Shown: one piece after another, positions 1 to 46,327 of the stretch | How the letters are laid out: each line of letters starts with the position of its first letter | Numbering within the stretch: position 1 is the first letter of the stretch | NCBI GenBank assembly: GCA_019359435.1 | Contig: JAHHHI010000007.1 | Coordinates: forward strand, 1 to 46,327 | Reading direction: 5' to 3' | From: Kaiparowitsia implicata GSE-PSE-MK54-09C | GTDB taxonomy: Bacteria; Cyanobacteriota; Cyanobacteriia; Elainellales; Elainellaceae | Length of the DNA: 46,327 nt | Position numbers and translations under genes: made by a program | Notes under the pieces: model-generated | Seen by the model: the letters and a program-made list of their open reading frames with translations, nothing else | Told to the model about the DNA's origin: nothing | Database searches by the model: none

Positions 1-1
1 G

Positions 2-115
2 CTATTTCGAACCATTACTATCAATGTGCTCCGGCTCAATGGATTTCATTCGCTGACCTCCGCTCTACGAACGCTCGCCAACCAAATTGACCAGATTTTT
101 CACCTCTTACAATGA
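2..115 (+). pseudogene. Transposase C-terminal tail (partial at window edge)
   Basis: Frame 2 is open from the window edge to a TGA at 113-115. It gives 37 residues containing INVLRLNGF and ending in NQIDQIFHLLQ. The pattern of a hydrophobic helix, then RxNGF, then a second amphipathic helix resembles the C-terminus of IS4/ISAs1-type DDE transposases, whose catalytic core would lie outside the window. It overlaps the 3' end of the convergent gene at 107-553 by a few bases. No terminal inverted repeat could be assigned. The family call rests on pattern memory only. Confidence 0.45.
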
Positions 116-553
116 ATCAACCCTGCCTTTAGAAGAAATGCTCAACCCCTTTGTTACGTAATCATGCCCACGCTTCTTAGCTAGCTCTTGTTTTAACCTG
201 ACTCGAATTGGCATCCCTGATTTAGTAATACCTGCGGCAAATAACTGAGTAAGCCTAATGTGACAATGGCTAGCCAATTTCTCTCTGGGCACTGAATCCT
301 GATCAGATATCACAGATTTTGAAAAACTCTTGGAAGTCTGCTTGGTTTTCTCTAAGTCAACAAGGGTTAGAGCCAATTGCTCAATATCAGTCTTAAGTTG
401 TGGCTTACGAGACTGGGACGGTATAGCAGATTTGAATTGTCCATCCTGTAACCATCTCACTAGAGCCGAAGAGAGGTTGGGAGGCATTTGTGCCAAATCA
501 CTGTCACTCAGTTGAAGAAGCATAGAAAATCCTTTGGTGAACGTTTTCACCAT
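107..553 (-). CDS. Conserved hypothetical protein
   Basis: This 148-residue ORF has no recognised domain. The N-terminal third is acidic and helical (LSDSDLAQMPPNLSSALVRW). The middle is Ser/Lys-rich and probably flexible. The C-terminal ~40 residues are basic (GMPIRVRLKQELAKKRGHDY, then a Gly/Ser-rich tail) and could contact nucleic acid. An alternative start at Met11 (523) is plausible because residues 1-10 look like spurious extension. Its 3' end abuts the transposase tail at 2-115, so the C-terminus may be altered by the insertion. It sits downstream of a toxin-antitoxin pair on the same strand, separated by about 210 bp. Function unknown. Confidence 0.5.
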   Translation of the reverse strand: MVKTFTKGFSMLLQLSDSDLAQMPPNLSSALVRWLQDGQFKSAIPSQSRKPQLKTDIEQLALTLVDLEKTKQTSKSFSKSVISDQDSVPREKLASHCHIRLTQLFAAGITKSGMPIRVRLKQELAKKRGHDYVTKGLSISSKGRVDSL

Positions 554-585
554 TCTGGCAGCCCCAACCTAAATTGTCAAAGGGT

Positions 586-734
586 TACTGTAGCCTTATG
601 ATTAAAACTTCTTGCTCTTGATGGGTATGGAATGCTCCAACATGGTGTAACCTCTAAATATGGAGAAGGGAATGCAGTGCAGTGCTGCGCGTTCATAAAG
701 CCTTTCAGGTATTGAAATACTGTAGCCTTCTGAT
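586..734. repeat. Pair of 17-bp direct repeats in an intergenic region
   Basis: TACTGTAGCCTT followed by A/C and TGAT occurs at 586-602 and again at 718-734 with one mismatch. The spacing is 132 bp and lies in the gap between the DUF5615 gene and the 148-residue gene. The segment between them also holds GGAGAAGGG near 663 and CCCCTTCTCC near 748, a possible weak stem. No other feature is visible in this 214-bp gap. Confidence 0.4.
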
Positions 735-767
735 ATCGGGCAAAGCCCCTTCTCCACCTCCTGCAAT

Positions 768-1154
768 CTAATCATTCCTAGGCTCCTCCGGTTCGAGCGC
801 TTGATACTGCTGAATCCTGCTGCCCTGTACCACCCAAAGCTTACCTGTCACATCTGCTTGCTCCAGCCCTGCAATGAGTGTATCGATCGCCTCGCACCAA
901 CTGGCAAATGAGGGCTGACCAGGGAGACGGATAATGACAATTCCTGCATAGATAGCTGGATCGAAGCGGGAGCGATTGCCGAAGCCTCGATCTGCTGTAA
1001 TCAGGCATCTTTCCTCACTTCGGCAAACCTCAATCACTCGAACATCGGGAGCAGAACTCAGTCCTTGTTCTGGAACAGTGGCAACATCGTGACCTGCTAC
1101 CTGTAAGCGTGGCACTACTCGGAGGTCAACATTTTCATCCAGCTTGATCTTCAT
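768..1154 (-). CDS. DUF5615 PIN-like protein, probable toxin
   Basis: The start is the ATG at 1154, giving MKIKLDENVD; the ORF is open further upstream, but this ATG overlaps the stop of the DUF433 gene as ATGA, typical of translational coupling. The protein (~128 residues) begins with the LDENV motif and contains LITADRGFG, the two acidic clusters of the PIN-like fold of DUF5615. In that family these acidic residues are thought to bind metal for RNA cleavage. It ends in a Glu-rich tail. DUF5615 proteins are regularly paired with DUF433 proteins in cyanobacteria, and the pair is viewed as a VapBC-like toxin-antitoxin unit. The toxin role is inferred from this pairing. Confidence 0.85.
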   Translation of the reverse strand: MKIKLDENVDLRVVPRLQVAGHDVATVPEQGLSSAPDVRVIEVCRSEERCLITADRGFGNRSRFDPAIYAGIVIIRLPGQPSFASWCEAIDTLIAGLEQADVTGKLWVVQGSRIQQYQALEPEEPRND

Positions 1155-1408
1155 GCGATTTCCTTGTCGCGGCCTAAAGGAATTTCGATCCACCCGCCTC
1201 TTGCCATCTCAGCACCATAGGCAATGCAAGCTAAGACATCTTCACGTTCAATGCTTGGGTAGGCTTCTAAAACATCATCCATCGTTTCTCCACTCGCTAA
1301 TAGGTCGAGAATGAGCGACACCCAGATACGATGTCCCCGAACACAAGGTTTCCCAAAACAGATGTTTGGATCGCTTGAAATACGAGATAACAGTTGATCG
1401 TTAGACAT
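1151..1408 (-). CDS. DUF433 family protein, probable antitoxin
   Basis: An 85-residue DUF433 protein with the family landmarks: RISSDPNICFGKPCVRGHRI near the N-terminus, then LLASGETMDDVLEAYPSIEREDVLACI, a helix-turn-helix-like segment. DUF433 proteins act as the DNA-binding partner of PIN-like toxins. A good Shine-Dalgarno (AGGAGA) lies about 7 bases before the ATG. The stop overlaps the start of the DUF5615 gene by four bases, so the two form an operon. The position directly after cas3' suggests a stabilising module, or simply an insertion where the rest of a cas operon would be expected. Confidence 0.88.
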   Translation of the reverse strand: MSNDQLLSRISSDPNICFGKPCVRGHRIWVSLILDLLASGETMDDVLEAYPSIEREDVLACIAYGAEMARGGWIEIPLGRDKEIA

Positions 1409-1483
1409 AAGATGTTCTCCTGGTAACGCGCAATAAACTAATCTTTTTCTTCAGTGTAAGAGGTTCTGGAAGAGGCTATTTCC

Positions 1484-3595
1484 TCAACAAATCCATCCCA
1501 CATCCTCTTGAGGTTTCCATGACCAGGTAAGGGTTTCGAGCAAAAGGGCAGACTGGCCAAAGGCGATCGTATAGGGCGGGTCACGGTCATCTGGGCGATC
1601 GCTCAAACCATACGCCTGAAATTGCATTGGTAAACCTAACTTGGCGCGCAAATCCCCTCGTCGGTGATCGGAAATGTAGCAGACAATTCCACGCCGACCC
1701 AGAGCTTTGCTAATAGCATTGGCCCCGGCTGTCACTTGGATTCCTTTTAAGATTTGGACTTTTCCTAATCGCGCCAGTTCACTCAAATCACCAGAATGGT
1801 AAAAATACCAGTTTTCCCGGACTTCTCGATAATTCGTTAGACGTAGATAACACAGTGCATCTTGAAATCGTTTTTTAGGTAATCCTGCTCTTTGGGCTTT
1901 GGCTAAAAACTCATCCGCTTCAATCACCTCAAAGACAAAATTGCTCAGGAGTCCGGGTAAATTATAAGTCTTGAATTTGTCTCGTTCTGGCTCGTCTAAA
2001 TTAGTTGCATCATAAATTGCACAATCTAATTGACTACTACCTCGAAAACTTCTGGCCTCATCAATGATTTTGTGTTGTTTCGCCTCTAAACAGCGTTGAA
2101 TAACTCCGTACTGAGATTTAACATTAATCTCCAAAGTAGCTTGAATATCTGCTTTGAACGTCTGATCTGAATTCGGATAGGTTTCTTTCATTTGCCGCAA
2201 TTCATTCCAAACATAAAATGATTGAATTGCGCCCCAGCGTTTGGGATACCCCTCAAACTGGTTGACAAATGACCAGGATTTACGAATTGCCTCAGTAAAG
2301 GAAATGCGATCGCATTCTTCTCCATTCGTTAATGGTGCAGCTTTGCCATCTTTACTTTCAAACAACCTGGCAACGAGAAAGTTGGGAATTAACGCATAGG
2401 CTTGGTAGGCTGAAAAGCCTTGATGTCTCCCTAAACGTCCAAATCGTTGAATAAAGTTACCTGCATCGGCTGCTTCAAAAACTAAAAAATTAATCTTAAA
2501 ATCAACTCCAACATCAATCGTAGAGGTTCCAATCAGTAGATCGGCGTCAGTAATCGATCGTGCCCGTTCACTATCACCCGTCAGGCTAGTGTTGGGTAAA
2601 ACAGCCAAATTATGCTGTTTGAACAACGGCTGTAATTTCCCCAATAGCTTATAGACTGCTGCAATCGAATTAAGGATAATCGCTCCCTTACTTCCAGGAT
2701 GATCTAGGAAAAACTTAAGAATGATATCTTTAGCATTTTCGCTCATCCAATCATAAGCAGATTTAGCATTGGGCTGAAGGTCATCTGGAAACGTCAAATT
2801 AATTTCTTGGCTAATGGGTCGCCAGTCTTTATTACTAGTAGATGAAAAGATATACTTTCCTTGTTCAACTGGATTAACTGAATGACAGTTCAAACCCGCC
2901 TTCATTAAAAAACCTTGCAATAGTTCATTAGGGGTTGCAGAAAGGAATAAAAACTTTCCTTGATAGCCTGTGTGCTTCATGAGTAACATGGCATTAAACA
3001 CACTAGCTATTTGAGGAGATGAGAAGATGTGAAATTCGTCAAAGACAAACAATTTGTAAAGGTTGTCAACTTTACGAAAAACCTTATCAGCATTGTCACC
3101 ACGACGAGGATTTTTCGGATCACGCCTTAAGTAACGAAACTGATGAATATAGTGAAAAATATCTGGATTGGTCAGCAAAATTTCTGAATTATCAACTGAA
3201 TTAATAATCCCTTGCTGTTTTGAAGACAGTTGATTCTCTTCAACAAAATTTTCTAACGTCGCTCCTGTCAACCGATAAATTTGTGGATCATACTTTGGCT
3301 GAAATTTCTCTTTATAATCTTGAACTTGCCGTTCCTGATCCCGTGCTAGCTCATTTGTGGGATACATGGCCAACGTATAAGTTTTTCCAGACATTGCCCG
3401 TAAGAATGCCGCCAAACTTTTGCCATCCCCAGTCATAGCTGTATTAAATACAACATCCAGATTAGGATCACTCAGCGCCTTGAAGGTTTCCGCCTGATGC
3501 CAGGAAAGCGACCAGCCGCCTGGTAACGTCACACCTTCAGGGGTTAGCACTGTTTGAGAGTAAACAGGTTTGAGTTTAAGGGTGTAGTCCGGCAT
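1484..3595 (-). CDS. cas3: Type I-D CRISPR-associated helicase Cas3' (no HD domain)
   Basis: A 703-residue SF2 helicase. Motif I is TGDGKS at residues 55-60, motif II is DEFH at 186-189, motif III is SAT at 219-221, and motif VI is QRFGRLGR near 385. Length and motif spelling match the cyanobacterial type I-D Cas3', which unwinds target DNA while the HD nuclease resides on Cas10d. No HD motif is seen here, as expected for I-D. The companion genes expected downstream (cas10d, csc2, csc1, cas6, cas4, cas1, cas2) are absent; the next genes on this strand are the DUF433/DUF5615 pair. No CRISPR repeats were seen. The WYL gene at 4069 is the usual neighbour. It is either the edge of a decayed I-D locus or a solitary helicase. 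The ORF itself is undamaged. Confidence 0.85.
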   Translation of the reverse strand: MPDYTLKLKPVYSQTVLTPEGVTLPGGWSLSWHQAETFKALSDPNLDVVFNTAMTGDGKSLAAFLRAMSGKTYTLAMYPTNELARDQERQVQDYKEKFQPKYDPQIYRLTGATLENFVEENQLSSKQQGIINSVDNSEILLTNPDIFHYIHQFRYLRRDPKNPRRGDNADKVFRKVDNLYKLFVFDEFHIFSSPQIASVFNAMLLMKHTGYQGKFLFLSATPNELLQGFLMKAGLNCHSVNPVEQGKYIFSSTSNKDWRPISQEINLTFPDDLQPNAKSAYDWMSENAKDIILKFFLDHPGSKGAIILNSIAAVYKLLGKLQPLFKQHNLAVLPNTSLTGDSERARSITDADLLIGTSTIDVGVDFKINFLVFEAADAGNFIQRFGRLGRHQGFSAYQAYALIPNFLVARLFESKDGKAAPLTNGEECDRISFTEAIRKSWSFVNQFEGYPKRWGAIQSFYVWNELRQMKETYPNSDQTFKADIQATLEINVKSQYGVIQRCLEAKQHKIIDEARSFRGSSQLDCAIYDATNLDEPERDKFKTYNLPGLLSNFVFEVIEADEFLAKAQRAGLPKKRFQDALCYLRLTNYREVRENWYFYHSGDLSELARLGKVQILKGIQVTAGANAISKALGRRGIVCYISDHRRGDLRAKLGLPMQFQAYGLSDRPDDRDPPYTIAFGQSALLLETLTWSWKPQEDVGWIC

Positions 3596-3732
3596 AGCAA
3601 GTTCTTAAATTAAAAGTATTAAGTAATACGGATTCTTCTACCCATTTTCAGTGAGCGGGTTCAGTCTAACTGCGATCGCCATCCAACCACTCCAATCATC
3701 ACAATTCCTCAACTCTCAAACGCTTAGGCTGC

Positions 3733-3942
3733 TTAATTGGCCGAGCTTACGGCAGCTAGCATCCGATACTCGAACTGGCGATCGCCCCCCCGTCGCTTCT
3801 CGAAGCGGTAGCTGTACTTCTTAGCAGCCGTATGCATGGTTGCCGAGAAGCGGTGCCCTACCTCCTGCACCAGTTCTTCCGTCGAATGCCAACGGCCATC
3901 CGCTAGTACCGTAGATAGCTTTTCCAACTGCGTCATAGCCAT
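3733..3942 (-). CDS. Small winged-helix-like conserved protein
   Basis: A 69-residue protein with the pattern LADGRWHSTEELVQEVGHRFS, then AAKKYSYRFEKRR, then an aromatic C-terminal strand (QFEYRML). This is the profile of a compact winged helix, where the EELVQEVG segment would be the helix-turn-helix and RFEKRR the wing. Similar short proteins are common in cyanobacteria. It lies between cas3' and the WYL regulator, 137 bp upstream of the cas3' start and divergent from WYL across a 126-bp gap. It may take part in regulating the locus, but that is inference from position. Confidence 0.6.
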   Translation of the reverse strand: MAMTQLEKLSTVLADGRWHSTEELVQEVGHRFSATMHTAAKKYSYRFEKRRGGDRQFEYRMLAAVSSAN

Positions 3943-4068
3943 CTCCCTGGCTCAAATGCCAATTACATATACGTAAGCTTGGTATCGAAAGGATATAATG
4001 CAATTACAAAAGAAAGTATCACACAGCTTTCTTGAAAGTGCAAGTGTATTTTTGATTCTTGCTGGAAA
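3943..4068. promoter_or_regulatory. Divergent promoter region between winged-helix and WYL genes
   Basis: This 126-bp AT-rich gap separates two divergent genes and must carry promoters in both directions. It contains GGATATAATG at 3991-4000 (a good -10-like hexamer TATAAT on the plus strand) and GTGCAAGTGTA upstream of the WYL start. The WYL protein is likely to bind here, but no clear operator dyad was identified. Confidence 0.4.
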
Positions 4069-4905
4069 ATGCCTAGAAAAAAGGAAACTTTAACCCTGTC
4101 GGTTCCTCCTGGAACGAAGGCAAAGCTGGAGGCGATCGCAGAACGCCTGGGTAAGCGTTGGGGCAACAATCCTAGCCCCTCTGCTTTGGTGACTGCGCTC
4201 GCGCAGCAGGAGTTTGAGGTCGGACATCCATTCAAACTCAATACCTCGCAGGTCAAGGCTTTACGCCAGGGCATTCGAGATCTGATCGACGCAGGGCATA
4301 TTGAAGAAGCCAAAAGTGTACTTACACTTTTATTGGATCGGGGGGAGATGGAGGCTCCCCTACGGCAAAGCCTTGTCCAGCAGCTTAGCCAACCCCTGCA
4401 AGGCTGGCGAGGTGAGGTTGACCAACTTATTGACCAAAACCAACCCTTCCGCCTCTTTTATCAGAATTCTCAAGGGCAAGCCCTGGAATATACAGTTCGC
4501 CATGCCGAAGTCATCCTGTACGAGAAGCGTTACTATCTGCAAATTTGGTGCGATGAAACCGAGGATAGTAAAGATTTGCCTGAGCTTCGGCATAATCGTT
4601 GCCTCCGGCTCGATCGCATTCAGGGAGTATTTCCTGCCAGTGGCGAGTGGCAGGGGAGATTTGATGCTGTTCAAGTGCAGTTGCACTTCAAAGGATGGCT
4701 TGTAAAAGCCTATGAACCTAAAGACGACGACACTCATGATGAAGTCATTGGCGATGTTCGACAGGTCACTCGAAATGTCGTCAATCCCTTTTGGCTTATG
4801 CGGGATATCCGTCGCTACGGCTCTGAATGTGTCATCGTCTCACCTACAGGGGTACGCGATCGTTTCAAGCAAGAATTATTAGCGATGGTAGAACAATACA
4901 TTTGA
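4069..4905 (+). CDS. WYL-domain transcriptional regulator (type I-D CRISPR-associated type)
   Basis: A 278-residue protein. Residues 1-50 form a basic N-terminal segment (PRKKETLTLSVPPGTKAKL) resembling a ribbon-helix-helix DNA-binding unit. The central part, about residues 115-190, is a WYL domain: strands FRLFYQNSQG, YTVRHAEVILYEKRYYLQIW and CLRLDRIQGVF. The C-terminus (about 200-278) is the WYL extension with NPFWLMRDIRRYG. WYL proteins sense ligands, probably nucleotides or nucleic acids, and are frequent repressors beside CRISPR-Cas operons; this form is common beside cyanobacterial type I-D cas3'. The last bases overlap antisense with the tail of the IS4-type remnant. Confidence 0.75.
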   Translation: MPRKKETLTLSVPPGTKAKLEAIAERLGKRWGNNPSPSALVTALAQQEFEVGHPFKLNTSQVKALRQGIRDLIDAGHIEEAKSVLTLLLDRGEMEAPLRQSLVQQLSQPLQGWRGEVDQLIDQNQPFRLFYQNSQGQALEYTVRHAEVILYEKRYYLQIWCDETEDSKDLPELRHNRCLRLDRIQGVFPASGEWQGRFDAVQVQLHFKGWLVKAYEPKDDDTHDEVIGDVRQVTRNVVNPFWLMRDIRRYGSECVIVSPTGVRDRFKQELLAMVEQYI

Positions 4906-5285
4906 GCCATGTCAAACATGGCTACAAATAGGTCTAGAAGATGGGCATTGAGGGCCTGCCGTTTGAAGGAGGCAATAGAGAAACTGAGCGGTTCAGTCGG
5001 TTCAACCTCCACTTGAGCCAATTGCAAGGCCGCTTGAGCCAATTGAGGGCCATCAAACTGGCATTTTTTCTCGGTGAATATGTAATCCACCACGGCAATT
5101 TGGGTGCTATCGTCCGCAGTGACCTGCTCAATCAACGCTTGATTCAAGCCCTCCAGGCCTAGACCTTGTTCAAAATGTCGCCGATACGTTCGCTCACAGT
5201 AGTCACTGTATCGACTCAGGTTTGTGTAGTTGACCTTGCCACAGACTACAAAAATCGTCACTATCAAGGTCAGCAGAAACTGTCA
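4905..5285 (-). mobile_element. Internally deleted IS4-type transposase remnant
   Basis: The minus strand encodes an N-terminal piece (FVVCGKVNYTNLSRYSDYCE, then RTYRRHFEQ, up to about IAVVDYIFTEK) typical of the start of a DDE IS4-type transposase. It continues directly into a C-terminal piece (PTEPLSFSIASFKRQALNAH, then LLDLFVAMF) typical of its end. The catalytic centre between them is gone, so the protein cannot be active. The fused frame runs on into the antisense of the WYL gene. This may be a simple decayed copy or a MITE-like derivative that could be moved by a full-length relative. Terminal repeats were not located. Confidence 0.55.
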
Positions 5286-5440
5286 CTGCGGTTTGCTATA
5301 TGGCCTGCTGTCGTCAGCAGACCCGCTAAAATGCGGTTGAGGCTATTTATCTGTGCACCGTGTTTTACTTGCACCTGCACTCTATGCGGTGGATAGCTTT
5401 TCTCCAACCCACCCCGAAAAACTGTTCGGAGTGTTGTTTT

Positions 5441-5902
5441 ATGAATCCAAAATTTGAAATTGTAGCTGAGCCGAAGGGACAGACTTACATTGATCTGCTT
5501 AACTTTGCTGCCTCAAATTGTGAGTCGTTTTCTCTAGTATGGAGAGATCAACTTACATTCGAGCACTCGGCCTACGAGATAAAACATGCGCTCAAGCCGT
5601 TTCTTGTCTCAAATATAAGGACAAACAAATGGCCTAGGCAAGAGCTACTTGGTCATGAAGCTATCGTGCAGCGGTATCGGATTGAGGATGGGTCCGTGAA
5701 TTTGTTACACGCGGCAGGTGGCCTTTACTCTTGGTTGCACCCACGCCTTCCGGAGGACTTAGCTTTCTATGCTTCAGGAGATATAGTCTGGCTGGCATCG
5801 ATCAGTCATGAGCATGAGGCATGGCTCTTGGCTGAGTCGCTACGGCCCGCAGAAATCTATGCATATGTGCCTCAGCTCAAGATTAAAGAATATAAAGAAT
5901 AA
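5441..5902 (+). CDS. Conserved hypothetical protein (soluble, ~153 aa)
   Basis: The frame is open from 5360, but the ATG at 5441 is preferred: the upstream residues look like translated IS remnant, while MNPKFEIVAEPKGQTYIDLL starts a well-behaved protein. It has no signal peptide or membrane segment. Features are SFSLVWRDQLTF, a Trp-rich middle (KWPRQELLGHEA) and FYASGDIVWLASISHEHEAW near the C-terminus. Similar stand-alone proteins occur in Firmicutes and cyanobacteria, sometimes carrying an unhelpful sporulation-protein label in databases. The WLxSISHE pattern is its hallmark. It may be an immunity or accessory protein, but nothing in the neighbourhood settles this. Confidence 0.6.
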   Translation: MNPKFEIVAEPKGQTYIDLLNFAASNCESFSLVWRDQLTFEHSAYEIKHALKPFLVSNIRTNKWPRQELLGHEAIVQRYRIEDGSVNLLHAAGGLYSWLHPRLPEDLAFYASGDIVWLASISHEHEAWLLAESLRPAEIYAYVPQLKIKEYKE

Positions 5903-6140
5903 TAGTGCTCACATTGGTCTCATATAACAACAGCATGCACCCAACGCCCTATGATGGGCCGTCGGGTGTATGTGTCTTGAATAGGGGCGCAGGTGATGCC
6001 GAGCGTCAGACCGCCTGCAATCAATCTGTTTCCTGAAATATTGACCTTGAATGGGCAGAATGACACTGCTGGGATGTAACTGAGGTGATTATCGATCAAG
6101 CCGAGTGCTCAAGAGCCTTAACTTGCTGAAGGCTTGTGAG
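5903..6140. other. Intergenic stretch without a recognised gene
   Basis: I see no convincing coding region here. A GC-rich stretch at 5939-5966 can form a weak hairpin (CACCC paired with GGGTG around TGATGGGCC) soon after the stop at 5902 and might act as a terminator. The rest shows no similarity I recognise. Confidence 0.35.
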
Positions 6141-6212
6141 TTGAATAGTTGCCTGCGCGCACAACTAGCCGGTTGAGCTTACCCTGTAATTGTCCAGCGC
6201 AACGCTGGACAA
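6141..6212. repeat. Left copy of a dispersed hairpin repeat
   Basis: TTGAATAGTT begins a ~45-bp segment (6141-6186) that matches 10545-10590 at roughly three positions in four. It is followed by a perfect 10-bp hairpin at 6190-6212 (TTGTCCAGCG, loop CAA, CGCTGGACAA). The second copy carries a longer version of the same hairpin. The two copies bracket the 6.3-10.5 kb metabolic module. The hairpin lies downstream of the minus-strand NTF2 gene and could also stop its transcript, although no T-run follows. Confidence 0.6.
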
Positions 6213-6324
6213 ATTTTGGAACTGTTCACGAAAGAACCGCTGGAGAGAGATTGGGATACTCACTGAGGCGCGGGCAGCTACTCCAACTTCCAGTTCAACA
6301 GCGTAGATAGGGAGGAAGACTGTG

Positions 6325-7335
6325 CTACTGATTGTCAAACTCCCCACCCTCATTTAGGCCAAACGACTCGACGAATACGATGGGGTTGAAATACTCCCGA
6401 AATAGCACAATTTTGCCGTCTACGACTCGAAAAAGCCCACCATAGCGCTGGTCATAGATACGCCCCGTGGGAATGATTTCGACCACTCCACGCCATTCGG
6501 CAAACACCATTGTTGGGTCTTCCATGGGGTAAAACACCAGTTCATTAGTAAAATTCGCCTCGCCGCTAACCTCCGGCCACGCTCCATAGTGCTGGGTCAG
6601 ATTGTCTCGGCCTTCCACTCGACGGGGAAATCCTTCGGGGGCGTAGGGCATATCCTGCACGGCGTCTTCTGCCCAAACTGTGGCAAAGACGTCCATGTCC
6701 TTGGTTTCTAGGCTGGTAAGAAAGGCTCGCACCGCCTGTTCGGTTTGCTGCTGCTGAAGATAACTTGAGGGGGTATCGGCAGCGGCGGCGGCGGCTTGCT
6801 CTAGCAAAGCACGATCGCCCTGTTCATCGCTGAGTTGGAACGTCATGGTTTCGACCTGCCAGTGATGGGGTTGACGTACTAACTGATACTCGTATTGCCC
6901 GGACACCTGCCAGTAGTTGTCGCTAAGGTAGTGACTAGCGGTGACATCGGCAGTTGCGGTAGCGCGATCGCCTTTCACGTCAACTTGAATATTCGAGAGG
7001 GCGTGGTAGGTTTGGTCAAATCCGGGCAGCACCGAAGCCCAGGCAGTCATCAAGCCCTCTGGCGTCTGAGTTTGGATCTCGCCGCCAAACAGGGAGGTGT
7101 AATCGACCTGAATCTCGTTAGCGAAGAGGGATTCTAAGGTTTCAAAATCGCCCTGATCAGCTAAATTAGCAACGCTACGAACTATTGTCGCAATGGCTGC
7201 TTCGTCTATGGTTTGGATGCGTGAAACAGATGTGACGTATGGCGATGTAGGGCTGGATGTTGGGGTTTGCGCGATCGCAGGAATCGAAATACTAATGACC
7301 GAAGTAGCGATCGCTGCAGCAAACAAATTTCTCAT
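6325..7335 (-). CDS. Secreted protein with two NTF2-like/SnoaL domains
   Basis: A 336-residue protein. Residues 1-22 form a Sec-type signal (MRNLFAAAIATSVISISIPA, with AIAQ cleavage), so it is periplasmic or secreted. Domain 1 (about 43-170) starts with EAAIATIVRSVANLADQGDF and carries a cone-shaped NTF2-like strand set. Domain 2 (about 195-325) starts at QAVRAFLTSLETKDMDVFAT and ends in YGGLFRVVDGKIVLFREYFN, the classic SnoaL/PhzB-like ending. NTF2-like domains usually bind small hydrophobic ligands or act as cyclases or isomerases, but no catalytic residues can be assigned. It lies 33 bp downstream of the SDR gene and likely shares its transcript. GGAGC precedes the start. Confidence 0.75.
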   Translation of the reverse strand: MRNLFAAAIATSVISISIPAIAQTPTSSPTSPYVTSVSRIQTIDEAAIATIVRSVANLADQGDFETLESLFANEIQVDYTSLFGGEIQTQTPEGLMTAWASVLPGFDQTYHALSNIQVDVKGDRATATADVTASHYLSDNYWQVSGQYEYQLVRQPHHWQVETMTFQLSDEQGDRALLEQAAAAAADTPSSYLQQQQTEQAVRAFLTSLETKDMDVFATVWAEDAVQDMPYAPEGFPRRVEGRDNLTQHYGAWPEVSGEANFTNELVFYPMEDPTMVFAEWRGVVEIIPTGRIYDQRYGGLFRVVDGKIVLFREYFNPIVFVESFGLNEGGEFDNQ

Positions 7336-7368
7336 GTCGAAAGCTCCGAATAATGGGAAAGTTGGGGC

Positions 7369-8262
7369 TCAAGCAAGTTGCCCACCCGTCACATCTAGAT
7401 CCATACCGTTGATGGCAGTTGCTTCATCCGAGGCCAAAAACATGACGGTATTGGCCATTTCTGCTGTCGTCATAATGCGGGGTGTAACGAAGTTAGGAGC
7501 CATTTGCTCATAGGTCAGCCCTTGATACTCAAATGAACGGCGCAGCATTGGGGTATCGACGGCTAAGGGAGAAATGGAGTTGATGCGAATGTTGCGTTTG
7601 GCGTTGGCCGTAGCGGCAGCTTTCGTCAAACCGATCACACCATGCTTGCTGGCGTTGTAATGGGGAGTATTAGCAAACCCTCGGTGCCCTGCAACGGATG
7701 ACATATTGACGATAATGCCGCTATTCTGCTCAATCATGATGGGTAGTTCATACCGCATGGCGTAAAACACCCCGTCCAAATTTGTCGCAATCAGATTGCG
7801 ATAGTTTTCAAGATCCATGTCTTGAATCTCAGCAGGAGTCATGAAGACACCCGCGTTATTAAAAGCGATATCCAAACGACCATATTTTTCAACCGTTGCA
7901 GTAACAAACTGCTCAACCTGCTCGGGGTTACGCACATCTGATTGAATGTAAGTCGCCTCGCCGCCAAAAGAGCGAATTTCACTTTCAACTTGCCGTCCCA
8001 AGTTGGCGCGGCGTCCATTAAAAGCCACCTTCGCACCTTCTCGGGCAAAAGCCTGAGCGGTCGCCGCGCCAATGCCAGACGTTGCGCCCGTGATCAGCAC
8101 GACTTTGCCAGCAAAGCGACCTTCTGGATTGACTGTAATTTCAGCCTCGCTTTCAGGTGGATTAAGCGTATTGGCGTTAGCTTGGCCGAGTGATACAGCG
8201 GCTAAACCTGCCGCAGCGGCACTGCCAATTGTGAGAACTTGTCGACGATTGATAAAGGGCAT
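7369..8262 (-). CDS. SDR-family oxidoreductase with N-terminal Tat-like signal
   Basis: A 297-residue classical short-chain dehydrogenase. The cofactor motif TGATSGIG is at 58-65, NNAG at 135-138, catalytic Ser near 189, Tyr202 and Lys206 (YNASK). The C-terminal GGQL ending is intact. Unusually, about 50 residues precede the Rossmann fold: NRRQ at 5-8, then a hydrophobic Ala-rich stretch and a small-residue region near 28-32. This is the profile of a twin-arginine signal for export of a folded, cofactor-loaded enzyme. The substrate is unknown. The gene sits between the aldo/keto reductase and the secreted NTF2-like gene, in one apparent operon opposite an AraC regulator. A cytoplasmic SDR with a chance leader is the alternative. 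Confidence 0.85.
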   Translation of the reverse strand: MPFINRRQVLTIGSAAAAGLAAVSLGQANANTLNPPESEAEITVNPEGRFAGKVVLITGATSGIGAATAQAFAREGAKVAFNGRRANLGRQVESEIRSFGGEATYIQSDVRNPEQVEQFVTATVEKYGRLDIAFNNAGVFMTPAEIQDMDLENYRNLIATNLDGVFYAMRYELPIMIEQNSGIIVNMSSVAGHRGFANTPHYNASKHGVIGLTKAAATANAKRNIRINSISPLAVDTPMLRRSFEYQGLTYEQMAPNFVTPRIMTTAEMANTVMFLASDEATAINGMDLDVTGGQLA

Positions 8263-8355
8263 GAGCTTGGAAGAATAGTTGGACGCAGATGAATAGTCGG
8301 AGTTGGCAATCTTGATGGAGCCAGAAGCTTAAGAAATTGCTGCTGTAGAAAATTT

Positions 8356-9471
8356 CTACTCGTTGCTTGCACCGACGCCTGCCCCGCTCCCCTGAATCAA
8401 AATGGGCGGTCGGTAGGAAGTGGGCTTATCGCCTACCGTTGCGCCGCCAGTGATCATGCCTTGCAAGCCGGGCTCGAAGAAGGTGTAAGGGAATCGGCTT
8501 TCTGGACGGCTGACTTTATTCAGCCGTTGCTGTAGCTCTGCCGGAATCTCAAAGTCCAGAGCACTGAGGTTGTCTTTCAGCTGGTGCAGCTTAGTTGCCC
8601 CGACGATGACGGAAGCCACAGCAGGACGGTGGGCGACCCAATTCAGTGCCACCTGAGCCATAGAGCGATCCAGTTCCTTGGCAACCGCTTCTAGCTCGGA
8701 CACAACCGCCCAGTTTTTTTCGGTGAACTTGTTGAAGGCCGGATTGCCGCTATTGGCCAGCATTGCCAACCGACCTGAGCCTTCACCACCGTCCTCAGAG
8801 GGGCGGTACTTGCCCGACAGCAGCCCGCTCCCCAAAGGCGACCAGGCCATAATGCTGGTATCCAATTGCTGGGCCAGGGCGGTGTATTCAAACTCAATGT
8901 TGCGCTCCGCCAGGGAATATTCCAGTTGTACGGTGCTGATAGGTTCCCAGTGGCGCTCTCGGGCTAGGGTCTGGGCTTGAGCCACATACCAGGCAGGAGC
9001 ATCCGATAGCGCGACATACCGAACTTTGCCGGACCGCACTAGATCCTCTAGGGTGCGCATGACCTCTTCAGCCGGGGTGACTTGATCCCAGGTGTGCAGC
9101 ATGTAGACGTCGATGTAGTCGGTGTCCAACCGCTGCAGAGAGCCTTCGACGGCGCGCAGAATGTTCTTGCGTCCGTTACCGCCAGCATTGGGGTTGCCGG
9201 GTTCAGCGTTGTAGCTGAACTTGGTGGTGATGATGACGCGGTCGCGCGTCCCACTTTCTTTCACAAACCGGCCCAGCATCCGTTCGCTATTGCCATTGGT
9301 ATACAAGTCGGCGGTATCGATAAAGTTGCCACCTGCTTTTAGGTAGGTATCAAACAACTGGCGGGCATTAGCCTCATCGGCTCCCCAGCCCCAGTCATCG
9401 CCGAATGTCATGGTACCGAGTGCTAGGCGGCTGACTTTCAATCCGGTCTTGCCCAAAGTGTAGTAATCCAT
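8356..9471 (-). CDS. Aldo/keto reductase
   Basis: A 371-residue (beta/alpha)8 aldo/keto reductase. The catalytic tetrad is visible: Asp52 and Tyr57 in GNFIDTADLY, Lys84 in TTKF, His126 in YMLHTWD. The N-terminal GKTGLKVSRLALGTMTFG is typical of the bacterial subfamily that reduces aldehydes and ketones with NADPH. It extends about 30 residues past the usual C-terminus with a Gly/Ser-rich tail. GGGAG lies about 10 bases before the ATG. It is the first gene of a minus-strand set with the SDR (93 bp downstream) and NTF2-like genes. The divergent AraC gene at 9620 probably controls it. The substrate is not predictable from sequence. Confidence 0.92.
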   Translation of the reverse strand: MDYYTLGKTGLKVSRLALGTMTFGDDWGWGADEANARQLFDTYLKAGGNFIDTADLYTNGNSERMLGRFVKESGTRDRVIITTKFSYNAEPGNPNAGGNGRKNILRAVEGSLQRLDTDYIDVYMLHTWDQVTPAEEVMRTLEDLVRSGKVRYVALSDAPAWYVAQAQTLARERHWEPISTVQLEYSLAERNIEFEYTALAQQLDTSIMAWSPLGSGLLSGKYRPSEDGGEGSGRLAMLANSGNPAFNKFTEKNWAVVSELEAVAKELDRSMAQVALNWVAHRPAVASVIVGATKLHQLKDNLSALDFEIPAELQQRLNKVSRPESRFPYTFFEPGLQGMITGGATVGDKPTSYRPPILIQGSGAGVGASNE

Positions 9472-9619
9472 GCTGAGTCTCCCGTCGCGGCGTGAAGGTT
9501 AGAAGCCTTGTGTTTGGCTTACAATTACCACTATCGGACAATCCTCAAATGGGCTCTTGCAGCGGATTGCTGAGTTTTGGTAGAAAATTGCGCTCGGCTA
9601 ATTCACTGGGTCAGCCCCT
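9472..9619. promoter_or_regulatory. Divergent control region of AraC and aldo/keto reductase genes
   Basis: A 148-bp gap between head-to-head genes. AraC-family activators normally bind direct half-sites in such a gap. Candidate elements are TTGTGTTTGGCTTACAATTACC near 9519-9540 and the AT-rich TTTTGGTAGAAAATTG near 9574-9589, but no repeat is clear enough to call an operator. Confidence 0.3.
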
Positions 9620-10510
9620 ATGCAAAGCCAGATCATTTTTGTCGATAGCCATACCCTGACCCCCAAGCCTGACGTCACTGCTGGCCAAGTTCTCGTCTCC
9701 AGCAAAGACCTCTCTTGGGACGGTGTCTATATCGAAAAGGGTGAGAACGAAGAATTCACCCCAGAGGATGTCACCGTCCCCCAACATTACTTCGCCATGA
9801 ACACAGGCCCTGCCTTTGAGTGGGAATGGAAGGACGGCAAAACCTTCAAAACCCACCGGTACGAAACGGGAGACCTGTGGGTGAATCCGGCAGGTGTGCC
9901 CTTCTCCCACCGCATCAGCGGGCGCAATCAGTTTGTGCTGCTCACCATTGATCCGCAAAAGGTAGTAGAGCTGCTGCCCGACCAACCACTGCTGGAACGG
10001 CAGATTTTCAAGCGACAACACCAGGCGAAGGACAAGCATCTACAAACACTGATGCAAGCCCTGCTGATTGAGGCCGAGATGGGCGGCCCTAATGGCCGCC
10101 TCTATGCCGATACCCTGTCTACGGCGTTAGTCGCTCACTTCGTCAATCACTACAGTGTTGATACTCCTATCAATCTTCTTGATTTACACCCTATTGAGCG
10201 CCAGCGGTTGGGCGGCGTGATTGACTATATCGAAGCTCATCTCATGGAAGATCTCAGTCTGTCAGATCTAGCGCTAGAGGCGGGCTTGAGCAAATTCCAT
10301 TTCGCGCGGTTATTCAAGGATGCCATTGGACTGACGCCCCATAAGTATTTGCTTAAGCGACGTATTAAGAAGGCTAGTCAGTTTCTCAAACAGGGAGAAG
10401 CCATTGCTCAAGTTGCTTATCTGTTTGGTTTTACCGATCAATCTCACTTTACTCGAGTGTTTAAGCAGGTCGAAGGGATGACACCAAAAACGTTCATCGA
10501 GAACCTTTGA
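9620..10510 (+). CDS. AraC-family transcriptional regulator
   Basis: A 296-residue regulator. Residues 1-180 are a cupin-like sensing domain (Trp-rich FEWEWKDGKTFKTH and GDLWVNPAGVPFSH). Residues about 195-295 hold the two AraC helix-turn-helix units: first DLSLSDLALEAGLSKFHFAR followed by LFKDAIGLTPHKYL; second GEAIAQVAYLFGFTDQSHFT followed by RVFKQVEGMTPKTF. It is transcribed away from the aldo/keto reductase, SDR and NTF2-like genes and is the obvious regulator of that set. The inducer is unknown. The gene appears complete. Confidence 0.92.
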   Translation: MQSQIIFVDSHTLTPKPDVTAGQVLVSSKDLSWDGVYIEKGENEEFTPEDVTVPQHYFAMNTGPAFEWEWKDGKTFKTHRYETGDLWVNPAGVPFSHRISGRNQFVLLTIDPQKVVELLPDQPLLERQIFKRQHQAKDKHLQTLMQALLIEAEMGGPNGRLYADTLSTALVAHFVNHYSVDTPINLLDLHPIERQRLGGVIDYIEAHLMEDLSLSDLALEAGLSKFHFARLFKDAIGLTPHKYLLKRRIKKASQFLKQGEAIAQVAYLFGFTDQSHFTRVFKQVEGMTPKTFIENL

Positions 10511-10544
10511 AGACTTAGCCCCGTTGCATCGCGTTCCACCTTGC

Positions 10545-10638
10545 TTGAATAGTTTCCTGCTCGCGCAGCTAGTCGTTTTGGCTTACGCCGAGGTACCTCT
10601 CAGATTTGTCCAACGTCGCGTTGGATAAATCTGAGAGG
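10545..10638. repeat. Right copy of the dispersed hairpin repeat
   Basis: 10545-10590 matches 6141-6186. It is followed by a 20-bp stem (10596-10615 with 10619-10638, loop TCG) whose only non-Watson-Crick position is a single G-T pair. The inner part (TTTGTCCAACG...CGTTGGATAAA) is the counterpart of the left-copy hairpin. It lies just downstream of the AraC stop, so it may double as a terminator, although no T-run follows. Confidence 0.6.
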
Positions 10639-10704
10639 AGAAGCAGCTGCTGGGGTCAGGTCTCCTCGTCTACGAAGAGGACGCTACGCATAAGGTCCTT
10701 ACTG

Positions 10705-10761
10705 TCACAGCACGGTTAGACCGCCATCTACGGGCAAAATTACCCCGGTGATGTGCCAATT
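10705..10761 (-). pseudogene. C-terminal tail of an SDR gene
   Basis: The minus strand reads NWHITGVILPVDGGLTVL and then a stop (TGA at 10705-10707). ITGxxLxVDGG plus a short hydrophobic tail is the standard ending of classical short-chain dehydrogenases. Only about 18 residues remain, joined directly to a helicase fragment at 10740-10985 in another frame. It is a gene scrap with no function. Confidence 0.6.
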
Positions 10762-10985
10762 ACATAGCCTGCCTTGGTCTTGACCTTGTACAGTACCGAG
10801 CTTCTAAAGACGGCATACAGCTCCATAAAATTCTTACGGCCAAAGACCCGTTCGGCTGTGTCGCCCATCGAGAGTAGGCGTTGCTGAATGACGCTATGAT
10901 TTCGCCGGATTGGGGATAGAACTACAAGGCTTTCAAAAACTGTTTTATAGACTGATTCAGCAACGCCGGTGTTGTGAAAGTACAT
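10740..10985 (-). pseudogene. Fragment of an Lhr-like DEAD/DEAH helicase
   Basis: The frame contains SPIRRNHSVIQQRLLSMGDT, AERVFGRKNFMELYAVFRSS and VLYKVKTKAGYVIG. I associate this string with the C-terminal half of large Lhr-type ATP-dependent helicases of cyanobacteria. Nothing upstream or downstream continues the gene, and the frame ends where it runs into the SDR tail. This is a remnant of about 70 residues, and the family call is from memory of the motif order. Confidence 0.45.
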
Positions 10986-11082
10986 CGAAGAATGTGTGCG
11001 TGGTGGTCATGCTTGGTAGCTTCCACGGCGATCGCACATATCCTGCTCAACATCTAGAGACTGAGGGTACATTGCCGAGATA

Positions 11083-11418
11083 TTAAGCTACTCCAAACTC
11101 GGTGTAAGGACGCTTGTAGGGTGCTTGTAGGCCCAGCACAATGTCAGACTTTGGCACACCCATTTCGACAAGTTCTTCAGCGATTTGGGCATCTGTTGTG
11201 TTGCGCTGAATCCAGATTTTGTTGTCTTTGATATCGAGATGGAGAATGCAGTCATAAATGCGATCGCGCCCAGCCCAGCCAACTTCCAAGAGTTGGTAAT
11301 GATGGTGGAGGGTATCAAAAACGAGTTGGGTCTCCACCGATGGGTCAGCCTTAGCGGGCTGGCTGTATTTTTTCAATAGAGATTGAATGTATTGGCTGTA
11401 GGTATCTAGGACTGCCAT
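11083..11418 (-). CDS. xisI: XisI-like fdxN-element excision controlling factor
   Basis: A 111-residue protein with the whole XisI signature: YSQYIQSLLKKYS at the N-terminus, VFDTLHHHYQLLEVGWAGRD, then YDCILHLDIKDNKIWIQRNT, then VEMGVPKSDIVLGL and the ending PYTEFGVA. XisI and XisH were named for control of excision of the fdxN element in heterocystous cyanobacteria, but the pair is widespread in strains without that element, where its role is unclear. Here xisI is intact and begins within the last codons of a xisH gene that is broken, so any job requiring both is lost unless another xisH exists. Confidence 0.92.
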   Translation of the reverse strand: MAVLDTYSQYIQSLLKKYSQPAKADPSVETQLVFDTLHHHYQLLEVGWAGRDRIYDCILHLDIKDNKIWIQRNTTDAQIAEELVEMGVPKSDIVLGLQAPYKRPYTEFGVA

Positions 11419-11808
11419 TGTACAATTACCTCTTGTTCTGGATTGTAGATCAGTAGTTTGACTTGGTATTGCTGCACTGAGGCAGAGGCTAAGCTGCGAC
11501 TGAATAAGGATTTTTGGGTTTCTTCAGGCACCGCTAGGTAAAGGGTGCGATCAGGTTCACTATTTTGTAGAGCGAGACGAGAGTTGAGGAATTGGACTAG
11601 GCGGCATGGGAGTCAAACAGTTCTGACTCGCCCAAGAAGCTTTTGATTTCTACAGCTATCTTTTCGCTACCGCGCTCAGCGGCCAATATGCGTTCTGCGC
11701 CTAAATCGATTGCCACTCAATCCTGTCCGTACCGAACGGTGAGTAGGTCGTCGGTAACTGTCCACCCATCTTTTTGGAGGGCATTGTGGAAGAGATGCGG
11801 GCTGACAT
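11406..11808 (-). pseudogene. xisH: xisH pseudogene (frameshifts plus internal stop)
   Basis: Reading the minus strand with frame changes recovers most of XisH: MSAR, then LFHNALQKDGWTVTDDLLTV, then VAIDLGAERILAAERGSEKI and AVEIKSFLGESELFDS, then LVQFLNSRLALQNSEPDRTL, then YLAVPEE and a C-terminal LLIYNPEQEVIVQWQS. Lesions are a one-base loss after the fourth codon, an in-frame TGA at 11717-11719, and a second frameshift or deletion near 11600-11612. The native stop overlaps the first codons of xisI, the normal arrangement for this pair. The KSFLG and LGAE motifs of the presumed nuclease-like fold survive, but no functional protein can be made. Confidence 0.85.
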
Positions 11809-11811
11809 GGC

Positions 11812-12006
11812 TTATTCTTCTGTCAGGGGTAGGGCTAGTTGGTCTTCGGCCTGTTTTTTATATTTTCGTTCTCTTCGTTTCGCCTCTTCCTCCCGTAACT
11901 CAGCGACGGTTTGGGGGTGGGCGGTTTCGACCTGCTGGCGCAGGGTGTCGGAGTTGGCCTCATCAATGATGAAGTCGGGGCCGATTTCGTCTTGCAGGCG
12001 CAGCGC
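11812..12006 (-). pseudogene. C-terminal fragment of an unknown gene
   Basis: A 64-residue open frame ends in TAA four bases before the xisH start. It reads ALRLQDEIGPDFIIDEANSD, followed by a long charged helix (VAELREEEAKRRERKYKKQA) and a short tail. The helical Glu/Arg/Lys stretch could be a coiled coil. It has no start codon of its own and begins where the primase-polymerase fragment breaks off. I do not recognise the family. Confidence 0.4.
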
Positions 12007-12247
12007 TGTGGGTGTGCTCGGTAGAAGTTTGTTGCAAAAGCGGGTGCTGGCTGAGACAATCGGCGATCCGCTGGTCGCAGGTCTGCTGCGACTTAAACTG
12101 CTTCACATCCACATCAATCCAAACAACGTTATGCCAGCCGCCCAGGGTGCCAAGGCCGTTGGCAGGGTTAGCAAACCAGGTCTGAAGATCTGTCTGAGTC
12201 GGCAACCGATTCTGGTACTGGGTATGCCGAATCAGATGGGGAAGTCT
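12005..12247 (-). pseudogene. Primase-polymerase (AEP) N-terminal fragment
   Basis: The frame contains TDLQTWFANPANGLGTLGGW, then HNVVWIDVDVKQF, then LSQHPLLQQTSTEHTHS. This matches the N-terminal PrimPol domain of plasmid- or phage-type primases. The D-x-D of WIDVDVK is the expected metal-binding pair, and TxExTHSG is the next conserved block. The gene stops at THS, where an unrelated fragment in another frame takes over, and begins abruptly at about 12247 beside the RNase III tail on the other strand. It may be a trace of a former plasmid replication module next to the conjugation genes. Confidence 0.6.
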
Positions 12248-12251
12248 ACAT

Positions 12252-12566
12252 TTGGATTCAGATATTGAGTTGGTAGAACCCTTATTTGACCAAGTAGTGG
12301 AACGTTCCCTAATGAATGCCTCTGCTCCCAACCCAACCTATCTGGTAGACCCCAAAGGCAGGCTGCAACAATACGCTTTAGCTGGGCATAGCGTGTGTCC
12401 CCAGTATGTTGTGATTCACGAATCTGGCCCTGACCATGATCGCATTCGAATAGTGGAAGCTCGAATTGTAGGGCAAGTCTATAGTGTGGGGACAGCACGC
12501 GGCAAATGCAAAGAAGCTGAAAAGCGGGTAGCAATCGATGCCTTATTAAAGTTGGGGCTATTTTAG
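12252..12566 (+). pseudogene. RNase III C-terminal fragment with double-stranded-RNA-binding domain
   Basis: About 104 residues are open from a TTG. Residues 8-25 (VEPLFDQVVERSLMNA) look like the last helix of an RNase III catalytic domain. Residues about 33-102 form a dsRNA-binding domain: DPKGRLQQYA, PQYVVIHESGPDHD, and GKCKEAEKRVAIDALLKLG with the basic helix that contacts RNA. The nuclease signature box is missing upstream. It is therefore either a truncated rnc or a stand-alone dsRNA-binding protein lacking a good start and ribosome site. Its stop overlaps the convergent stop of the giant helicase gene. Confidence 0.55.
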
Positions 12567-15500
12567 CGACAAATCTCTTGAGGATCTGAAGCTGGCTCTA
12601 GACTCCTTGAACGTGAAGCCTGCATCTGGTGCCAGTGGTCATACGGCAAGACCATCTGTTCTGCATCTGCTTTCTTCATTTGTTTGCCTAATGCAGCAAT
12701 TGCTGGGAGCAAAACGGTTTGTCCTTGTTCGGCTGCTTGAACGTACCATTGCCTTAAATCATCGAGAGAGGGCGATCGCAGCGCAATAGAAGCTTTATGG
12801 GCAGTGTGCATCGCCTGAACGGCTTCTTTGCTCAAGGTGAAGTTTGGATTGGTGAAGTTCGGATCTCTCTGGTCTGAAGGCAAATCAGCCTGATCTGTTC
12901 CTTGCAGCATCTCAGTCGCAAGCGCTCTTACTCGCGCTAGATAAGAAGAGGCATGCCCTAGTACAAGCGCGTCCATTGCCCAATTCCGCATCTCCTGCAA
13001 GGTCGGATTATAGAGGTCTAGATCATTCGGCTCTGGTAATTCGGGAGAAGTAGAAGGAGAATCTGAATCCAAAATATTTTGAGAATCGGGTTCTGGAGGC
13101 ATCCAAGCTTGAGAAGGAATGTCATCGATGTCTAACGCCTCGTTTGACTCTTCATCCTCGCTCTGGCTGGATGATTCGGCTTCCTCCTCCACTGCCTCAA
13201 CCGCATTGTTCTGATATAGCCCTAACTCCATATTGATTTGGTGCTGCCGGGTGAGGGCTGCTTGCAACTCTGCTTCCTTAGGAAACACCATATTTTGATT
13301 ACCAGATAGCGTCTTTAGATCCGCAATCGCAGTGTTTAGGTGAGAGCGAGCATTCGCCAGTCGAACCGAGATGTGTTGAAGTTCGGTCACGATATTTTGA
13401 GTTGTTTCAGCATAAGAGTGTGAAATTTTGGGGTAGTAAGTTCCTGCTCCCTGGAGGCATAGGGGGCTATCTGTTCCGCTCCTTTCAGCTTTAGATCTGA
13501 TACCAATCTCGAATCCAGCAACTGAACCAACCTTCTTGTAATCTAGGCTTACCGGAAACTCCCGCTTGAGCAGTACTTTGGCAAATTCACGGGGGTCATA
13601 ATAGGTCAGACCTTCCAGTTCAGCGCTGAAGTTCTCAAATGAGAAGTCGGCCGGAATCCTTGCGGTATCTTGCTCAAGGATTGGAATCGCCTGTTCACAA
13701 TCCTGAATTCGGGCTGGTAAGAACGAAAGCTGCTGCTGCATCCGATAAGTCGTATTCAGGTGCGATCGCTTCAGCGACGAGAGTTGACTTACCTGATTAT
13801 CAATTTCGGCTTTTTCTAGAATTAGAGGATTGCCCGTAGCGATCGCCTTCACCTCAGCGAAGGTCAGGGCCGCATCCGAGAGGTCATCAACTGAGCGCAC
13901 CTCGCTATTCCCAGCCATTATCTGATCGATACTTTTCTTTTTGCTCTCCAGGGTTTGCCAGTTGTAACCATCGAAAGAGGGTCGGTTGTTGCGCCCCTGA
14001 GTGACGTAGCGACGAATCACAACGGACTCATTTTGGTTGCCCTGCCGGAGCGCACGGCCCTCAGCCTGTTCGATCTGATCCGGTCGCCAAGGAGGGGTCA
14101 GTGTAGATAAATATTTAAGTCTCTGCTGCCCGTTAAATCCTGTCTCCAATTGCTGACCGGAGATAAGGAGATGTATATCTCCACTATTAAATTTCTGTTG
14201 TAGCTTAAGCTTTTGAGCATCACTTTTGGCATCTTGAGCAAAAACGATCTGATCCGCTGGCATCCCCATCTCAACCAAGCGAGTTTTAATATATTCGTAG
14301 ACTGAAAAATGTTTGACCGCATCCTCAAACCTGGATTTGGTGGTTTTGGGAGTGCCTAGATAGCAAAAAGCTAAATGGGTTGACTTCTGTTCTCGGCTCT
14401 CTTGCCATGCAGCAAAGGAATCTTCGACAAACGCATCAACTTTATTACGCTCGTGAGGTAAATGCGGATTGATCAACCGCATATCCAGCGTAGATTTGCG
14501 TCCCTCTGTCGTGATGAGGAGCATATTATCGGAGCGTGGATCAGCCTTTGAAATATTTTCAGCCCGCTTTGCCAGGGTTTCGGTAAAAGCGAGTTGTAAA
14601 TCTGAGGAGAGGGTAGCAATAACTTCAGGCTTGCCTCCGACAATGCTTGGAGTTGGCAGATTCAGCATTTCCTTAGTTTGAATGTCTGCAATCTGACGGA
14701 AGGCGTTCATGAGTTCCGGCACGTTGACAAATCTAGCAAACCGAGTTTTGACGCGGTAGCTGCCAGCAGGACTAATTTCAGGAGCCGTAACTGTTTCCCC
14801 GAACGTAGAGGCCCAGGCATCAAACCCTGAAAGGCCCAGATCTTCAAGGAGTTGGGGCTGCAAGTAGCGTTGCATTGTGTAGACCTCCGCCATCGTATTT
14901 GCAATCGGTGTTGCAGTTGCGAATACAAGCCCTTTCCCTTCTCCGTGTTGCTGAGCCAGGTAGCGCGCCTTCATATACAGATCCATAGCGCGATCGCTAT
15001 TGGTATTGGGCAATCCGGCGACATTGTTCATCTGAGAGGTGTATCCTAAATTCTTGAACATATGTGCTTCATCTACGATCAGCAGATCTACACCCAGTTG
15101 TTCAAAGGTTAATCCATTGTCTTTGCGTTTTGGGTTATTCAAACCATCAACGCTCTTTTGCAAACGCTTGCGTTGCCGTTCAAGCTGTTTTACAACAGCT
15201 CTAGATTCTTCACTTTGTCCGGTTTCTGCGATCGCATCCTTGATGAGATCAATTTGCTCTTTATAAAATGCTTTTTGAGTGTCGGGGTTGAGGCGGAGCT
15301 TTCCAAACGCTGAATGGGTGACGATAACTGCATCCCAATCACCTGTTGCGATCCGGGCGGTCAGCTCAGCTCGATTTTGGGCAGACGAGTCTGTCTTGTC
15401 TGCTGCCAAAATATTTGCATTGGGGTAGAGGAGTTTCCAATCTTTTGCCCACTGTTCGAGTAAGTGGTTGGGTACAATGATCATGGGTTTTTGGGCCAAA

Positions 15501-17959
15501 CCCAATCGTCGGCCTTCCATCGCAGATGCAATCATGGCAAAGGTTTTCCCAGCCCCGACGCAGTGCGCGAGTAGAGTATTGCCTTCTTGAAGCGTTCGCC
15601 AAATTGCGTTTTTCTGGTGAGGTCGAAACTGAATTGTAGGGTTTGCTCCAGGCAGTGTGAGGTGTGCCCCGTTGTAGATGCGAGGTCGGAAGGTATTGAA
15701 TCGTTGGTTGTAGAGTTTGGTTAAGCGCTCGGTGCGTTCAGGCGATTGCCAAATCCAATCCTTAAAGCGAACTTTCAACTCCTCCTGCTTGAGTCGGGCG
15801 GCTGCGGTTTCGTCCCGGTTGATCACCTGCCGATCCTCAAGCGTGTCGTACACAACTGGGTTTTTGAGGTTAAGGGCCAGTTCGACTAGGCGCAGGGCAG
15901 AGCATCGAGAGGTACCTAAAATTGAGTTGTTGATAGCTGAGTTTTTAGCGAAGTATTCTCCATGCACTCCCCAACCACCCGCAAGCTTAGAATAGCGAAC
16001 GGCAATGGCGGTTTTTTCTTTAAGATCTAATGTTTCCAGCAAAAAATCTTGGATATCTTCAGGTGGAACCCAGGCTGAGCCAAGGCGCACATCAATATCG
16101 CCAGGGAGTAGCGGTTCTGGTTGCACTGCGACTAGAGCATCCACATTCACCTGATACTGAGGATCTGTTTCTGCTGCAAGCTTGGCCGCTTGCAGCTTTG
16201 ATCGAACATTGCCACTCAGATAGTCGTCCTCAGTTTGCCACTGCTTAGATTTCGGATCACGAAAAATTAATCCTTCAGCCTGTAATGCTTTAGTGGCCTC
16301 GTTTTCTGGCAGATCAACCAGTTCCCCGATATAGGTCACGTCCACATATCCCTTTTCGTTGAGGCAATACAAAAGCGCCTCTTTAGGTGTTTCGGCTGAT
16401 TCCTGGAAGAAAGATTGTGAAACAGTTCTTTGCGTAAATATCGGCGTTTTTGTAGCTGTTTTTAGATCTGAGTCGTAGTTTTCTAGAGCTAAGAGCAACG
16501 AATAATCTGGATCACTGCGGAACACAAGTCCGTTAGCGCGATCATGTACAGAGCCATATTTTTTGACAAACGCATCATAGACTCGACTTAGTTCCGCCTG
16601 AGCTTCTTGCAGTTGAGCATCAGAGTCCGTTTCGAGCTGTACATTAAGCACCTGTTGGGCCACATCTCGCAGTTCCATCAGCTTCAGGCATCGCTCAAGC
16701 TTTTTCCCCTCATAGCCAACTGAATGCAATAGATCCCCACGTCGCTGCATCAGCACGACATCTAATCCAAGTGGGACTTTAGTAAAGGCTTGAGGTTTTA
16801 CCTCATCCAGATCTGGGGGAATCGGAATGGCTTGCAGTTGAAAGGCACTCTCTTCAAAAGCAACTTGGGTTGCTTTTTGATAAATATTTTTAGGGAACTC
16901 TCGCTCAAAGCATTGTTGAATCGCAATCCGTAGATCGCGCCCATCTCCGGTCAGGGCCAATCGTCCGGGATGGAGCTTGTCGTCGCCCATCTCTCCTAGC
17001 ATCAGATGAGGCCGTTCAGTATAATACTCGTTAATTCGTAGCGGTTTTCCGTCTTGCCCCAAAACTGAGGATTCAGTTAGCTCAGTCCATTGAATCCCGT
17101 TCGGTTCAATCCCGGCTCCCAAACGTTGCAAAATAATTAAATCGGTCGTTACCTCGGTTCCCGCAAACTTTTTAAAAGCGTCTCCCGGCAACCGAAGTGC
17201 CCCAATCAGATTCGCTTGCTGCGCCAACTGTTCTCGCACAGCCTGTCCTCGCCGTGATTGCATCGTGCCTGTTGAGGTGATGTAAACCAGCAATCCCCCA
17301 TGCCGAACAGAATTCAATCCCTTTAGAAAGAAGTAGTCGTGGAGCGTCTTTGCAGCTCTATATTTTGGATCGGCAACGCCCACTTCGCAGAAGGGCACGT
17401 TGGAGATCGTCAGGTCAAAATATTTTTCGGGAGTGGGAACCGTCTCGAACCCAGCAATGTGAATGGTTGCTTCTGAATACAACTGCTTGGCAATTTTGCC
17501 AGAAATTGCATCTAACTCAATCCCGACAATGTTGGAGGTCTCAGACATTCGGCGGGGCATCAATCCCTCAAAATTCCCCGTTGCACCCATTGAGGGATCT
17601 AAAATGCGCCCACCCTTAAAGCCCAACGATTGTAGACCTGAATAAATACCCTGAATTACCTCTGGAGAGGTGTAGTGGGCATTAAGGATAGCGGCCCGTG
17701 CGGAATCATACTCATCCTCACTGAGAAGCGATCGCAGTTCGGTCTGTAAGCCTCTCCAATCCTCTTTGGTAGTAAAAATATCTGGGAGTGAACCCCATCC
17801 TGAAAATCGAGCCAGAATATCTTGATCTGCTGGGGTGGCGCGCTTCCCGGTTTGTTCTAATTCTTTAACCAGTGAGATCGCCTGAATATTCCGCCTCGCT
17901 CGGAGCTTCGGACCTAGCGGGGGTAAGTTATCTAGTTGAATCCGGTAGTTCGTTGGCAT
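12563..17959 (-). CDS. Giant polyvalent DNA methyltransferase-helicase (DarB-like)
   Basis: A 1798-residue protein. Residues 1-70 carry the family opener (ELEQTGKRATPADQDILARF, then SGWG). An N6-adenine-type methyltransferase follows: motif I DPSMGATGNF at 121-130 and catalytic SNVPF at 186-190, an altered NPPF box. A SNF2/SF2 helicase lies at about 780-1320: GAGKT near 803, DEAH near 961, TATP near 1010, and QAEGRALRQG near 1298. The C-terminal 300 residues are acidic and low-complexity, then helical. Such proteins are carried by phages and conjugative elements, and some protect incoming DNA from restriction, as proposed for phage P1 DarB. It is last in the minus-strand transfer cluster and overlaps the preceding gene by 32 bp. 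Activity of the NVPF variant is uncertain. Confidence 0.82.
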   Translation of the reverse strand: MPTNYRIQLDNLPPLGPKLRARRNIQAISLVKELEQTGKRATPADQDILARFSGWGSLPDIFTTKEDWRGLQTELRSLLSEDEYDSARAAILNAHYTSPEVIQGIYSGLQSLGFKGGRILDPSMGATGNFEGLMPRRMSETSNIVGIELDAISGKIAKQLYSEATIHIAGFETVPTPEKYFDLTISNVPFCEVGVADPKYRAAKTLHDYFFLKGLNSVRHGGLLVYITSTGTMQSRRGQAVREQLAQQANLIGALRLPGDAFKKFAGTEVTTDLIILQRLGAGIEPNGIQWTELTESSVLGQDGKPLRINEYYTERPHLMLGEMGDDKLHPGRLALTGDGRDLRIAIQQCFEREFPKNIYQKATQVAFEESAFQLQAIPIPPDLDEVKPQAFTKVPLGLDVVLMQRRGDLLHSVGYEGKKLERCLKLMELRDVAQQVLNVQLETDSDAQLQEAQAELSRVYDAFVKKYGSVHDRANGLVFRSDPDYSLLLALENYDSDLKTATKTPIFTQRTVSQSFFQESAETPKEALLYCLNEKGYVDVTYIGELVDLPENEATKALQAEGLIFRDPKSKQWQTEDDYLSGNVRSKLQAAKLAAETDPQYQVNVDALVAVQPEPLLPGDIDVRLGSAWVPPEDIQDFLLETLDLKEKTAIAVRYSKLAGGWGVHGEYFAKNSAINNSILGTSRCSALRLVELALNLKNPVVYDTLEDRQVINRDETAAARLKQEELKVRFKDWIWQSPERTERLTKLYNQRFNTFRPRIYNGAHLTLPGANPTIQFRPHQKNAIWRTLQEGNTLLAHCVGAGKTFAMIASAMEGRRLGLAQKPMIIVPNHLLEQWAKDWKLLYPNANILAADKTDSSAQNRAELTARIATGDWDAVIVTHSAFGKLRLNPDTQKAFYKEQIDLIKDAIAETGQSEESRAVVKQLERQRKRLQKSVDGLNNPKRKDNGLTFEQLGVDLLIVDEAHMFKNLGYTSQMNNVAGLPNTNSDRAMDLYMKARYLAQQHGEGKGLVFATATPIANTMAEVYTMQRYLQPQLLEDLGLSGFDAWASTFGETVTAPEISPAGSYRVKTRFARFVNVPELMNAFRQIADIQTKEMLNLPTPSIVGGKPEVIATLSSDLQLAFTETLAKRAENISKADPRSDNMLLITTEGRKSTLDMRLINPHLPHERNKVDAFVEDSFAAWQESREQKSTHLAFCYLGTPKTTKSRFEDAVKHFSVYEYIKTRLVEMGMPADQIVFAQDAKSDAQKLKLQQKFNSGDIHLLISGQQLETGFNGQQRLKYLSTLTPPWRPDQIEQAEGRALRQGNQNESVVIRRYVTQGRNNRPSFDGYNWQTLESKKKSIDQIMAGNSEVRSVDDLSDAALTFAEVKAIATGNPLILEKAEIDNQVSQLSSLKRSHLNTTYRMQQQLSFLPARIQDCEQAIPILEQDTARIPADFSFENFSAELEGLTYYDPREFAKVLLKREFPVSLDYKKVGSVAGFEIGIRSKAERSGTDSPLCLQGAGTYYPKISHSYAETTQNIVTELQHISVRLANARSHLNTAIADLKTLSGNQNMVFPKEAELQAALTRQHQINMELGLYQNNAVEAVEEEAESSSQSEDEESNEALDIDDIPSQAWMPPEPDSQNILDSDSPSTSPELPEPNDLDLYNPTLQEMRNWAMDALVLGHASSYLARVRALATEMLQGTDQADLPSDQRDPNFTNPNFTLSKEAVQAMHTAHKASIALRSPSLDDLRQWYVQAAEQGQTVLLPAIAALGKQMKKADAEQMVLPYDHWHQMQASRSRSLEPASDPQEICR

Positions 17960-18284
17960 TAGGCTCGTGCTCCATCACGGCTTGTTGATAGGCAAACAGA
18001 TCGGGTACATCTTCCTCTGATGGCAGCAAGACAAATCGTTCTTGTGCAATTCGTTGGGCAAGCACAAAGGCGGTGGGAGAGTCGTATCCCCGACGACTCA
18101 AATCCATGTGCAGCGTTCGCTCTAGTTCAAAAGCTGAAGTAACCGCTGCAATTGCGACTTGTTCCAATTCGCCTTTTGCTTCCAATTCAGCGGTCATAGT
18201 GGGCCGAAACTGCCGCCAATGGGAGATTGCAACCTGAACATCAGGTGAAGAAACGTCAAACTCAAGGCTTTCCTCAGAAGACAT
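17928..18284 (-). CDS. Hypothetical protein of the transfer region
   Basis: About 118 residues from the ATG at 18284, which has GGAG roughly 9 bases upstream; a GTG two codons earlier is less likely. The protein is mostly helical and acidic, with VAISHWRQFRPTMTAELEAK, RTLHMDLSRRGYDSPTAFVL and a tail rich in Glu and Asn. It has no signal peptide or membrane span. Its 3' end overlaps the start of the methyltransferase-helicase by 32 bp, implying coupled translation and perhaps a partner or chaperone role, but no family is recognised. Confidence 0.6.
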   Translation of the reverse strand: MSSEESLEFDVSSPDVQVAISHWRQFRPTMTAELEAKGELEQVAIAAVTSAFELERTLHMDLSRRGYDSPTAFVLAQRIAQERFVLLPSEEDVPDLFAYQQAVMEHEPNANELPDSTR

Positions 18285-18312
18285 TGACACGCATCTCCGT
18301 GTTACAAAAATA

Positions 18313-18345
18313 TTTTCAGGATGCTTGCGACAAGCATCCTGAAAA
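18313..18345 (-). terminator. Hairpin with following T-run between two transfer-region genes
   Basis: Perfect 15-bp arms (TTTTCAGGATGCTTG and CAAGCATCCTGAAAA) close a CGA loop. On the minus-strand transcript the right arm is followed by TATTTTTG, so it fits an intrinsic terminator or attenuator. It lies between the 194-residue gene and the 118-residue gene. It may separate the helicase pair from the upstream transfer operon, or reduce read-through into it. One AAATATTT copy (18308-18315) sits at its edge. Confidence 0.6.
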
Positions 18346-18362
18346 AGAGTCTATCTCATCTC

Positions 18363-18947
18363 TTATCTCCAATCTCGCAAGCGATTGCCCATACTGATTC
18401 GGGAGGGAGAAGGCACCGGAATCGATGTTGTATTAGGTAGTGCAGTCGGCGGAATTGAATTGGTGTACAGCCAGCCAAAATGTTGGTAGATTGCCTGCCC
18501 CAGCAGGAGAGTATCTTGATCTGAAAAATCTGAATGGATGACTCTCAACTTTCGACTGTTGGGTACGTAATTTGCATGGAGCAAGCAACGTGAGAGGCCA
18601 ACGATCGAGCGCAGCCGGAGAGCATTTTCGTGAACTAAAACTTCGTATTTTGGAATGCTATCCAGATGGATCGTGTGCTGAAGCTGCTGCCGAGCTGTTG
18701 GGGTAGCATGGTCAATCAGTAGGTTGTGCAGCATCAGCACGATGTAAGCTTCTATCGCTGTGCCCTCAACTGCAAAGTGATGCCTGGTCGCAGATGGTGC
18801 AATCTTATTGGTGCGCGATCGCCCTCCTAGAAGCGACTCATAGACCACTTCAGCATAGGTATAGAGTCCGTGGGTCTGCCCGACTGTCTTTGGGGGCACG
18901 AGTTGAATAGATTGGCGGTGTACAGGAGGGCGATGAGATGTTGTCAT
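18363..18947 (-). CDS. Hypothetical protein of the transfer region
   Basis: A 194-residue protein with a basic, proline-containing N-terminus (SHRPPVHRQSIQLVPPKTVG), a central segment with LLGGRSRTNKIAP and HHFAVEGTAIEAYIVLMLHN, and a C-terminal part naming an acidic patch (HSDFSDQDTLLLGQAIYQHF). The last ~25 residues are Pro/Ser-rich and end in GNRLRDWR. There is no membrane span. It is 20 bp upstream of nothing but the terminator hairpin and 20 bp downstream of the 477-residue gene, so it is probably the end of the coupling-protein operon. No family is recognised. Confidence 0.6.
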   Translation of the reverse strand: MTTSHRPPVHRQSIQLVPPKTVGQTHGLYTYAEVVYESLLGGRSRTNKIAPSATRHHFAVEGTAIEAYIVLMLHNLLIDHATPTARQQLQHTIHLDSIPKYEVLVHENALRLRSIVGLSRCLLHANYVPNSRKLRVIHSDFSDQDTLLLGQAIYQHFGWLYTNSIPPTALPNTTSIPVPSPSRISMGNRLRDWR

Positions 18948-18967
18948 AAGAGAACCTTTCGTAAGGA

Positions 18968-20401
18968 TTAACGTTCTAACTCGTCTTCTGGCTCATCCAG
19001 TTCTGCATCAGGTGCAGATTGGAATTGCCCATCGGAATCAAGCTGCTCAGCATTCTCGTTGAGGAAGGCTCTTGCAGCCTGAACACTTGTAATCGGGGTA
19101 GCAATCGTCGTTGCAGATTGCTTGTTGTAGAGTTCGACGATGGCACCATCGCCCAACTGCTGCTCCAACGTCCCTAAAAACTCTAGATCCCGTCGCATCC
19201 GGGCAAAGTCTCCATGCGGCATCGTCACATCTGGAGAATAAAACTCTGGGTCAGCCTTCAATGCGCTTTGAAAGGAGTCGTATCCAGCGCTGGATGCAAG
19301 CTGATTTCCCAGCCGACGAATCTCGTTTAGCTGATCGGCGGGATACCCTAATACGGTTGCCGCCGCGTGCCATTGATTGATTTCTCCCAACGTAGGGCGA
19401 TACCCAGTGTCGGGGGCAGCGCTCCGAACTAAACCCGTGTCCTCGATCTCCTGCTCTGAATAGTCATCCTTATAATCCGGATCAAGACCATAGTCTGTTT
19501 CAGCAGAATAAAAGTCGGACTCAGGGTAGTCAGCATAGACCCCATCATCCTCATAGGGGGTATCGTCTGGCTCTTCATATTCTGCTGAGGAACTATGGGG
19601 TTCAGGGGATTGCCGTTCTGCCCCCTGATTCCAAGCTGTACCAACAGACGGCACACTTGGCGTTGAGTAGCACTTTTGCGAGAGAGCTGCAAAATATTTT
19701 TGAGCATCCCTATCAAGCTCATTTCGCTCAAACTTACCGTCTTTCCACCGCAAAACTGTGAAGTCAGCGTCTGAGCGTTCATGGTCGTGAATCTCAATTG
19801 CACCATCTTCCATGCGGTGGAACGAGTAGCGCTTAAGCTCTGGATCGGTGCTGCGGTAGGCTCCCCCTGGAGAGAGTGCTGCGAATGATTGTGCAACATA
19901 AAGTGCTTGAGTTCCAGCAGGAGCGAGGCTTCTCAGCGACCTTGGATCTTGCCTCATCTGCTCCAGGTCGCCATTTTCAATGGCTCTAGCTGCACTCAAA
20001 AAGGCGTGCTGCTGCTCTTTCGTTGCAGCGTAGTCAAGGATTTTGACTGCATCCTCCTCAATCTCAAACGCGAGAATTGAATTCCCCTCGTCATCGAACA
20101 CTTCAAACCGCTCTTTGCCGTCTTCAGTTGTCTGTGAGCTGATGCGATAGTCTTCTCCCTGGTACTGCCCATTTTCCCCGTACTCTTTTGCAAGATAGGC
20201 AGCAGTTGCGGCCATCGCCTGCCGCTTTGCATCTTCAAGATATTTCTCAGCAAACCCTGATGCTTCTTCCTTTTGTGTGGCTTGCATTTTCATGAGCATC
20301 TTGATCAAATGCACCAGAGCAATTGCCCCGTCCTCCAACTCTCGGTTGGTAATGTCAGCCCCCTGTTGCGCGCCTTCGGCCCGTGTGAGATCAATAATCA
20401 T
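18968..20401 (-). CDS. Acidic hypothetical protein coupled to VirD4
   Basis: A 477-residue protein whose ATG overlaps the VirD4 stop (TAATG), indicating translational coupling. Residues 1-75 are helical (VHLIKMLMKMQ, then Ala-rich AAATAAYLAKEYG). Residues 80-230 contain beta-rich repeats of the type FEVFDDEGNSILAF and YSFHRMEDGAIEIHD. Residues 250-320 are a long Asp/Glu/Tyr/Pro-rich linker. The C-terminal part (about 330-460) is helical (RPTLGEINQWHAAATVLGYP). The helix pattern TLxEIxxWHAAAxxLGxP resembles segments near the C-terminus of the giant helicase (TLQEMRNWAMDALVLGHASS), suggesting a shared small module. It could be an accessory of the coupling protein or relaxosome. Function unknown. 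Confidence 0.65.
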   Translation of the reverse strand: MIIDLTRAEGAQQGADITNRELEDGAIALVHLIKMLMKMQATQKEEASGFAEKYLEDAKRQAMAATAAYLAKEYGENGQYQGEDYRISSQTTEDGKERFEVFDDEGNSILAFEIEEDAVKILDYAATKEQQHAFLSAARAIENGDLEQMRQDPRSLRSLAPAGTQALYVAQSFAALSPGGAYRSTDPELKRYSFHRMEDGAIEIHDHERSDADFTVLRWKDGKFERNELDRDAQKYFAALSQKCYSTPSVPSVGTAWNQGAERQSPEPHSSSAEYEEPDDTPYEDDGVYADYPESDFYSAETDYGLDPDYKDDYSEQEIEDTGLVRSAAPDTGYRPTLGEINQWHAAATVLGYPADQLNEIRRLGNQLASSAGYDSFQSALKADPEFYSPDVTMPHGDFARMRRDLEFLGTLEQQLGDGAIVELYNKQSATTIATPITSVQAARAFLNENAEQLDSDGQFQSAPDAELDEPEDELER

Positions 20402-22317
20402 TAGAACCCAGGCTCCTCAGTTGCAATAAGTGAATCAAACTGACTGGCGCTATCTTTCAGCACATCGGCAAACGTCTTTGGGACTGAATCAGGCTTGCCA
20501 ACCACTGCGGGTTGTTTTTTGTGCTGGGCAGACTGGTTCCCGTCACTTAACGGAGGAATCACCTGCGCGATCGCCACTTGCCGTGCTGTTAAATCAGCTG
20601 CACCAAAGGAGTCTTGCCGCCCTATCGAGCGAGAACGCTCAATAAATGCAGGAAAGCCAGCTTCCCCGGTCGCAATGCTGGTGAGTTCATGTTTAGAGAG
20701 CTTGACCCGTAAGCGAGCTGGGACACTGCTCTCTTTCGCTGAAGCATAGGCAGGATTGATCAACACAAAATCTGCAAAGGGAAAGCTTGGTGTGGGTTGC
20801 CGCAGCTTCAAGAGTTCTTCAGGTGGGATGAGTTTTTTAGTCCGCTCTTGAGGGGAATAGCTGCGGCTACTGCCACTCTTGCCAACCGAGCGGCTTTTTT
20901 GCTCGTAGCGGATCTCTTCCTCACCGATGAACTTGGCAAAATATTCAGCCGTTTCGTACTCACCAGGGTTGAACACAATTTTGGTGCCGCAGCCGGTGAG
21001 GATTGCTCGGGTTGTTTCACGGGTGTAGGCTTTATCAAGCTGGCTCATATTTTGAAAACCCAATACTCCACAGAATCCAGCGGAGCGCGATTCGTTGAGC
21101 CAGTTAGGGAGTTTGGGAAGCTGAATAGTTGCCACCTCATCTAAGAACACCCCCAACGGGTCGTTGCGCTTTCTAGCAACGTTGCGGGTGATGATCATCT
21201 CCATGACGGCGGCCACAATTGGAGAAATGATGTCGCGGCGATTTTGATCCATCCCAAAGATCAGCAGTTGCTTTCCCTCCAAATCGAGCGGGATGGTGGT
21301 GGGGCCACACAGTGCCCCCAGCAAATCAGGCGATGCGAAGTTAGAGAACATCAGGGCCGCAGTCGCAGCCACCGAAGAAGCGGTTTTCTCACTACTCTTC
21401 ATCGACAAGAACTGATCCCAACTCACCTTGACCCAAGGGGAGATGTTAGAGGCTTCAATCACTCGCTTGATGAGTTCTGTGGAGTCAATTGCCAGAATGG
21501 ATTGGCAGGTCAACACATCCGGCAAGGTCGTGAGCTTAGCCAGTTGCAGCGTTGCCTTGATGAGCTGGTCGCCGGACATCTGGAAGAAGGGATCATTGGT
21601 GCGGCCTGGGGCGCTTGAGAAGTTTTGGTTTAGCGTCTTTGCAATTTGTCCAGCCGTTTCACCATCGTCAGCACCCCTCAAGAAATCCAGCAAGTTGCAG
21701 GTTTCACTGCCCGCGAAACCCGGAGCAAAATATTTCACCTCATATCCCAAGGACTCTGCATAGGCAGCATGTACCTCAGCTTGACCGTTGGGAAATTTGA
21801 AATCGTACAGGACAACTGGATTGCCCTGCTCTAGAAACGAGCGAATCATGGGGTCAATCACGAAGCGAGACTTACCCACACCTGGGGCACCCATCACAGC
21901 CGTTCCTTTTTGCACATCTGGAACGAAGACCGTTTGAGTCGTGGGTTTGGCTACAATCGCCCCATTTTTTGCTTGTTTCAGCTTTGGGCTATTAATCCAG
22001 GCTGCAACCGAATTGCGTTTGCCTTCCCGAATCTGCTGTAGCGCTGTTTTCCGGGCTGATGCTTTTTCTTTAGCACCAGCCCATTGCGATGTTGCCAAGC
22101 GGCCTTTTTGAGCGCTGCCATCATGGTTCATCCACACTAAAAAAGCGATGCTCCCTATCGTCATCAACAGCCCTTCAGGGGTAAATATTTTTGTCTTTAT
22201 CCCCTGAAGGGCAGGAGGGGCAGGAATCTGATCTCCAAGCGACTGGAGGGCTTCTCGCCCCTCAGCAGGAGCGGGAAACAAGAGCACAAGTAGCAATACC
22301 AGCAGCAAACGTCTCAT
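20401..22317 (-). CDS. virD4: VirD4/TraD-type coupling ATPase
   Basis: The frame is open from 22401, but the ATG at 22317 (MRRLLLVLLLVLLFPAPAEG) is preferred: it begins with a hydrophobic signal/anchor, whereas the extension is Cys/Arg-rich and unlikely. A second hydrophobic span lies near residues 48-62 (GLLMTIGSIAFLVWM). Walker A GAPGVGKS is at about 142 and Walker B VFLDEVA near 384, followed by FCGVLGFQNMSQLDKAYTRE, the family's Gln-rich motif III. The protein would sit in the inner membrane and pass the relaxase-DNA complex to the secretion channel. The C-terminal ~100 residues are a variable cytosolic tail. No relaxase gene is nearby. Confidence 0.88.
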   Translation of the reverse strand: MRRLLLVLLLVLLFPAPAEGREALQSLGDQIPAPPALQGIKTKIFTPEGLLMTIGSIAFLVWMNHDGSAQKGRLATSQWAGAKEKASARKTALQQIREGKRNSVAAWINSPKLKQAKNGAIVAKPTTQTVFVPDVQKGTAVMGAPGVGKSRFVIDPMIRSFLEQGNPVVLYDFKFPNGQAEVHAAYAESLGYEVKYFAPGFAGSETCNLLDFLRGADDGETAGQIAKTLNQNFSSAPGRTNDPFFQMSGDQLIKATLQLAKLTTLPDVLTCQSILAIDSTELIKRVIEASNISPWVKVSWDQFLSMKSSEKTASSVAATAALMFSNFASPDLLGALCGPTTIPLDLEGKQLLIFGMDQNRRDIISPIVAAVMEMIITRNVARKRNDPLGVFLDEVATIQLPKLPNWLNESRSAGFCGVLGFQNMSQLDKAYTRETTRAILTGCGTKIVFNPGEYETAEYFAKFIGEEEIRYEQKSRSVGKSGSSRSYSPQERTKKLIPPEELLKLRQPTPSFPFADFVLINPAYASAKESSVPARLRVKLSKHELTSIATGEAGFPAFIERSRSIGRQDSFGAADLTARQVAIAQVIPPLSDGNQSAQHKKQPAVVGKPDSVPKTFADVLKDSASQFDSLIATEEPGF

Positions 22318-22351
22318 GGTGGGGGAAGGTGATGGGGCATCGCGGAATAAT

Positions 22352-22513
22352 CTAGTCTTCAGGCGATTGAGGCAGAGGCTTTTCCGGCAGCGATCGCACA
22401 TTGCAGACCGCTAACGGATGAACGCTATTGCACTTCGGGCAGTAGAACGTCAGTGGCACCAGGGACGAGCCAAGCAGGCGACCAGAAGAATGTAGAAACA
22501 ATCGTCGTTTCAT
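22352..22513 (-). CDS. Possible small protein with one CxxC
   Basis: A 53-residue frame starting MKRRLFLHSSGRLLGSSLVP and containing FYCPKCNSVHPLAVCNV. The CPKC pair plus a third Cys hints at half of a zinc ribbon. It fills the gap between the secreted 212-residue gene and virD4 on the same strand. No strong ribosome-binding site is seen, so it may be chance. Confidence 0.3.
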   Translation of the reverse strand: MKRRLFLHSSGRLLGSSLVPLTFYCPKCNSVHPLAVCNVRSLPEKPLPQSPED

Positions 22514-22551
22514 AGGTTGAACCAAAATAAAAGGATGAGAAAGAGAACAGA

Positions 22552-23190
22552 TTAGACATCCCAAAATGGATGTGAAGCAGGCTGCTCAATGATGCAATTA
22601 GTGGGATCTGGAGCAATCCCAAAGGTTTTGACGGCTTCCGCTTTCTCCCAAGGCAGAGTGCAGATGTCTGTGATATCTGTAAACTCCTCCGGCTCAAAGT
22701 CCAGCGGATTTTCCAGTGCATGTTTGATCACGCTGGGAAATGCGGGGTCTGGATAAATCTTGTTGTTGAATAAATACCACTGTCTTGCCAGTTCAATCGC
22801 GACATAGGGGGGTGCAAAATCGGTCAAGCGGGGTGCTGAGTCCTGACCAATGAAGTTCTCGCATAACCCATCGACCCGAACTCCAATCAGTGTTTGCCAG
22901 GGTTCATAGGGATGACCCTCAGAGAATACGTTGATGTAGTGGTAGGTCAGGGGCCGCTCTACGTTGTGATCCATCAATGCAGATGCATCCTCAACAGATG
23001 CCAGCAAACTAAATTGCTGTGGTACTTGATGGCTAGGAGTTGGAGGTAGGCATTGCGCTAGCGATTGCAGCAATGGAGTATTTTCAGAGTTGAGAACATC
23101 AACAACAGACGGAGTGGCGATCGCCCTAGATAGCAGTAGCAGTGAAATACCTACGGCTGTCAATAGGCTCCAAAATATTTTGCGAAACAT
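22552..23190 (-). CDS. Secreted hypothetical protein of the transfer region
   Basis: A 212-residue protein with a clear Sec signal (MFRKIFWSLLTAVGISLLLL, then SRAIATPS). An AGGAGGT Shine-Dalgarno sits 6-7 bases before the ATG. The mature part holds four or more cysteines (LAQCLPPTP, GLCENFIG, DICTLPWEKAE, NCIIEQPA), suggesting disulfides in the periplasm, and an aromatic stretch LARQWYLFNNKIYPDPAFP. It lies 10 bp after the M23 peptidase gene and before virD4. It may be a periplasmic component of the transfer channel. No family is recognised. Confidence 0.65.
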   Translation of the reverse strand: MFRKIFWSLLTAVGISLLLLSRAIATPSVVDVLNSENTPLLQSLAQCLPPTPSHQVPQQFSLLASVEDASALMDHNVERPLTYHYINVFSEGHPYEPWQTLIGVRVDGLCENFIGQDSAPRLTDFAPPYVAIELARQWYLFNNKIYPDPAFPSVIKHALENPLDFEPEEFTDITDICTLPWEKAEAVKTFGIAPDPTNCIIEQPASHPFWDV

Positions 23191-23200
23191 GGTTGACCTC

Positions 23201-25123
23201 CTATCTGGCTACCATTTGCGGGGTGTGGCGATAGTTCAAAGGGTTGACTGATCTACCACCAACGCGAATTTCGTAATGCAAGTGGGTTCCGAAACTACAA
23301 CGATTCGAGATTTCGTCCCCCTCAATACCTAAAACCTGCCCTCGAAGCACTTCTTGATTGTTTGAGACGTTCACCTGTGCCATGTGCAGGTATCGAGTCT
23401 GTATCCCCAGTTGGGGATGATTCACATGGACAATGCCGCCGCAGGTGCCACCGACAGGGGCGACAGACTCAACCCTGCCATCCGCCGCTGCTACCACATT
23501 TTCCCCGCAGGGTAATCGGTTGGAGGGCACACATCGCCCGTGAGTACGCCGAGCTTGAAAGCCTTTAGCGCTTTGCGTATCGACTCCAGCATGACGACGG
23601 CTACAGCCACCGCGACAATGCCCCACCCCGTCTAAGGCAACGCCGCTAGTTTGGGGCAGCGGATGATGCAAATCGCATTGCGCCCCCGGCTCACAGGGAA
23701 CTGGTGGAGGAACAGGCCCGGATGGGGCAGTCCCCCCTTCAATCGTTGGAACCTCAGCAACATGAGGATTCGGAAATGGATTATCTAGAACCTCACCCTG
23801 CACCTTCTCCCCCGGAATGCTATAGGCCAACAACGTTTTTTCTTGAATTTTGCCCAGTGGAATTCCACTGGCAGTTGGCAAGATCCAGGGAGTGCAGGAG
23901 AGGCCTATGAAGGGAATATTGGCGCACCAGGGGAACGTGATAGCAATGTCGGCTGTACCTGTAGCCTGATCAATATTGTTCAAAATCACCCGCACTGGCG
24001 CACCAAATGGATGACTCCCCGGTGGGCCTTTGCAATCCCACGGACGGCATAGAATCCCAAACCCATCAGGTACTGATTGTCCTGATGCATCCATCCATGC
24101 AGCTCCATGCACATTGGGATGCGTCACAGAACTGACCTCGAAGTGGGGGCAGCTTTCTTGAGGGCATATCCCAGCCTGCAAGATGAAGTCGCTGCTGGTG
24201 ATCCCCCCTGTGACAACCCGAACTCGCTCTTGCTCATCAGCATGAGCATCGTCAGATGGATTGCCTAAACTAAAATCGGCTTCTCCAAATCCAATGTTGG
24301 CCGCAAGCCTCAGCGGAGTTGGCATATCGGCCAATGACAGGTTTGAAAATGCCGTATCGTTCAGCACCGACATGGGCACGCTGGCTGCATTGGGGATTTT
24401 GTTCAACTCCACCGCTTCTAGGCCAGGGAACCCTTCAGCAACGGTCATGGATGCCAGCACTGTTTCCCCGACCTGGGCAATGGGTACGTCCTTCAGCTCT
24501 GGTGCAATATTGATAGCGTTACTGATGGAGGTTGAAAGTATTTCTTCAACTGAAGCAGATAGCTCAAGCGTGGATGCTAGATTGCTCCCCGTCTCACCCC
24601 CGGCCCATTCCACTAATGCCTTCAGTGCTGGGATGTCTCTAACTAATGTCTCTCCAGGCAACAACTCTTCAATGTCAGAGATTTCTTCGAGCGTCAGCCC
24701 ACCATACAACTCCGAAAGCTGGCTCAAATTCCAATCTGCCATTGGAGATTGGGCTAGTGAGCCGAGTTGAGTCAAGGTGAGATCTGTCAGCCCCAGCTGC
24801 TGAAAATTTCCAAACTCCAATAGCTCCAACATCGAGACGTGTTGCCCAATCGGGAGCGATAAGGCATGAAGCGAATACTCTCCACTCGACACCGCAAGAA
24901 GGTTGTCTACTACAGACTCGGTTACTTCAATCGTGGGATAGTCCTTAAACGGAATATTCGGAATTTGAGTTACGTCGGTGATGATGCCAGTTGTTAGCCC
25001 TGTTAAAGTTGGGAGCGTCTTAGCCTGTGTGTGTTGGCGCTCTTGGGCGATCGCAAGACTTGACCACAACACAACCAGCATTAACGATAAAAACGCGATC
25101 GTTACCCATTTCAAGATCTTCAT
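23201..25123 (-). CDS. M23-family endopeptidase of the conjugation cluster
   Basis: The start at 25123 is supported by AGGAGG four bases upstream and gives a good signal peptide (MKILKWVTIAFLSLMLVVLW). About 640 residues. The N-terminal half (30-300) is Leu-rich with short repeats around LTDLTLTQLGSLAQ and LSELYGGLTLEEISDIEELL. The C-terminal ~140 residues are an M23/LytM domain: HAGVD (H-x3-D) and HLHYE supply the zinc ligands. Between HAGVD and the core beta-sheet is an unusual Cys-rich insert (RTHGRCVPSNRLPCGEN). Such enzymes open peptidoglycan for the secretion channel, replacing VirB1 transglycosylase. It sits between the VirB9-like gene and a secreted unknown. Confidence 0.85.
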   Translation of the reverse strand: MKILKWVTIAFLSLMLVVLWSSLAIAQERQHTQAKTLPTLTGLTTGIITDVTQIPNIPFKDYPTIEVTESVVDNLLAVSSGEYSLHALSLPIGQHVSMLELLEFGNFQQLGLTDLTLTQLGSLAQSPMADWNLSQLSELYGGLTLEEISDIEELLPGETLVRDIPALKALVEWAGGETGSNLASTLELSASVEEILSTSISNAINIAPELKDVPIAQVGETVLASMTVAEGFPGLEAVELNKIPNAASVPMSVLNDTAFSNLSLADMPTPLRLAANIGFGEADFSLGNPSDDAHADEQERVRVVTGGITSSDFILQAGICPQESCPHFEVSSVTHPNVHGAAWMDASGQSVPDGFGILCRPWDCKGPPGSHPFGAPVRVILNNIDQATGTADIAITFPWCANIPFIGLSCTPWILPTASGIPLGKIQEKTLLAYSIPGEKVQGEVLDNPFPNPHVAEVPTIEGGTAPSGPVPPPVPCEPGAQCDLHHPLPQTSGVALDGVGHCRGGCSRRHAGVDTQSAKGFQARRTHGRCVPSNRLPCGENVVAAADGRVESVAPVGGTCGGIVHVNHPQLGIQTRYLHMAQVNVSNNQEVLRGQVLGIEGDEISNRCSFGTHLHYEIRVGGRSVNPLNYRHTPQMVAR

Positions 25124-25162
25124 AAAACCTCCTGGCTGTCTCCAGGCACAACTAATTTCCAA

Positions 25163-25918
25163 CTAATTTCCAAAGATGCGCTGCACGAACGAGGGGGCGA
25201 TTCCAGCTTGAGTTGCTGCCTCTTCGATGGAGGAGCCTTCACTGAGGTATTGAGCAACCTGATGGGTTTTTCTCCAGGCTTCCCCATCCCTGACCAGTAA
25301 GCCGTTGCTGACGGCCCGTTCCATTGCTGCGCCCAATTCTGGGGAAATTGGCGGATTGTTGGCCGCAGGAATGCTAGACGGTGGGGCCGGACGAGCAGAA
25401 AACTGGCGGGATGGTGCTGCGGGCTGAGGATGCACAATTTCAATCATCCCGACATCAGTTGGAGCCCCCAGCACTAGCTCAAACAGGTAGGTGCGCTGCC
25501 GCCCTGCTGCATCCACAGTGCTGATGGTGAGCGGCATACGATTGGAGCGGCTGGCCGAAGAGGGCAACCGTAAATCCATATCCAGGCGATGGGAGAGCAT
25601 TCGCAAAAATAAAATATTTGCGCCAAGTCCCTCATCTTTAGCAACTTGCCCACCGCTTGACTGCGGCAATGGGGCATCTGTGTCGATGACAATTCGGGAG
25701 ATATCTCCGACGCGCCACTGTTGAATCCGCTCACCCGTTTGAAGAAAGCTGAGAGCAAGCCCCCAGTGAGGCGATACTTCAATCTGAGGGACAGCCCCCG
25801 AATTGAGGGCATAGGGAAGCCTAGTGACTGATAACGCATCAGCGGCTTCTGGTGCAGTTGAAAGTGATAAAACTGAGGCAATCGCAATCGCCCCAAAATA
25901 TTTTTTTACTCGGTTCAC
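25163..25918 (-). CDS. VirB9/TraK-like outer-membrane-complex protein
   Basis: 251 residues from a GTG at 25918 that overlaps the VirB10 stop (GTGA). The signal peptide is near 1-28 (KKYFGAIAIASVLSLSTAPE). Residues 30-160 are beta-rich with VSPHWGLALSFLQTGERIQQ, a WRVGD step, then RTYLFELVLG, the arrangement of the VirB9/TraK N-terminal domain. A Pro-rich linker (about 165-190) leads to a helical C-terminus (GAAMERAVSNGLLVRDGEAW, then EEAATQAGIAPSFVQRIFGN) that does not look like the usual VirB9 C-terminal domain. The assignment relies on neighbours VirB10 and VirB8; a TraK-type secretin is the close alternative. Confidence 0.6.
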   Translation of the reverse strand: MNRVKKYFGAIAIASVLSLSTAPEAADALSVTRLPYALNSGAVPQIEVSPHWGLALSFLQTGERIQQWRVGDISRIVIDTDAPLPQSSGGQVAKDEGLGANILFLRMLSHRLDMDLRLPSSASRSNRMPLTISTVDAAGRQRTYLFELVLGAPTDVGMIEIVHPQPAAPSRQFSARPAPPSSIPAANNPPISPELGAAMERAVSNGLLVRDGEAWRKTHQVAQYLSEGSSIEEAATQAGIAPSFVQRIFGN

Positions 25919-27543
25919 ATCATCCTCCTGGGCAACTGTACCGACTGATTGAAAAAAACTCGCACCTGCGTACCGCTACGAATCTGCCACTGCCGCGCAT
26001 CAGCAAGAATTTCATCTGTGGCGCGATTGTTGCGCTCGTCTATTGTTTCAATCAACCGATCCATCCCTCCTTCAATGGCACCAGCCAGATAATCTGGAGC
26101 GGGATTTTCGGAAGATTCAACTACCGTCCCATTGGTTGTCACTCGCGTACTGCTACGAGAACGGTTTTGCAGCCGACTAGCACCCTGAGCGGCTCCTGTC
26201 AGGATGCGGATGGTATCGCGTCCGACTGTGCTACGCCGAGAGGTGCTGCGGCCCATAAGAAAGCCACCATCAGCCCCCCGCACGGATAGTGCGTTCGACG
26301 GTGGCGGAAACTCTTGCCCACCGACAACAACGGAAACGACCGTTAGCTCGGCCACACCATTCCCTCCCGGTGCAGCTGTAACGACTAGCTGAGTGCCTTC
26401 AGGCAACACGATCTCATTGGCGCTGTCTTTGACAGGTTCTGTCAATTCAAGAAAGAAACGATTTCCTCCAGAGAGCTGTGCTACTGAATTCCTGCCGCTG
26501 CTTTCTGTCCAAACAATTGGAGCTACAGTTCTGGCTTGAACATTCGTGCCAACCACGATTTGCCGATTTGAGGCATTTGGTGAAGAAGCTGAAGGTGGGG
26601 TCATCGCCCATAGCGATGCTCCTGTCGATTGATATACGGGAGCAGGAGACGATACGCCTCTGGCGGATGCAGGTAATTGTGGAGCAGAAGCAGGTTGGAT
26701 GCTGCCAAGCATCCGATCCGGTGCAATGCTCGTTTGGGAAGCGACTCGTGTAACAGGGTTCACGGTTGGGGCATTTGCCTGTGCTGTTGTCGTAACGTGA
26801 GCTGCGCCAACCGACTGCACAACCCCCGAGCGACCTGAACGAGCGATACGCGCCCACTCCTCAAACGGATCAATAGATGGCCCCGAGGGAGCAGGACGAG
26901 CAGGGGCAGATCGGGCAGATGGAGCAGGACGATAGGAGCTAGAAGGCGACGAAACCGGAGCAGCAGCAGGAGGGGCCGGAGGAGGGGCCGGGGGAGGGAC
27001 TGGGGGATTACTCGTTCCTGTGCCTTTGGATGCGTCAGGTTCAGGATTTTCAGTAGCAGGCTCTTGTTCGATTAGTTGTAGAACCTCATCGCCTGATGCA
27101 GGTTCCATTTGCCCTGCTGCTATGTCTTCCTGTTGCCGCAATAGAGCCAATTCCGCCTGAGCGCGAGCAGCTTCTTGTTTTGCGACTTCCAACTCAATAT
27201 CTCTTGCTGCCTCAGCAGCATTTGCAATTTCTTCCTTGCTTGGGGACTCATCCCCCTGACCAAATTTGGAAAAAGTAGTGGAATAAAAGCCAAAAACGAG
27301 CAGGGTTATGGCAAGTGTGGAAACTGAAACAAAGCCAACTTTTACTCCAATCCGCTTGCTGAGTGGAATTGGTTCTGCCTCTTCTTCTACGTCTATCCCA
27401 TCAGTTGGGCTAGCTAGATCAGTTTCTTTTGTTGGGGCATCTTCAATAGATCCTGTGTTGTTTGTTGGTAACAATGGAGCCATTGGGTCAGTTGGATCAA
27501 CAACGACCCCTACGTGCTCTGCTAGATTTGCGATGTCATTCAT
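25915..27543 (-). CDS. virB10: VirB10/TraB-like channel scaffold protein
   Basis: A 542-residue protein. It has a cytosolic acidic N-terminus (1-65), one membrane span (about 68-88, VGFVSVSTLAITLLVFGFYS), then a coiled-coil segment (about 100-140, AEAARDIELEVAKQEAARAQ), a long Pro/Ala/Ser-rich periplasmic linker (about 170-230, PPVPPPAPPPAPP) and a C-terminal beta-domain (about 345-540) ending GTQVRVFFNQSVQLPRR. This is the layout of VirB10, which links inner and outer membranes and senses ATP use. Its ATG overlaps the VirB8 stop (ATGA), and its stop overlaps the VirB9-like GTG. Confidence 0.82.
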   Translation of the reverse strand: MNDIANLAEHVGVVVDPTDPMAPLLPTNNTGSIEDAPTKETDLASPTDGIDVEEEAEPIPLSKRIGVKVGFVSVSTLAITLLVFGFYSTTFSKFGQGDESPSKEEIANAAEAARDIELEVAKQEAARAQAELALLRQQEDIAAGQMEPASGDEVLQLIEQEPATENPEPDASKGTGTSNPPVPPPAPPPAPPAAAPVSSPSSSYRPAPSARSAPARPAPSGPSIDPFEEWARIARSGRSGVVQSVGAAHVTTTAQANAPTVNPVTRVASQTSIAPDRMLGSIQPASAPQLPASARGVSSPAPVYQSTGASLWAMTPPSASSPNASNRQIVVGTNVQARTVAPIVWTESSGRNSVAQLSGGNRFFLELTEPVKDSANEIVLPEGTQLVVTAAPGGNGVAELTVVSVVVGGQEFPPPSNALSVRGADGGFLMGRSTSRRSTVGRDTIRILTGAAQGASRLQNRSRSSTRVTTNGTVVESSENPAPDYLAGAIEGGMDRLIETIDERNNRATDEILADARQWQIRSGTQVRVFFNQSVQLPRRMM

Positions 27544-28334
27544 AAGTCTTCATCCAAACTTTCAAAATCTTTTAGAGAAACAATTTCTAGCTGTGCGCGT
27601 CTAGCAGATTGCACAATCCGCTCAAGAGCAGACGCAAATCGACCCTCTTGGGGCAGTCGAGGAGTATCAACAGCTTTCACTGTGGCAATCTTTCGGAATG
27701 GAATAGAGCGACGATTGCCGGATTGGTCAACAATAATAATTCGCGCAACAACCCCAACTGTCCATAGCCCTTCACTATCAGAAATCCGTTTTGGGAATGT
27801 AAGAGAATCAATTTGGAGGGCTGTTTGGGCCGTACCTCGAAAGACTTCAGGGGGTGTCATTTCGGCCACCATGATCATCATTTCAGCGGCCATCTCTTCT
27901 GAAAAAGCAAAGCTGGATTGCCATGCAACTGATGTAACTTTTCCCTTTTGTCCTCCCGGCAGTGTTACAGGTTGCCCAGGATCTTCGACAAATTGCGGCT
28001 CTCCATCCTTCTCCCCTACAGGGATTTGATTGTTCCAGGACATTAACCCTTGTAAGGTATCTGCTACAAACTTTTGGATGACGGCAGGTGCTCTATCCTG
28101 ATTTCCTAGTAGGGTAACCTCGGAGACTGACCCATCCGCCATCTGAATTAATTGAGGCATAGGTTTGCTGGCAAGATTGGAAAGTTGAAGGAATAGGCCA
28201 CCAGCAATGAGTAAATTGATTCCTTGTACTGCAATTCCAGCCAGTGCGAGAAAAGATAGAAAATCACGAACTTTTTTCTCTTCCTGCAATGCGGCTCTTG
28301 GACTTTTGGAGTCCATTTTTCTCGTTAAAACCAT
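27540..28334 (-). CDS. VirB8/TraE-like inner-membrane protein
   Basis: A 264-residue protein. It has a short basic cytosolic N-terminus, one membrane span (about 28-50, FLALAGIAVQGINLLIAGGL) and a periplasmic domain with MADGSVSEVTLLG, a helix FVADTLQGLMSWN, and strands ending GLWTVGVVARIIIVDQSGNR. TraE/VirB8 proteins nucleate the inner-membrane complex as dimers. AAGGTGA lies about 7 bases before the start. Position between the VirB6-like and VirB10 genes supports the call. Sequence motifs of this family are weak, so topology and synteny carry most of the weight. Confidence 0.65.
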   Translation of the reverse strand: MVLTRKMDSKSPRAALQEEKKVRDFLSFLALAGIAVQGINLLIAGGLFLQLSNLASKPMPQLIQMADGSVSEVTLLGNQDRAPAVIQKFVADTLQGLMSWNNQIPVGEKDGEPQFVEDPGQPVTLPGGQKGKVTSVAWQSSFAFSEEMAAEMMIMVAEMTPPEVFRGTAQTALQIDSLTFPKRISDSEGLWTVGVVARIIIVDQSGNRRSIPFRKIATVKAVDTPRLPQEGRFASALERIVQSARRAQLEIVSLKDFESLDEDL

Positions 28335-28345
28335 CTCAGATCACC

Positions 28346-29383
28346 TTACATTCCTTTGAAAACAGCAGCCCGAACGATGCCCGTTGTTGCGCCACCAACG
28401 GTTTTGTTGATTCCGTTGAAAATGGCGAGTCCACCTCCAGCCGATAACGAAAAGGCCAGAATTGGGGCTAACAGCCCAACAAAAATTGAGAAGGCAAGGG
28501 TTTCGCTCGGGCCAACTCGGGCAATCTGTTCAGCCACCAATGCGGTAACAATATTGAGGCAGATTTTGCAAAACCCAAGACTCCAAAATGCTGAAACCCA
28601 TAAATAAATGGGCTTTGATCCCATCGGGAAAAAGCTGAGGCCCACGGATAAAGGAGCCAGAAGCCCAGTCAGTAAAAATGAAACTTCAATCAAGGCTTGA
28701 AAGGCTGCTTGCATCCCAATCAGAAATGCCTCAACCTGCAACGTGATGATTGACGGCATGAAGCGAAACGCCATACCTGCAGCTGGATTGACAATATCAA
28801 ACGCAGATTGAGCAATTTGGCGCAATGTATCTATCCAGTCTGTCCCGAGTGTTTGATTTTGATCCTCGTACTGAGCAATCAATTCCTCAGCTTGCCCTCT
28901 TGTTTCCTCTAAACAAATGGCCAGAGCTTCGTTATCGGTGATGGCATCGCAGCGTCTACGCAGGTCGTAAATCGCACTTTCTGCGGCAGGATAACTACCC
29001 AGATCTCGCAACACTTGTTCAGCATCATTGCCAGCCGCAGCGACCACTAGCATCTCAGAATTGAGAGTGTTAATCACACCTCGAAACGTAACAACAACAT
29101 CTCCCAGCAGCGACCCTCCATTAATCAGCAGCATGCACAAAATAATGGGGTAAATCAGCCGACTCAACGGCTTTGCCGTGACATCATCTACAAGATTCTG
29201 AAATAGCTGAACTGTCCATATCGCTATACCAAAAACGCCAAAGGCGATGCCCAGATTGCAAAGAGCCAGCCACAGTGGGCCACCAATTACCACGCCCCAT
29301 AGCTCATCCCACGCACCGGAGATCAAATCAGCGACGGTGTCTGATTGATTGAAAATGAACTGACAAATGAATGGTTGCATCAT
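28346..29383 (-). CDS. VirB6/TrbL-like polytopic membrane protein
   Basis: About 345 residues with the start placed at ATG 29383; a TTG two codons upstream overlaps an AAATATTT copy. Membrane spans appear near 30-55 (PLWLALCNLGIAFGVFGIAI), 75-100 (LIYPIILCMLLINGGSLLGD), 215-255, 265-290 and 300-325 (GLLAPILAFSLSAGGGLAIF). A large Cys-containing loop lies between spans 2 and 3 (about 125-195). Multi-span proteins in this slot form the VirB6/TrbL/TraG part of the inner-membrane channel. It is 11 bp upstream of the VirB8-like gene. Confidence 0.68.
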   Translation of the reverse strand: MMQPFICQFIFNQSDTVADLISGAWDELWGVVIGGPLWLALCNLGIAFGVFGIAIWTVQLFQNLVDDVTAKPLSRLIYPIILCMLLINGGSLLGDVVVTFRGVINTLNSEMLVVAAAGNDAEQVLRDLGSYPAAESAIYDLRRRCDAITDNEALAICLEETRGQAEELIAQYEDQNQTLGTDWIDTLRQIAQSAFDIVNPAAGMAFRFMPSIITLQVEAFLIGMQAAFQALIEVSFLLTGLLAPLSVGLSFFPMGSKPIYLWVSAFWSLGFCKICLNIVTALVAEQIARVGPSETLAFSIFVGLLAPILAFSLSAGGGLAIFNGINKTVGGATTGIVRAAVFKGM

Positions 29384-29428
29384 CAGCAAAATATTTTATG
29401 AACATGAAATGGTGATCGTTCCTGCGAT

Positions 29429-30535
29429 TTATCGCATGAGTCGATGCCCTACTGCATTCATCCGGTTGAGGTAATTCGATGCAGCCTGATCGTTAATCAG
29501 TTGATGCTCCCGTTCCCCTTTCTGCGCCTCAATCAGTGCCGTTACCCCCAGGTTGGTTCCAGCCAATTGATTGTTCATGGATTCCAGGGTTGCGTATTGC
29601 CGATTCTGTAATTGAACTTGAGCAGACAGTAGGGAGCCAACCTGAACAACTTGCCCCGTTTGGTTTCCCATCTGCTGTGCCTGGATTGAATTCTGTTCCG
29701 CTAAAATCGCTAACTGGCTTACTGCGGCGAGACTGAGCTGCCCACCTGCCGCATGTTGTTCTGCAAGGATTTTGAGAATGTCCTGGGAGCTGGTTTGGGC
29801 CTGCGCTTCTGTCGCCAGTTCATCCAGTTGAGCTTGATGCTGAACCCCTTGCTCTCTAGCCGTTACCGCTTGATGGCCATACTCCAGGCTTTCTGCAATC
29901 CAACTCGATTCAGCCGCATATGCTTCACGCATCGCTTGAGAGAGTTCATTAGAGCCAATCGCTAATCGAGTGGCGGATTCTAGACCCTCTGCACTGAGTT
30001 TTTGTCCATCCTCGCCCAGAACTGAATCGTACAAACTGCGGCCTGTGACCAGGGCTTCTAGCCCCTGAATGGCAACAGCAGAAGGAAGATAAGGGTGCTG
30101 GATATTACCCGCTGCGGCATCAGCCCGTAGCCGCTCCCGCATCTCGGTCGGGTCTGGATGTCCACTATTGCGAACAATATTGGCATTGCTTCCATCCGGG
30201 CGGAAAATTCCCATGATCTCCTGCATATATTGATCTAGGACGTTGCCGTTGAATAGATCGCCAATGCGGCTAATCATTTCCTCAACCTGTCTGGACAATT
30301 CAAGCGCACGTTGCCCCTGCCCAACGAGATCCATGATGTTGTCGGGCAATAAATCTTCAAGCGATGGCAGTTCAGGCGACCAACCGCCACCAACCATCTC
30401 TGCTGAACTGGGCAAAGCAGTCGTTGATAGCAATATCATGGCGATCGCAGAGGAAGCAGCAAGTCTATGACGCTGCCGTAGCCGCAGTTGGGATAGCATC
30501 ACGATGATGGGTTGATGGGCTGGAGTGTTGTTCAT
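29429..30535 (-). CDS. VirB5/TrbJ-like secreted coiled-coil protein
   Basis: The frame is open to 30874, but the part above 30535 is only the antisense-free shadow of virB4. The ATG at 30535 gives a basic stretch and a Sec signal (HRLAASSAIAMILLSTTALP, then SSAEM). The mature ~320 residues are helical and Gln-rich (ALELSRQVEEMISRIGDL; EQGVQHQAQLDELATEAQAQ; AEQNSIQAQQMGNQTG), as in TrbJ/VirB5 proteins that cap or assemble the pilus. It overlaps the 3' end of virB4 by 71 bp. The family is inferred from signal peptide, coiled coil and position between VirB4 and VirB6. Confidence 0.65.
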   Translation of the reverse strand: MNNTPAHQPIIVMLSQLRLRQRHRLAASSAIAMILLSTTALPSSAEMVGGGWSPELPSLEDLLPDNIMDLVGQGQRALELSRQVEEMISRIGDLFNGNVLDQYMQEIMGIFRPDGSNANIVRNSGHPDPTEMRERLRADAAAGNIQHPYLPSAVAIQGLEALVTGRSLYDSVLGEDGQKLSAEGLESATRLAIGSNELSQAMREAYAAESSWIAESLEYGHQAVTAREQGVQHQAQLDELATEAQAQTSSQDILKILAEQHAAGGQLSLAAVSQLAILAEQNSIQAQQMGNQTGQVVQVGSLLSAQVQLQNRQYATLESMNNQLAGTNLGVTALIEAQKGEREHQLINDQAASNYLNRMNAVGHRLMR

Positions 30536-33329
30536 CGGTGTCAGGCTCCAAACTATTTTGTTGATGGGGAATACGAATTTCACGCCCTTCTCGAATTGCA
30601 GATACATACTCGTCAGTAAACGCAACCAGGGCTTCAGTGCGATCTGGATAGGCTTGGAAAAAGGCTTGCCGTGCCTGAGTTTCCTTCGGGTTGTTAGCAA
30701 CAACGGCAAGCAGTAGTGGAGGCACGTAATAGCGAACGTAAGTATAGGTGCCCCCTTCATCGAGCAGCCATTGAGAATACAATTCATGCTTGGCTGGGTA
30801 GAAACTCTCGCTGGCGTTTCGAGCAATGATTTGAGGCGGAATTTTGAGGATCTTGACAAACGATTCTTGGGCAACGGGCTGAATTCGTCCGATTAAGCGG
30901 GTGCTCATGTTCTGCAAAATCATTGGCCCTGCATCGCTTTTATCGATCGTATTGGGGTCTTGAGCGGCGAGGAACACTCGAATCCCAGACTTTGCACCGT
31001 TAGCGGTCAGTCGTGCAATGAGGCGACCAATAGCGGGCCACTCCAGCAAGACCGAAAATTCATCGATAAAACAGATCGATGCGGGATGGGATAGGGTTGC
31101 ATTGAGGACTCTCGAATACGCTGAAAGCGCCAGCACAGCTGCATCTTCTGAATCGCTCAAGCCTCGCAAAGCGTAAACCATGAGATTAACGTCAGCCTTA
31201 CAGGTGGTTGGACGGGCAATTGCCCGGCCAACGCGAGACTGCACCCAAAAGCCAAGCTGTCGCTTAATTTGGTTGATGCCAGCAGCCGTTGTCGGATCAT
31301 TCAACACCGATTCAGGCAATGTTTTTAGGGTGCTATCAAACAATGCAATGAAATCATTGAGGGTTGGGATTTCCTGCCACGCTTGAGAACTCATTCCCCC
31401 TGCATAGGCTTCAGCAAATCTGCGTTTAATGTTGGGGTGGTTATAGAAGGCATCAACGGCAGGGATGATGATCGACCGGATGCCCTGCTTCAACATCCGG
31501 TCGTTCGTGGTTTGTGGCTCTCCAGATCCAAAAACCATCAACATCAAGGCAGAGCAGACGAACTCCTTAAAGTCTGTCATCCGCTCAGCTTGTTCTTTTT
31601 CGGTGAAGCTAGATAGGTCAGGAATTTCAAGTAAATTGGCTGATTCACGACCAATGTCGAAATACGCGCCCCCGTTATAATGCGTCCAGTCTTTGAAGGT
31701 GCTTGCTGCGTCTGATGGTGGAAAGTCCATCACGATGATCGGCAAGTTGTGAGCCAACCCCATCTGCAACACTTCAGAAATCATCACCGACTTCCCGGCA
31801 CGAGTTGTCGCAAAGTACGCAACATTGCGATGCTCTTTGAAGAAATCAAGGTGAATCGGAACCCCTCCTTCATCGCTGATGAGTTCTAACCCTGATGTAG
31901 AAACAGGCCGAGGTTGAACCAGGGAGAGGAAGGCTGGGACTTCTTTGGAGAGGTAAGTCAGTCTACGGTCAAAGGGGGTGGACAGTAACCGATCCCATGT
32001 AGTTGGCAGGGTTTGCAGCCAGATTCGCCATGCATAATTACGTTCAATCTCAAGCGATGCTGGGCGCTGGAAACAGCTAGAGAAGTATCGAGAAGCTGCT
32101 TGCAGTTCATTAACCGTCTTGCGGTGGACAAGAAAAACAGTAGCAGTCTGTACAGGCGTGGCCCCTTCGTACAATTCCTCAGTTGCTTGCATTGCTTTGC
32201 GCTGTTTGATGCCAGCGACGACATCAACGTTGGCATTCTGCTGGCTGGTTGATTGAGAGGCAATGGCTTGGCGCGTGATGCGAGAAATCTGCTCTTTAAC
32301 GATTGCTTCACTGGCCTTTGTAATTTGGCAGAACACTTCTGTATCAAATACTGCTTCCCGCGCAAACACATCCCAGAGATACCGCAGTTGATGGGCTTTT
32401 GAAGCCCAACCTCCCGGCTTATCTGCAAAGACCAAGACCCCAACTTCCTTCCCGCGCACCGTAACGTGATCTGGATGAGCCTGGGGCACATCGGACGGTT
32501 GAGGAAAGAGAGCAGAGGTCAGATGCCAATCGGTAGAGGTTTCTTCAGCGATGCCATCCTCTGTGAATGTGAGCTGCTGTGGAACTGGAGGGGCTTCACA
32601 ATCATTGAACCGATCCCATAGTGCTTCCCACAGCGATTGGGCATCCATTGGCTTTAGAATCAGATTCATTTTGATGGCTAGGATCTGCTCCCAGCGAATG
32701 AAGCCATCCACAAAAGCCTGTTCAAGAATATCTGAATATTCAACCTTTTTAACTCGGTTATTCCATCCAGAAATTTGATTCCAGGCTCCTTCTAATTGCC
32801 CCAGAATCTTCTCAATTGTGTCTGCTGCGTCTGCTGTTGCAGGGTTAATGGTAAAGGAAGCGTAAATCCGTAGCTTCTTGGGCTTTCTCAGGCCACTTTC
32901 CTTCAGCTCACGAATACGCTTCTTTGCTCCCAGCAATAGTGTTTTGCATGAATCGGTTGTTTTGGGATCAAGGCATAAACGCGACAATTGGTTTTGTCGC
33001 TCCATATCCGAGCTGAATGATGAGAAATGAAACGTCAGGTGCTCTCCCGGCATTAACTCTTTGATTCCGTCTTCAACAGAATCAAAAATATTTTCGGAGT
33101 ATTCACCCATTGTTGGATGAATCCCTTTGGTCTCAAAACCAAAGATGACTCGGTAGATCTTATTCGGCTCTTTTCCCTTGGAGAGTAGTAATCCCCCCGC
33201 TGCTCTGCCCTTCAAATCAAAGCTAACAATCGATTCACACGGGATCTCGTTCTCAAATGGTTTGAGGGTGCGCCGAGCTTTCCCTGGCGCACCATTTGTC
33301 TTTTGAGCTGCGCGTGCTGTAAATTTCAT
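30465..33329 (-). CDS. virB4: VirB4/TraC-type conjugation ATPase
   Basis: The start at ATG 33329 (MKFTARAAQK) shares its A with the TGA of the VirB3-like gene (TGATG), so it is preferred over 33359. About 954 residues. The N-terminal 450 residues are the TraC-type N-domain. Walker A TRAGKS lies near residue 510, Walker B SICFIDEFSVLLEW near 753, and LAAQDPNTI follows. VirB4 powers pilus assembly and substrate transfer at the inner membrane. It is the best-conserved marker of the system and fixes the cluster as a type IV secretion system. Codon use and HIP1 content match the neighbours. Confidence 0.9.
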   Translation of the reverse strand: MKFTARAAQKTNGAPGKARRTLKPFENEIPCESIVSFDLKGRAAGGLLLSKGKEPNKIYRVIFGFETKGIHPTMGEYSENIFDSVEDGIKELMPGEHLTFHFSSFSSDMERQNQLSRLCLDPKTTDSCKTLLLGAKKRIRELKESGLRKPKKLRIYASFTINPATADAADTIEKILGQLEGAWNQISGWNNRVKKVEYSDILEQAFVDGFIRWEQILAIKMNLILKPMDAQSLWEALWDRFNDCEAPPVPQQLTFTEDGIAEETSTDWHLTSALFPQPSDVPQAHPDHVTVRGKEVGVLVFADKPGGWASKAHQLRYLWDVFAREAVFDTEVFCQITKASEAIVKEQISRITRQAIASQSTSQQNANVDVVAGIKQRKAMQATEELYEGATPVQTATVFLVHRKTVNELQAASRYFSSCFQRPASLEIERNYAWRIWLQTLPTTWDRLLSTPFDRRLTYLSKEVPAFLSLVQPRPVSTSGLELISDEGGVPIHLDFFKEHRNVAYFATTRAGKSVMISEVLQMGLAHNLPIIVMDFPPSDAASTFKDWTHYNGGAYFDIGRESANLLEIPDLSSFTEKEQAERMTDFKEFVCSALMLMVFGSGEPQTTNDRMLKQGIRSIIIPAVDAFYNHPNIKRRFAEAYAGGMSSQAWQEIPTLNDFIALFDSTLKTLPESVLNDPTTAAGINQIKRQLGFWVQSRVGRAIARPTTCKADVNLMVYALRGLSDSEDAAVLALSAYSRVLNATLSHPASICFIDEFSVLLEWPAIGRLIARLTANGAKSGIRVFLAAQDPNTIDKSDAGPMILQNMSTRLIGRIQPVAQESFVKILKIPPQIIARNASESFYPAKHELYSQWLLDEGGTYTYVRYYVPPLLLAVVANNPKETQARQAFFQAYPDRTEALVAFTDEYVSAIREGREIRIPHQQNSLEPDTDEQHSSPSTHHRDAIPTAATAAS

Positions 33330-33652
33330 CAGTGCCGTATACGCTTGTGAGGTTTGCAAGGGGTGTAGCGAACGTATCCTTTCGTCCAGGTTTTAGGAGG
33401 AGCAAGAAATCGAGAGAGGAAGCGATACGGCTTTGAACCTGCCAGCATCCAATACGTCAAGTCTCCCCAAACAACGAGCGCGATTGTCCAGTGCCACTCA
33501 AGCCCCAAAACGGAATGGGATAGGATGAACAACGATGTTGAAATTACGGCCCAAGGGACTAATAAATCTGCTGGGATTGGCCCAAAACTGGGTCGAACTC
33601 CCAGCAGAGGATTAACGGTACGAAAATCAGGATCACGTCTTTCGGTTGACAT
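33329..33652 (-). CDS. VirB3-like membrane protein
   Basis: A 107-residue protein. The N-terminus has the VirB3 pattern DPDFRTVNPLLGVRPSFGPI, followed by hydrophobic stretches about 30-50 (LLVPWAVISTSLFILSHSVL) and 54-70 (WHWTIALVVWGDLTYWML). The C-terminus is basic (RFLAPPKTWTKGY). VirB3 works with VirB4 at the inner membrane and is often encoded just before it or fused to it. Here the stop overlaps the virB4 start. Confidence 0.72.
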   Translation of the reverse strand: MSTERRDPDFRTVNPLLGVRPSFGPIPADLLVPWAVISTSLFILSHSVLGLEWHWTIALVVWGDLTYWMLAGSKPYRFLSRFLAPPKTWTKGYVRYTPCKPHKRIRH

Positions 33653-33705
33653 GCGGCATTAGGTTAATCACAAATATCATTCGACAACACTGAACGAGTA
33701 AACGA

Positions 33706-34266
33706 CTAAGTGCCTGCAATTGCACCCACTAAAACGTCGCCCAGGATGCCGCACACTAGCACCATGAAAGGAGTTTTTGCCAAATCCTTCCATTCTTCTC
33801 CTTGTCGTGCTGCGTTAATGACAGAAACTAATCCAAAAATCAAATAGATAATGAACAATGCTCGGATTGTATTCATTACAATCTCGACAATGGCAGTTCC
33901 ACCAGCACCCAGTTCGGAACCGTCCAGCATCTCGGTGAAGAAGGTTTCGGCGTTACCAAAGAACTGTGCATGAGCAGGCTCAACCCAGGCAAGGACAATG
34001 AAACCTCCTGCTGCAATCCCGAACACTAAACCTGTTGCGTGTGCAGGACTCAGCCCCATCCGCTTAAACATTCCTGACCAAAGCGACTGGAGCTTTAAGT
34101 ACCCTTTGGGGTCGGCATAAACTGCAGCAAGGCATAAGCAGAAGCCCACAAAAGCTTGACTCATGAAAAAGCACACGATTCCGCCCACTAAATAGCCAGC
34201 AGCAGCGGAACGACTCAAGACAGAATCTAGCCAAGTGGGACGATTGTAATAAGACGAGATTGCCAT
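33706..34266 (-). CDS. VirB2-like pilin precursor with long leader
   Basis: A 186-residue protein. The C-terminal ~85 residues are a typical VirB2/TrbC pilin: AHAQFF near 101-106 looks like the signal-peptidase site, then two hydrophobic spans (TIRALFIIYLIFGLVSVINA and PFMVLVCGILGDVLVGAIAG) joined by a charged loop (ARQGEEWKDLAKT). About 100 residues precede that site, including two further hydrophobic stretches (AAAGYLVGGIVCFFMSQAFV and GLVFGIAAGGFIVLAWVEPA), longer than usual pilin leaders. It is the first gene of the transfer cluster, 53 bp ahead of the VirB3-like gene, and follows a region with a long inverted repeat. Confidence 0.72.
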   Translation of the reverse strand: MAISSYYNRPTWLDSVLSRSAAAGYLVGGIVCFFMSQAFVGFCLCLAAVYADPKGYLKLQSLWSGMFKRMGLSPAHATGLVFGIAAGGFIVLAWVEPAHAQFFGNAETFFTEMLDGSELGAGGTAIVEIVMNTIRALFIIYLIFGLVSVINAARQGEEWKDLAKTPFMVLVCGILGDVLVGAIAGT

Positions 34267-34341
34267 AAAAACCTCTGAGGTAGGGATAATTGCAGTTACA
34301 ACGGAACTAAGACAAGTAATACAACATCCCCAAAACCAGGC

Positions 34342-34426
34342 TTTTTCTCAACTTTAATGATGAGGAAATCTAGAATTGTCACCCCTAACTTCTTGCGGAT
34401 TTAATCATCATTAAAGTTGAGAAAAA
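34342..34426. repeat. 22-bp inverted repeat upstream of the transfer operon
   Basis: TTTTTCTCAACTTTAATGAT plus GA (34342-34363) is repeated exactly in inverted orientation at 34405-34426, with 41 bp between. After two mismatches the arms pair again over AAATC. It lies about 75 bp upstream of the first transfer gene and just outside the IS982 remnant. It could be an oriT arm pair, a regulator site, or a stem that insulates the operon. The right arm runs into eight A residues, so a minus-strand transcript entering from the IS side would meet it as a poor terminator. Confidence 0.55.
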
Positions 34427-34506
34427 AAAGGTGCTCTACGTAAAATCACCTTTATCTTTATTTAAGATTGCAACCCAGAAGCTGTTTAATTTAATCTGAG
34501 TTCGGG

Positions 34507-35410
34507 TTAGGCCGATGGGGGAAGGGCGAAGTCAAGCCTGAGGGAAGGCTTCTTGGGCTGATGGCAGTAGGCAATCAAGCCACAGATGACATTGACCATG
34601 AAGTTGACAGGGCTACGATGCCTAGAATGCTCAATCTGGGAGATGTTCTTAAGTTGGTCAATGATGGTTTCGACAATGGCGCGTTTACGGGACAGTAACT
34701 TGTCGGTGAGCCGCATCAGGTGGTTTTTCATATTCCGTCGGGGCTTAGCAAAGAACTGGATGCCATGGGTCTCAAAGAGCCGCTCTGCGAGTGCTTTGGA
34801 GACATAGCCCCGGTCGGCAAAGACCTGGCCATAGAGACCTTGAAGCAAGTCTCTAACGGGCTTGCGGTCGTCGGTATTGCCGGGTGTGATTTGGATATTG
34901 AGCAACTCACCCTGGTCATTGACCACCAGATGGCGCTTGAATCCAAAGAACCATAGGGCTTCGCCCCGCCGAAGGCGTACGACCGAGGTTTTGCCCCGAG
35001 CCGCTAGGCCTCGAAACACTTTGTGGCGTCGAATCCGACGGTTATGGCACACCTTGAGGTTGCTGCTATCGATGAAGCTGATGCCGGTGCAGGCACCAAA
35101 ACAGGGCTTCAGGTACACGCACAAGGGCCAGCAGCGCCGAGGGCATCCATTCCACGAACGGTTGTAGCTAGCTAGGCCAGGAAACGCCTCTCGCCAGTAC
35201 ACACAGATATGCTTGCAGTAGAACGCCTTAAAGTTTCGGTAGTGCTGTGGGTGAAAGCACTACCGAAATTGTCATGATCTCGCTCAAACTCAGCGATCGC
35301 TGGCGCTGACGGTGTTGAACGCCTTCAGCGAGGAGCAACTGGTGTCATTTCGGCTCGAACCGCTGGCAGAAATCATCGATGTGGCAAAACAGCTCTTCTA
35401 GACTGTCCAT
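34507..35410 (-). mobile_element. Decayed IS982-family insertion sequence (transposase pseudogene)
   Basis: The minus strand encodes most of an IS982 transposase. The N-terminal part starts at ATG 35410 (MDSLEELFCHIDDFCQ) and is broken by a TGA after about 25 residues and by a frameshift after SLSEIMTIS. The middle resumes as HYRNFKAFY and VYWREAFPGLASY. The C-terminal 230 residues are open and keep the DDE surroundings: SFIDSSNLKVCHNRRIRRHK, NIQITPGNTDDR, VFADRGYVSK and RAIVETIIDQLKNISQIEHS. Two compensating frameshifts replace the usual RFVEWMPSALLAL by an unrelated stretch. It is inactive. Terminal repeats were not resolved. Confidence 0.82.
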
Positions 35411-35480
35411 AGGGGGCCTGCTGAATCGTTTGGTTGATATCAGCTTACAAAGCCCCTCCTTTCCTTATCCCGAACTGAGA

Positions 35481-35708
35481 TCAATTACGAAAGTGGAGAT
35501 CTGGAGTATAGCCGGGAAACAGAAACCATGAGTTGATCCAGACTGTTAGCCAGATAATTGGGACCACGAGGGGAAACTGCGCAGGCAGCGCTACAAGGTC
35601 GCAGAGAAAATCTAAACACGTGACCGCTTGGTAGAATAAAATGCTGGCCACTCCAAGATAGCCAATCGAAAACAGCCAGCCGCACTTCGATCTTCCAAGC
35701 ATTCTCAT
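35481..35708 (-). CDS. Small membrane protein (last surviving integron cassette)
   Basis: About 75 residues from ATG 35708 with AAGGAA upstream; an upstream ATG at 35756 is less likely. Two hydrophobic spans are visible: WLFSIGYLGVASILFYQAVT and VVPIIWLTVWINSWFLFPGY. Function unknown. It lies beyond the attC-like site at 35770-35856 in the direction of cassette reading, so it is the next cassette gene. Its own attC would lie left of 35481 and is not visible, probably lost when the IS982 element landed. Confidence 0.55.
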   Translation of the reverse strand: MRMLGRSKCGWLFSIGYLGVASILFYQAVTCLDFLCDLVALPAQFPLVVPIIWLTVWINSWFLFPGYTPDLHFRN

Positions 35709-35769
35709 AGTTGCATTTCCTTGTCTACCCTGATTGAAACCCCCGGCTAGCAACACTCAATGCTTTGTT

Positions 35770-35856
35770 GCCCAACGATTCTGGTCAGCAGCGGCAGATC
35801 ATCTTCATATCAAGACCGAACTCTTGATACCGTCTGATGCACCAGGTTTGTTGGAC
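35770..35856 (-). other. attC-like recombination site 6
   Basis: An 87-bp element bounded by GCCCAAC (35770-35776) and GTTGGAC (35850-35856), both perfect RYYYAAC/GTTRRRY cores. Inside, CTGGT pairs with ACCAG and the following arm pairs imperfectly. It lies 83 bp downstream of the GFA-family gene on the cassette-reading strand, as expected for an attC. Confidence 0.65.
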
Positions 35857-35938
35857 GTCATTCCGCCTCCGTCACTTTTGTCTGCTTGGATACACAAATG
35901 ACAATTGCTGACGGGCTGATAAAGAAACACGCGGTGTT

Positions 35939-36331
35939 TCAGAACCACATGTCCGAAACGCAACGGCCATCGCGGGGCAAGTCGTCGAAGCTGTTAAGAC
36001 CATCGAAGTGGTCGATCGGTAGACCAGCAATGGGATCTGGCTCGGTCAGACGCAGATTGACGGCCGTCCAGTATCGTCCGTCCTCTCCTGGAACGGTCGC
36101 CACATAGTACATCACACAACCGCAAGTTTTGCAGAAGTGGAAATCGATTGCTCCACCATCAGGCCGACGATAACTGGTCGTTTCGCCGGATGTGCGAATG
36201 TCATTGCCAATGTAGCCGTATGCCCAGAGGGCACCATAGCGGCGGCAGATCGTACAGTTACATGCTGTGACGGATTCGGGTGACGTATCAAGCGTCCAAG
36301 TGACGCGCCCACAGTGGCAGATCCCTTGCAT
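35939..36331 (-). CDS. GFA/CENP-V-family zinc protein
   Basis: About 130 residues from ATG 36331, chosen because AGGAG lies 10 bases upstream and the protein then begins MQGICHCGRVTWTL; the open frame further upstream runs through an attC-like site. Cysteine clusters CHC (5-7), CNCTIC near 26 and CKTCGC near 70 are the zinc ligands of the glutathione-dependent formaldehyde-activating (GFA) fold. The family is broad and many members have unknown substrates. It is a single-gene cassette between attC sites 5 and 6. Confidence 0.88.
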   Translation of the reverse strand: MQGICHCGRVTWTLDTSPESVTACNCTICRRYGALWAYGYIGNDIRTSGETTSYRRPDGGAIDFHFCKTCGCVMYYVATVPGEDGRYWTAVNLRLTEPDPIAGLPIDHFDGLNSFDDLPRDGRCVSDMWF

Positions 36332-36439
36332 CTTGGGAACTCCTTTCGTTAATTGTTCAGCACTCAATTTGATAGAGCTAGAGGCTTGGTGACTCTGTGC
36401 AACGGCCTTTGGCTCAATAGCGGTGATCGACGTTGTGCC

Positions 36440-36526
36440 GTCCAACGGCAAAGGTGAGCGGCAGCAGATTACTTGCAAACTCAGTATCAAGATCTCTAAA
36501 CTGTCCGCTCCACCGCAGTGTTGGGC
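36440..36526 (-). other. attC-like recombination site 5
   Basis: An 87-bp element bounded by GTCCAAC (36440-36446) and GTTGGGC (36520-36526). The arms GGTGAGCGGCAG and CTGTCCGCTCCACC pair completely except for two unpaired bases (T and C) on one side, the extrahelical bases that define the active strand in attC hairpins. It starts 26 bp downstream of the NmrA-like gene stop. Confidence 0.8.
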
Positions 36527-36552
36527 TGCGTGGCAAATCGTTCGTACACCAG

Positions 36553-37404
36553 CTACTTGAATGAATGCTCATAATCTTGAACAAATTGCTCCAATTTAAT
36601 GGGTCGTCTCCCAGTTATTTCTGCAACTATATTCGTTACTGTCGGGTGTCCTTCACTTGCCACTTGCCAAGATGCAACAATCGCTGTCGCATACCATTCG
36701 TGCAAACCAGCCTGAAGTAAAGTTCGCTTAAAATCACAGGGCGAAACATTAAGATAAGTAATTTTTTTATTTGCAGCGGCAGAAAGCTGTTCAGCAATAT
36801 CTTTTAATGGAAGTATCTCCAAACCCGTGATGTTAAGTGTGTTCCCCTCACCATCCGTTCTTGTCAATACTTTATGTACAACACGCACGACATCACGAAT
36901 ATCCACGGGGGCAGTTTTTGACCCTTTCATTGGCAAAGATAAAGTTCCTTGTGTTCGTATTTCAGGTGTAAACCACAAGAAATTTTGCATGAAAGAATTA
37001 GATTGCAAGATGGTAAACCTCACACCAGATTGCTTTAGATACTCCTCCGCGATCGCATGTTGTTTGAAAAAATGGCAGCTTGATTCAAGATTTGCTTTTA
37101 CTGTAGACAGCTTGACAATATGCTGGATGTCAGCAGATTTAGCTGCTTCAAAGAGTTGAATTTCTTGCTCTGCTTGATTCAGGGTGTTTGGTGGAATGTC
37201 CATGAGGCGATCGCACCCAGATAACGCTGCATCAAGAGTACTCAACTGTGTAAAATCTCCTAGAACAACGGAAGCTCCAGATGTCTGAAGATTTGCTGCT
37301 TTTTGAGGGTTTCGCGTTAGCACTCTCACTGGTTCACCCGCTTTCAAGAGTGACTCAACTAATTTGCTGCCGACCCTTCCGGTCGCCCCTGTGATAATAA
37401 TCAT
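36553..37404 (-). CDS. NmrA-like NAD(P)-binding SDR
   Basis: A 283-residue atypical SDR. The N-terminal MIIITGATGRVGSKLVESLL holds the TGATGxxG cofactor loop, followed by VRVLTRNP with the Arg that favours NADP. No YxxxK catalytic pair is evident, as usual for the NmrA/TMR-like branch, which acts as redox sensors or quinone oxidoreductases. FTILQSNSFMQNF and VDIRDVVRVVHKVL are typical of NmrA-like members. Its start overlaps the GNAT stop (ATGA), so both genes share one cassette and translate together. Confidence 0.85.
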   Translation of the reverse strand: MIIITGATGRVGSKLVESLLKAGEPVRVLTRNPQKAANLQTSGASVVLGDFTQLSTLDAALSGCDRLMDIPPNTLNQAEQEIQLFEAAKSADIQHIVKLSTVKANLESSCHFFKQHAIAEEYLKQSGVRFTILQSNSFMQNFLWFTPEIRTQGTLSLPMKGSKTAPVDIRDVVRVVHKVLTRTDGEGNTLNITGLEILPLKDIAEQLSAAANKKITYLNVSPCDFKRTLLQAGLHEWYATAIVASWQVASEGHPTVTNIVAEITGRRPIKLEQFVQDYEHSFK

Positions 37405-37904
37405 CCAAGACCACCTGTCTCAATATCCAACAACTCCTCCATGAAAATCTGACATGGGCTGTCGTTATATCTCTCAATTGGATAAAAGCCGAGCTTTCGA
37501 TAAAGCTTGAGTGCCCCTGGCTGACGTTCTTCATTGGCTAAGTCAAGCCTGATCTTGCGATACCCTGCTTGCTTTGCAAAACCGAAGAGCATTTGAGCTA
37601 TTTTCCAGCCTAATCCTTGCCCTCGATACGCTTTGAGAAACCACATCCGCTTGAGTTCGCAAATCTCGTCATTTAGTTTTCGGATTGCTCCAGTGCCGAC
37701 AACTTGATCAATATCAACTAATACTAAAAACGTGCCACCATTATCAAAATAGAGGGTTTGCACATTCTCAATGTCGGACATTGAATCATAGTGCCTCAAA
37801 TCTTGTTCAGTCAGGATACCTTGCCAAATTTCTAGGCAAACTGCCATGACAATTTGTTTTGCTTGTTCAATCTGATGTTGCTGGATTGGTTTAATCTCGA
37901 TCAT
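37401..37904 (-). CDS. GNAT-family N-acetyltransferase
   Basis: A 167-residue protein with the GNAT core. Motif A is RMWFLKAYRGQGLGWKIAQM (R/Q-x-x-G-x-G binds acetyl-CoA near residue 95), preceded by strand GTFLVLVDIDQVVGTGAIRK. Motif B is RKIRLDLANEERQPGALKLY followed by RKLGFYPI. The substrate is unknown; small GNATs in cassettes often acetylate small amines or antibiotics, but nothing here shows that. It is translationally coupled to the NmrA-like gene. Confidence 0.9.
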   Translation of the reverse strand: MIEIKPIQQHQIEQAKQIVMAVCLEIWQGILTEQDLRHYDSMSDIENVQTLYFDNGGTFLVLVDIDQVVGTGAIRKLNDEICELKRMWFLKAYRGQGLGWKIAQMLFGFAKQAGYRKIRLDLANEERQPGALKLYRKLGFYPIERYNDSPCQIFMEELLDIETGGLG

Positions 37905-37985
37905 TGGAATTCAACCGAGTGCTAGCTTAATCTTTATTGCATCACTAAGAACCTTAAACCACTGCCCCACCAGTAATATAAAGCA

Positions 37986-38072
37986 GCCCAACGTTCTGGT
38001 TGAGCGGCTGTTGATAACTTCTGCATCTCCACTGGAATTTCTGGTCAGTCCGCTCCAATCAGGTCGTTATGT
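37986..38072 (-). other. attC-like recombination site 4
   Basis: An 87-bp element bounded by GCCCAAC (37986-37992) and GTTATGT (38066-38072; one departure from the consensus). The arms GGTTGAGCGGCTG and CAGTCCGCTCCAATC pair with single unpaired T and C bases, the same architecture as site 5. It lies 14 bp downstream of the 148-residue membrane protein gene. Confidence 0.78.
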
Positions 38073-38086
38073 AGCATCTCCAAATA

Positions 38087-38533
38087 CTATCGTAGAACTA
38101 TGAGAGTTAGGAAGATACCCGTAAAAGCAATAGCTAAGTGTAGAGCCAACCATAAATAATGCAATTTAAATTCATACATAGAAGAATCTCTAGTTTTGTG
38201 GTACGTTTCGGCTTCTTCCTTAAGCTGTTCAAGTTTTGCATTAGGGTTCAGTTCGTCTATCCGTTTGCGTAGAAGTCTCGCCCTAACAATATGATATCGA
38301 GACCGTTCAGATAGCTTCTCTGATGTAAATGCTCCATAAAATCCAAGAACGATAAGCAAGACAGTAATGGGAAGTTTGGTAGGATTCAAGCCTGTTTGAG
38401 CAATGAAGGCAATCCCAGCCGATGCTAGCGTTATGACGAGATTAGTGACGGTTGCTCGCTGATCCTCCGAGTGTCGAGCATGAATCCATTGTTCCTCGTG
38501 CATCTTGAGTAGAATTTCCGTCTCATCATTCAT
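38087..38533 (-). CDS. Membrane protein, cassette-encoded
   Basis: 148 residues. The cytosolic N-terminus has EEQWIHARHSEDQRATVTNL. Two close hydrophobic spans follow (VITLASAGIAFIAQTGL and LPITVLLIVLGFYGAF), then a charged helix (SERSRYHIVRARLLRKRIDE and KLEQLKEEAETYHK) and a third span (YLWLALHLAIAFTGIFLTLI). The paired spans plus long helix resemble small effectors found next to phage-defence genes, but no family is recognised and a defence role is only a guess. It is a single-gene cassette between attC sites 3 and 4, with a 160-bp leader. Confidence 0.65.
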   Translation of the reverse strand: MNDETEILLKMHEEQWIHARHSEDQRATVTNLVITLASAGIAFIAQTGLNPTKLPITVLLIVLGFYGAFTSEKLSERSRYHIVRARLLRKRIDELNPNAKLEQLKEEAETYHKTRDSSMYEFKLHYLWLALHLAIAFTGIFLTLIVLR

Positions 38534-38693
38534 ACGTATGCAATCTCTGGTAACTAATAAATTTAAGACCTAAGTTCTGGATTATCTCTAAAGGCACTGC
38601 GCCTAAAGCAGATCTCATCAGAAGTCTAAAGTAAACTCGCTTTTGATCCAAACAGGTAAATTGGCGGTAACGTCCCCACCGACAGCCCAAGCT

Positions 38694-38780
38694 ACATAAC
38701 ATTCCCAATCACCCGCTACCAATAACCCCAATGCACACAGACAACCTCACGGCGGTCGGTGTGCATTGGGGTTGTTATGC
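38694..38780 (-). other. attC-like recombination site 3
   Basis: An 87-bp element bounded by ACATAAC (38694-38700) and GTTATGC (38774-38780). Outer arms pair over CATAACA, CCCAAT and ACC with short bulges. A competing inner hairpin pairs 38721-38738 with 38759-38776 with one G-T pair, which is unusual for attC. It lies 33 bp after the brnA stop. Confidence 0.6.
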
Positions 38781-38812
38781 CGCTGCAATCCTCGTTTCCC
38801 GAAACATATCAA

Positions 38813-39088
38813 TTATTGATGTGCTTCCATATACGCTCGTAACAATTGATTGATGTGCGTTTGATAGCCCTGCCCTTGAGACTTAAACCACTCCAATACA
38901 TCGCTATCAATACGGAGTGTAACTTGAGCCTTGCTTTTTGTAGCAGGTAAACCTCGTCGCACTACTGCCTTAGCAAACATTTCTGGCGTAATCTCTGGGC
39001 AGTCTGACAAATCGATATCCTCATCGCTCATTGCGTCTAATCGTTGCCAATCAGTTTGAGAGTTGCTCGAAGTAGGTTCGTTGTTCAT
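38813..39088 (-). CDS. brnA: BrnA-type antitoxin
   Basis: 91 residues from ATG 39088, overlapping the end of brnT by 38 bp as in other brnTA operons. The N-terminal half is acidic (MSDEDIDLSDCPEITPEMFA). The C-terminal half is a ribbon-helix-helix: strand KAQVTLRIDSDVLEWFKSQG, then YQTHINQLLRAYMEAH. BrnA binds BrnT and represses the operon. The pair would stabilise the cassette array, a known habit of toxin-antitoxin cassettes in sedentary integrons. Confidence 0.88.
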   Translation of the reverse strand: MNNEPTSSNSQTDWQRLDAMSDEDIDLSDCPEITPEMFAKAVVRRGLPATKSKAQVTLRIDSDVLEWFKSQGQGYQTHINQLLRAYMEAHQ

Positions 39089-39326
39089 ATTTCGTTGCCT
39101 TTCTTGCAGAAATAATACGAGTGCAATCCTCACGTTCCGTATGGACAACGGCAATAACTCGCCCTTGCAACAAACCGAATGTGACAAAACGCTGCTCTCT
39201 ATACCCGTAACGATCATCCTCAACCATTAAGATGTCACCATCGAATACGGCTGGGACATCGGTAAAATCAATGCCGTGTTTACGAAGATTGGCAAGACGT
39301 TTTGCTTCATCCCACTCATATTCCAT
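39051..39326 (-). CDS. brnT: BrnT-type toxin (RNase)
   Basis: A 91-residue BrnT protein. It starts YEWDEAKRLANLRKHGIDFT, the family opening with conserved Trp, Lys and His-Gly, then VFDGDILMVEDDRYGYREQR and the ending RIISARKATKYEQRTYFEQL. These Arg/His/Glu residues form the RelE-like ribonuclease site that blocks growth when unopposed. The cassette lies between attC sites 2 and 3. No damage is visible. Confidence 0.92.
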   Translation of the reverse strand: MEYEWDEAKRLANLRKHGIDFTDVPAVFDGDILMVEDDRYGYREQRFVTFGLLQGRVIAVVHTEREDCTRIISARKATKYEQRTYFEQLSN

Positions 39327-39452
39327 AACTGAACGACAGCTACAATAACCAATTGTAGTTACAAATTGTCGTTACAGCCACTATTCTAAGTAATTTTAAT
39401 TGTGATTGCCCCACAAATAGCTTCAAACTACTGCCCCAAGCGAGGACTTGCG

Positions 39453-39538
39453 GCATAATGGTGAAGTTGTGCGGCGGTAGACAACCTTGAAACCTCACCG
39501 AGAACCTTGGTTCTGTCCGTACCAACGCATTGTTATGA
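39453..39538 (-). other. attC-like recombination site 2
   Basis: An 86-bp element with imperfect cores GCATAAT (39453-39459) and GTTATGA (39532-39538). The arms GTTGTGCGGCGG and CTGTCCGTACCAAC pair with unpaired G and A bases and two G-T pairs. It lies 44 bp downstream of the SnoaL-like gene. The worn cores suggest it may no longer recombine. Confidence 0.55.
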
Positions 39539-39581
39539 GGCGATCTTGTTCATGCTCGACAACTGAACAAACACAACAATT

Positions 39582-40037
39582 TTATTTGAGAATTAACGGT
39601 GTTAAAACAGGAGCCATAAGCATTTCAAACTCTAGGTTAGTAGCACTCACCACGTTTTCTACAATTTTTCCTTCTCGTAGCCGCATGACATGAGTTTCAA
39701 TAAAAGTGATATCCCGATTTGTAGCAGCAACACCCAAAAACTCTTTAGTGTGTTTTTGCACAGATTTAAACCGAACAACCACCCGATCGCCTGCTGCAAA
39801 AATATCTTCAATTGTCATCTCTGAACCCGCAATGGGCGGAAAGGCATCGAAAAATGCACTAAATACTTGCTTGTAAGCTTCACGTCCGTCAATTGCTCCA
39901 TCTGGCTTCAATCCAGTAATTGCCTGTACATTTTCATCCAGTACATCCGGTGCTACGGTCATATCACCCTTGCCCAAAAACTGCTCAATAAAAATCCGAG
40001 CGATCGCTAAGTTTTGTTCTTCAGTTGAAGTCATCAT
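39582..40037 (-). CDS. SnoaL-like (ester cyclase type) protein
   Basis: A 151-residue NTF2-fold protein. It starts EEQNLAIARIFIEQFLGKGD, continues with GAIDGREAYKQVFSAFFDAF and PPIAGSEMTIEDIFAAGDRV (then VVRF), and ends in THVMRLREGKIVENV. The conserved His and Asp of SnoaL cyclases are partly present. No signal peptide is seen. The gene is 44 bp downstream of the SDR gene with no attC between, so both belong to the same cassette and probably the same transcript under the divergent LysR regulator. Confidence 0.85.
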   Translation of the reverse strand: MMTSTEEQNLAIARIFIEQFLGKGDMTVAPDVLDENVQAITGLKPDGAIDGREAYKQVFSAFFDAFPPIAGSEMTIEDIFAAGDRVVVRFKSVQKHTKEFLGVAATNRDITFIETHVMRLREGKIVENVVSATNLEFEMLMAPVLTPLILK

Positions 40038-40081
40038 CGTTATTTCTCGTTGTAGTTGTTTTGTCTCTTCGATTCAATTAA

Positions 40082-40825
40082 TTACCAAGCCAGTGCCACT
40101 GCGCCCCCAAACCTCCGCATTTCTGCAAAAAACTTGCCCTGTGCACCACCCTGTGGAAGCGTCGCCAGATAGACGGCGGTTTCAGCACCCTCATCGGCTG
40201 TGAACGGTGCGTTAGAGCCACCCATATCGGTTTGCATCCAGCCAGGAGAGTAGGCATTCACCAAAATATTGGTGCCTTGGAGTTCCTTCGCCCAGAGCAC
40301 TGTCAAACCATTCAGTCCAATTTTAGAAAGACGATACGACGGAGCCAACGGATAATAGTCACTTCCCATAGATGAGAGGGATGCCATCTCAGTAGACACA
40401 TTGACGATCCGTCCGTAGCCTTGCGCTTTCATCAAGGGCATTAGCGCTTGAGTGATTCGAGCCACGGCTAAGACGTTGGTTGTCAAGGTTGCCAACATCG
40501 TTTCTATTTTGACCGTGAGCAGGCTAGATTCTTCAGGTTGCATCGTGGGGTTGACACCCGCATTATTGACCAGAACATCGGCTCTGCCATAGGTCTGTTG
40601 CACCCAGGTTGTAAACTGCTGCACACTGGCATCACTGGTGACATCCAAAGGATGAAAATCCACTTGAATATTTTCGCTGGATAGGCGCTGTTGAGCGGCC
40701 AGACCATCTTGTTCTTGCCGACTCGTCAACACAACTTGAATATTTTCCTGCTGTGCTAACTGGCGAGCGATCGCATAGCCTAACCCTTTGTGACTACCGG
40801 TGATTACAGCAACTTTCTGCGTCAT
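40082..40825 (-). CDS. SDR-family carbonyl reductase-like enzyme
   Basis: A 247-residue classical SDR. TGSHKGLG at 9-16, NNAG at 87-90, catalytic Ser near 144, Tyr164 and Lys168 (YRLSK), and SPGWMQTDMGG in the substrate-loop region. The GYAIARQLAQQ helix and the VNVST block resemble NADPH carbonyl reductases. The substrate is unknown. It is divergent from the LysR gene across a 93-bp gap holding a clear LysR-type dyad, so it is the likely target. Confidence 0.9.
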   Translation of the reverse strand: MTQKVAVITGSHKGLGYAIARQLAQQENIQVVLTSRQEQDGLAAQQRLSSENIQVDFHPLDVTSDASVQQFTTWVQQTYGRADVLVNNAGVNPTMQPEESSLLTVKIETMLATLTTNVLAVARITQALMPLMKAQGYGRIVNVSTEMASLSSMGSDYYPLAPSYRLSKIGLNGLTVLWAKELQGTNILVNAYSPGWMQTDMGGSNAPFTADEGAETAVYLATLPQGGAQGKFFAEMRRFGGAVALAW

Positions 40826-40876
40826 GATCGTCAGATCTTCCTGAATTACATAGGTGTACAGTTACCGTAACAACCC

Positions 40877-40905
40877 CTAAAATATTAAGCAATTCGATAT
40901 TTTAG
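40877..40905. promoter_or_regulatory. LysR-type operator dyad
   Basis: CTAAAATAT (40877-40885), an 11-base spacer, then ATATTTTAG (40897-40905): a perfect 9-bp dyad with the T-N11-A style geometry of LysR boxes. It is centred about 28 bp before the LysR start and about 66 bp before the SDR start, so the regulator could control both itself and the SDR/SnoaL pair. Confidence 0.75.
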
Positions 40906-40918
40906 ATGATCTATATCA

Positions 40919-41857
40919 ATGAAATCGATAAATTTGGCGGCAATCGACTTAAACCTGCTGGTTGCCTTTGAAGCCCTTCTAGAACGACACAGCGTCACAA
41001 AAGCTGCTGAGCAACTTCAGATTGGTCAGCCTGCCATGAGTGCTGCACTCAGCCGTTTGCGTATTTTGTTTGAAGATGAATTATTTGTGCGGTTGGGGCG
41101 GCAGATGCAGCCGACGCTCAAGGCCCAAGCGATAGCCCCAGGTATTCTGTCAGCATTGCAACAGATCCGCCAAGCCGTTACCGCCAGTCAGACCTTTGAG
41201 CCAACTTCTAGCGATCGCACTTTTACCATCGGCAGTTCAGATTACACCAGCTTTGTCCTAGTGCCGCCGCTACTGGAATTGAGTCATCAAACGGCTCCGT
41301 CCATCAACCTTCGAATGATTGGATTTGAGAAGGACAGTATTGGAGATTTGCTAGAACAGGGAGAAATCGATTTGGCGTTGGGTGTTTTTCCCGATCCGCC
41401 CCGACAAACGCAATGGGAACCCATCTTTGAAGAACGATTTGTGGGAATTGCCCGTCAAGGACATCCGGCGCTCCAACAAGGAACCATGAGCTTAGAAAGT
41501 TTTGCACAGCTTTCCCACGCCCTCACAACTCTGCGTCGAGATACTTCAGGTGCCATCGACAAAGCGTTGCATGAGCGAAACTTAGAGCGCCGGATTGCAT
41601 TTACAACTCCGCACATGATGGTTTTGCCATTTGCGATCGCATCGGGTGATGTAGTTGCAGCCATTCCTCGACGCATTGCCCTCCGTTTAGCAACTGTCTG
41701 TGATTTAGCAATTTTTGAACTGCCAATTGAAACAAAACCGTGGACGGTTTCTATGCTGTGGAGTACTTTGAGCGATCAAGATGAAGCCAATCGCTGGTTA
41801 CGTAACACAATCAAAGTGATTTCTCAAAAAGTTGGAGCAAGTACAGATAAAATTTAG
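40919..41857 (+). CDS. LysR-family transcriptional regulator
   Basis: A 312-residue LysR protein. The winged helix-turn-helix (about 8-65) contains LNLLVAFEALLERHSVTKAA, EQLQIGQPAMSAALSRLRI and LFEDELFVRLGR. The co-inducer domain (about 95-300) has FTIGSSDYTSFVLVPPLLEL and GEIDLALGVFPDPPRQTQWE. It reads opposite to its neighbours, rare inside an integron array, and is best explained as part of a LysR/SDR/SnoaL unit captured together. GCGATCGC sites inside show it is adapted to a cyanobacterial host. Confidence 0.93.
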   Translation: MKSINLAAIDLNLLVAFEALLERHSVTKAAEQLQIGQPAMSAALSRLRILFEDELFVRLGRQMQPTLKAQAIAPGILSALQQIRQAVTASQTFEPTSSDRTFTIGSSDYTSFVLVPPLLELSHQTAPSINLRMIGFEKDSIGDLLEQGEIDLALGVFPDPPRQTQWEPIFEERFVGIARQGHPALQQGTMSLESFAQLSHALTTLRRDTSGAIDKALHERNLERRIAFTTPHMMVLPFAIASGDVVAAIPRRIALRLATVCDLAIFELPIETKPWTVSMLWSTLSDQDEANRWLRNTIKVISQKVGASTDKI

Positions 41858-41882
41858 ATCATGCGATCGCCAGGACTAAGGC

Positions 41883-41968
41883 GCATAACGACCGAGTTCA
41901 GCCGCCCGAAGCAGCGTAGTGAGGAACTAAGGAAGCTGCGAAGGGTAGGCTGCAACGATTTGTTGGGT
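41883..41968 (-). other. attC-like recombination site 1
   Basis: An 86-bp element bounded by GCATAAC (41883-41889) and GTTGGGT (41962-41968). The arms GTTCAGCCGCCC and GGGTAGGCTGCAAC pair with unpaired bases on one side and one mismatch. It lies 57 bp downstream of the zinc-ribbon membrane protein gene, as the first attC after the integrase end. Confidence 0.7.
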
Positions 41969-42024
41969 GGCTGTTTTGTTTATGTCTCTGATGTGCTTTG
42001 AATCACTATCTTGCCAGAAATGTT

Positions 42025-42390
42025 TTAGCGCTCTCTCCTCGAGAACTTTTTGCTGCCAGAGTAAGTAAACAACGCACCGATCAGCGTTATCACCCCCATT
42101 GGGACAAGAAATAGCGCCAGTGCTGTTTGCCACTGTAATAGACCAAAACCCAGAAATAATATACCTGACAAAGTGAGCCAAACCGCGTACTGCATATAAA
42201 CACCAGCAGTTTTTTGATATGCGGATTTACCCCGTTGCATAAGTTCGTCTAGAGCCTGCACCTCACTTTCACATCTGTTTCTACAGGCAATGCCATTTTC
42301 AATTTCAGCGGCACACTTGGGACAGATGCCCCTATTACAGTTCTTACAGATAGCTACAGCATCTACATCGTTATGGTAGTAACACTTCAT
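42025..42390 (-). CDS. B-box-like zinc-binding membrane protein
   Basis: A 121-residue protein. The N-terminal 45 residues carry CYYHNDVDAVAICKNCNRGI, then CPKC, then CRNRCESE: a Cys/His cluster of B-box/zinc-ribbon type. Two membrane spans follow (YAVWLTLSGILFLGFGLLQW and ALALFLVPMGVITLIGALFT). The tail is basic (SGSKKFSRRER). Such short proteins are common in bacteria and of unknown function. It is the first cassette next to the integrase end, where expression from an integron promoter would be strongest. Confidence 0.72.
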   Translation of the reverse strand: MKCYYHNDVDAVAICKNCNRGICPKCAAEIENGIACRNRCESEVQALDELMQRGKSAYQKTAGVYMQYAVWLTLSGILFLGFGLLQWQTALALFLVPMGVITLIGALFTYSGSKKFSRRER

Positions 42391-42443
42391 GTCAGACCTC
42401 TATGTTTTTATTGTGTCAATGAATACACAGGTCGCGCACATCC

Positions 42444-42546
42444 GCCCAACAACTTATTATGTCGACACTTTCCATATAACCACCCTATAAGGGGCAGTTA
42501 TACCGACGGTTTCCGCATAATTCACCCTCTGTAGGCAGTTATACGG
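42444..42546 (-). other. Candidate attI region with tandem 37-bp repeats
   Basis: A core site GCCCAAC (GTTGGGC on the cassette strand) lies at 42444-42450. Beside it are two 37-bp tandem units, 42469-42505 and 42510-42546, each TTTCC...ATAA...CACCCT...GCAGTTATAC and about 75% identical. Each can also fold on itself (ATAA with TTAT). This is exactly the slot between intI and the first cassette where attI with its integrase-binding repeats belongs. Confidence 0.5.
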
Positions 42547-42671
42547 ATATTGGCTGCACACTATCTTTGCTGGGGGTAATTAACTAGAAATCTTCTGTAT
42601 AACTTCATAAAGCCAGAGGAGCGTAAGCATATACTATTGCTCGCAATGCTGTTCTCCGTACAAACGTTGCC

Positions 42672-42857
42672 ATGGCATCTACCCCTAAGCTTTTGGACCA
42701 AGTTCGCCAGGTGCTTCGGGTCAGGCACTACTCTTATGAAACCGAGAAAACTTATGTCAACTGGATCAAACGATTTATAGCGTTTCATCAGATGAGGCCA
42801 CCCAGGGAAATGGGTGCGATCGCAGTCGTGAGTGCTAGAGCAAACGGTAGCAGGTAG
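42672..42857 (+). pseudogene. intI: Truncated integron integrase (N-terminal remnant)
   Basis: The first ~49 residues match the start of integron-integrase tyrosine recombinases: LLDQVRQVLRVRHYSYETEK, TYVNWIKRFIAFHQ and the P-R-E-M-G-A block. After REMGA the homology stops at a GCGATCGC site, and an unrelated 12-residue tail leads to a TAG. The N-terminal core-binding segment is all that is left; the catalytic Arg, Lys, His and Tyr are gone. The array can therefore not be mobilised by its own integrase. Its direction, away from the cassettes, is the normal integron layout. Confidence 0.8.
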
Positions 42858-43116
42858 GTCTTGCGTTTTGAGATCAGATGTTTTATGCTTCCAGCTACCG
42901 GAATCTGATTTCGGTGATAACTGACATGCGCGCTTGGGGTTTTGGGCGCTGATTAGGAGTGCGCCAACACTCACTAACCAGCTGACCTGACTCCTGGCAT
43001 AGGCAGGAGCCAGGCTTTGATGATTATCAAGCGCCTTGCTAATGCTGACAAGTGGTTGGGTCAACCACGCCCTGAGCGCGTTTCCTCTACAACATGCATT
43101 AGCGAGGCAAAAAACC
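42858..43116. other. Intergenic stretch with two small hairpins
   Basis: No gene is recognised. Two stems are visible: CTGACTCCTG with CAGGAGCCAG (42988-43014, one unpaired step) and GTGGTTG-GGT-CAACCAC (about 43050-43066). They lie upstream of the 67-residue gene and could be leader structures or a terminator for whatever replaced the 3' part of intI. Confidence 0.35.
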
Positions 43117-43320
43117 ATGAGTTCAGAGATTAAGGCGCTGGTGCGATCGCACCAGCGCGAGAGCAACGCGCAGATTTGGATTATCGGCACGAGAGACCAG
43201 GTGATCCATTTGATGAACGAGCTGTATGTGAAAAAGGTGGCGACGGATCGCGTGCAGTTTACGCCGATTATTCCCGCGCCGTTTATAGACGGGCAGTATA
43301 TGACGGTGTTGGTGCGTTAG
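43117..43320 (+). CDS. Conserved 67-residue cyanobacterial protein
   Basis: The start at ATG 43117 has GCGAGG about 10 bases upstream; the longer frame to 43036 has no such support. The protein MSSEIKALVRSHQRESNAQI, then WIIGTRDQVIHLMNELYV, then RVQFTPIIPAPFIDGQYMTV belongs to a small family I associate with cyanobacteria; function unknown. The predicted fold is a strand-helix-strand unit without signal or membrane span. A 16-bp tandem duplication starts in its last codons. Confidence 0.65.
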   Translation: MSSEIKALVRSHQRESNAQIWIIGTRDQVIHLMNELYVKKVATDRVQFTPIIPAPFIDGQYMTVLVR

Positions 43321-43347
43321 ACGGATGTAATGTTAGACGGATGTAAT
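43316..43347. repeat. 16-bp tandem duplication at the stop codon
   Basis: GTTAGACGGATGTAAT occurs twice head-to-tail (43316-43331 and 43332-43347). The first copy contains the TAG stop of the 67-residue gene. A short, probably recent, slippage duplication. Confidence 0.75.
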
Positions 43348-43412
43348 CAAGACAGCCCTTCAGTCTAGCCGAGCTGGAATGGCGTTGATTGGATGACTGA
43401 GAGACCTGACGA

Positions 43413-43448
43413 TAAAGGCATTGCACCCGATCGGGTGCAATGCCTTTA
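43413..43448. terminator. Perfect 36-bp palindrome between convergent genes
   Basis: TAAAGGCATTGCACCCGA followed by its exact reverse complement, centred on CGATCG. It lies between the convergent 67-residue gene and the DHFR-like gene and can form an 18-bp stem in either transcript. Ends rich in A on one side and T on the other give a weak U-tract both ways, so it is probably a bidirectional terminator. Confidence 0.65.
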
Positions 43449-43532
43449 CGCTACATCTCGATTTACTACTGTCTTGGGGTTTACTGTGGTTCGTCGCATG
43501 ACTACCCTGTTACATATGGTAATTTCGAGTTG

Positions 43533-44105
43533 TTAGGTTGGTACGCCTGCATTGCCCTTAGCCACTTCATAGCGAAGTTCAGCCATACCAGTGCCAATTT
43601 GGTGAACTGACACCAGACGCAAGGCTGGGTTCAGAACCCGGCGCGGGAAAAGTTGCTTACCTCTGCCCAGGGTAACTGACCCAATCTGAACGATTAGCTC
43701 ATCCAAAAGTCCGGCATCATGGAACTGCCCTGCCAAGTCACCGCCTCCCACGATCCAGATGTTCTTGTCCTCCGCCACTGCTCGCATTTCATTGTGAACT
43801 TGGCGCACATCCCCGTTCACAAATTGGATATCTGCGCCTTCAATTACCGGGAGCTTGCGGCTGGTGAATACCCAGACAGGCTGAGCGTAGGGCCACGCTG
43901 ATCCGGCCTCGGTAGCGACCTGATCGGCATTGCGGATCATCCACTCGTAGGTCGACGATCCCATAGTTAATGCACCTATCTCAGCGATAAACTCTGGGTA
44001 ACTAGAGCCATTCAGATCGCTAAGCGGAAACAGCCAGTCCAACGAGTCATTTTCGGTAGCGATAAACCCGTCCAGGCTTGCGGCTGTATAGTATTGGGTC
44101 TTCAT
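43533..44105 (-). CDS. DHFR/RibD-like reductase family protein
   Basis: About 190 residues from ATG 44105, which has AGGAG eight bases upstream; the open frame to 44234 overlaps the Mpo1-like gene and is not used. It begins KTQYYTAASLDGFIA, has LTMGSSTYEWMI and NIWIVGGGDLAGQF (the GGG nucleotide loop), and ends in LRYEVAKG. These are the marks of the dihydrofolate-reductase-like RibD C-terminal family, NADPH enzymes of mostly unknown substrate. It lies 13 bp after the Mpo1-like gene and shares its TetR-controlled promoter. Confidence 0.88.
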   Translation of the reverse strand: MKTQYYTAASLDGFIATENDSLDWLFPLSDLNGSSYPEFIAEIGALTMGSSTYEWMIRNADQVATEAGSAWPYAQPVWVFTSRKLPVIEGADIQFVNGDVRQVHNEMRAVAEDKNIWIVGGGDLAGQFHDAGLLDELIVQIGSVTLGRGKQLFPRRVLNPALRLVSVHQIGTGMAELRYEVAKGNAGVPT

Positions 44106-44118
44106 GACTGTTCTCCTT

Positions 44119-44451
44119 CTAATGCTCTTGAGACTGGGTACCCAACCAGTTCTTCTGAAAATCTCTTGACAGTAAAAACTTCGGGAATGTGTAGAACTGC
44201 TCGGTGTACAGGCGAGTCGCAAAATCCCAGCCACTGCTGAAGGGCTCTGGAGCTTGCGCTTCTAGGGCATGTCCTTTGCGCTGCAACCCCAGCGATATCA
44301 CGGCTACGCCAACGCACGTCAAAGCTGGCAAGGGCTTGCGATAGGCGATCGCAGCAAACAGTCCAACGTGAGCCAGGATAAACAGGGGAACTGCAACCAA
44401 ATGGATAAGTAAGTTAGTCCGATGGGCATGAATGTGAGCATAGGAGTTCAT
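44119..44451 (-). CDS. Mpo1-like (DUF962-type) membrane protein
   Basis: A 110-residue protein with YAHIHAHRTNLLIHLVAVPL at the start (His-x3-N-x4-H), two hydrophobic spans (LVAVPLFILAHVGLFAAIAY and LPALTCVGVAVISLGLQ), then GHALEAQAPEPFSSGWDFAT, a second His/Glu motif, and FYTFPKFLLS. The His residues around short membrane helices recall the Mpo1/DUF962 dioxygenases of lipid alpha-oxidation. The match is by pattern only. It is the first gene of the operon repressed by the divergent TetR gene. Confidence 0.55.
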   Translation of the reverse strand: MNSYAHIHAHRTNLLIHLVAVPLFILAHVGLFAAIAYRKPLPALTCVGVAVISLGLQRKGHALEAQAPEPFSSGWDFATRLYTEQFYTFPKFLLSRDFQKNWLGTQSQEH

Positions 44452-44468
44452 GATTCATTCCTTCAGCA

Positions 44469-44518
44469 TGTTAACGCCGACAACATCAGACTAGCGCGCC
44501 AAGTTAACGCTGTCAACT
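44469..44518. promoter_or_regulatory. Two TetR-type operators and a promoter
   Basis: Two related dyads, TGTTAACGCCGACAACA (44469-44485) and AGTTAACGCTGTCAACT (44502-44518), lie between the divergent TetR gene and the Mpo1/DHFR-like pair. On the minus strand TTGACA (44516-44511) is followed after 17 bases by TAGTCT (44493-44488), a plausible -35/-10 pair overlapped by both dyads. Repression by the TetR protein is the simple reading. Confidence 0.72.
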
Positions 44519-44568
44519 TTTTGTGGTACGGTGTGTGTGTTTAGTTAGTTGGTTAGATCACTTCATCA

Positions 44569-45189
44569 ATGCCCAAAGCGCGTTCCAGGGTTACGTATCA
44601 CCACGGCGATTTAGGGAAAGCGTTGATTGATGCAGCATTGGCAATCATTACAGAAGAACAGGATGCTGCGAATGTCTCACTGCGAGAAGTTGCCCGCCGA
44701 GTGGGGGTTTCCCAAGCGGCTCCCTATCGCCACTTTGCTGATAAGGACGCCTTGTTGGCGGCTGTGGCAGAAGAGGGATTTCAACGGTTGCTAAACGCTT
44801 TGCAAGTTGATACTGGCTCCGACCCTGATCCACTGGCGAGGTTGCAAGCCAGTGGCGTGGCTTATGTAAAGTTCGCGATCGCCCATCCTGCCCACTACCG
44901 GGTGATGTTTAGCACCTTCCGAGTAGATCAAGAGAATAATTCATCCCTGAACGCAGCGGCGGGGAAGGCGTTTGCTGTGATGGTGGATGCGATCTCCGCA
45001 GGACAAGCAATTGGGGCAATACAGCCCGGCAACCCCCGACAGCTAGCCTGGGTCACCTGGTCATTGGTTCATGGATTGGCTCTCCTACTGATCGATCGTC
45101 AACTGCCTCTCGTCGATGAGCAGGACATGTTATCCCTAGTCACCCTGGCAACCCAGAGCCTGGTTCGTGGTCTTCAGAAACCAAGCTAG
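44569..45189 (+). CDS. TetR-family transcriptional regulator
   Basis: A 206-residue regulator. The N-terminal helix-turn-helix (about 10-60) reads KALIDAALAIITEEQ, then SLREVARRVGVSQAAPYRHF and ADKDALLAAVAEEGF. The C-terminal domain (about 75-200) has the WHG-type pattern RLQASGVAYVKFAIAHPAHY and RVMFSTF, then VTWSLVHGLALLLID. The WHG-domain subclass often responds to small lipophilic ligands. It is divergent from the Mpo1/DHFR-like operon with two dyad operators between. Confidence 0.93.
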   Translation: MPKARSRVTYHHGDLGKALIDAALAIITEEQDAANVSLREVARRVGVSQAAPYRHFADKDALLAAVAEEGFQRLLNALQVDTGSDPDPLARLQASGVAYVKFAIAHPAHYRVMFSTFRVDQENNSSLNAAAGKAFAVMVDAISAGQAIGAIQPGNPRQLAWVTWSLVHGLALLLIDRQLPLVDEQDMLSLVTLATQSLVRGLQKPS

Positions 45190-45267
45190 TGGGTCATTTG
45201 GCATGGGCATCGCCAATGATATGGAGGTTGGTCACAATAGAAGAAGCCCCTTCAATGACATTTAGTC

Positions 45268-46221
45268 ATGACCCGTCGCCCAAAATACCCCCTTCGCAAA
45301 CTAACGGCTGAAGACCACCAAGAACTAGAGCGATTGTCGCGTGCGAGCAGTGAATCAGCGGCATGTGTCGCTCGTGCTAAAGCGCTGCTGGCCGTTTTCC
45401 AAGGACACAGCTATACCGGTGCGGCCCAAGCCAGCGGCCGACGCTCAGGGGATGCAGTGTCGCACCTGGTGGAGCGCTTTAATCAGGAGGGACTTGCCGC
45501 GCTAACCCCGCGCCATGGGGGTGGGGCCAAGACGCAGTATAAGGGTGGGCACCGGCAGCAGATCGTTGAGTTGGCCCAACAGGGTCCTAACCTGGAGAGC
45601 GATGGCGTCTCCCAATGGTCGTTGTCCACATTACAGCGCCGATTAAGGGCTCAAGAAAACGGCGACTTTTCAACCGTCAGTACCTACACCCTTTGGCAGG
45701 TACTCCATGATGCTGGCCAGAGTTGGCAGCAAAGCCGGAGTTGGTGCAAAACCGGAACGGCCCTGCGGCGGCGAAAGAGTGGGGACGTTATCGTTACCGA
45801 CCCGGATACCGAAGCGAAAAAAAACTGATTGAGCATGCCTATCGTCTGGCCGAGAGCCTGGGGATTGCCGTGTGGTGTGAGGATGAAGCCGGGCCGTTCC
45901 AAACCGTGCCGGATGCAGCCCCCAGTTGGCACGGTGAAGGCCAACCTCAACGGCAAGACCATGAGTATCTCCGCAATGGCACAACCAAGCTCCTCACCCT
46001 GTTTCATTCCAGCGATGGGTCAGGTGCGTGTCCAGGGGGTTGAGCACACGACGAATGCCGTCTTTCACCCTTGGTTAAAAGCCGAACTGACCGCTATTCT
46101 GGACACTTTAGCGGACGTCACCGCCTCAGTCTCTCAAGCTGATATCCAACCAATCTGGCACCAGTGGCGAGAAGGCTTAACGGTGACGTTTACCTTACCT
46201 GAACCTGAGTTCGACCGTTAA
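45268..46221 (+). mobile_element. IS630-type transposase, frameshifted and truncated
   Basis: Three overlapping frames together encode one IS630-type transposase. Frame A (45268-45828) starts MTRRPKYPLRKLTAEDHQEL with helix-turn-helix GRRSGDAVSHLVERFNQEGL and ends after EAKKN. The product continues one frame back as [20 protein letters not shown] (then EAGPFQTVP; this ED is a catalytic acidic site) to about 46010. It then shifts again at an extra T near 46020 to [15 protein letters not shown], and stops at 46221. The usual second half with the remaining DDE residues is missing, cut where the IS982-like tail begins. The first shift lies on A AAA AAC (45818-45824), a possible programmed -1 site; the second is a mutation. 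Confidence 0.8.
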
Positions 46222-46327
46222 AAAGCGGCTTGTGGCAGGGCTTTAAGCTCATCATCTGGGATGCCCAACGATGGCTTGTCGGGGTGGTAGGCGTAGGCAA
46301 TCAGGCCCGAGACCAGGTTGACGAGAA
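46218..46327 (-). mobile_element. Tail of a second IS982-like transposase (partial at window edge)
   Basis: The minus strand is open from the edge to TAA at 46218-46220 and reads FLVNLVSGLIAYAYHPDKPS, then LGIPDDELKALPQAAF. The first part aligns with the end of the IS982 transposase at 34507 (NFMVNVICGLIAYCHQPKKP). It begins exactly where the IS630-type gene is cut, so this element probably inserted into the IS630 copy. The rest lies outside the window. Confidence 0.65.

Follow-up and report, generated by a model that had tools for sequence, protein, structure and literature searches.

A palindromic octamer of A and T iterated across a conjugation gene cluster and a telomere-resolvase region of a cyanobacterial genome

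The stretch of DNA analysed here, called the window throughout, is the entire contig C7 (46,327 bases) of a genome assembly of 6.72 Mb in 109 contigs. Its gene-transfer segment looks like part of a cyanobacterial plasmid. The HIP1 level of the genome and the affinities of its genes identify the host as cyanobacterial. A set of minus-strand genes between 12563 and 34266 encodes proteins of the VirB4/TraC and VirB10/TrbI types, an M23 peptidase, a protein of the VirD4 type, several unknowns and a giant SNF2 protein, and is colinear in gene order with other cyanobacterial conjugation clusters. The giant SNF2 helicase-methyltransferase (12563-17959, minus strand, 1798 amino acids), a candidate maker of the mark discussed below, carries methyltransferase motif I (DPSMGATGNF) in its N-terminal part and a variant motif IV (SNVPF). 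The same strand encodes a VirD4/TraG-type coupling protein (20401-22401), a TrbI/VirB10-like protein (25915-27543; a weak match under the Pfam cut-off) and a VirB4/TraC-type ATPase (30465-33359; scoring under the curated cut-off, with matches in 8 of 11 compared loci). The left flank of the cluster holds genes for a type I-D Cas3 protein and a WYL regulator together with metabolic genes, the right flank a transposase gene and metabolic genes. The Cas3 gene (Cas3d, E 9e-167) adjoins the divergent WYL-domain regulator at 1484-4905; this is close to the contig's left end, beyond which the remainder of a CRISPR-Cas locus may lie. A 42-base repeat is present twice (6141-6214 and 10545-10628, 81% identical), and each copy precedes one of the two arms of a 25-base inverted pair; the copies are 4.4 kb apart with metabolic genes between them and may be the two borders of a cassette or a mobile unit. 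A perfect 36-base palindrome lies between open reading frames at 43413-43448, and a 24-base palindrome at 43135 within a listed one. Elsewhere in the assembly, contigs C49, C67, C5 and C60 have a GC content of 0.60-0.64 and little or no HIP1 excess and probably stem from contaminating bacteria.

The palindromic octamer AAATATTT occurs in 15 exact copies between 13072 and 33093, all within the conjugation cluster, and not once in the remainder of the window. The first-pass annotation had reported this restriction; our recount agrees, and the excess is stronger than stated there. In the giant gene, copies at 13072-13079, 14551-14558, 15409-15416 and 16882-16889 stand in codon phase 2 and those at 14109-14116 and 17418-17425 in phase 0. 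The VirD4/TraG-type gene holds one in phase 0 (21728-21735) and one in phase 1 (22183-22190), and the gene at 25163-25918 one in phase 2 (25612-25619) and one in phase 0 (25896-25903). Further copies are found in the genes at 18968-20401 (19692-19699, phase 0) and 22552-23190 (23173-23180, phase 1) and in the VirB4/TraC-type gene (33086-33093, phase 2). The copy at 18308-18315 is intergenic, and that at 29389-29396 overlaps by one base the 5' end of an open reading frame (28346-29389) with a listed TTG start. Thus 13 sites are in genes and two outside, and all three phases are used (5, 2 and 6 sites in phases 0, 1 and 2), as had been claimed. The gaps are irregular (mean 1,430 bases, coefficient of variation 0.77) and the positions do not depart from uniformity (P = 0.25), which argues for a process acting wherever possible and against signals at set positions. 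The flanking bases are A in 11 of the 15 copies and T in 11 of 15, which lengthens the motif.

Base composition does not account for these copies. A trinucleotide model of the 20.8-kb cluster, the kind of Markov background proposed in the annotation, expects 0.35 copies where 15 are present (Poisson tail ~8e-20), and AAATATTT is the commonest 8-mer of the cluster, ahead of HIP1. Dinucleotide shuffles of the whole window gave a mean of 1.03 and never reached 15 in 100 trials. The twelve one-mismatch classes of the octamer amount to 8 copies in the cluster on both strands (0.67 on average) and to 13 outside the cluster. As these neighbours are rare in the cluster, AT-richness is not the cause, and it is the exact octamer that is in excess. 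The control TTTATAAA has one copy there. The core AATATT was ruled out as the unit, since outside the octamer it shows no excess in genes (8 copies, ~8 expected), and palindromic flanks, which seemed in excess at 22 of 24, proved to come chiefly from the octamer (15 of those 22).

For each gene we counted the places at which synonymous codons allow the octamer and compared them with the places filled. Within the cluster AAATATTT fills 13 of 15 permitted places, where codon usage predicts 2.28; the places were counted on proteins that the octamer itself may have shaped, so that this occupancy is perhaps somewhat inflated, and the numbers are small. In 2000 synonymous shuffles of the cluster genes the octamer appeared 2.4 times on average. 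For twelve other A/T-rich octamers (five palindromes of A and T, seven that differ by a single letter) between 1 and 16 places are permitted, and none of the twelve fills more than one; the occupancy is therefore not a by-product of protein composition. In the cluster the octamer CAATATTG is also a little above expectation, with 4 of 14 places filled against 0.61 expected. On C7 outside the cluster, AAATATTT fills 0 of 8 places. A mild excess is general to such clusters: in 60 further stretches of 8 to 20 kb around VirD4 genes it occupies 36 of 337 places where 19.9 are expected, which is what speaks for an origin by chance, AT-richness or codon bias. Against such an origin stand 15 copies where 0.35 to 1.03 are expected, shuffles that yield at most 4 copies (dinucleotide) or 7 (synonymous, against 13 real ones) and the single copy of the control, and we regard it as negligible. 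On the shuffles, the trinucleotide model and the one-mismatch classes, AT-richness, dinucleotide bias and codon bias were all rejected, and with them the local bias that the annotation had weighed against its own reading.

Nor is the octamer equally frequent genome-wide, the other possibility raised there: the rest of the 6.72 Mb holds 71 further copies, 67 of them outside C6 and C7. A second group, of four copies, lies at 34-42 kb of contig C6, as judged from the 50 of 86 genome sites that were among the matches listed. All four have the longer form AAAATATTTT, and the full genome list of such sites with the extra T contains no group on any further contig. The C6 group surrounds genes for a telomere resolvase (ResT/TelK family, E 1e-28) and for ParA; in its genes 3 of 3 permitted places are filled against 0.12 expected, in a group picked post hoc through its octamers. 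The 400-base ends of C6 and C7 share no 21-mers. From the common octamer and similar HIP1 levels we infer that the two contigs belong to one plasmid, perhaps one with hairpin ends. A hairpin or inverted-repeat context of the octamer was rejected: the site at 22183 is flanked by a 12-bp stem (22170-22212) within the start of the VirD4 gene, but it is one of 19 sites, and 2000 random positions gave one such stem.

The C6 stretch at ~36.2-41.1 kb (L053:11193-16130) holds the resolvase and ParA genes, many 8-base repeats of the TTATCTGG type, two TCTGGATATCCAGA palindromes and a 300-base segment that is duplicated at 95% identity, and probably serves a linear plasmid in partition or replication. 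Of 388 cyanobacterial genomes 96 contain a match to the resolvase family PF16684, 95 of these over the cut-off; the same is true of 1 of 14 control genomes, that of Synechococcus elongatus, so that a match need not always mean a linear replicon. That the octamer group encloses the resolvase and ParA genes would suit a parS-like partition site, one of the functions first suggested for it, or a telomere-associated plasmid repeat. The ParA locus at 38-41 kb, however, has clustered repeats of its own, namely 11 TTATCTGG and the two TCTGGATATCCAGA; the window contains neither TCTGGATATCCAGA nor the longer repeat ATCTGGNTATCTG, and bare TTATCTGG only three times. Where parS sites cluster by parA, the octamers are dispersed through genes. 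A partition or telomere repeat is thus disfavoured and, in our estimation, very improbable.

The contrast with the surrounding DNA becomes clearest when both pieces are taken together. In this backbone (the C7 cluster and the C6 group) AAATATTT fills 16 of 18 permitted places, against 0 of 13 in the neighbouring DNA (C7 flanks and C6 1-33 kb; C6 past 43 kb belongs to neither set) and 0 of 29 in a chromosome sample (Fisher P 1e-12 for 16/18 against 0/42 elsewhere). The sample consists of eleven 20-kb stretches unselected for the octamer and presumed chromosomal from their HIP1 density, high-GC C5 and C60 (likely contaminants) and contigs chosen for holding the octamer being excluded. HIP1 occupies 336 of 383 places in that sample, 39 of 64 in the neighbouring DNA and 16 of 36 in the backbone. 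The octamer hence saturates the element as HIP1 saturates the chromosome sample.

As to how the sites arose, 47 alignments over the 13 in-gene sites show gaps inside the octamer codons in only two, one with two columns on the side of the protein studied here and the other with one column on that of the relative. The residues encoded by the octamer match those of relatives in 50 of 162 cases; for residues up to 15 positions away on each side the figure is 552 of 1360. As the same relatives and sites enter more than once, these comparisons are not independent of each other. Few gaps together with low residue identity indicate that the octamers grew mostly by in-place substitution at tolerant positions. 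Judging from the protein alignments, such substitution would sometimes have changed amino acids: at the VirD4 site 21728 the residues are K-Y-F, unlike those of ten relatives, which have R-V-F (four), R-I-F (two) or H-V-F, D-I-F, K-I-F and R-V-L (one each).

Related conjugative elements, in which the annotation had proposed to look for the same octamer, do not carry it at a comparable level, neither in the three closest clusters nor in the 60 VirD4 stretches. Of the closest three, whose VirD4 and VirB4 proteins are 53-58% identical, G265 has 5 copies in 40 kb and fills 3 of 11 permitted places (0.63 expected), a slight excess; G270 has one copy in 18 kb and fills 1 of 5 (0.37 expected); G093 has none in 24 kb, its 5 places being empty (0.24 expected). 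The highest AAATATTT count among the 60 stretches is 6, in a stretch of 39% GC. When GATC-containing palindromes and the hexamer CGATCG had been removed from that survey, no palindrome came near the P value of AAATATTT here, the best being AGATATCT (5 copies, P 6e-6) and CATCGATG (6 copies, P 7e-5). Across 388 cyanobacterial genomes, counted against the reversed control, none has a comparable density: the cluster holds 720 copies per Mb, the genomes at most ~380, and the highest are small ones in which the control is about two-thirds as high. One other cyanobacterium has five copies in 10 kb by raw count (contig C32 of G163, 33.6-43.6 kb). Searches for relatives of the element gave one remote match among genome contigs and, among plasmids, no more than 48% identity in the best 40 of 480 matches; the VirB4 search of viral contigs gave no match and that for the telomere resolvase one short partial match. 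At the level of titles and abstracts we found no description of AAATATTT as a highly iterated palindrome (HIP).

These distributions bear on the main rival to an origin within the element, a former-host imprint, according to which the element stayed for long in a lineage with AAATATTT as its genome-wide HIP, moved recently to the present HIP1 host and gained the neighbouring DNA there. The empty permitted places of that DNA (0 of 13) and of the chromosome sample (0 of 29) would agree with it, and the plasmid of Calothrix sp. PCC 7716, with 47 copies of GGCGCC against ~2.5 expected, illustrates that plasmids can carry a host-type HIP. Yet no genome of the required kind is among the 388 cyanobacteria, and known alternative HIPs are GC-rich apart from TCGATCGA with 50% GC, as far as the account in PMC4390886 extends. 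Moreover, the undecayed AAATATTT together with HIP1 at 16 of 36 places would demand a very recent move and both palindromes in the former host. We therefore consider this history unlikely, while giving it more weight than any other rival.

Alternatively, the octamers could be binding sites of a nucleoid, silencing or replication protein encoded by the element, with selection acting on the total number of sites. Confinement to the backbone, presence in both genic and intergenic positions and the lengthening of the motif by flanking A and T (11 of 15 each) would be in agreement with a bound protein. Near-saturation, irregular spacing and a strict octamer are unusual for AT-rich nucleoid-protein sites, and here 16 of 18 places are filled, the spacing is irregular and near-matches are not in excess. 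Furthermore, the seven small unknown open reading frames of the two regions belong to no credible Pfam family; a TetR-type regulator is encoded at ~46.9 kb of C6, past the octamer group. Binding sites of this kind thus appear rather improbable, clearly more so than the former-host imprint.

The annotation had also named the giant methyltransferase, for which the octamer might be the target. The part of this proposal that stands is the presence of methyltransferase motifs: motif I is accompanied by a variant motif IV that reads NVPF or NIPF in four aligned giant relatives, and residues 93-279 give weak matches to methyltransferase families, while a PDB search with the N-terminal profile returned no match. 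A general link between giant proteins and palindromes is not borne out. Of 19 further loci that encode a relative of this giant (6 on plasmids, 13 on viral contigs; 26-45% identical), one has a strong iterated palindrome, the GGCGCC of the Calothrix plasmid, and this agrees with a host HIP; GGCGCC is the HIP of another Calothrix strain (PMC4390886). A 20-kb stretch of a conjugative contig whose giant protein is 52% identical likewise lacks an iterated palindrome. The tra-linked giant SNF2-methyltransferase is a possible, weakly indicated candidate for the enzyme behind the mark, and the best one.

We assume, at about even chances, that AAATATTT is a HIP1-like highly iterated palindrome restricted to the element and made by an element-tied process of DNA marking or repair. 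The backbone to which it is restricted comprises the C7 conjugation cluster and probably the ParA/telomere-resolvase region of C6. The process, encoded by the element and working in cis or while the element replicates or is transferred, would convert near-matches into AAATATTT and then keep them. Most simply, the octamer would be methylated at adenine, and this methylation would be coupled to biased repair or protection, analogous to what has been proposed for HIP1 and cytosine methylation; the tra-linked SNF2-methyltransferase would be the candidate enzyme, and the sites would serve as marks that distinguish the element from host DNA rather than as signals at fixed positions. Since HIP1 is also found in the backbone (16 of 36), a simple swap of the host HIP fits poorly. 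Against element-tied marking it may be held that an enzyme acting in trans should leave its effect on the chromosome as well. The more specific proposal of a conjugative, possibly hairpin-ended plasmid with its own HIP-making system, in which the SNF2-methyltransferase or another gene of the element marks AAATATTT in cis and saturates the backbone, is speculative, and we put it at about one chance in a few. If it were true, HIPs would be footprints of modification systems that can be transferred with an element rather than fixed traits of a host. What makes and keeps HIP1 is a long-standing question, and a second HIP-like palindrome within ~30 kb, with a short list of candidate genes, makes it testable.

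The oriented genome motifs Chi and KOPS are short, over-represented and not palindromic. AAATATTT shares their over-representation, but it is an exact palindrome without orientation or strand bias and therefore cannot mark a direction, which disposes of the transfer-orientation mark suggested earlier. An element-local AT-rich palindrome comparable to AAATATTT was seen in another genome (contig C43 of G082, 1-41 kb), where AGATATCT occurs 11 times in 40 kb of the first 41 kb, including two tandem pairs GAGAGATATCTGAGAGATATCTG, and once in the 60 kb beyond. Of these 11 copies, 5 lie between listed open reading frames of at least 110 amino acids, whereas AAATATTT is dispersed with 13 of 15 copies in genes. 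The tandem pairs and the sites between reading frames look operator-like, and we rejected AGATATCT as a second case of an element-local HIP.

The closest likeness is to HIP1 (GCGATCGC), likewise a palindromic octamer that occurs about once per kb and in every codon phase. HIP1 is reported to have spread via substitution (Robinson 1997, as cited in PMC4390886) and fills ~88% of permitted places (336/383, chromosome sample), akin to AAATATTT in the backbone. The earlier comparison of AAATATTT to a DNA-level address like HIP1 is borne out by the kind of motif, the occupancy of permitted places, the use of all phases and growth by substitution. It is a palindromic octamer far over the Markov expectation (15 against 0.35), present once per 1.43 kb and in all phases within genes; the density given for HIP1 in PMC4390886 is 300-2700 per Mb. 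Unlike HIP1, AAATATTT contains no G or C, belongs to one element (0 of 29 places in the chromosome sample, 0 of 13 in neighbouring DNA) instead of the whole host genome, and has no established cognate methyltransferase. The alternative HIPs GGCGCC, GGGATCCC, rCCGGy and GCsGC (Elhai 2015, PMC4390886) resemble it as non-HIP1 palindromes of HIP-like density. According to the same account, they are described genome-wide and are at least 75% GC, the derivative TCGATCGA being 50%; HIPs unrelated to HIP1 occur where HIP1 is low, and TCGATCGA coexists with HIP1 in some genomes. In the backbone HIP1 is below the chromosome sample (16/36 against 336/383) yet present. Because AAATATTT lacks cytosine, the GmeC mismatch-repair model as set out in PMC4390886 cannot make it and an adenine-based analogue would be needed, which counts against explaining HIPs in general by that model. 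Conjugation efficiency in Synechocystis is described as falling to half when the CGATCG methyltransferase is lost, with CRISPR interference unaffected (PMC6604393), so that a role of HIP-type marks in conjugation is worth testing. AAATATTT is set apart from known HIPs by its base content and its confinement to one element, where it coexists with HIP1.
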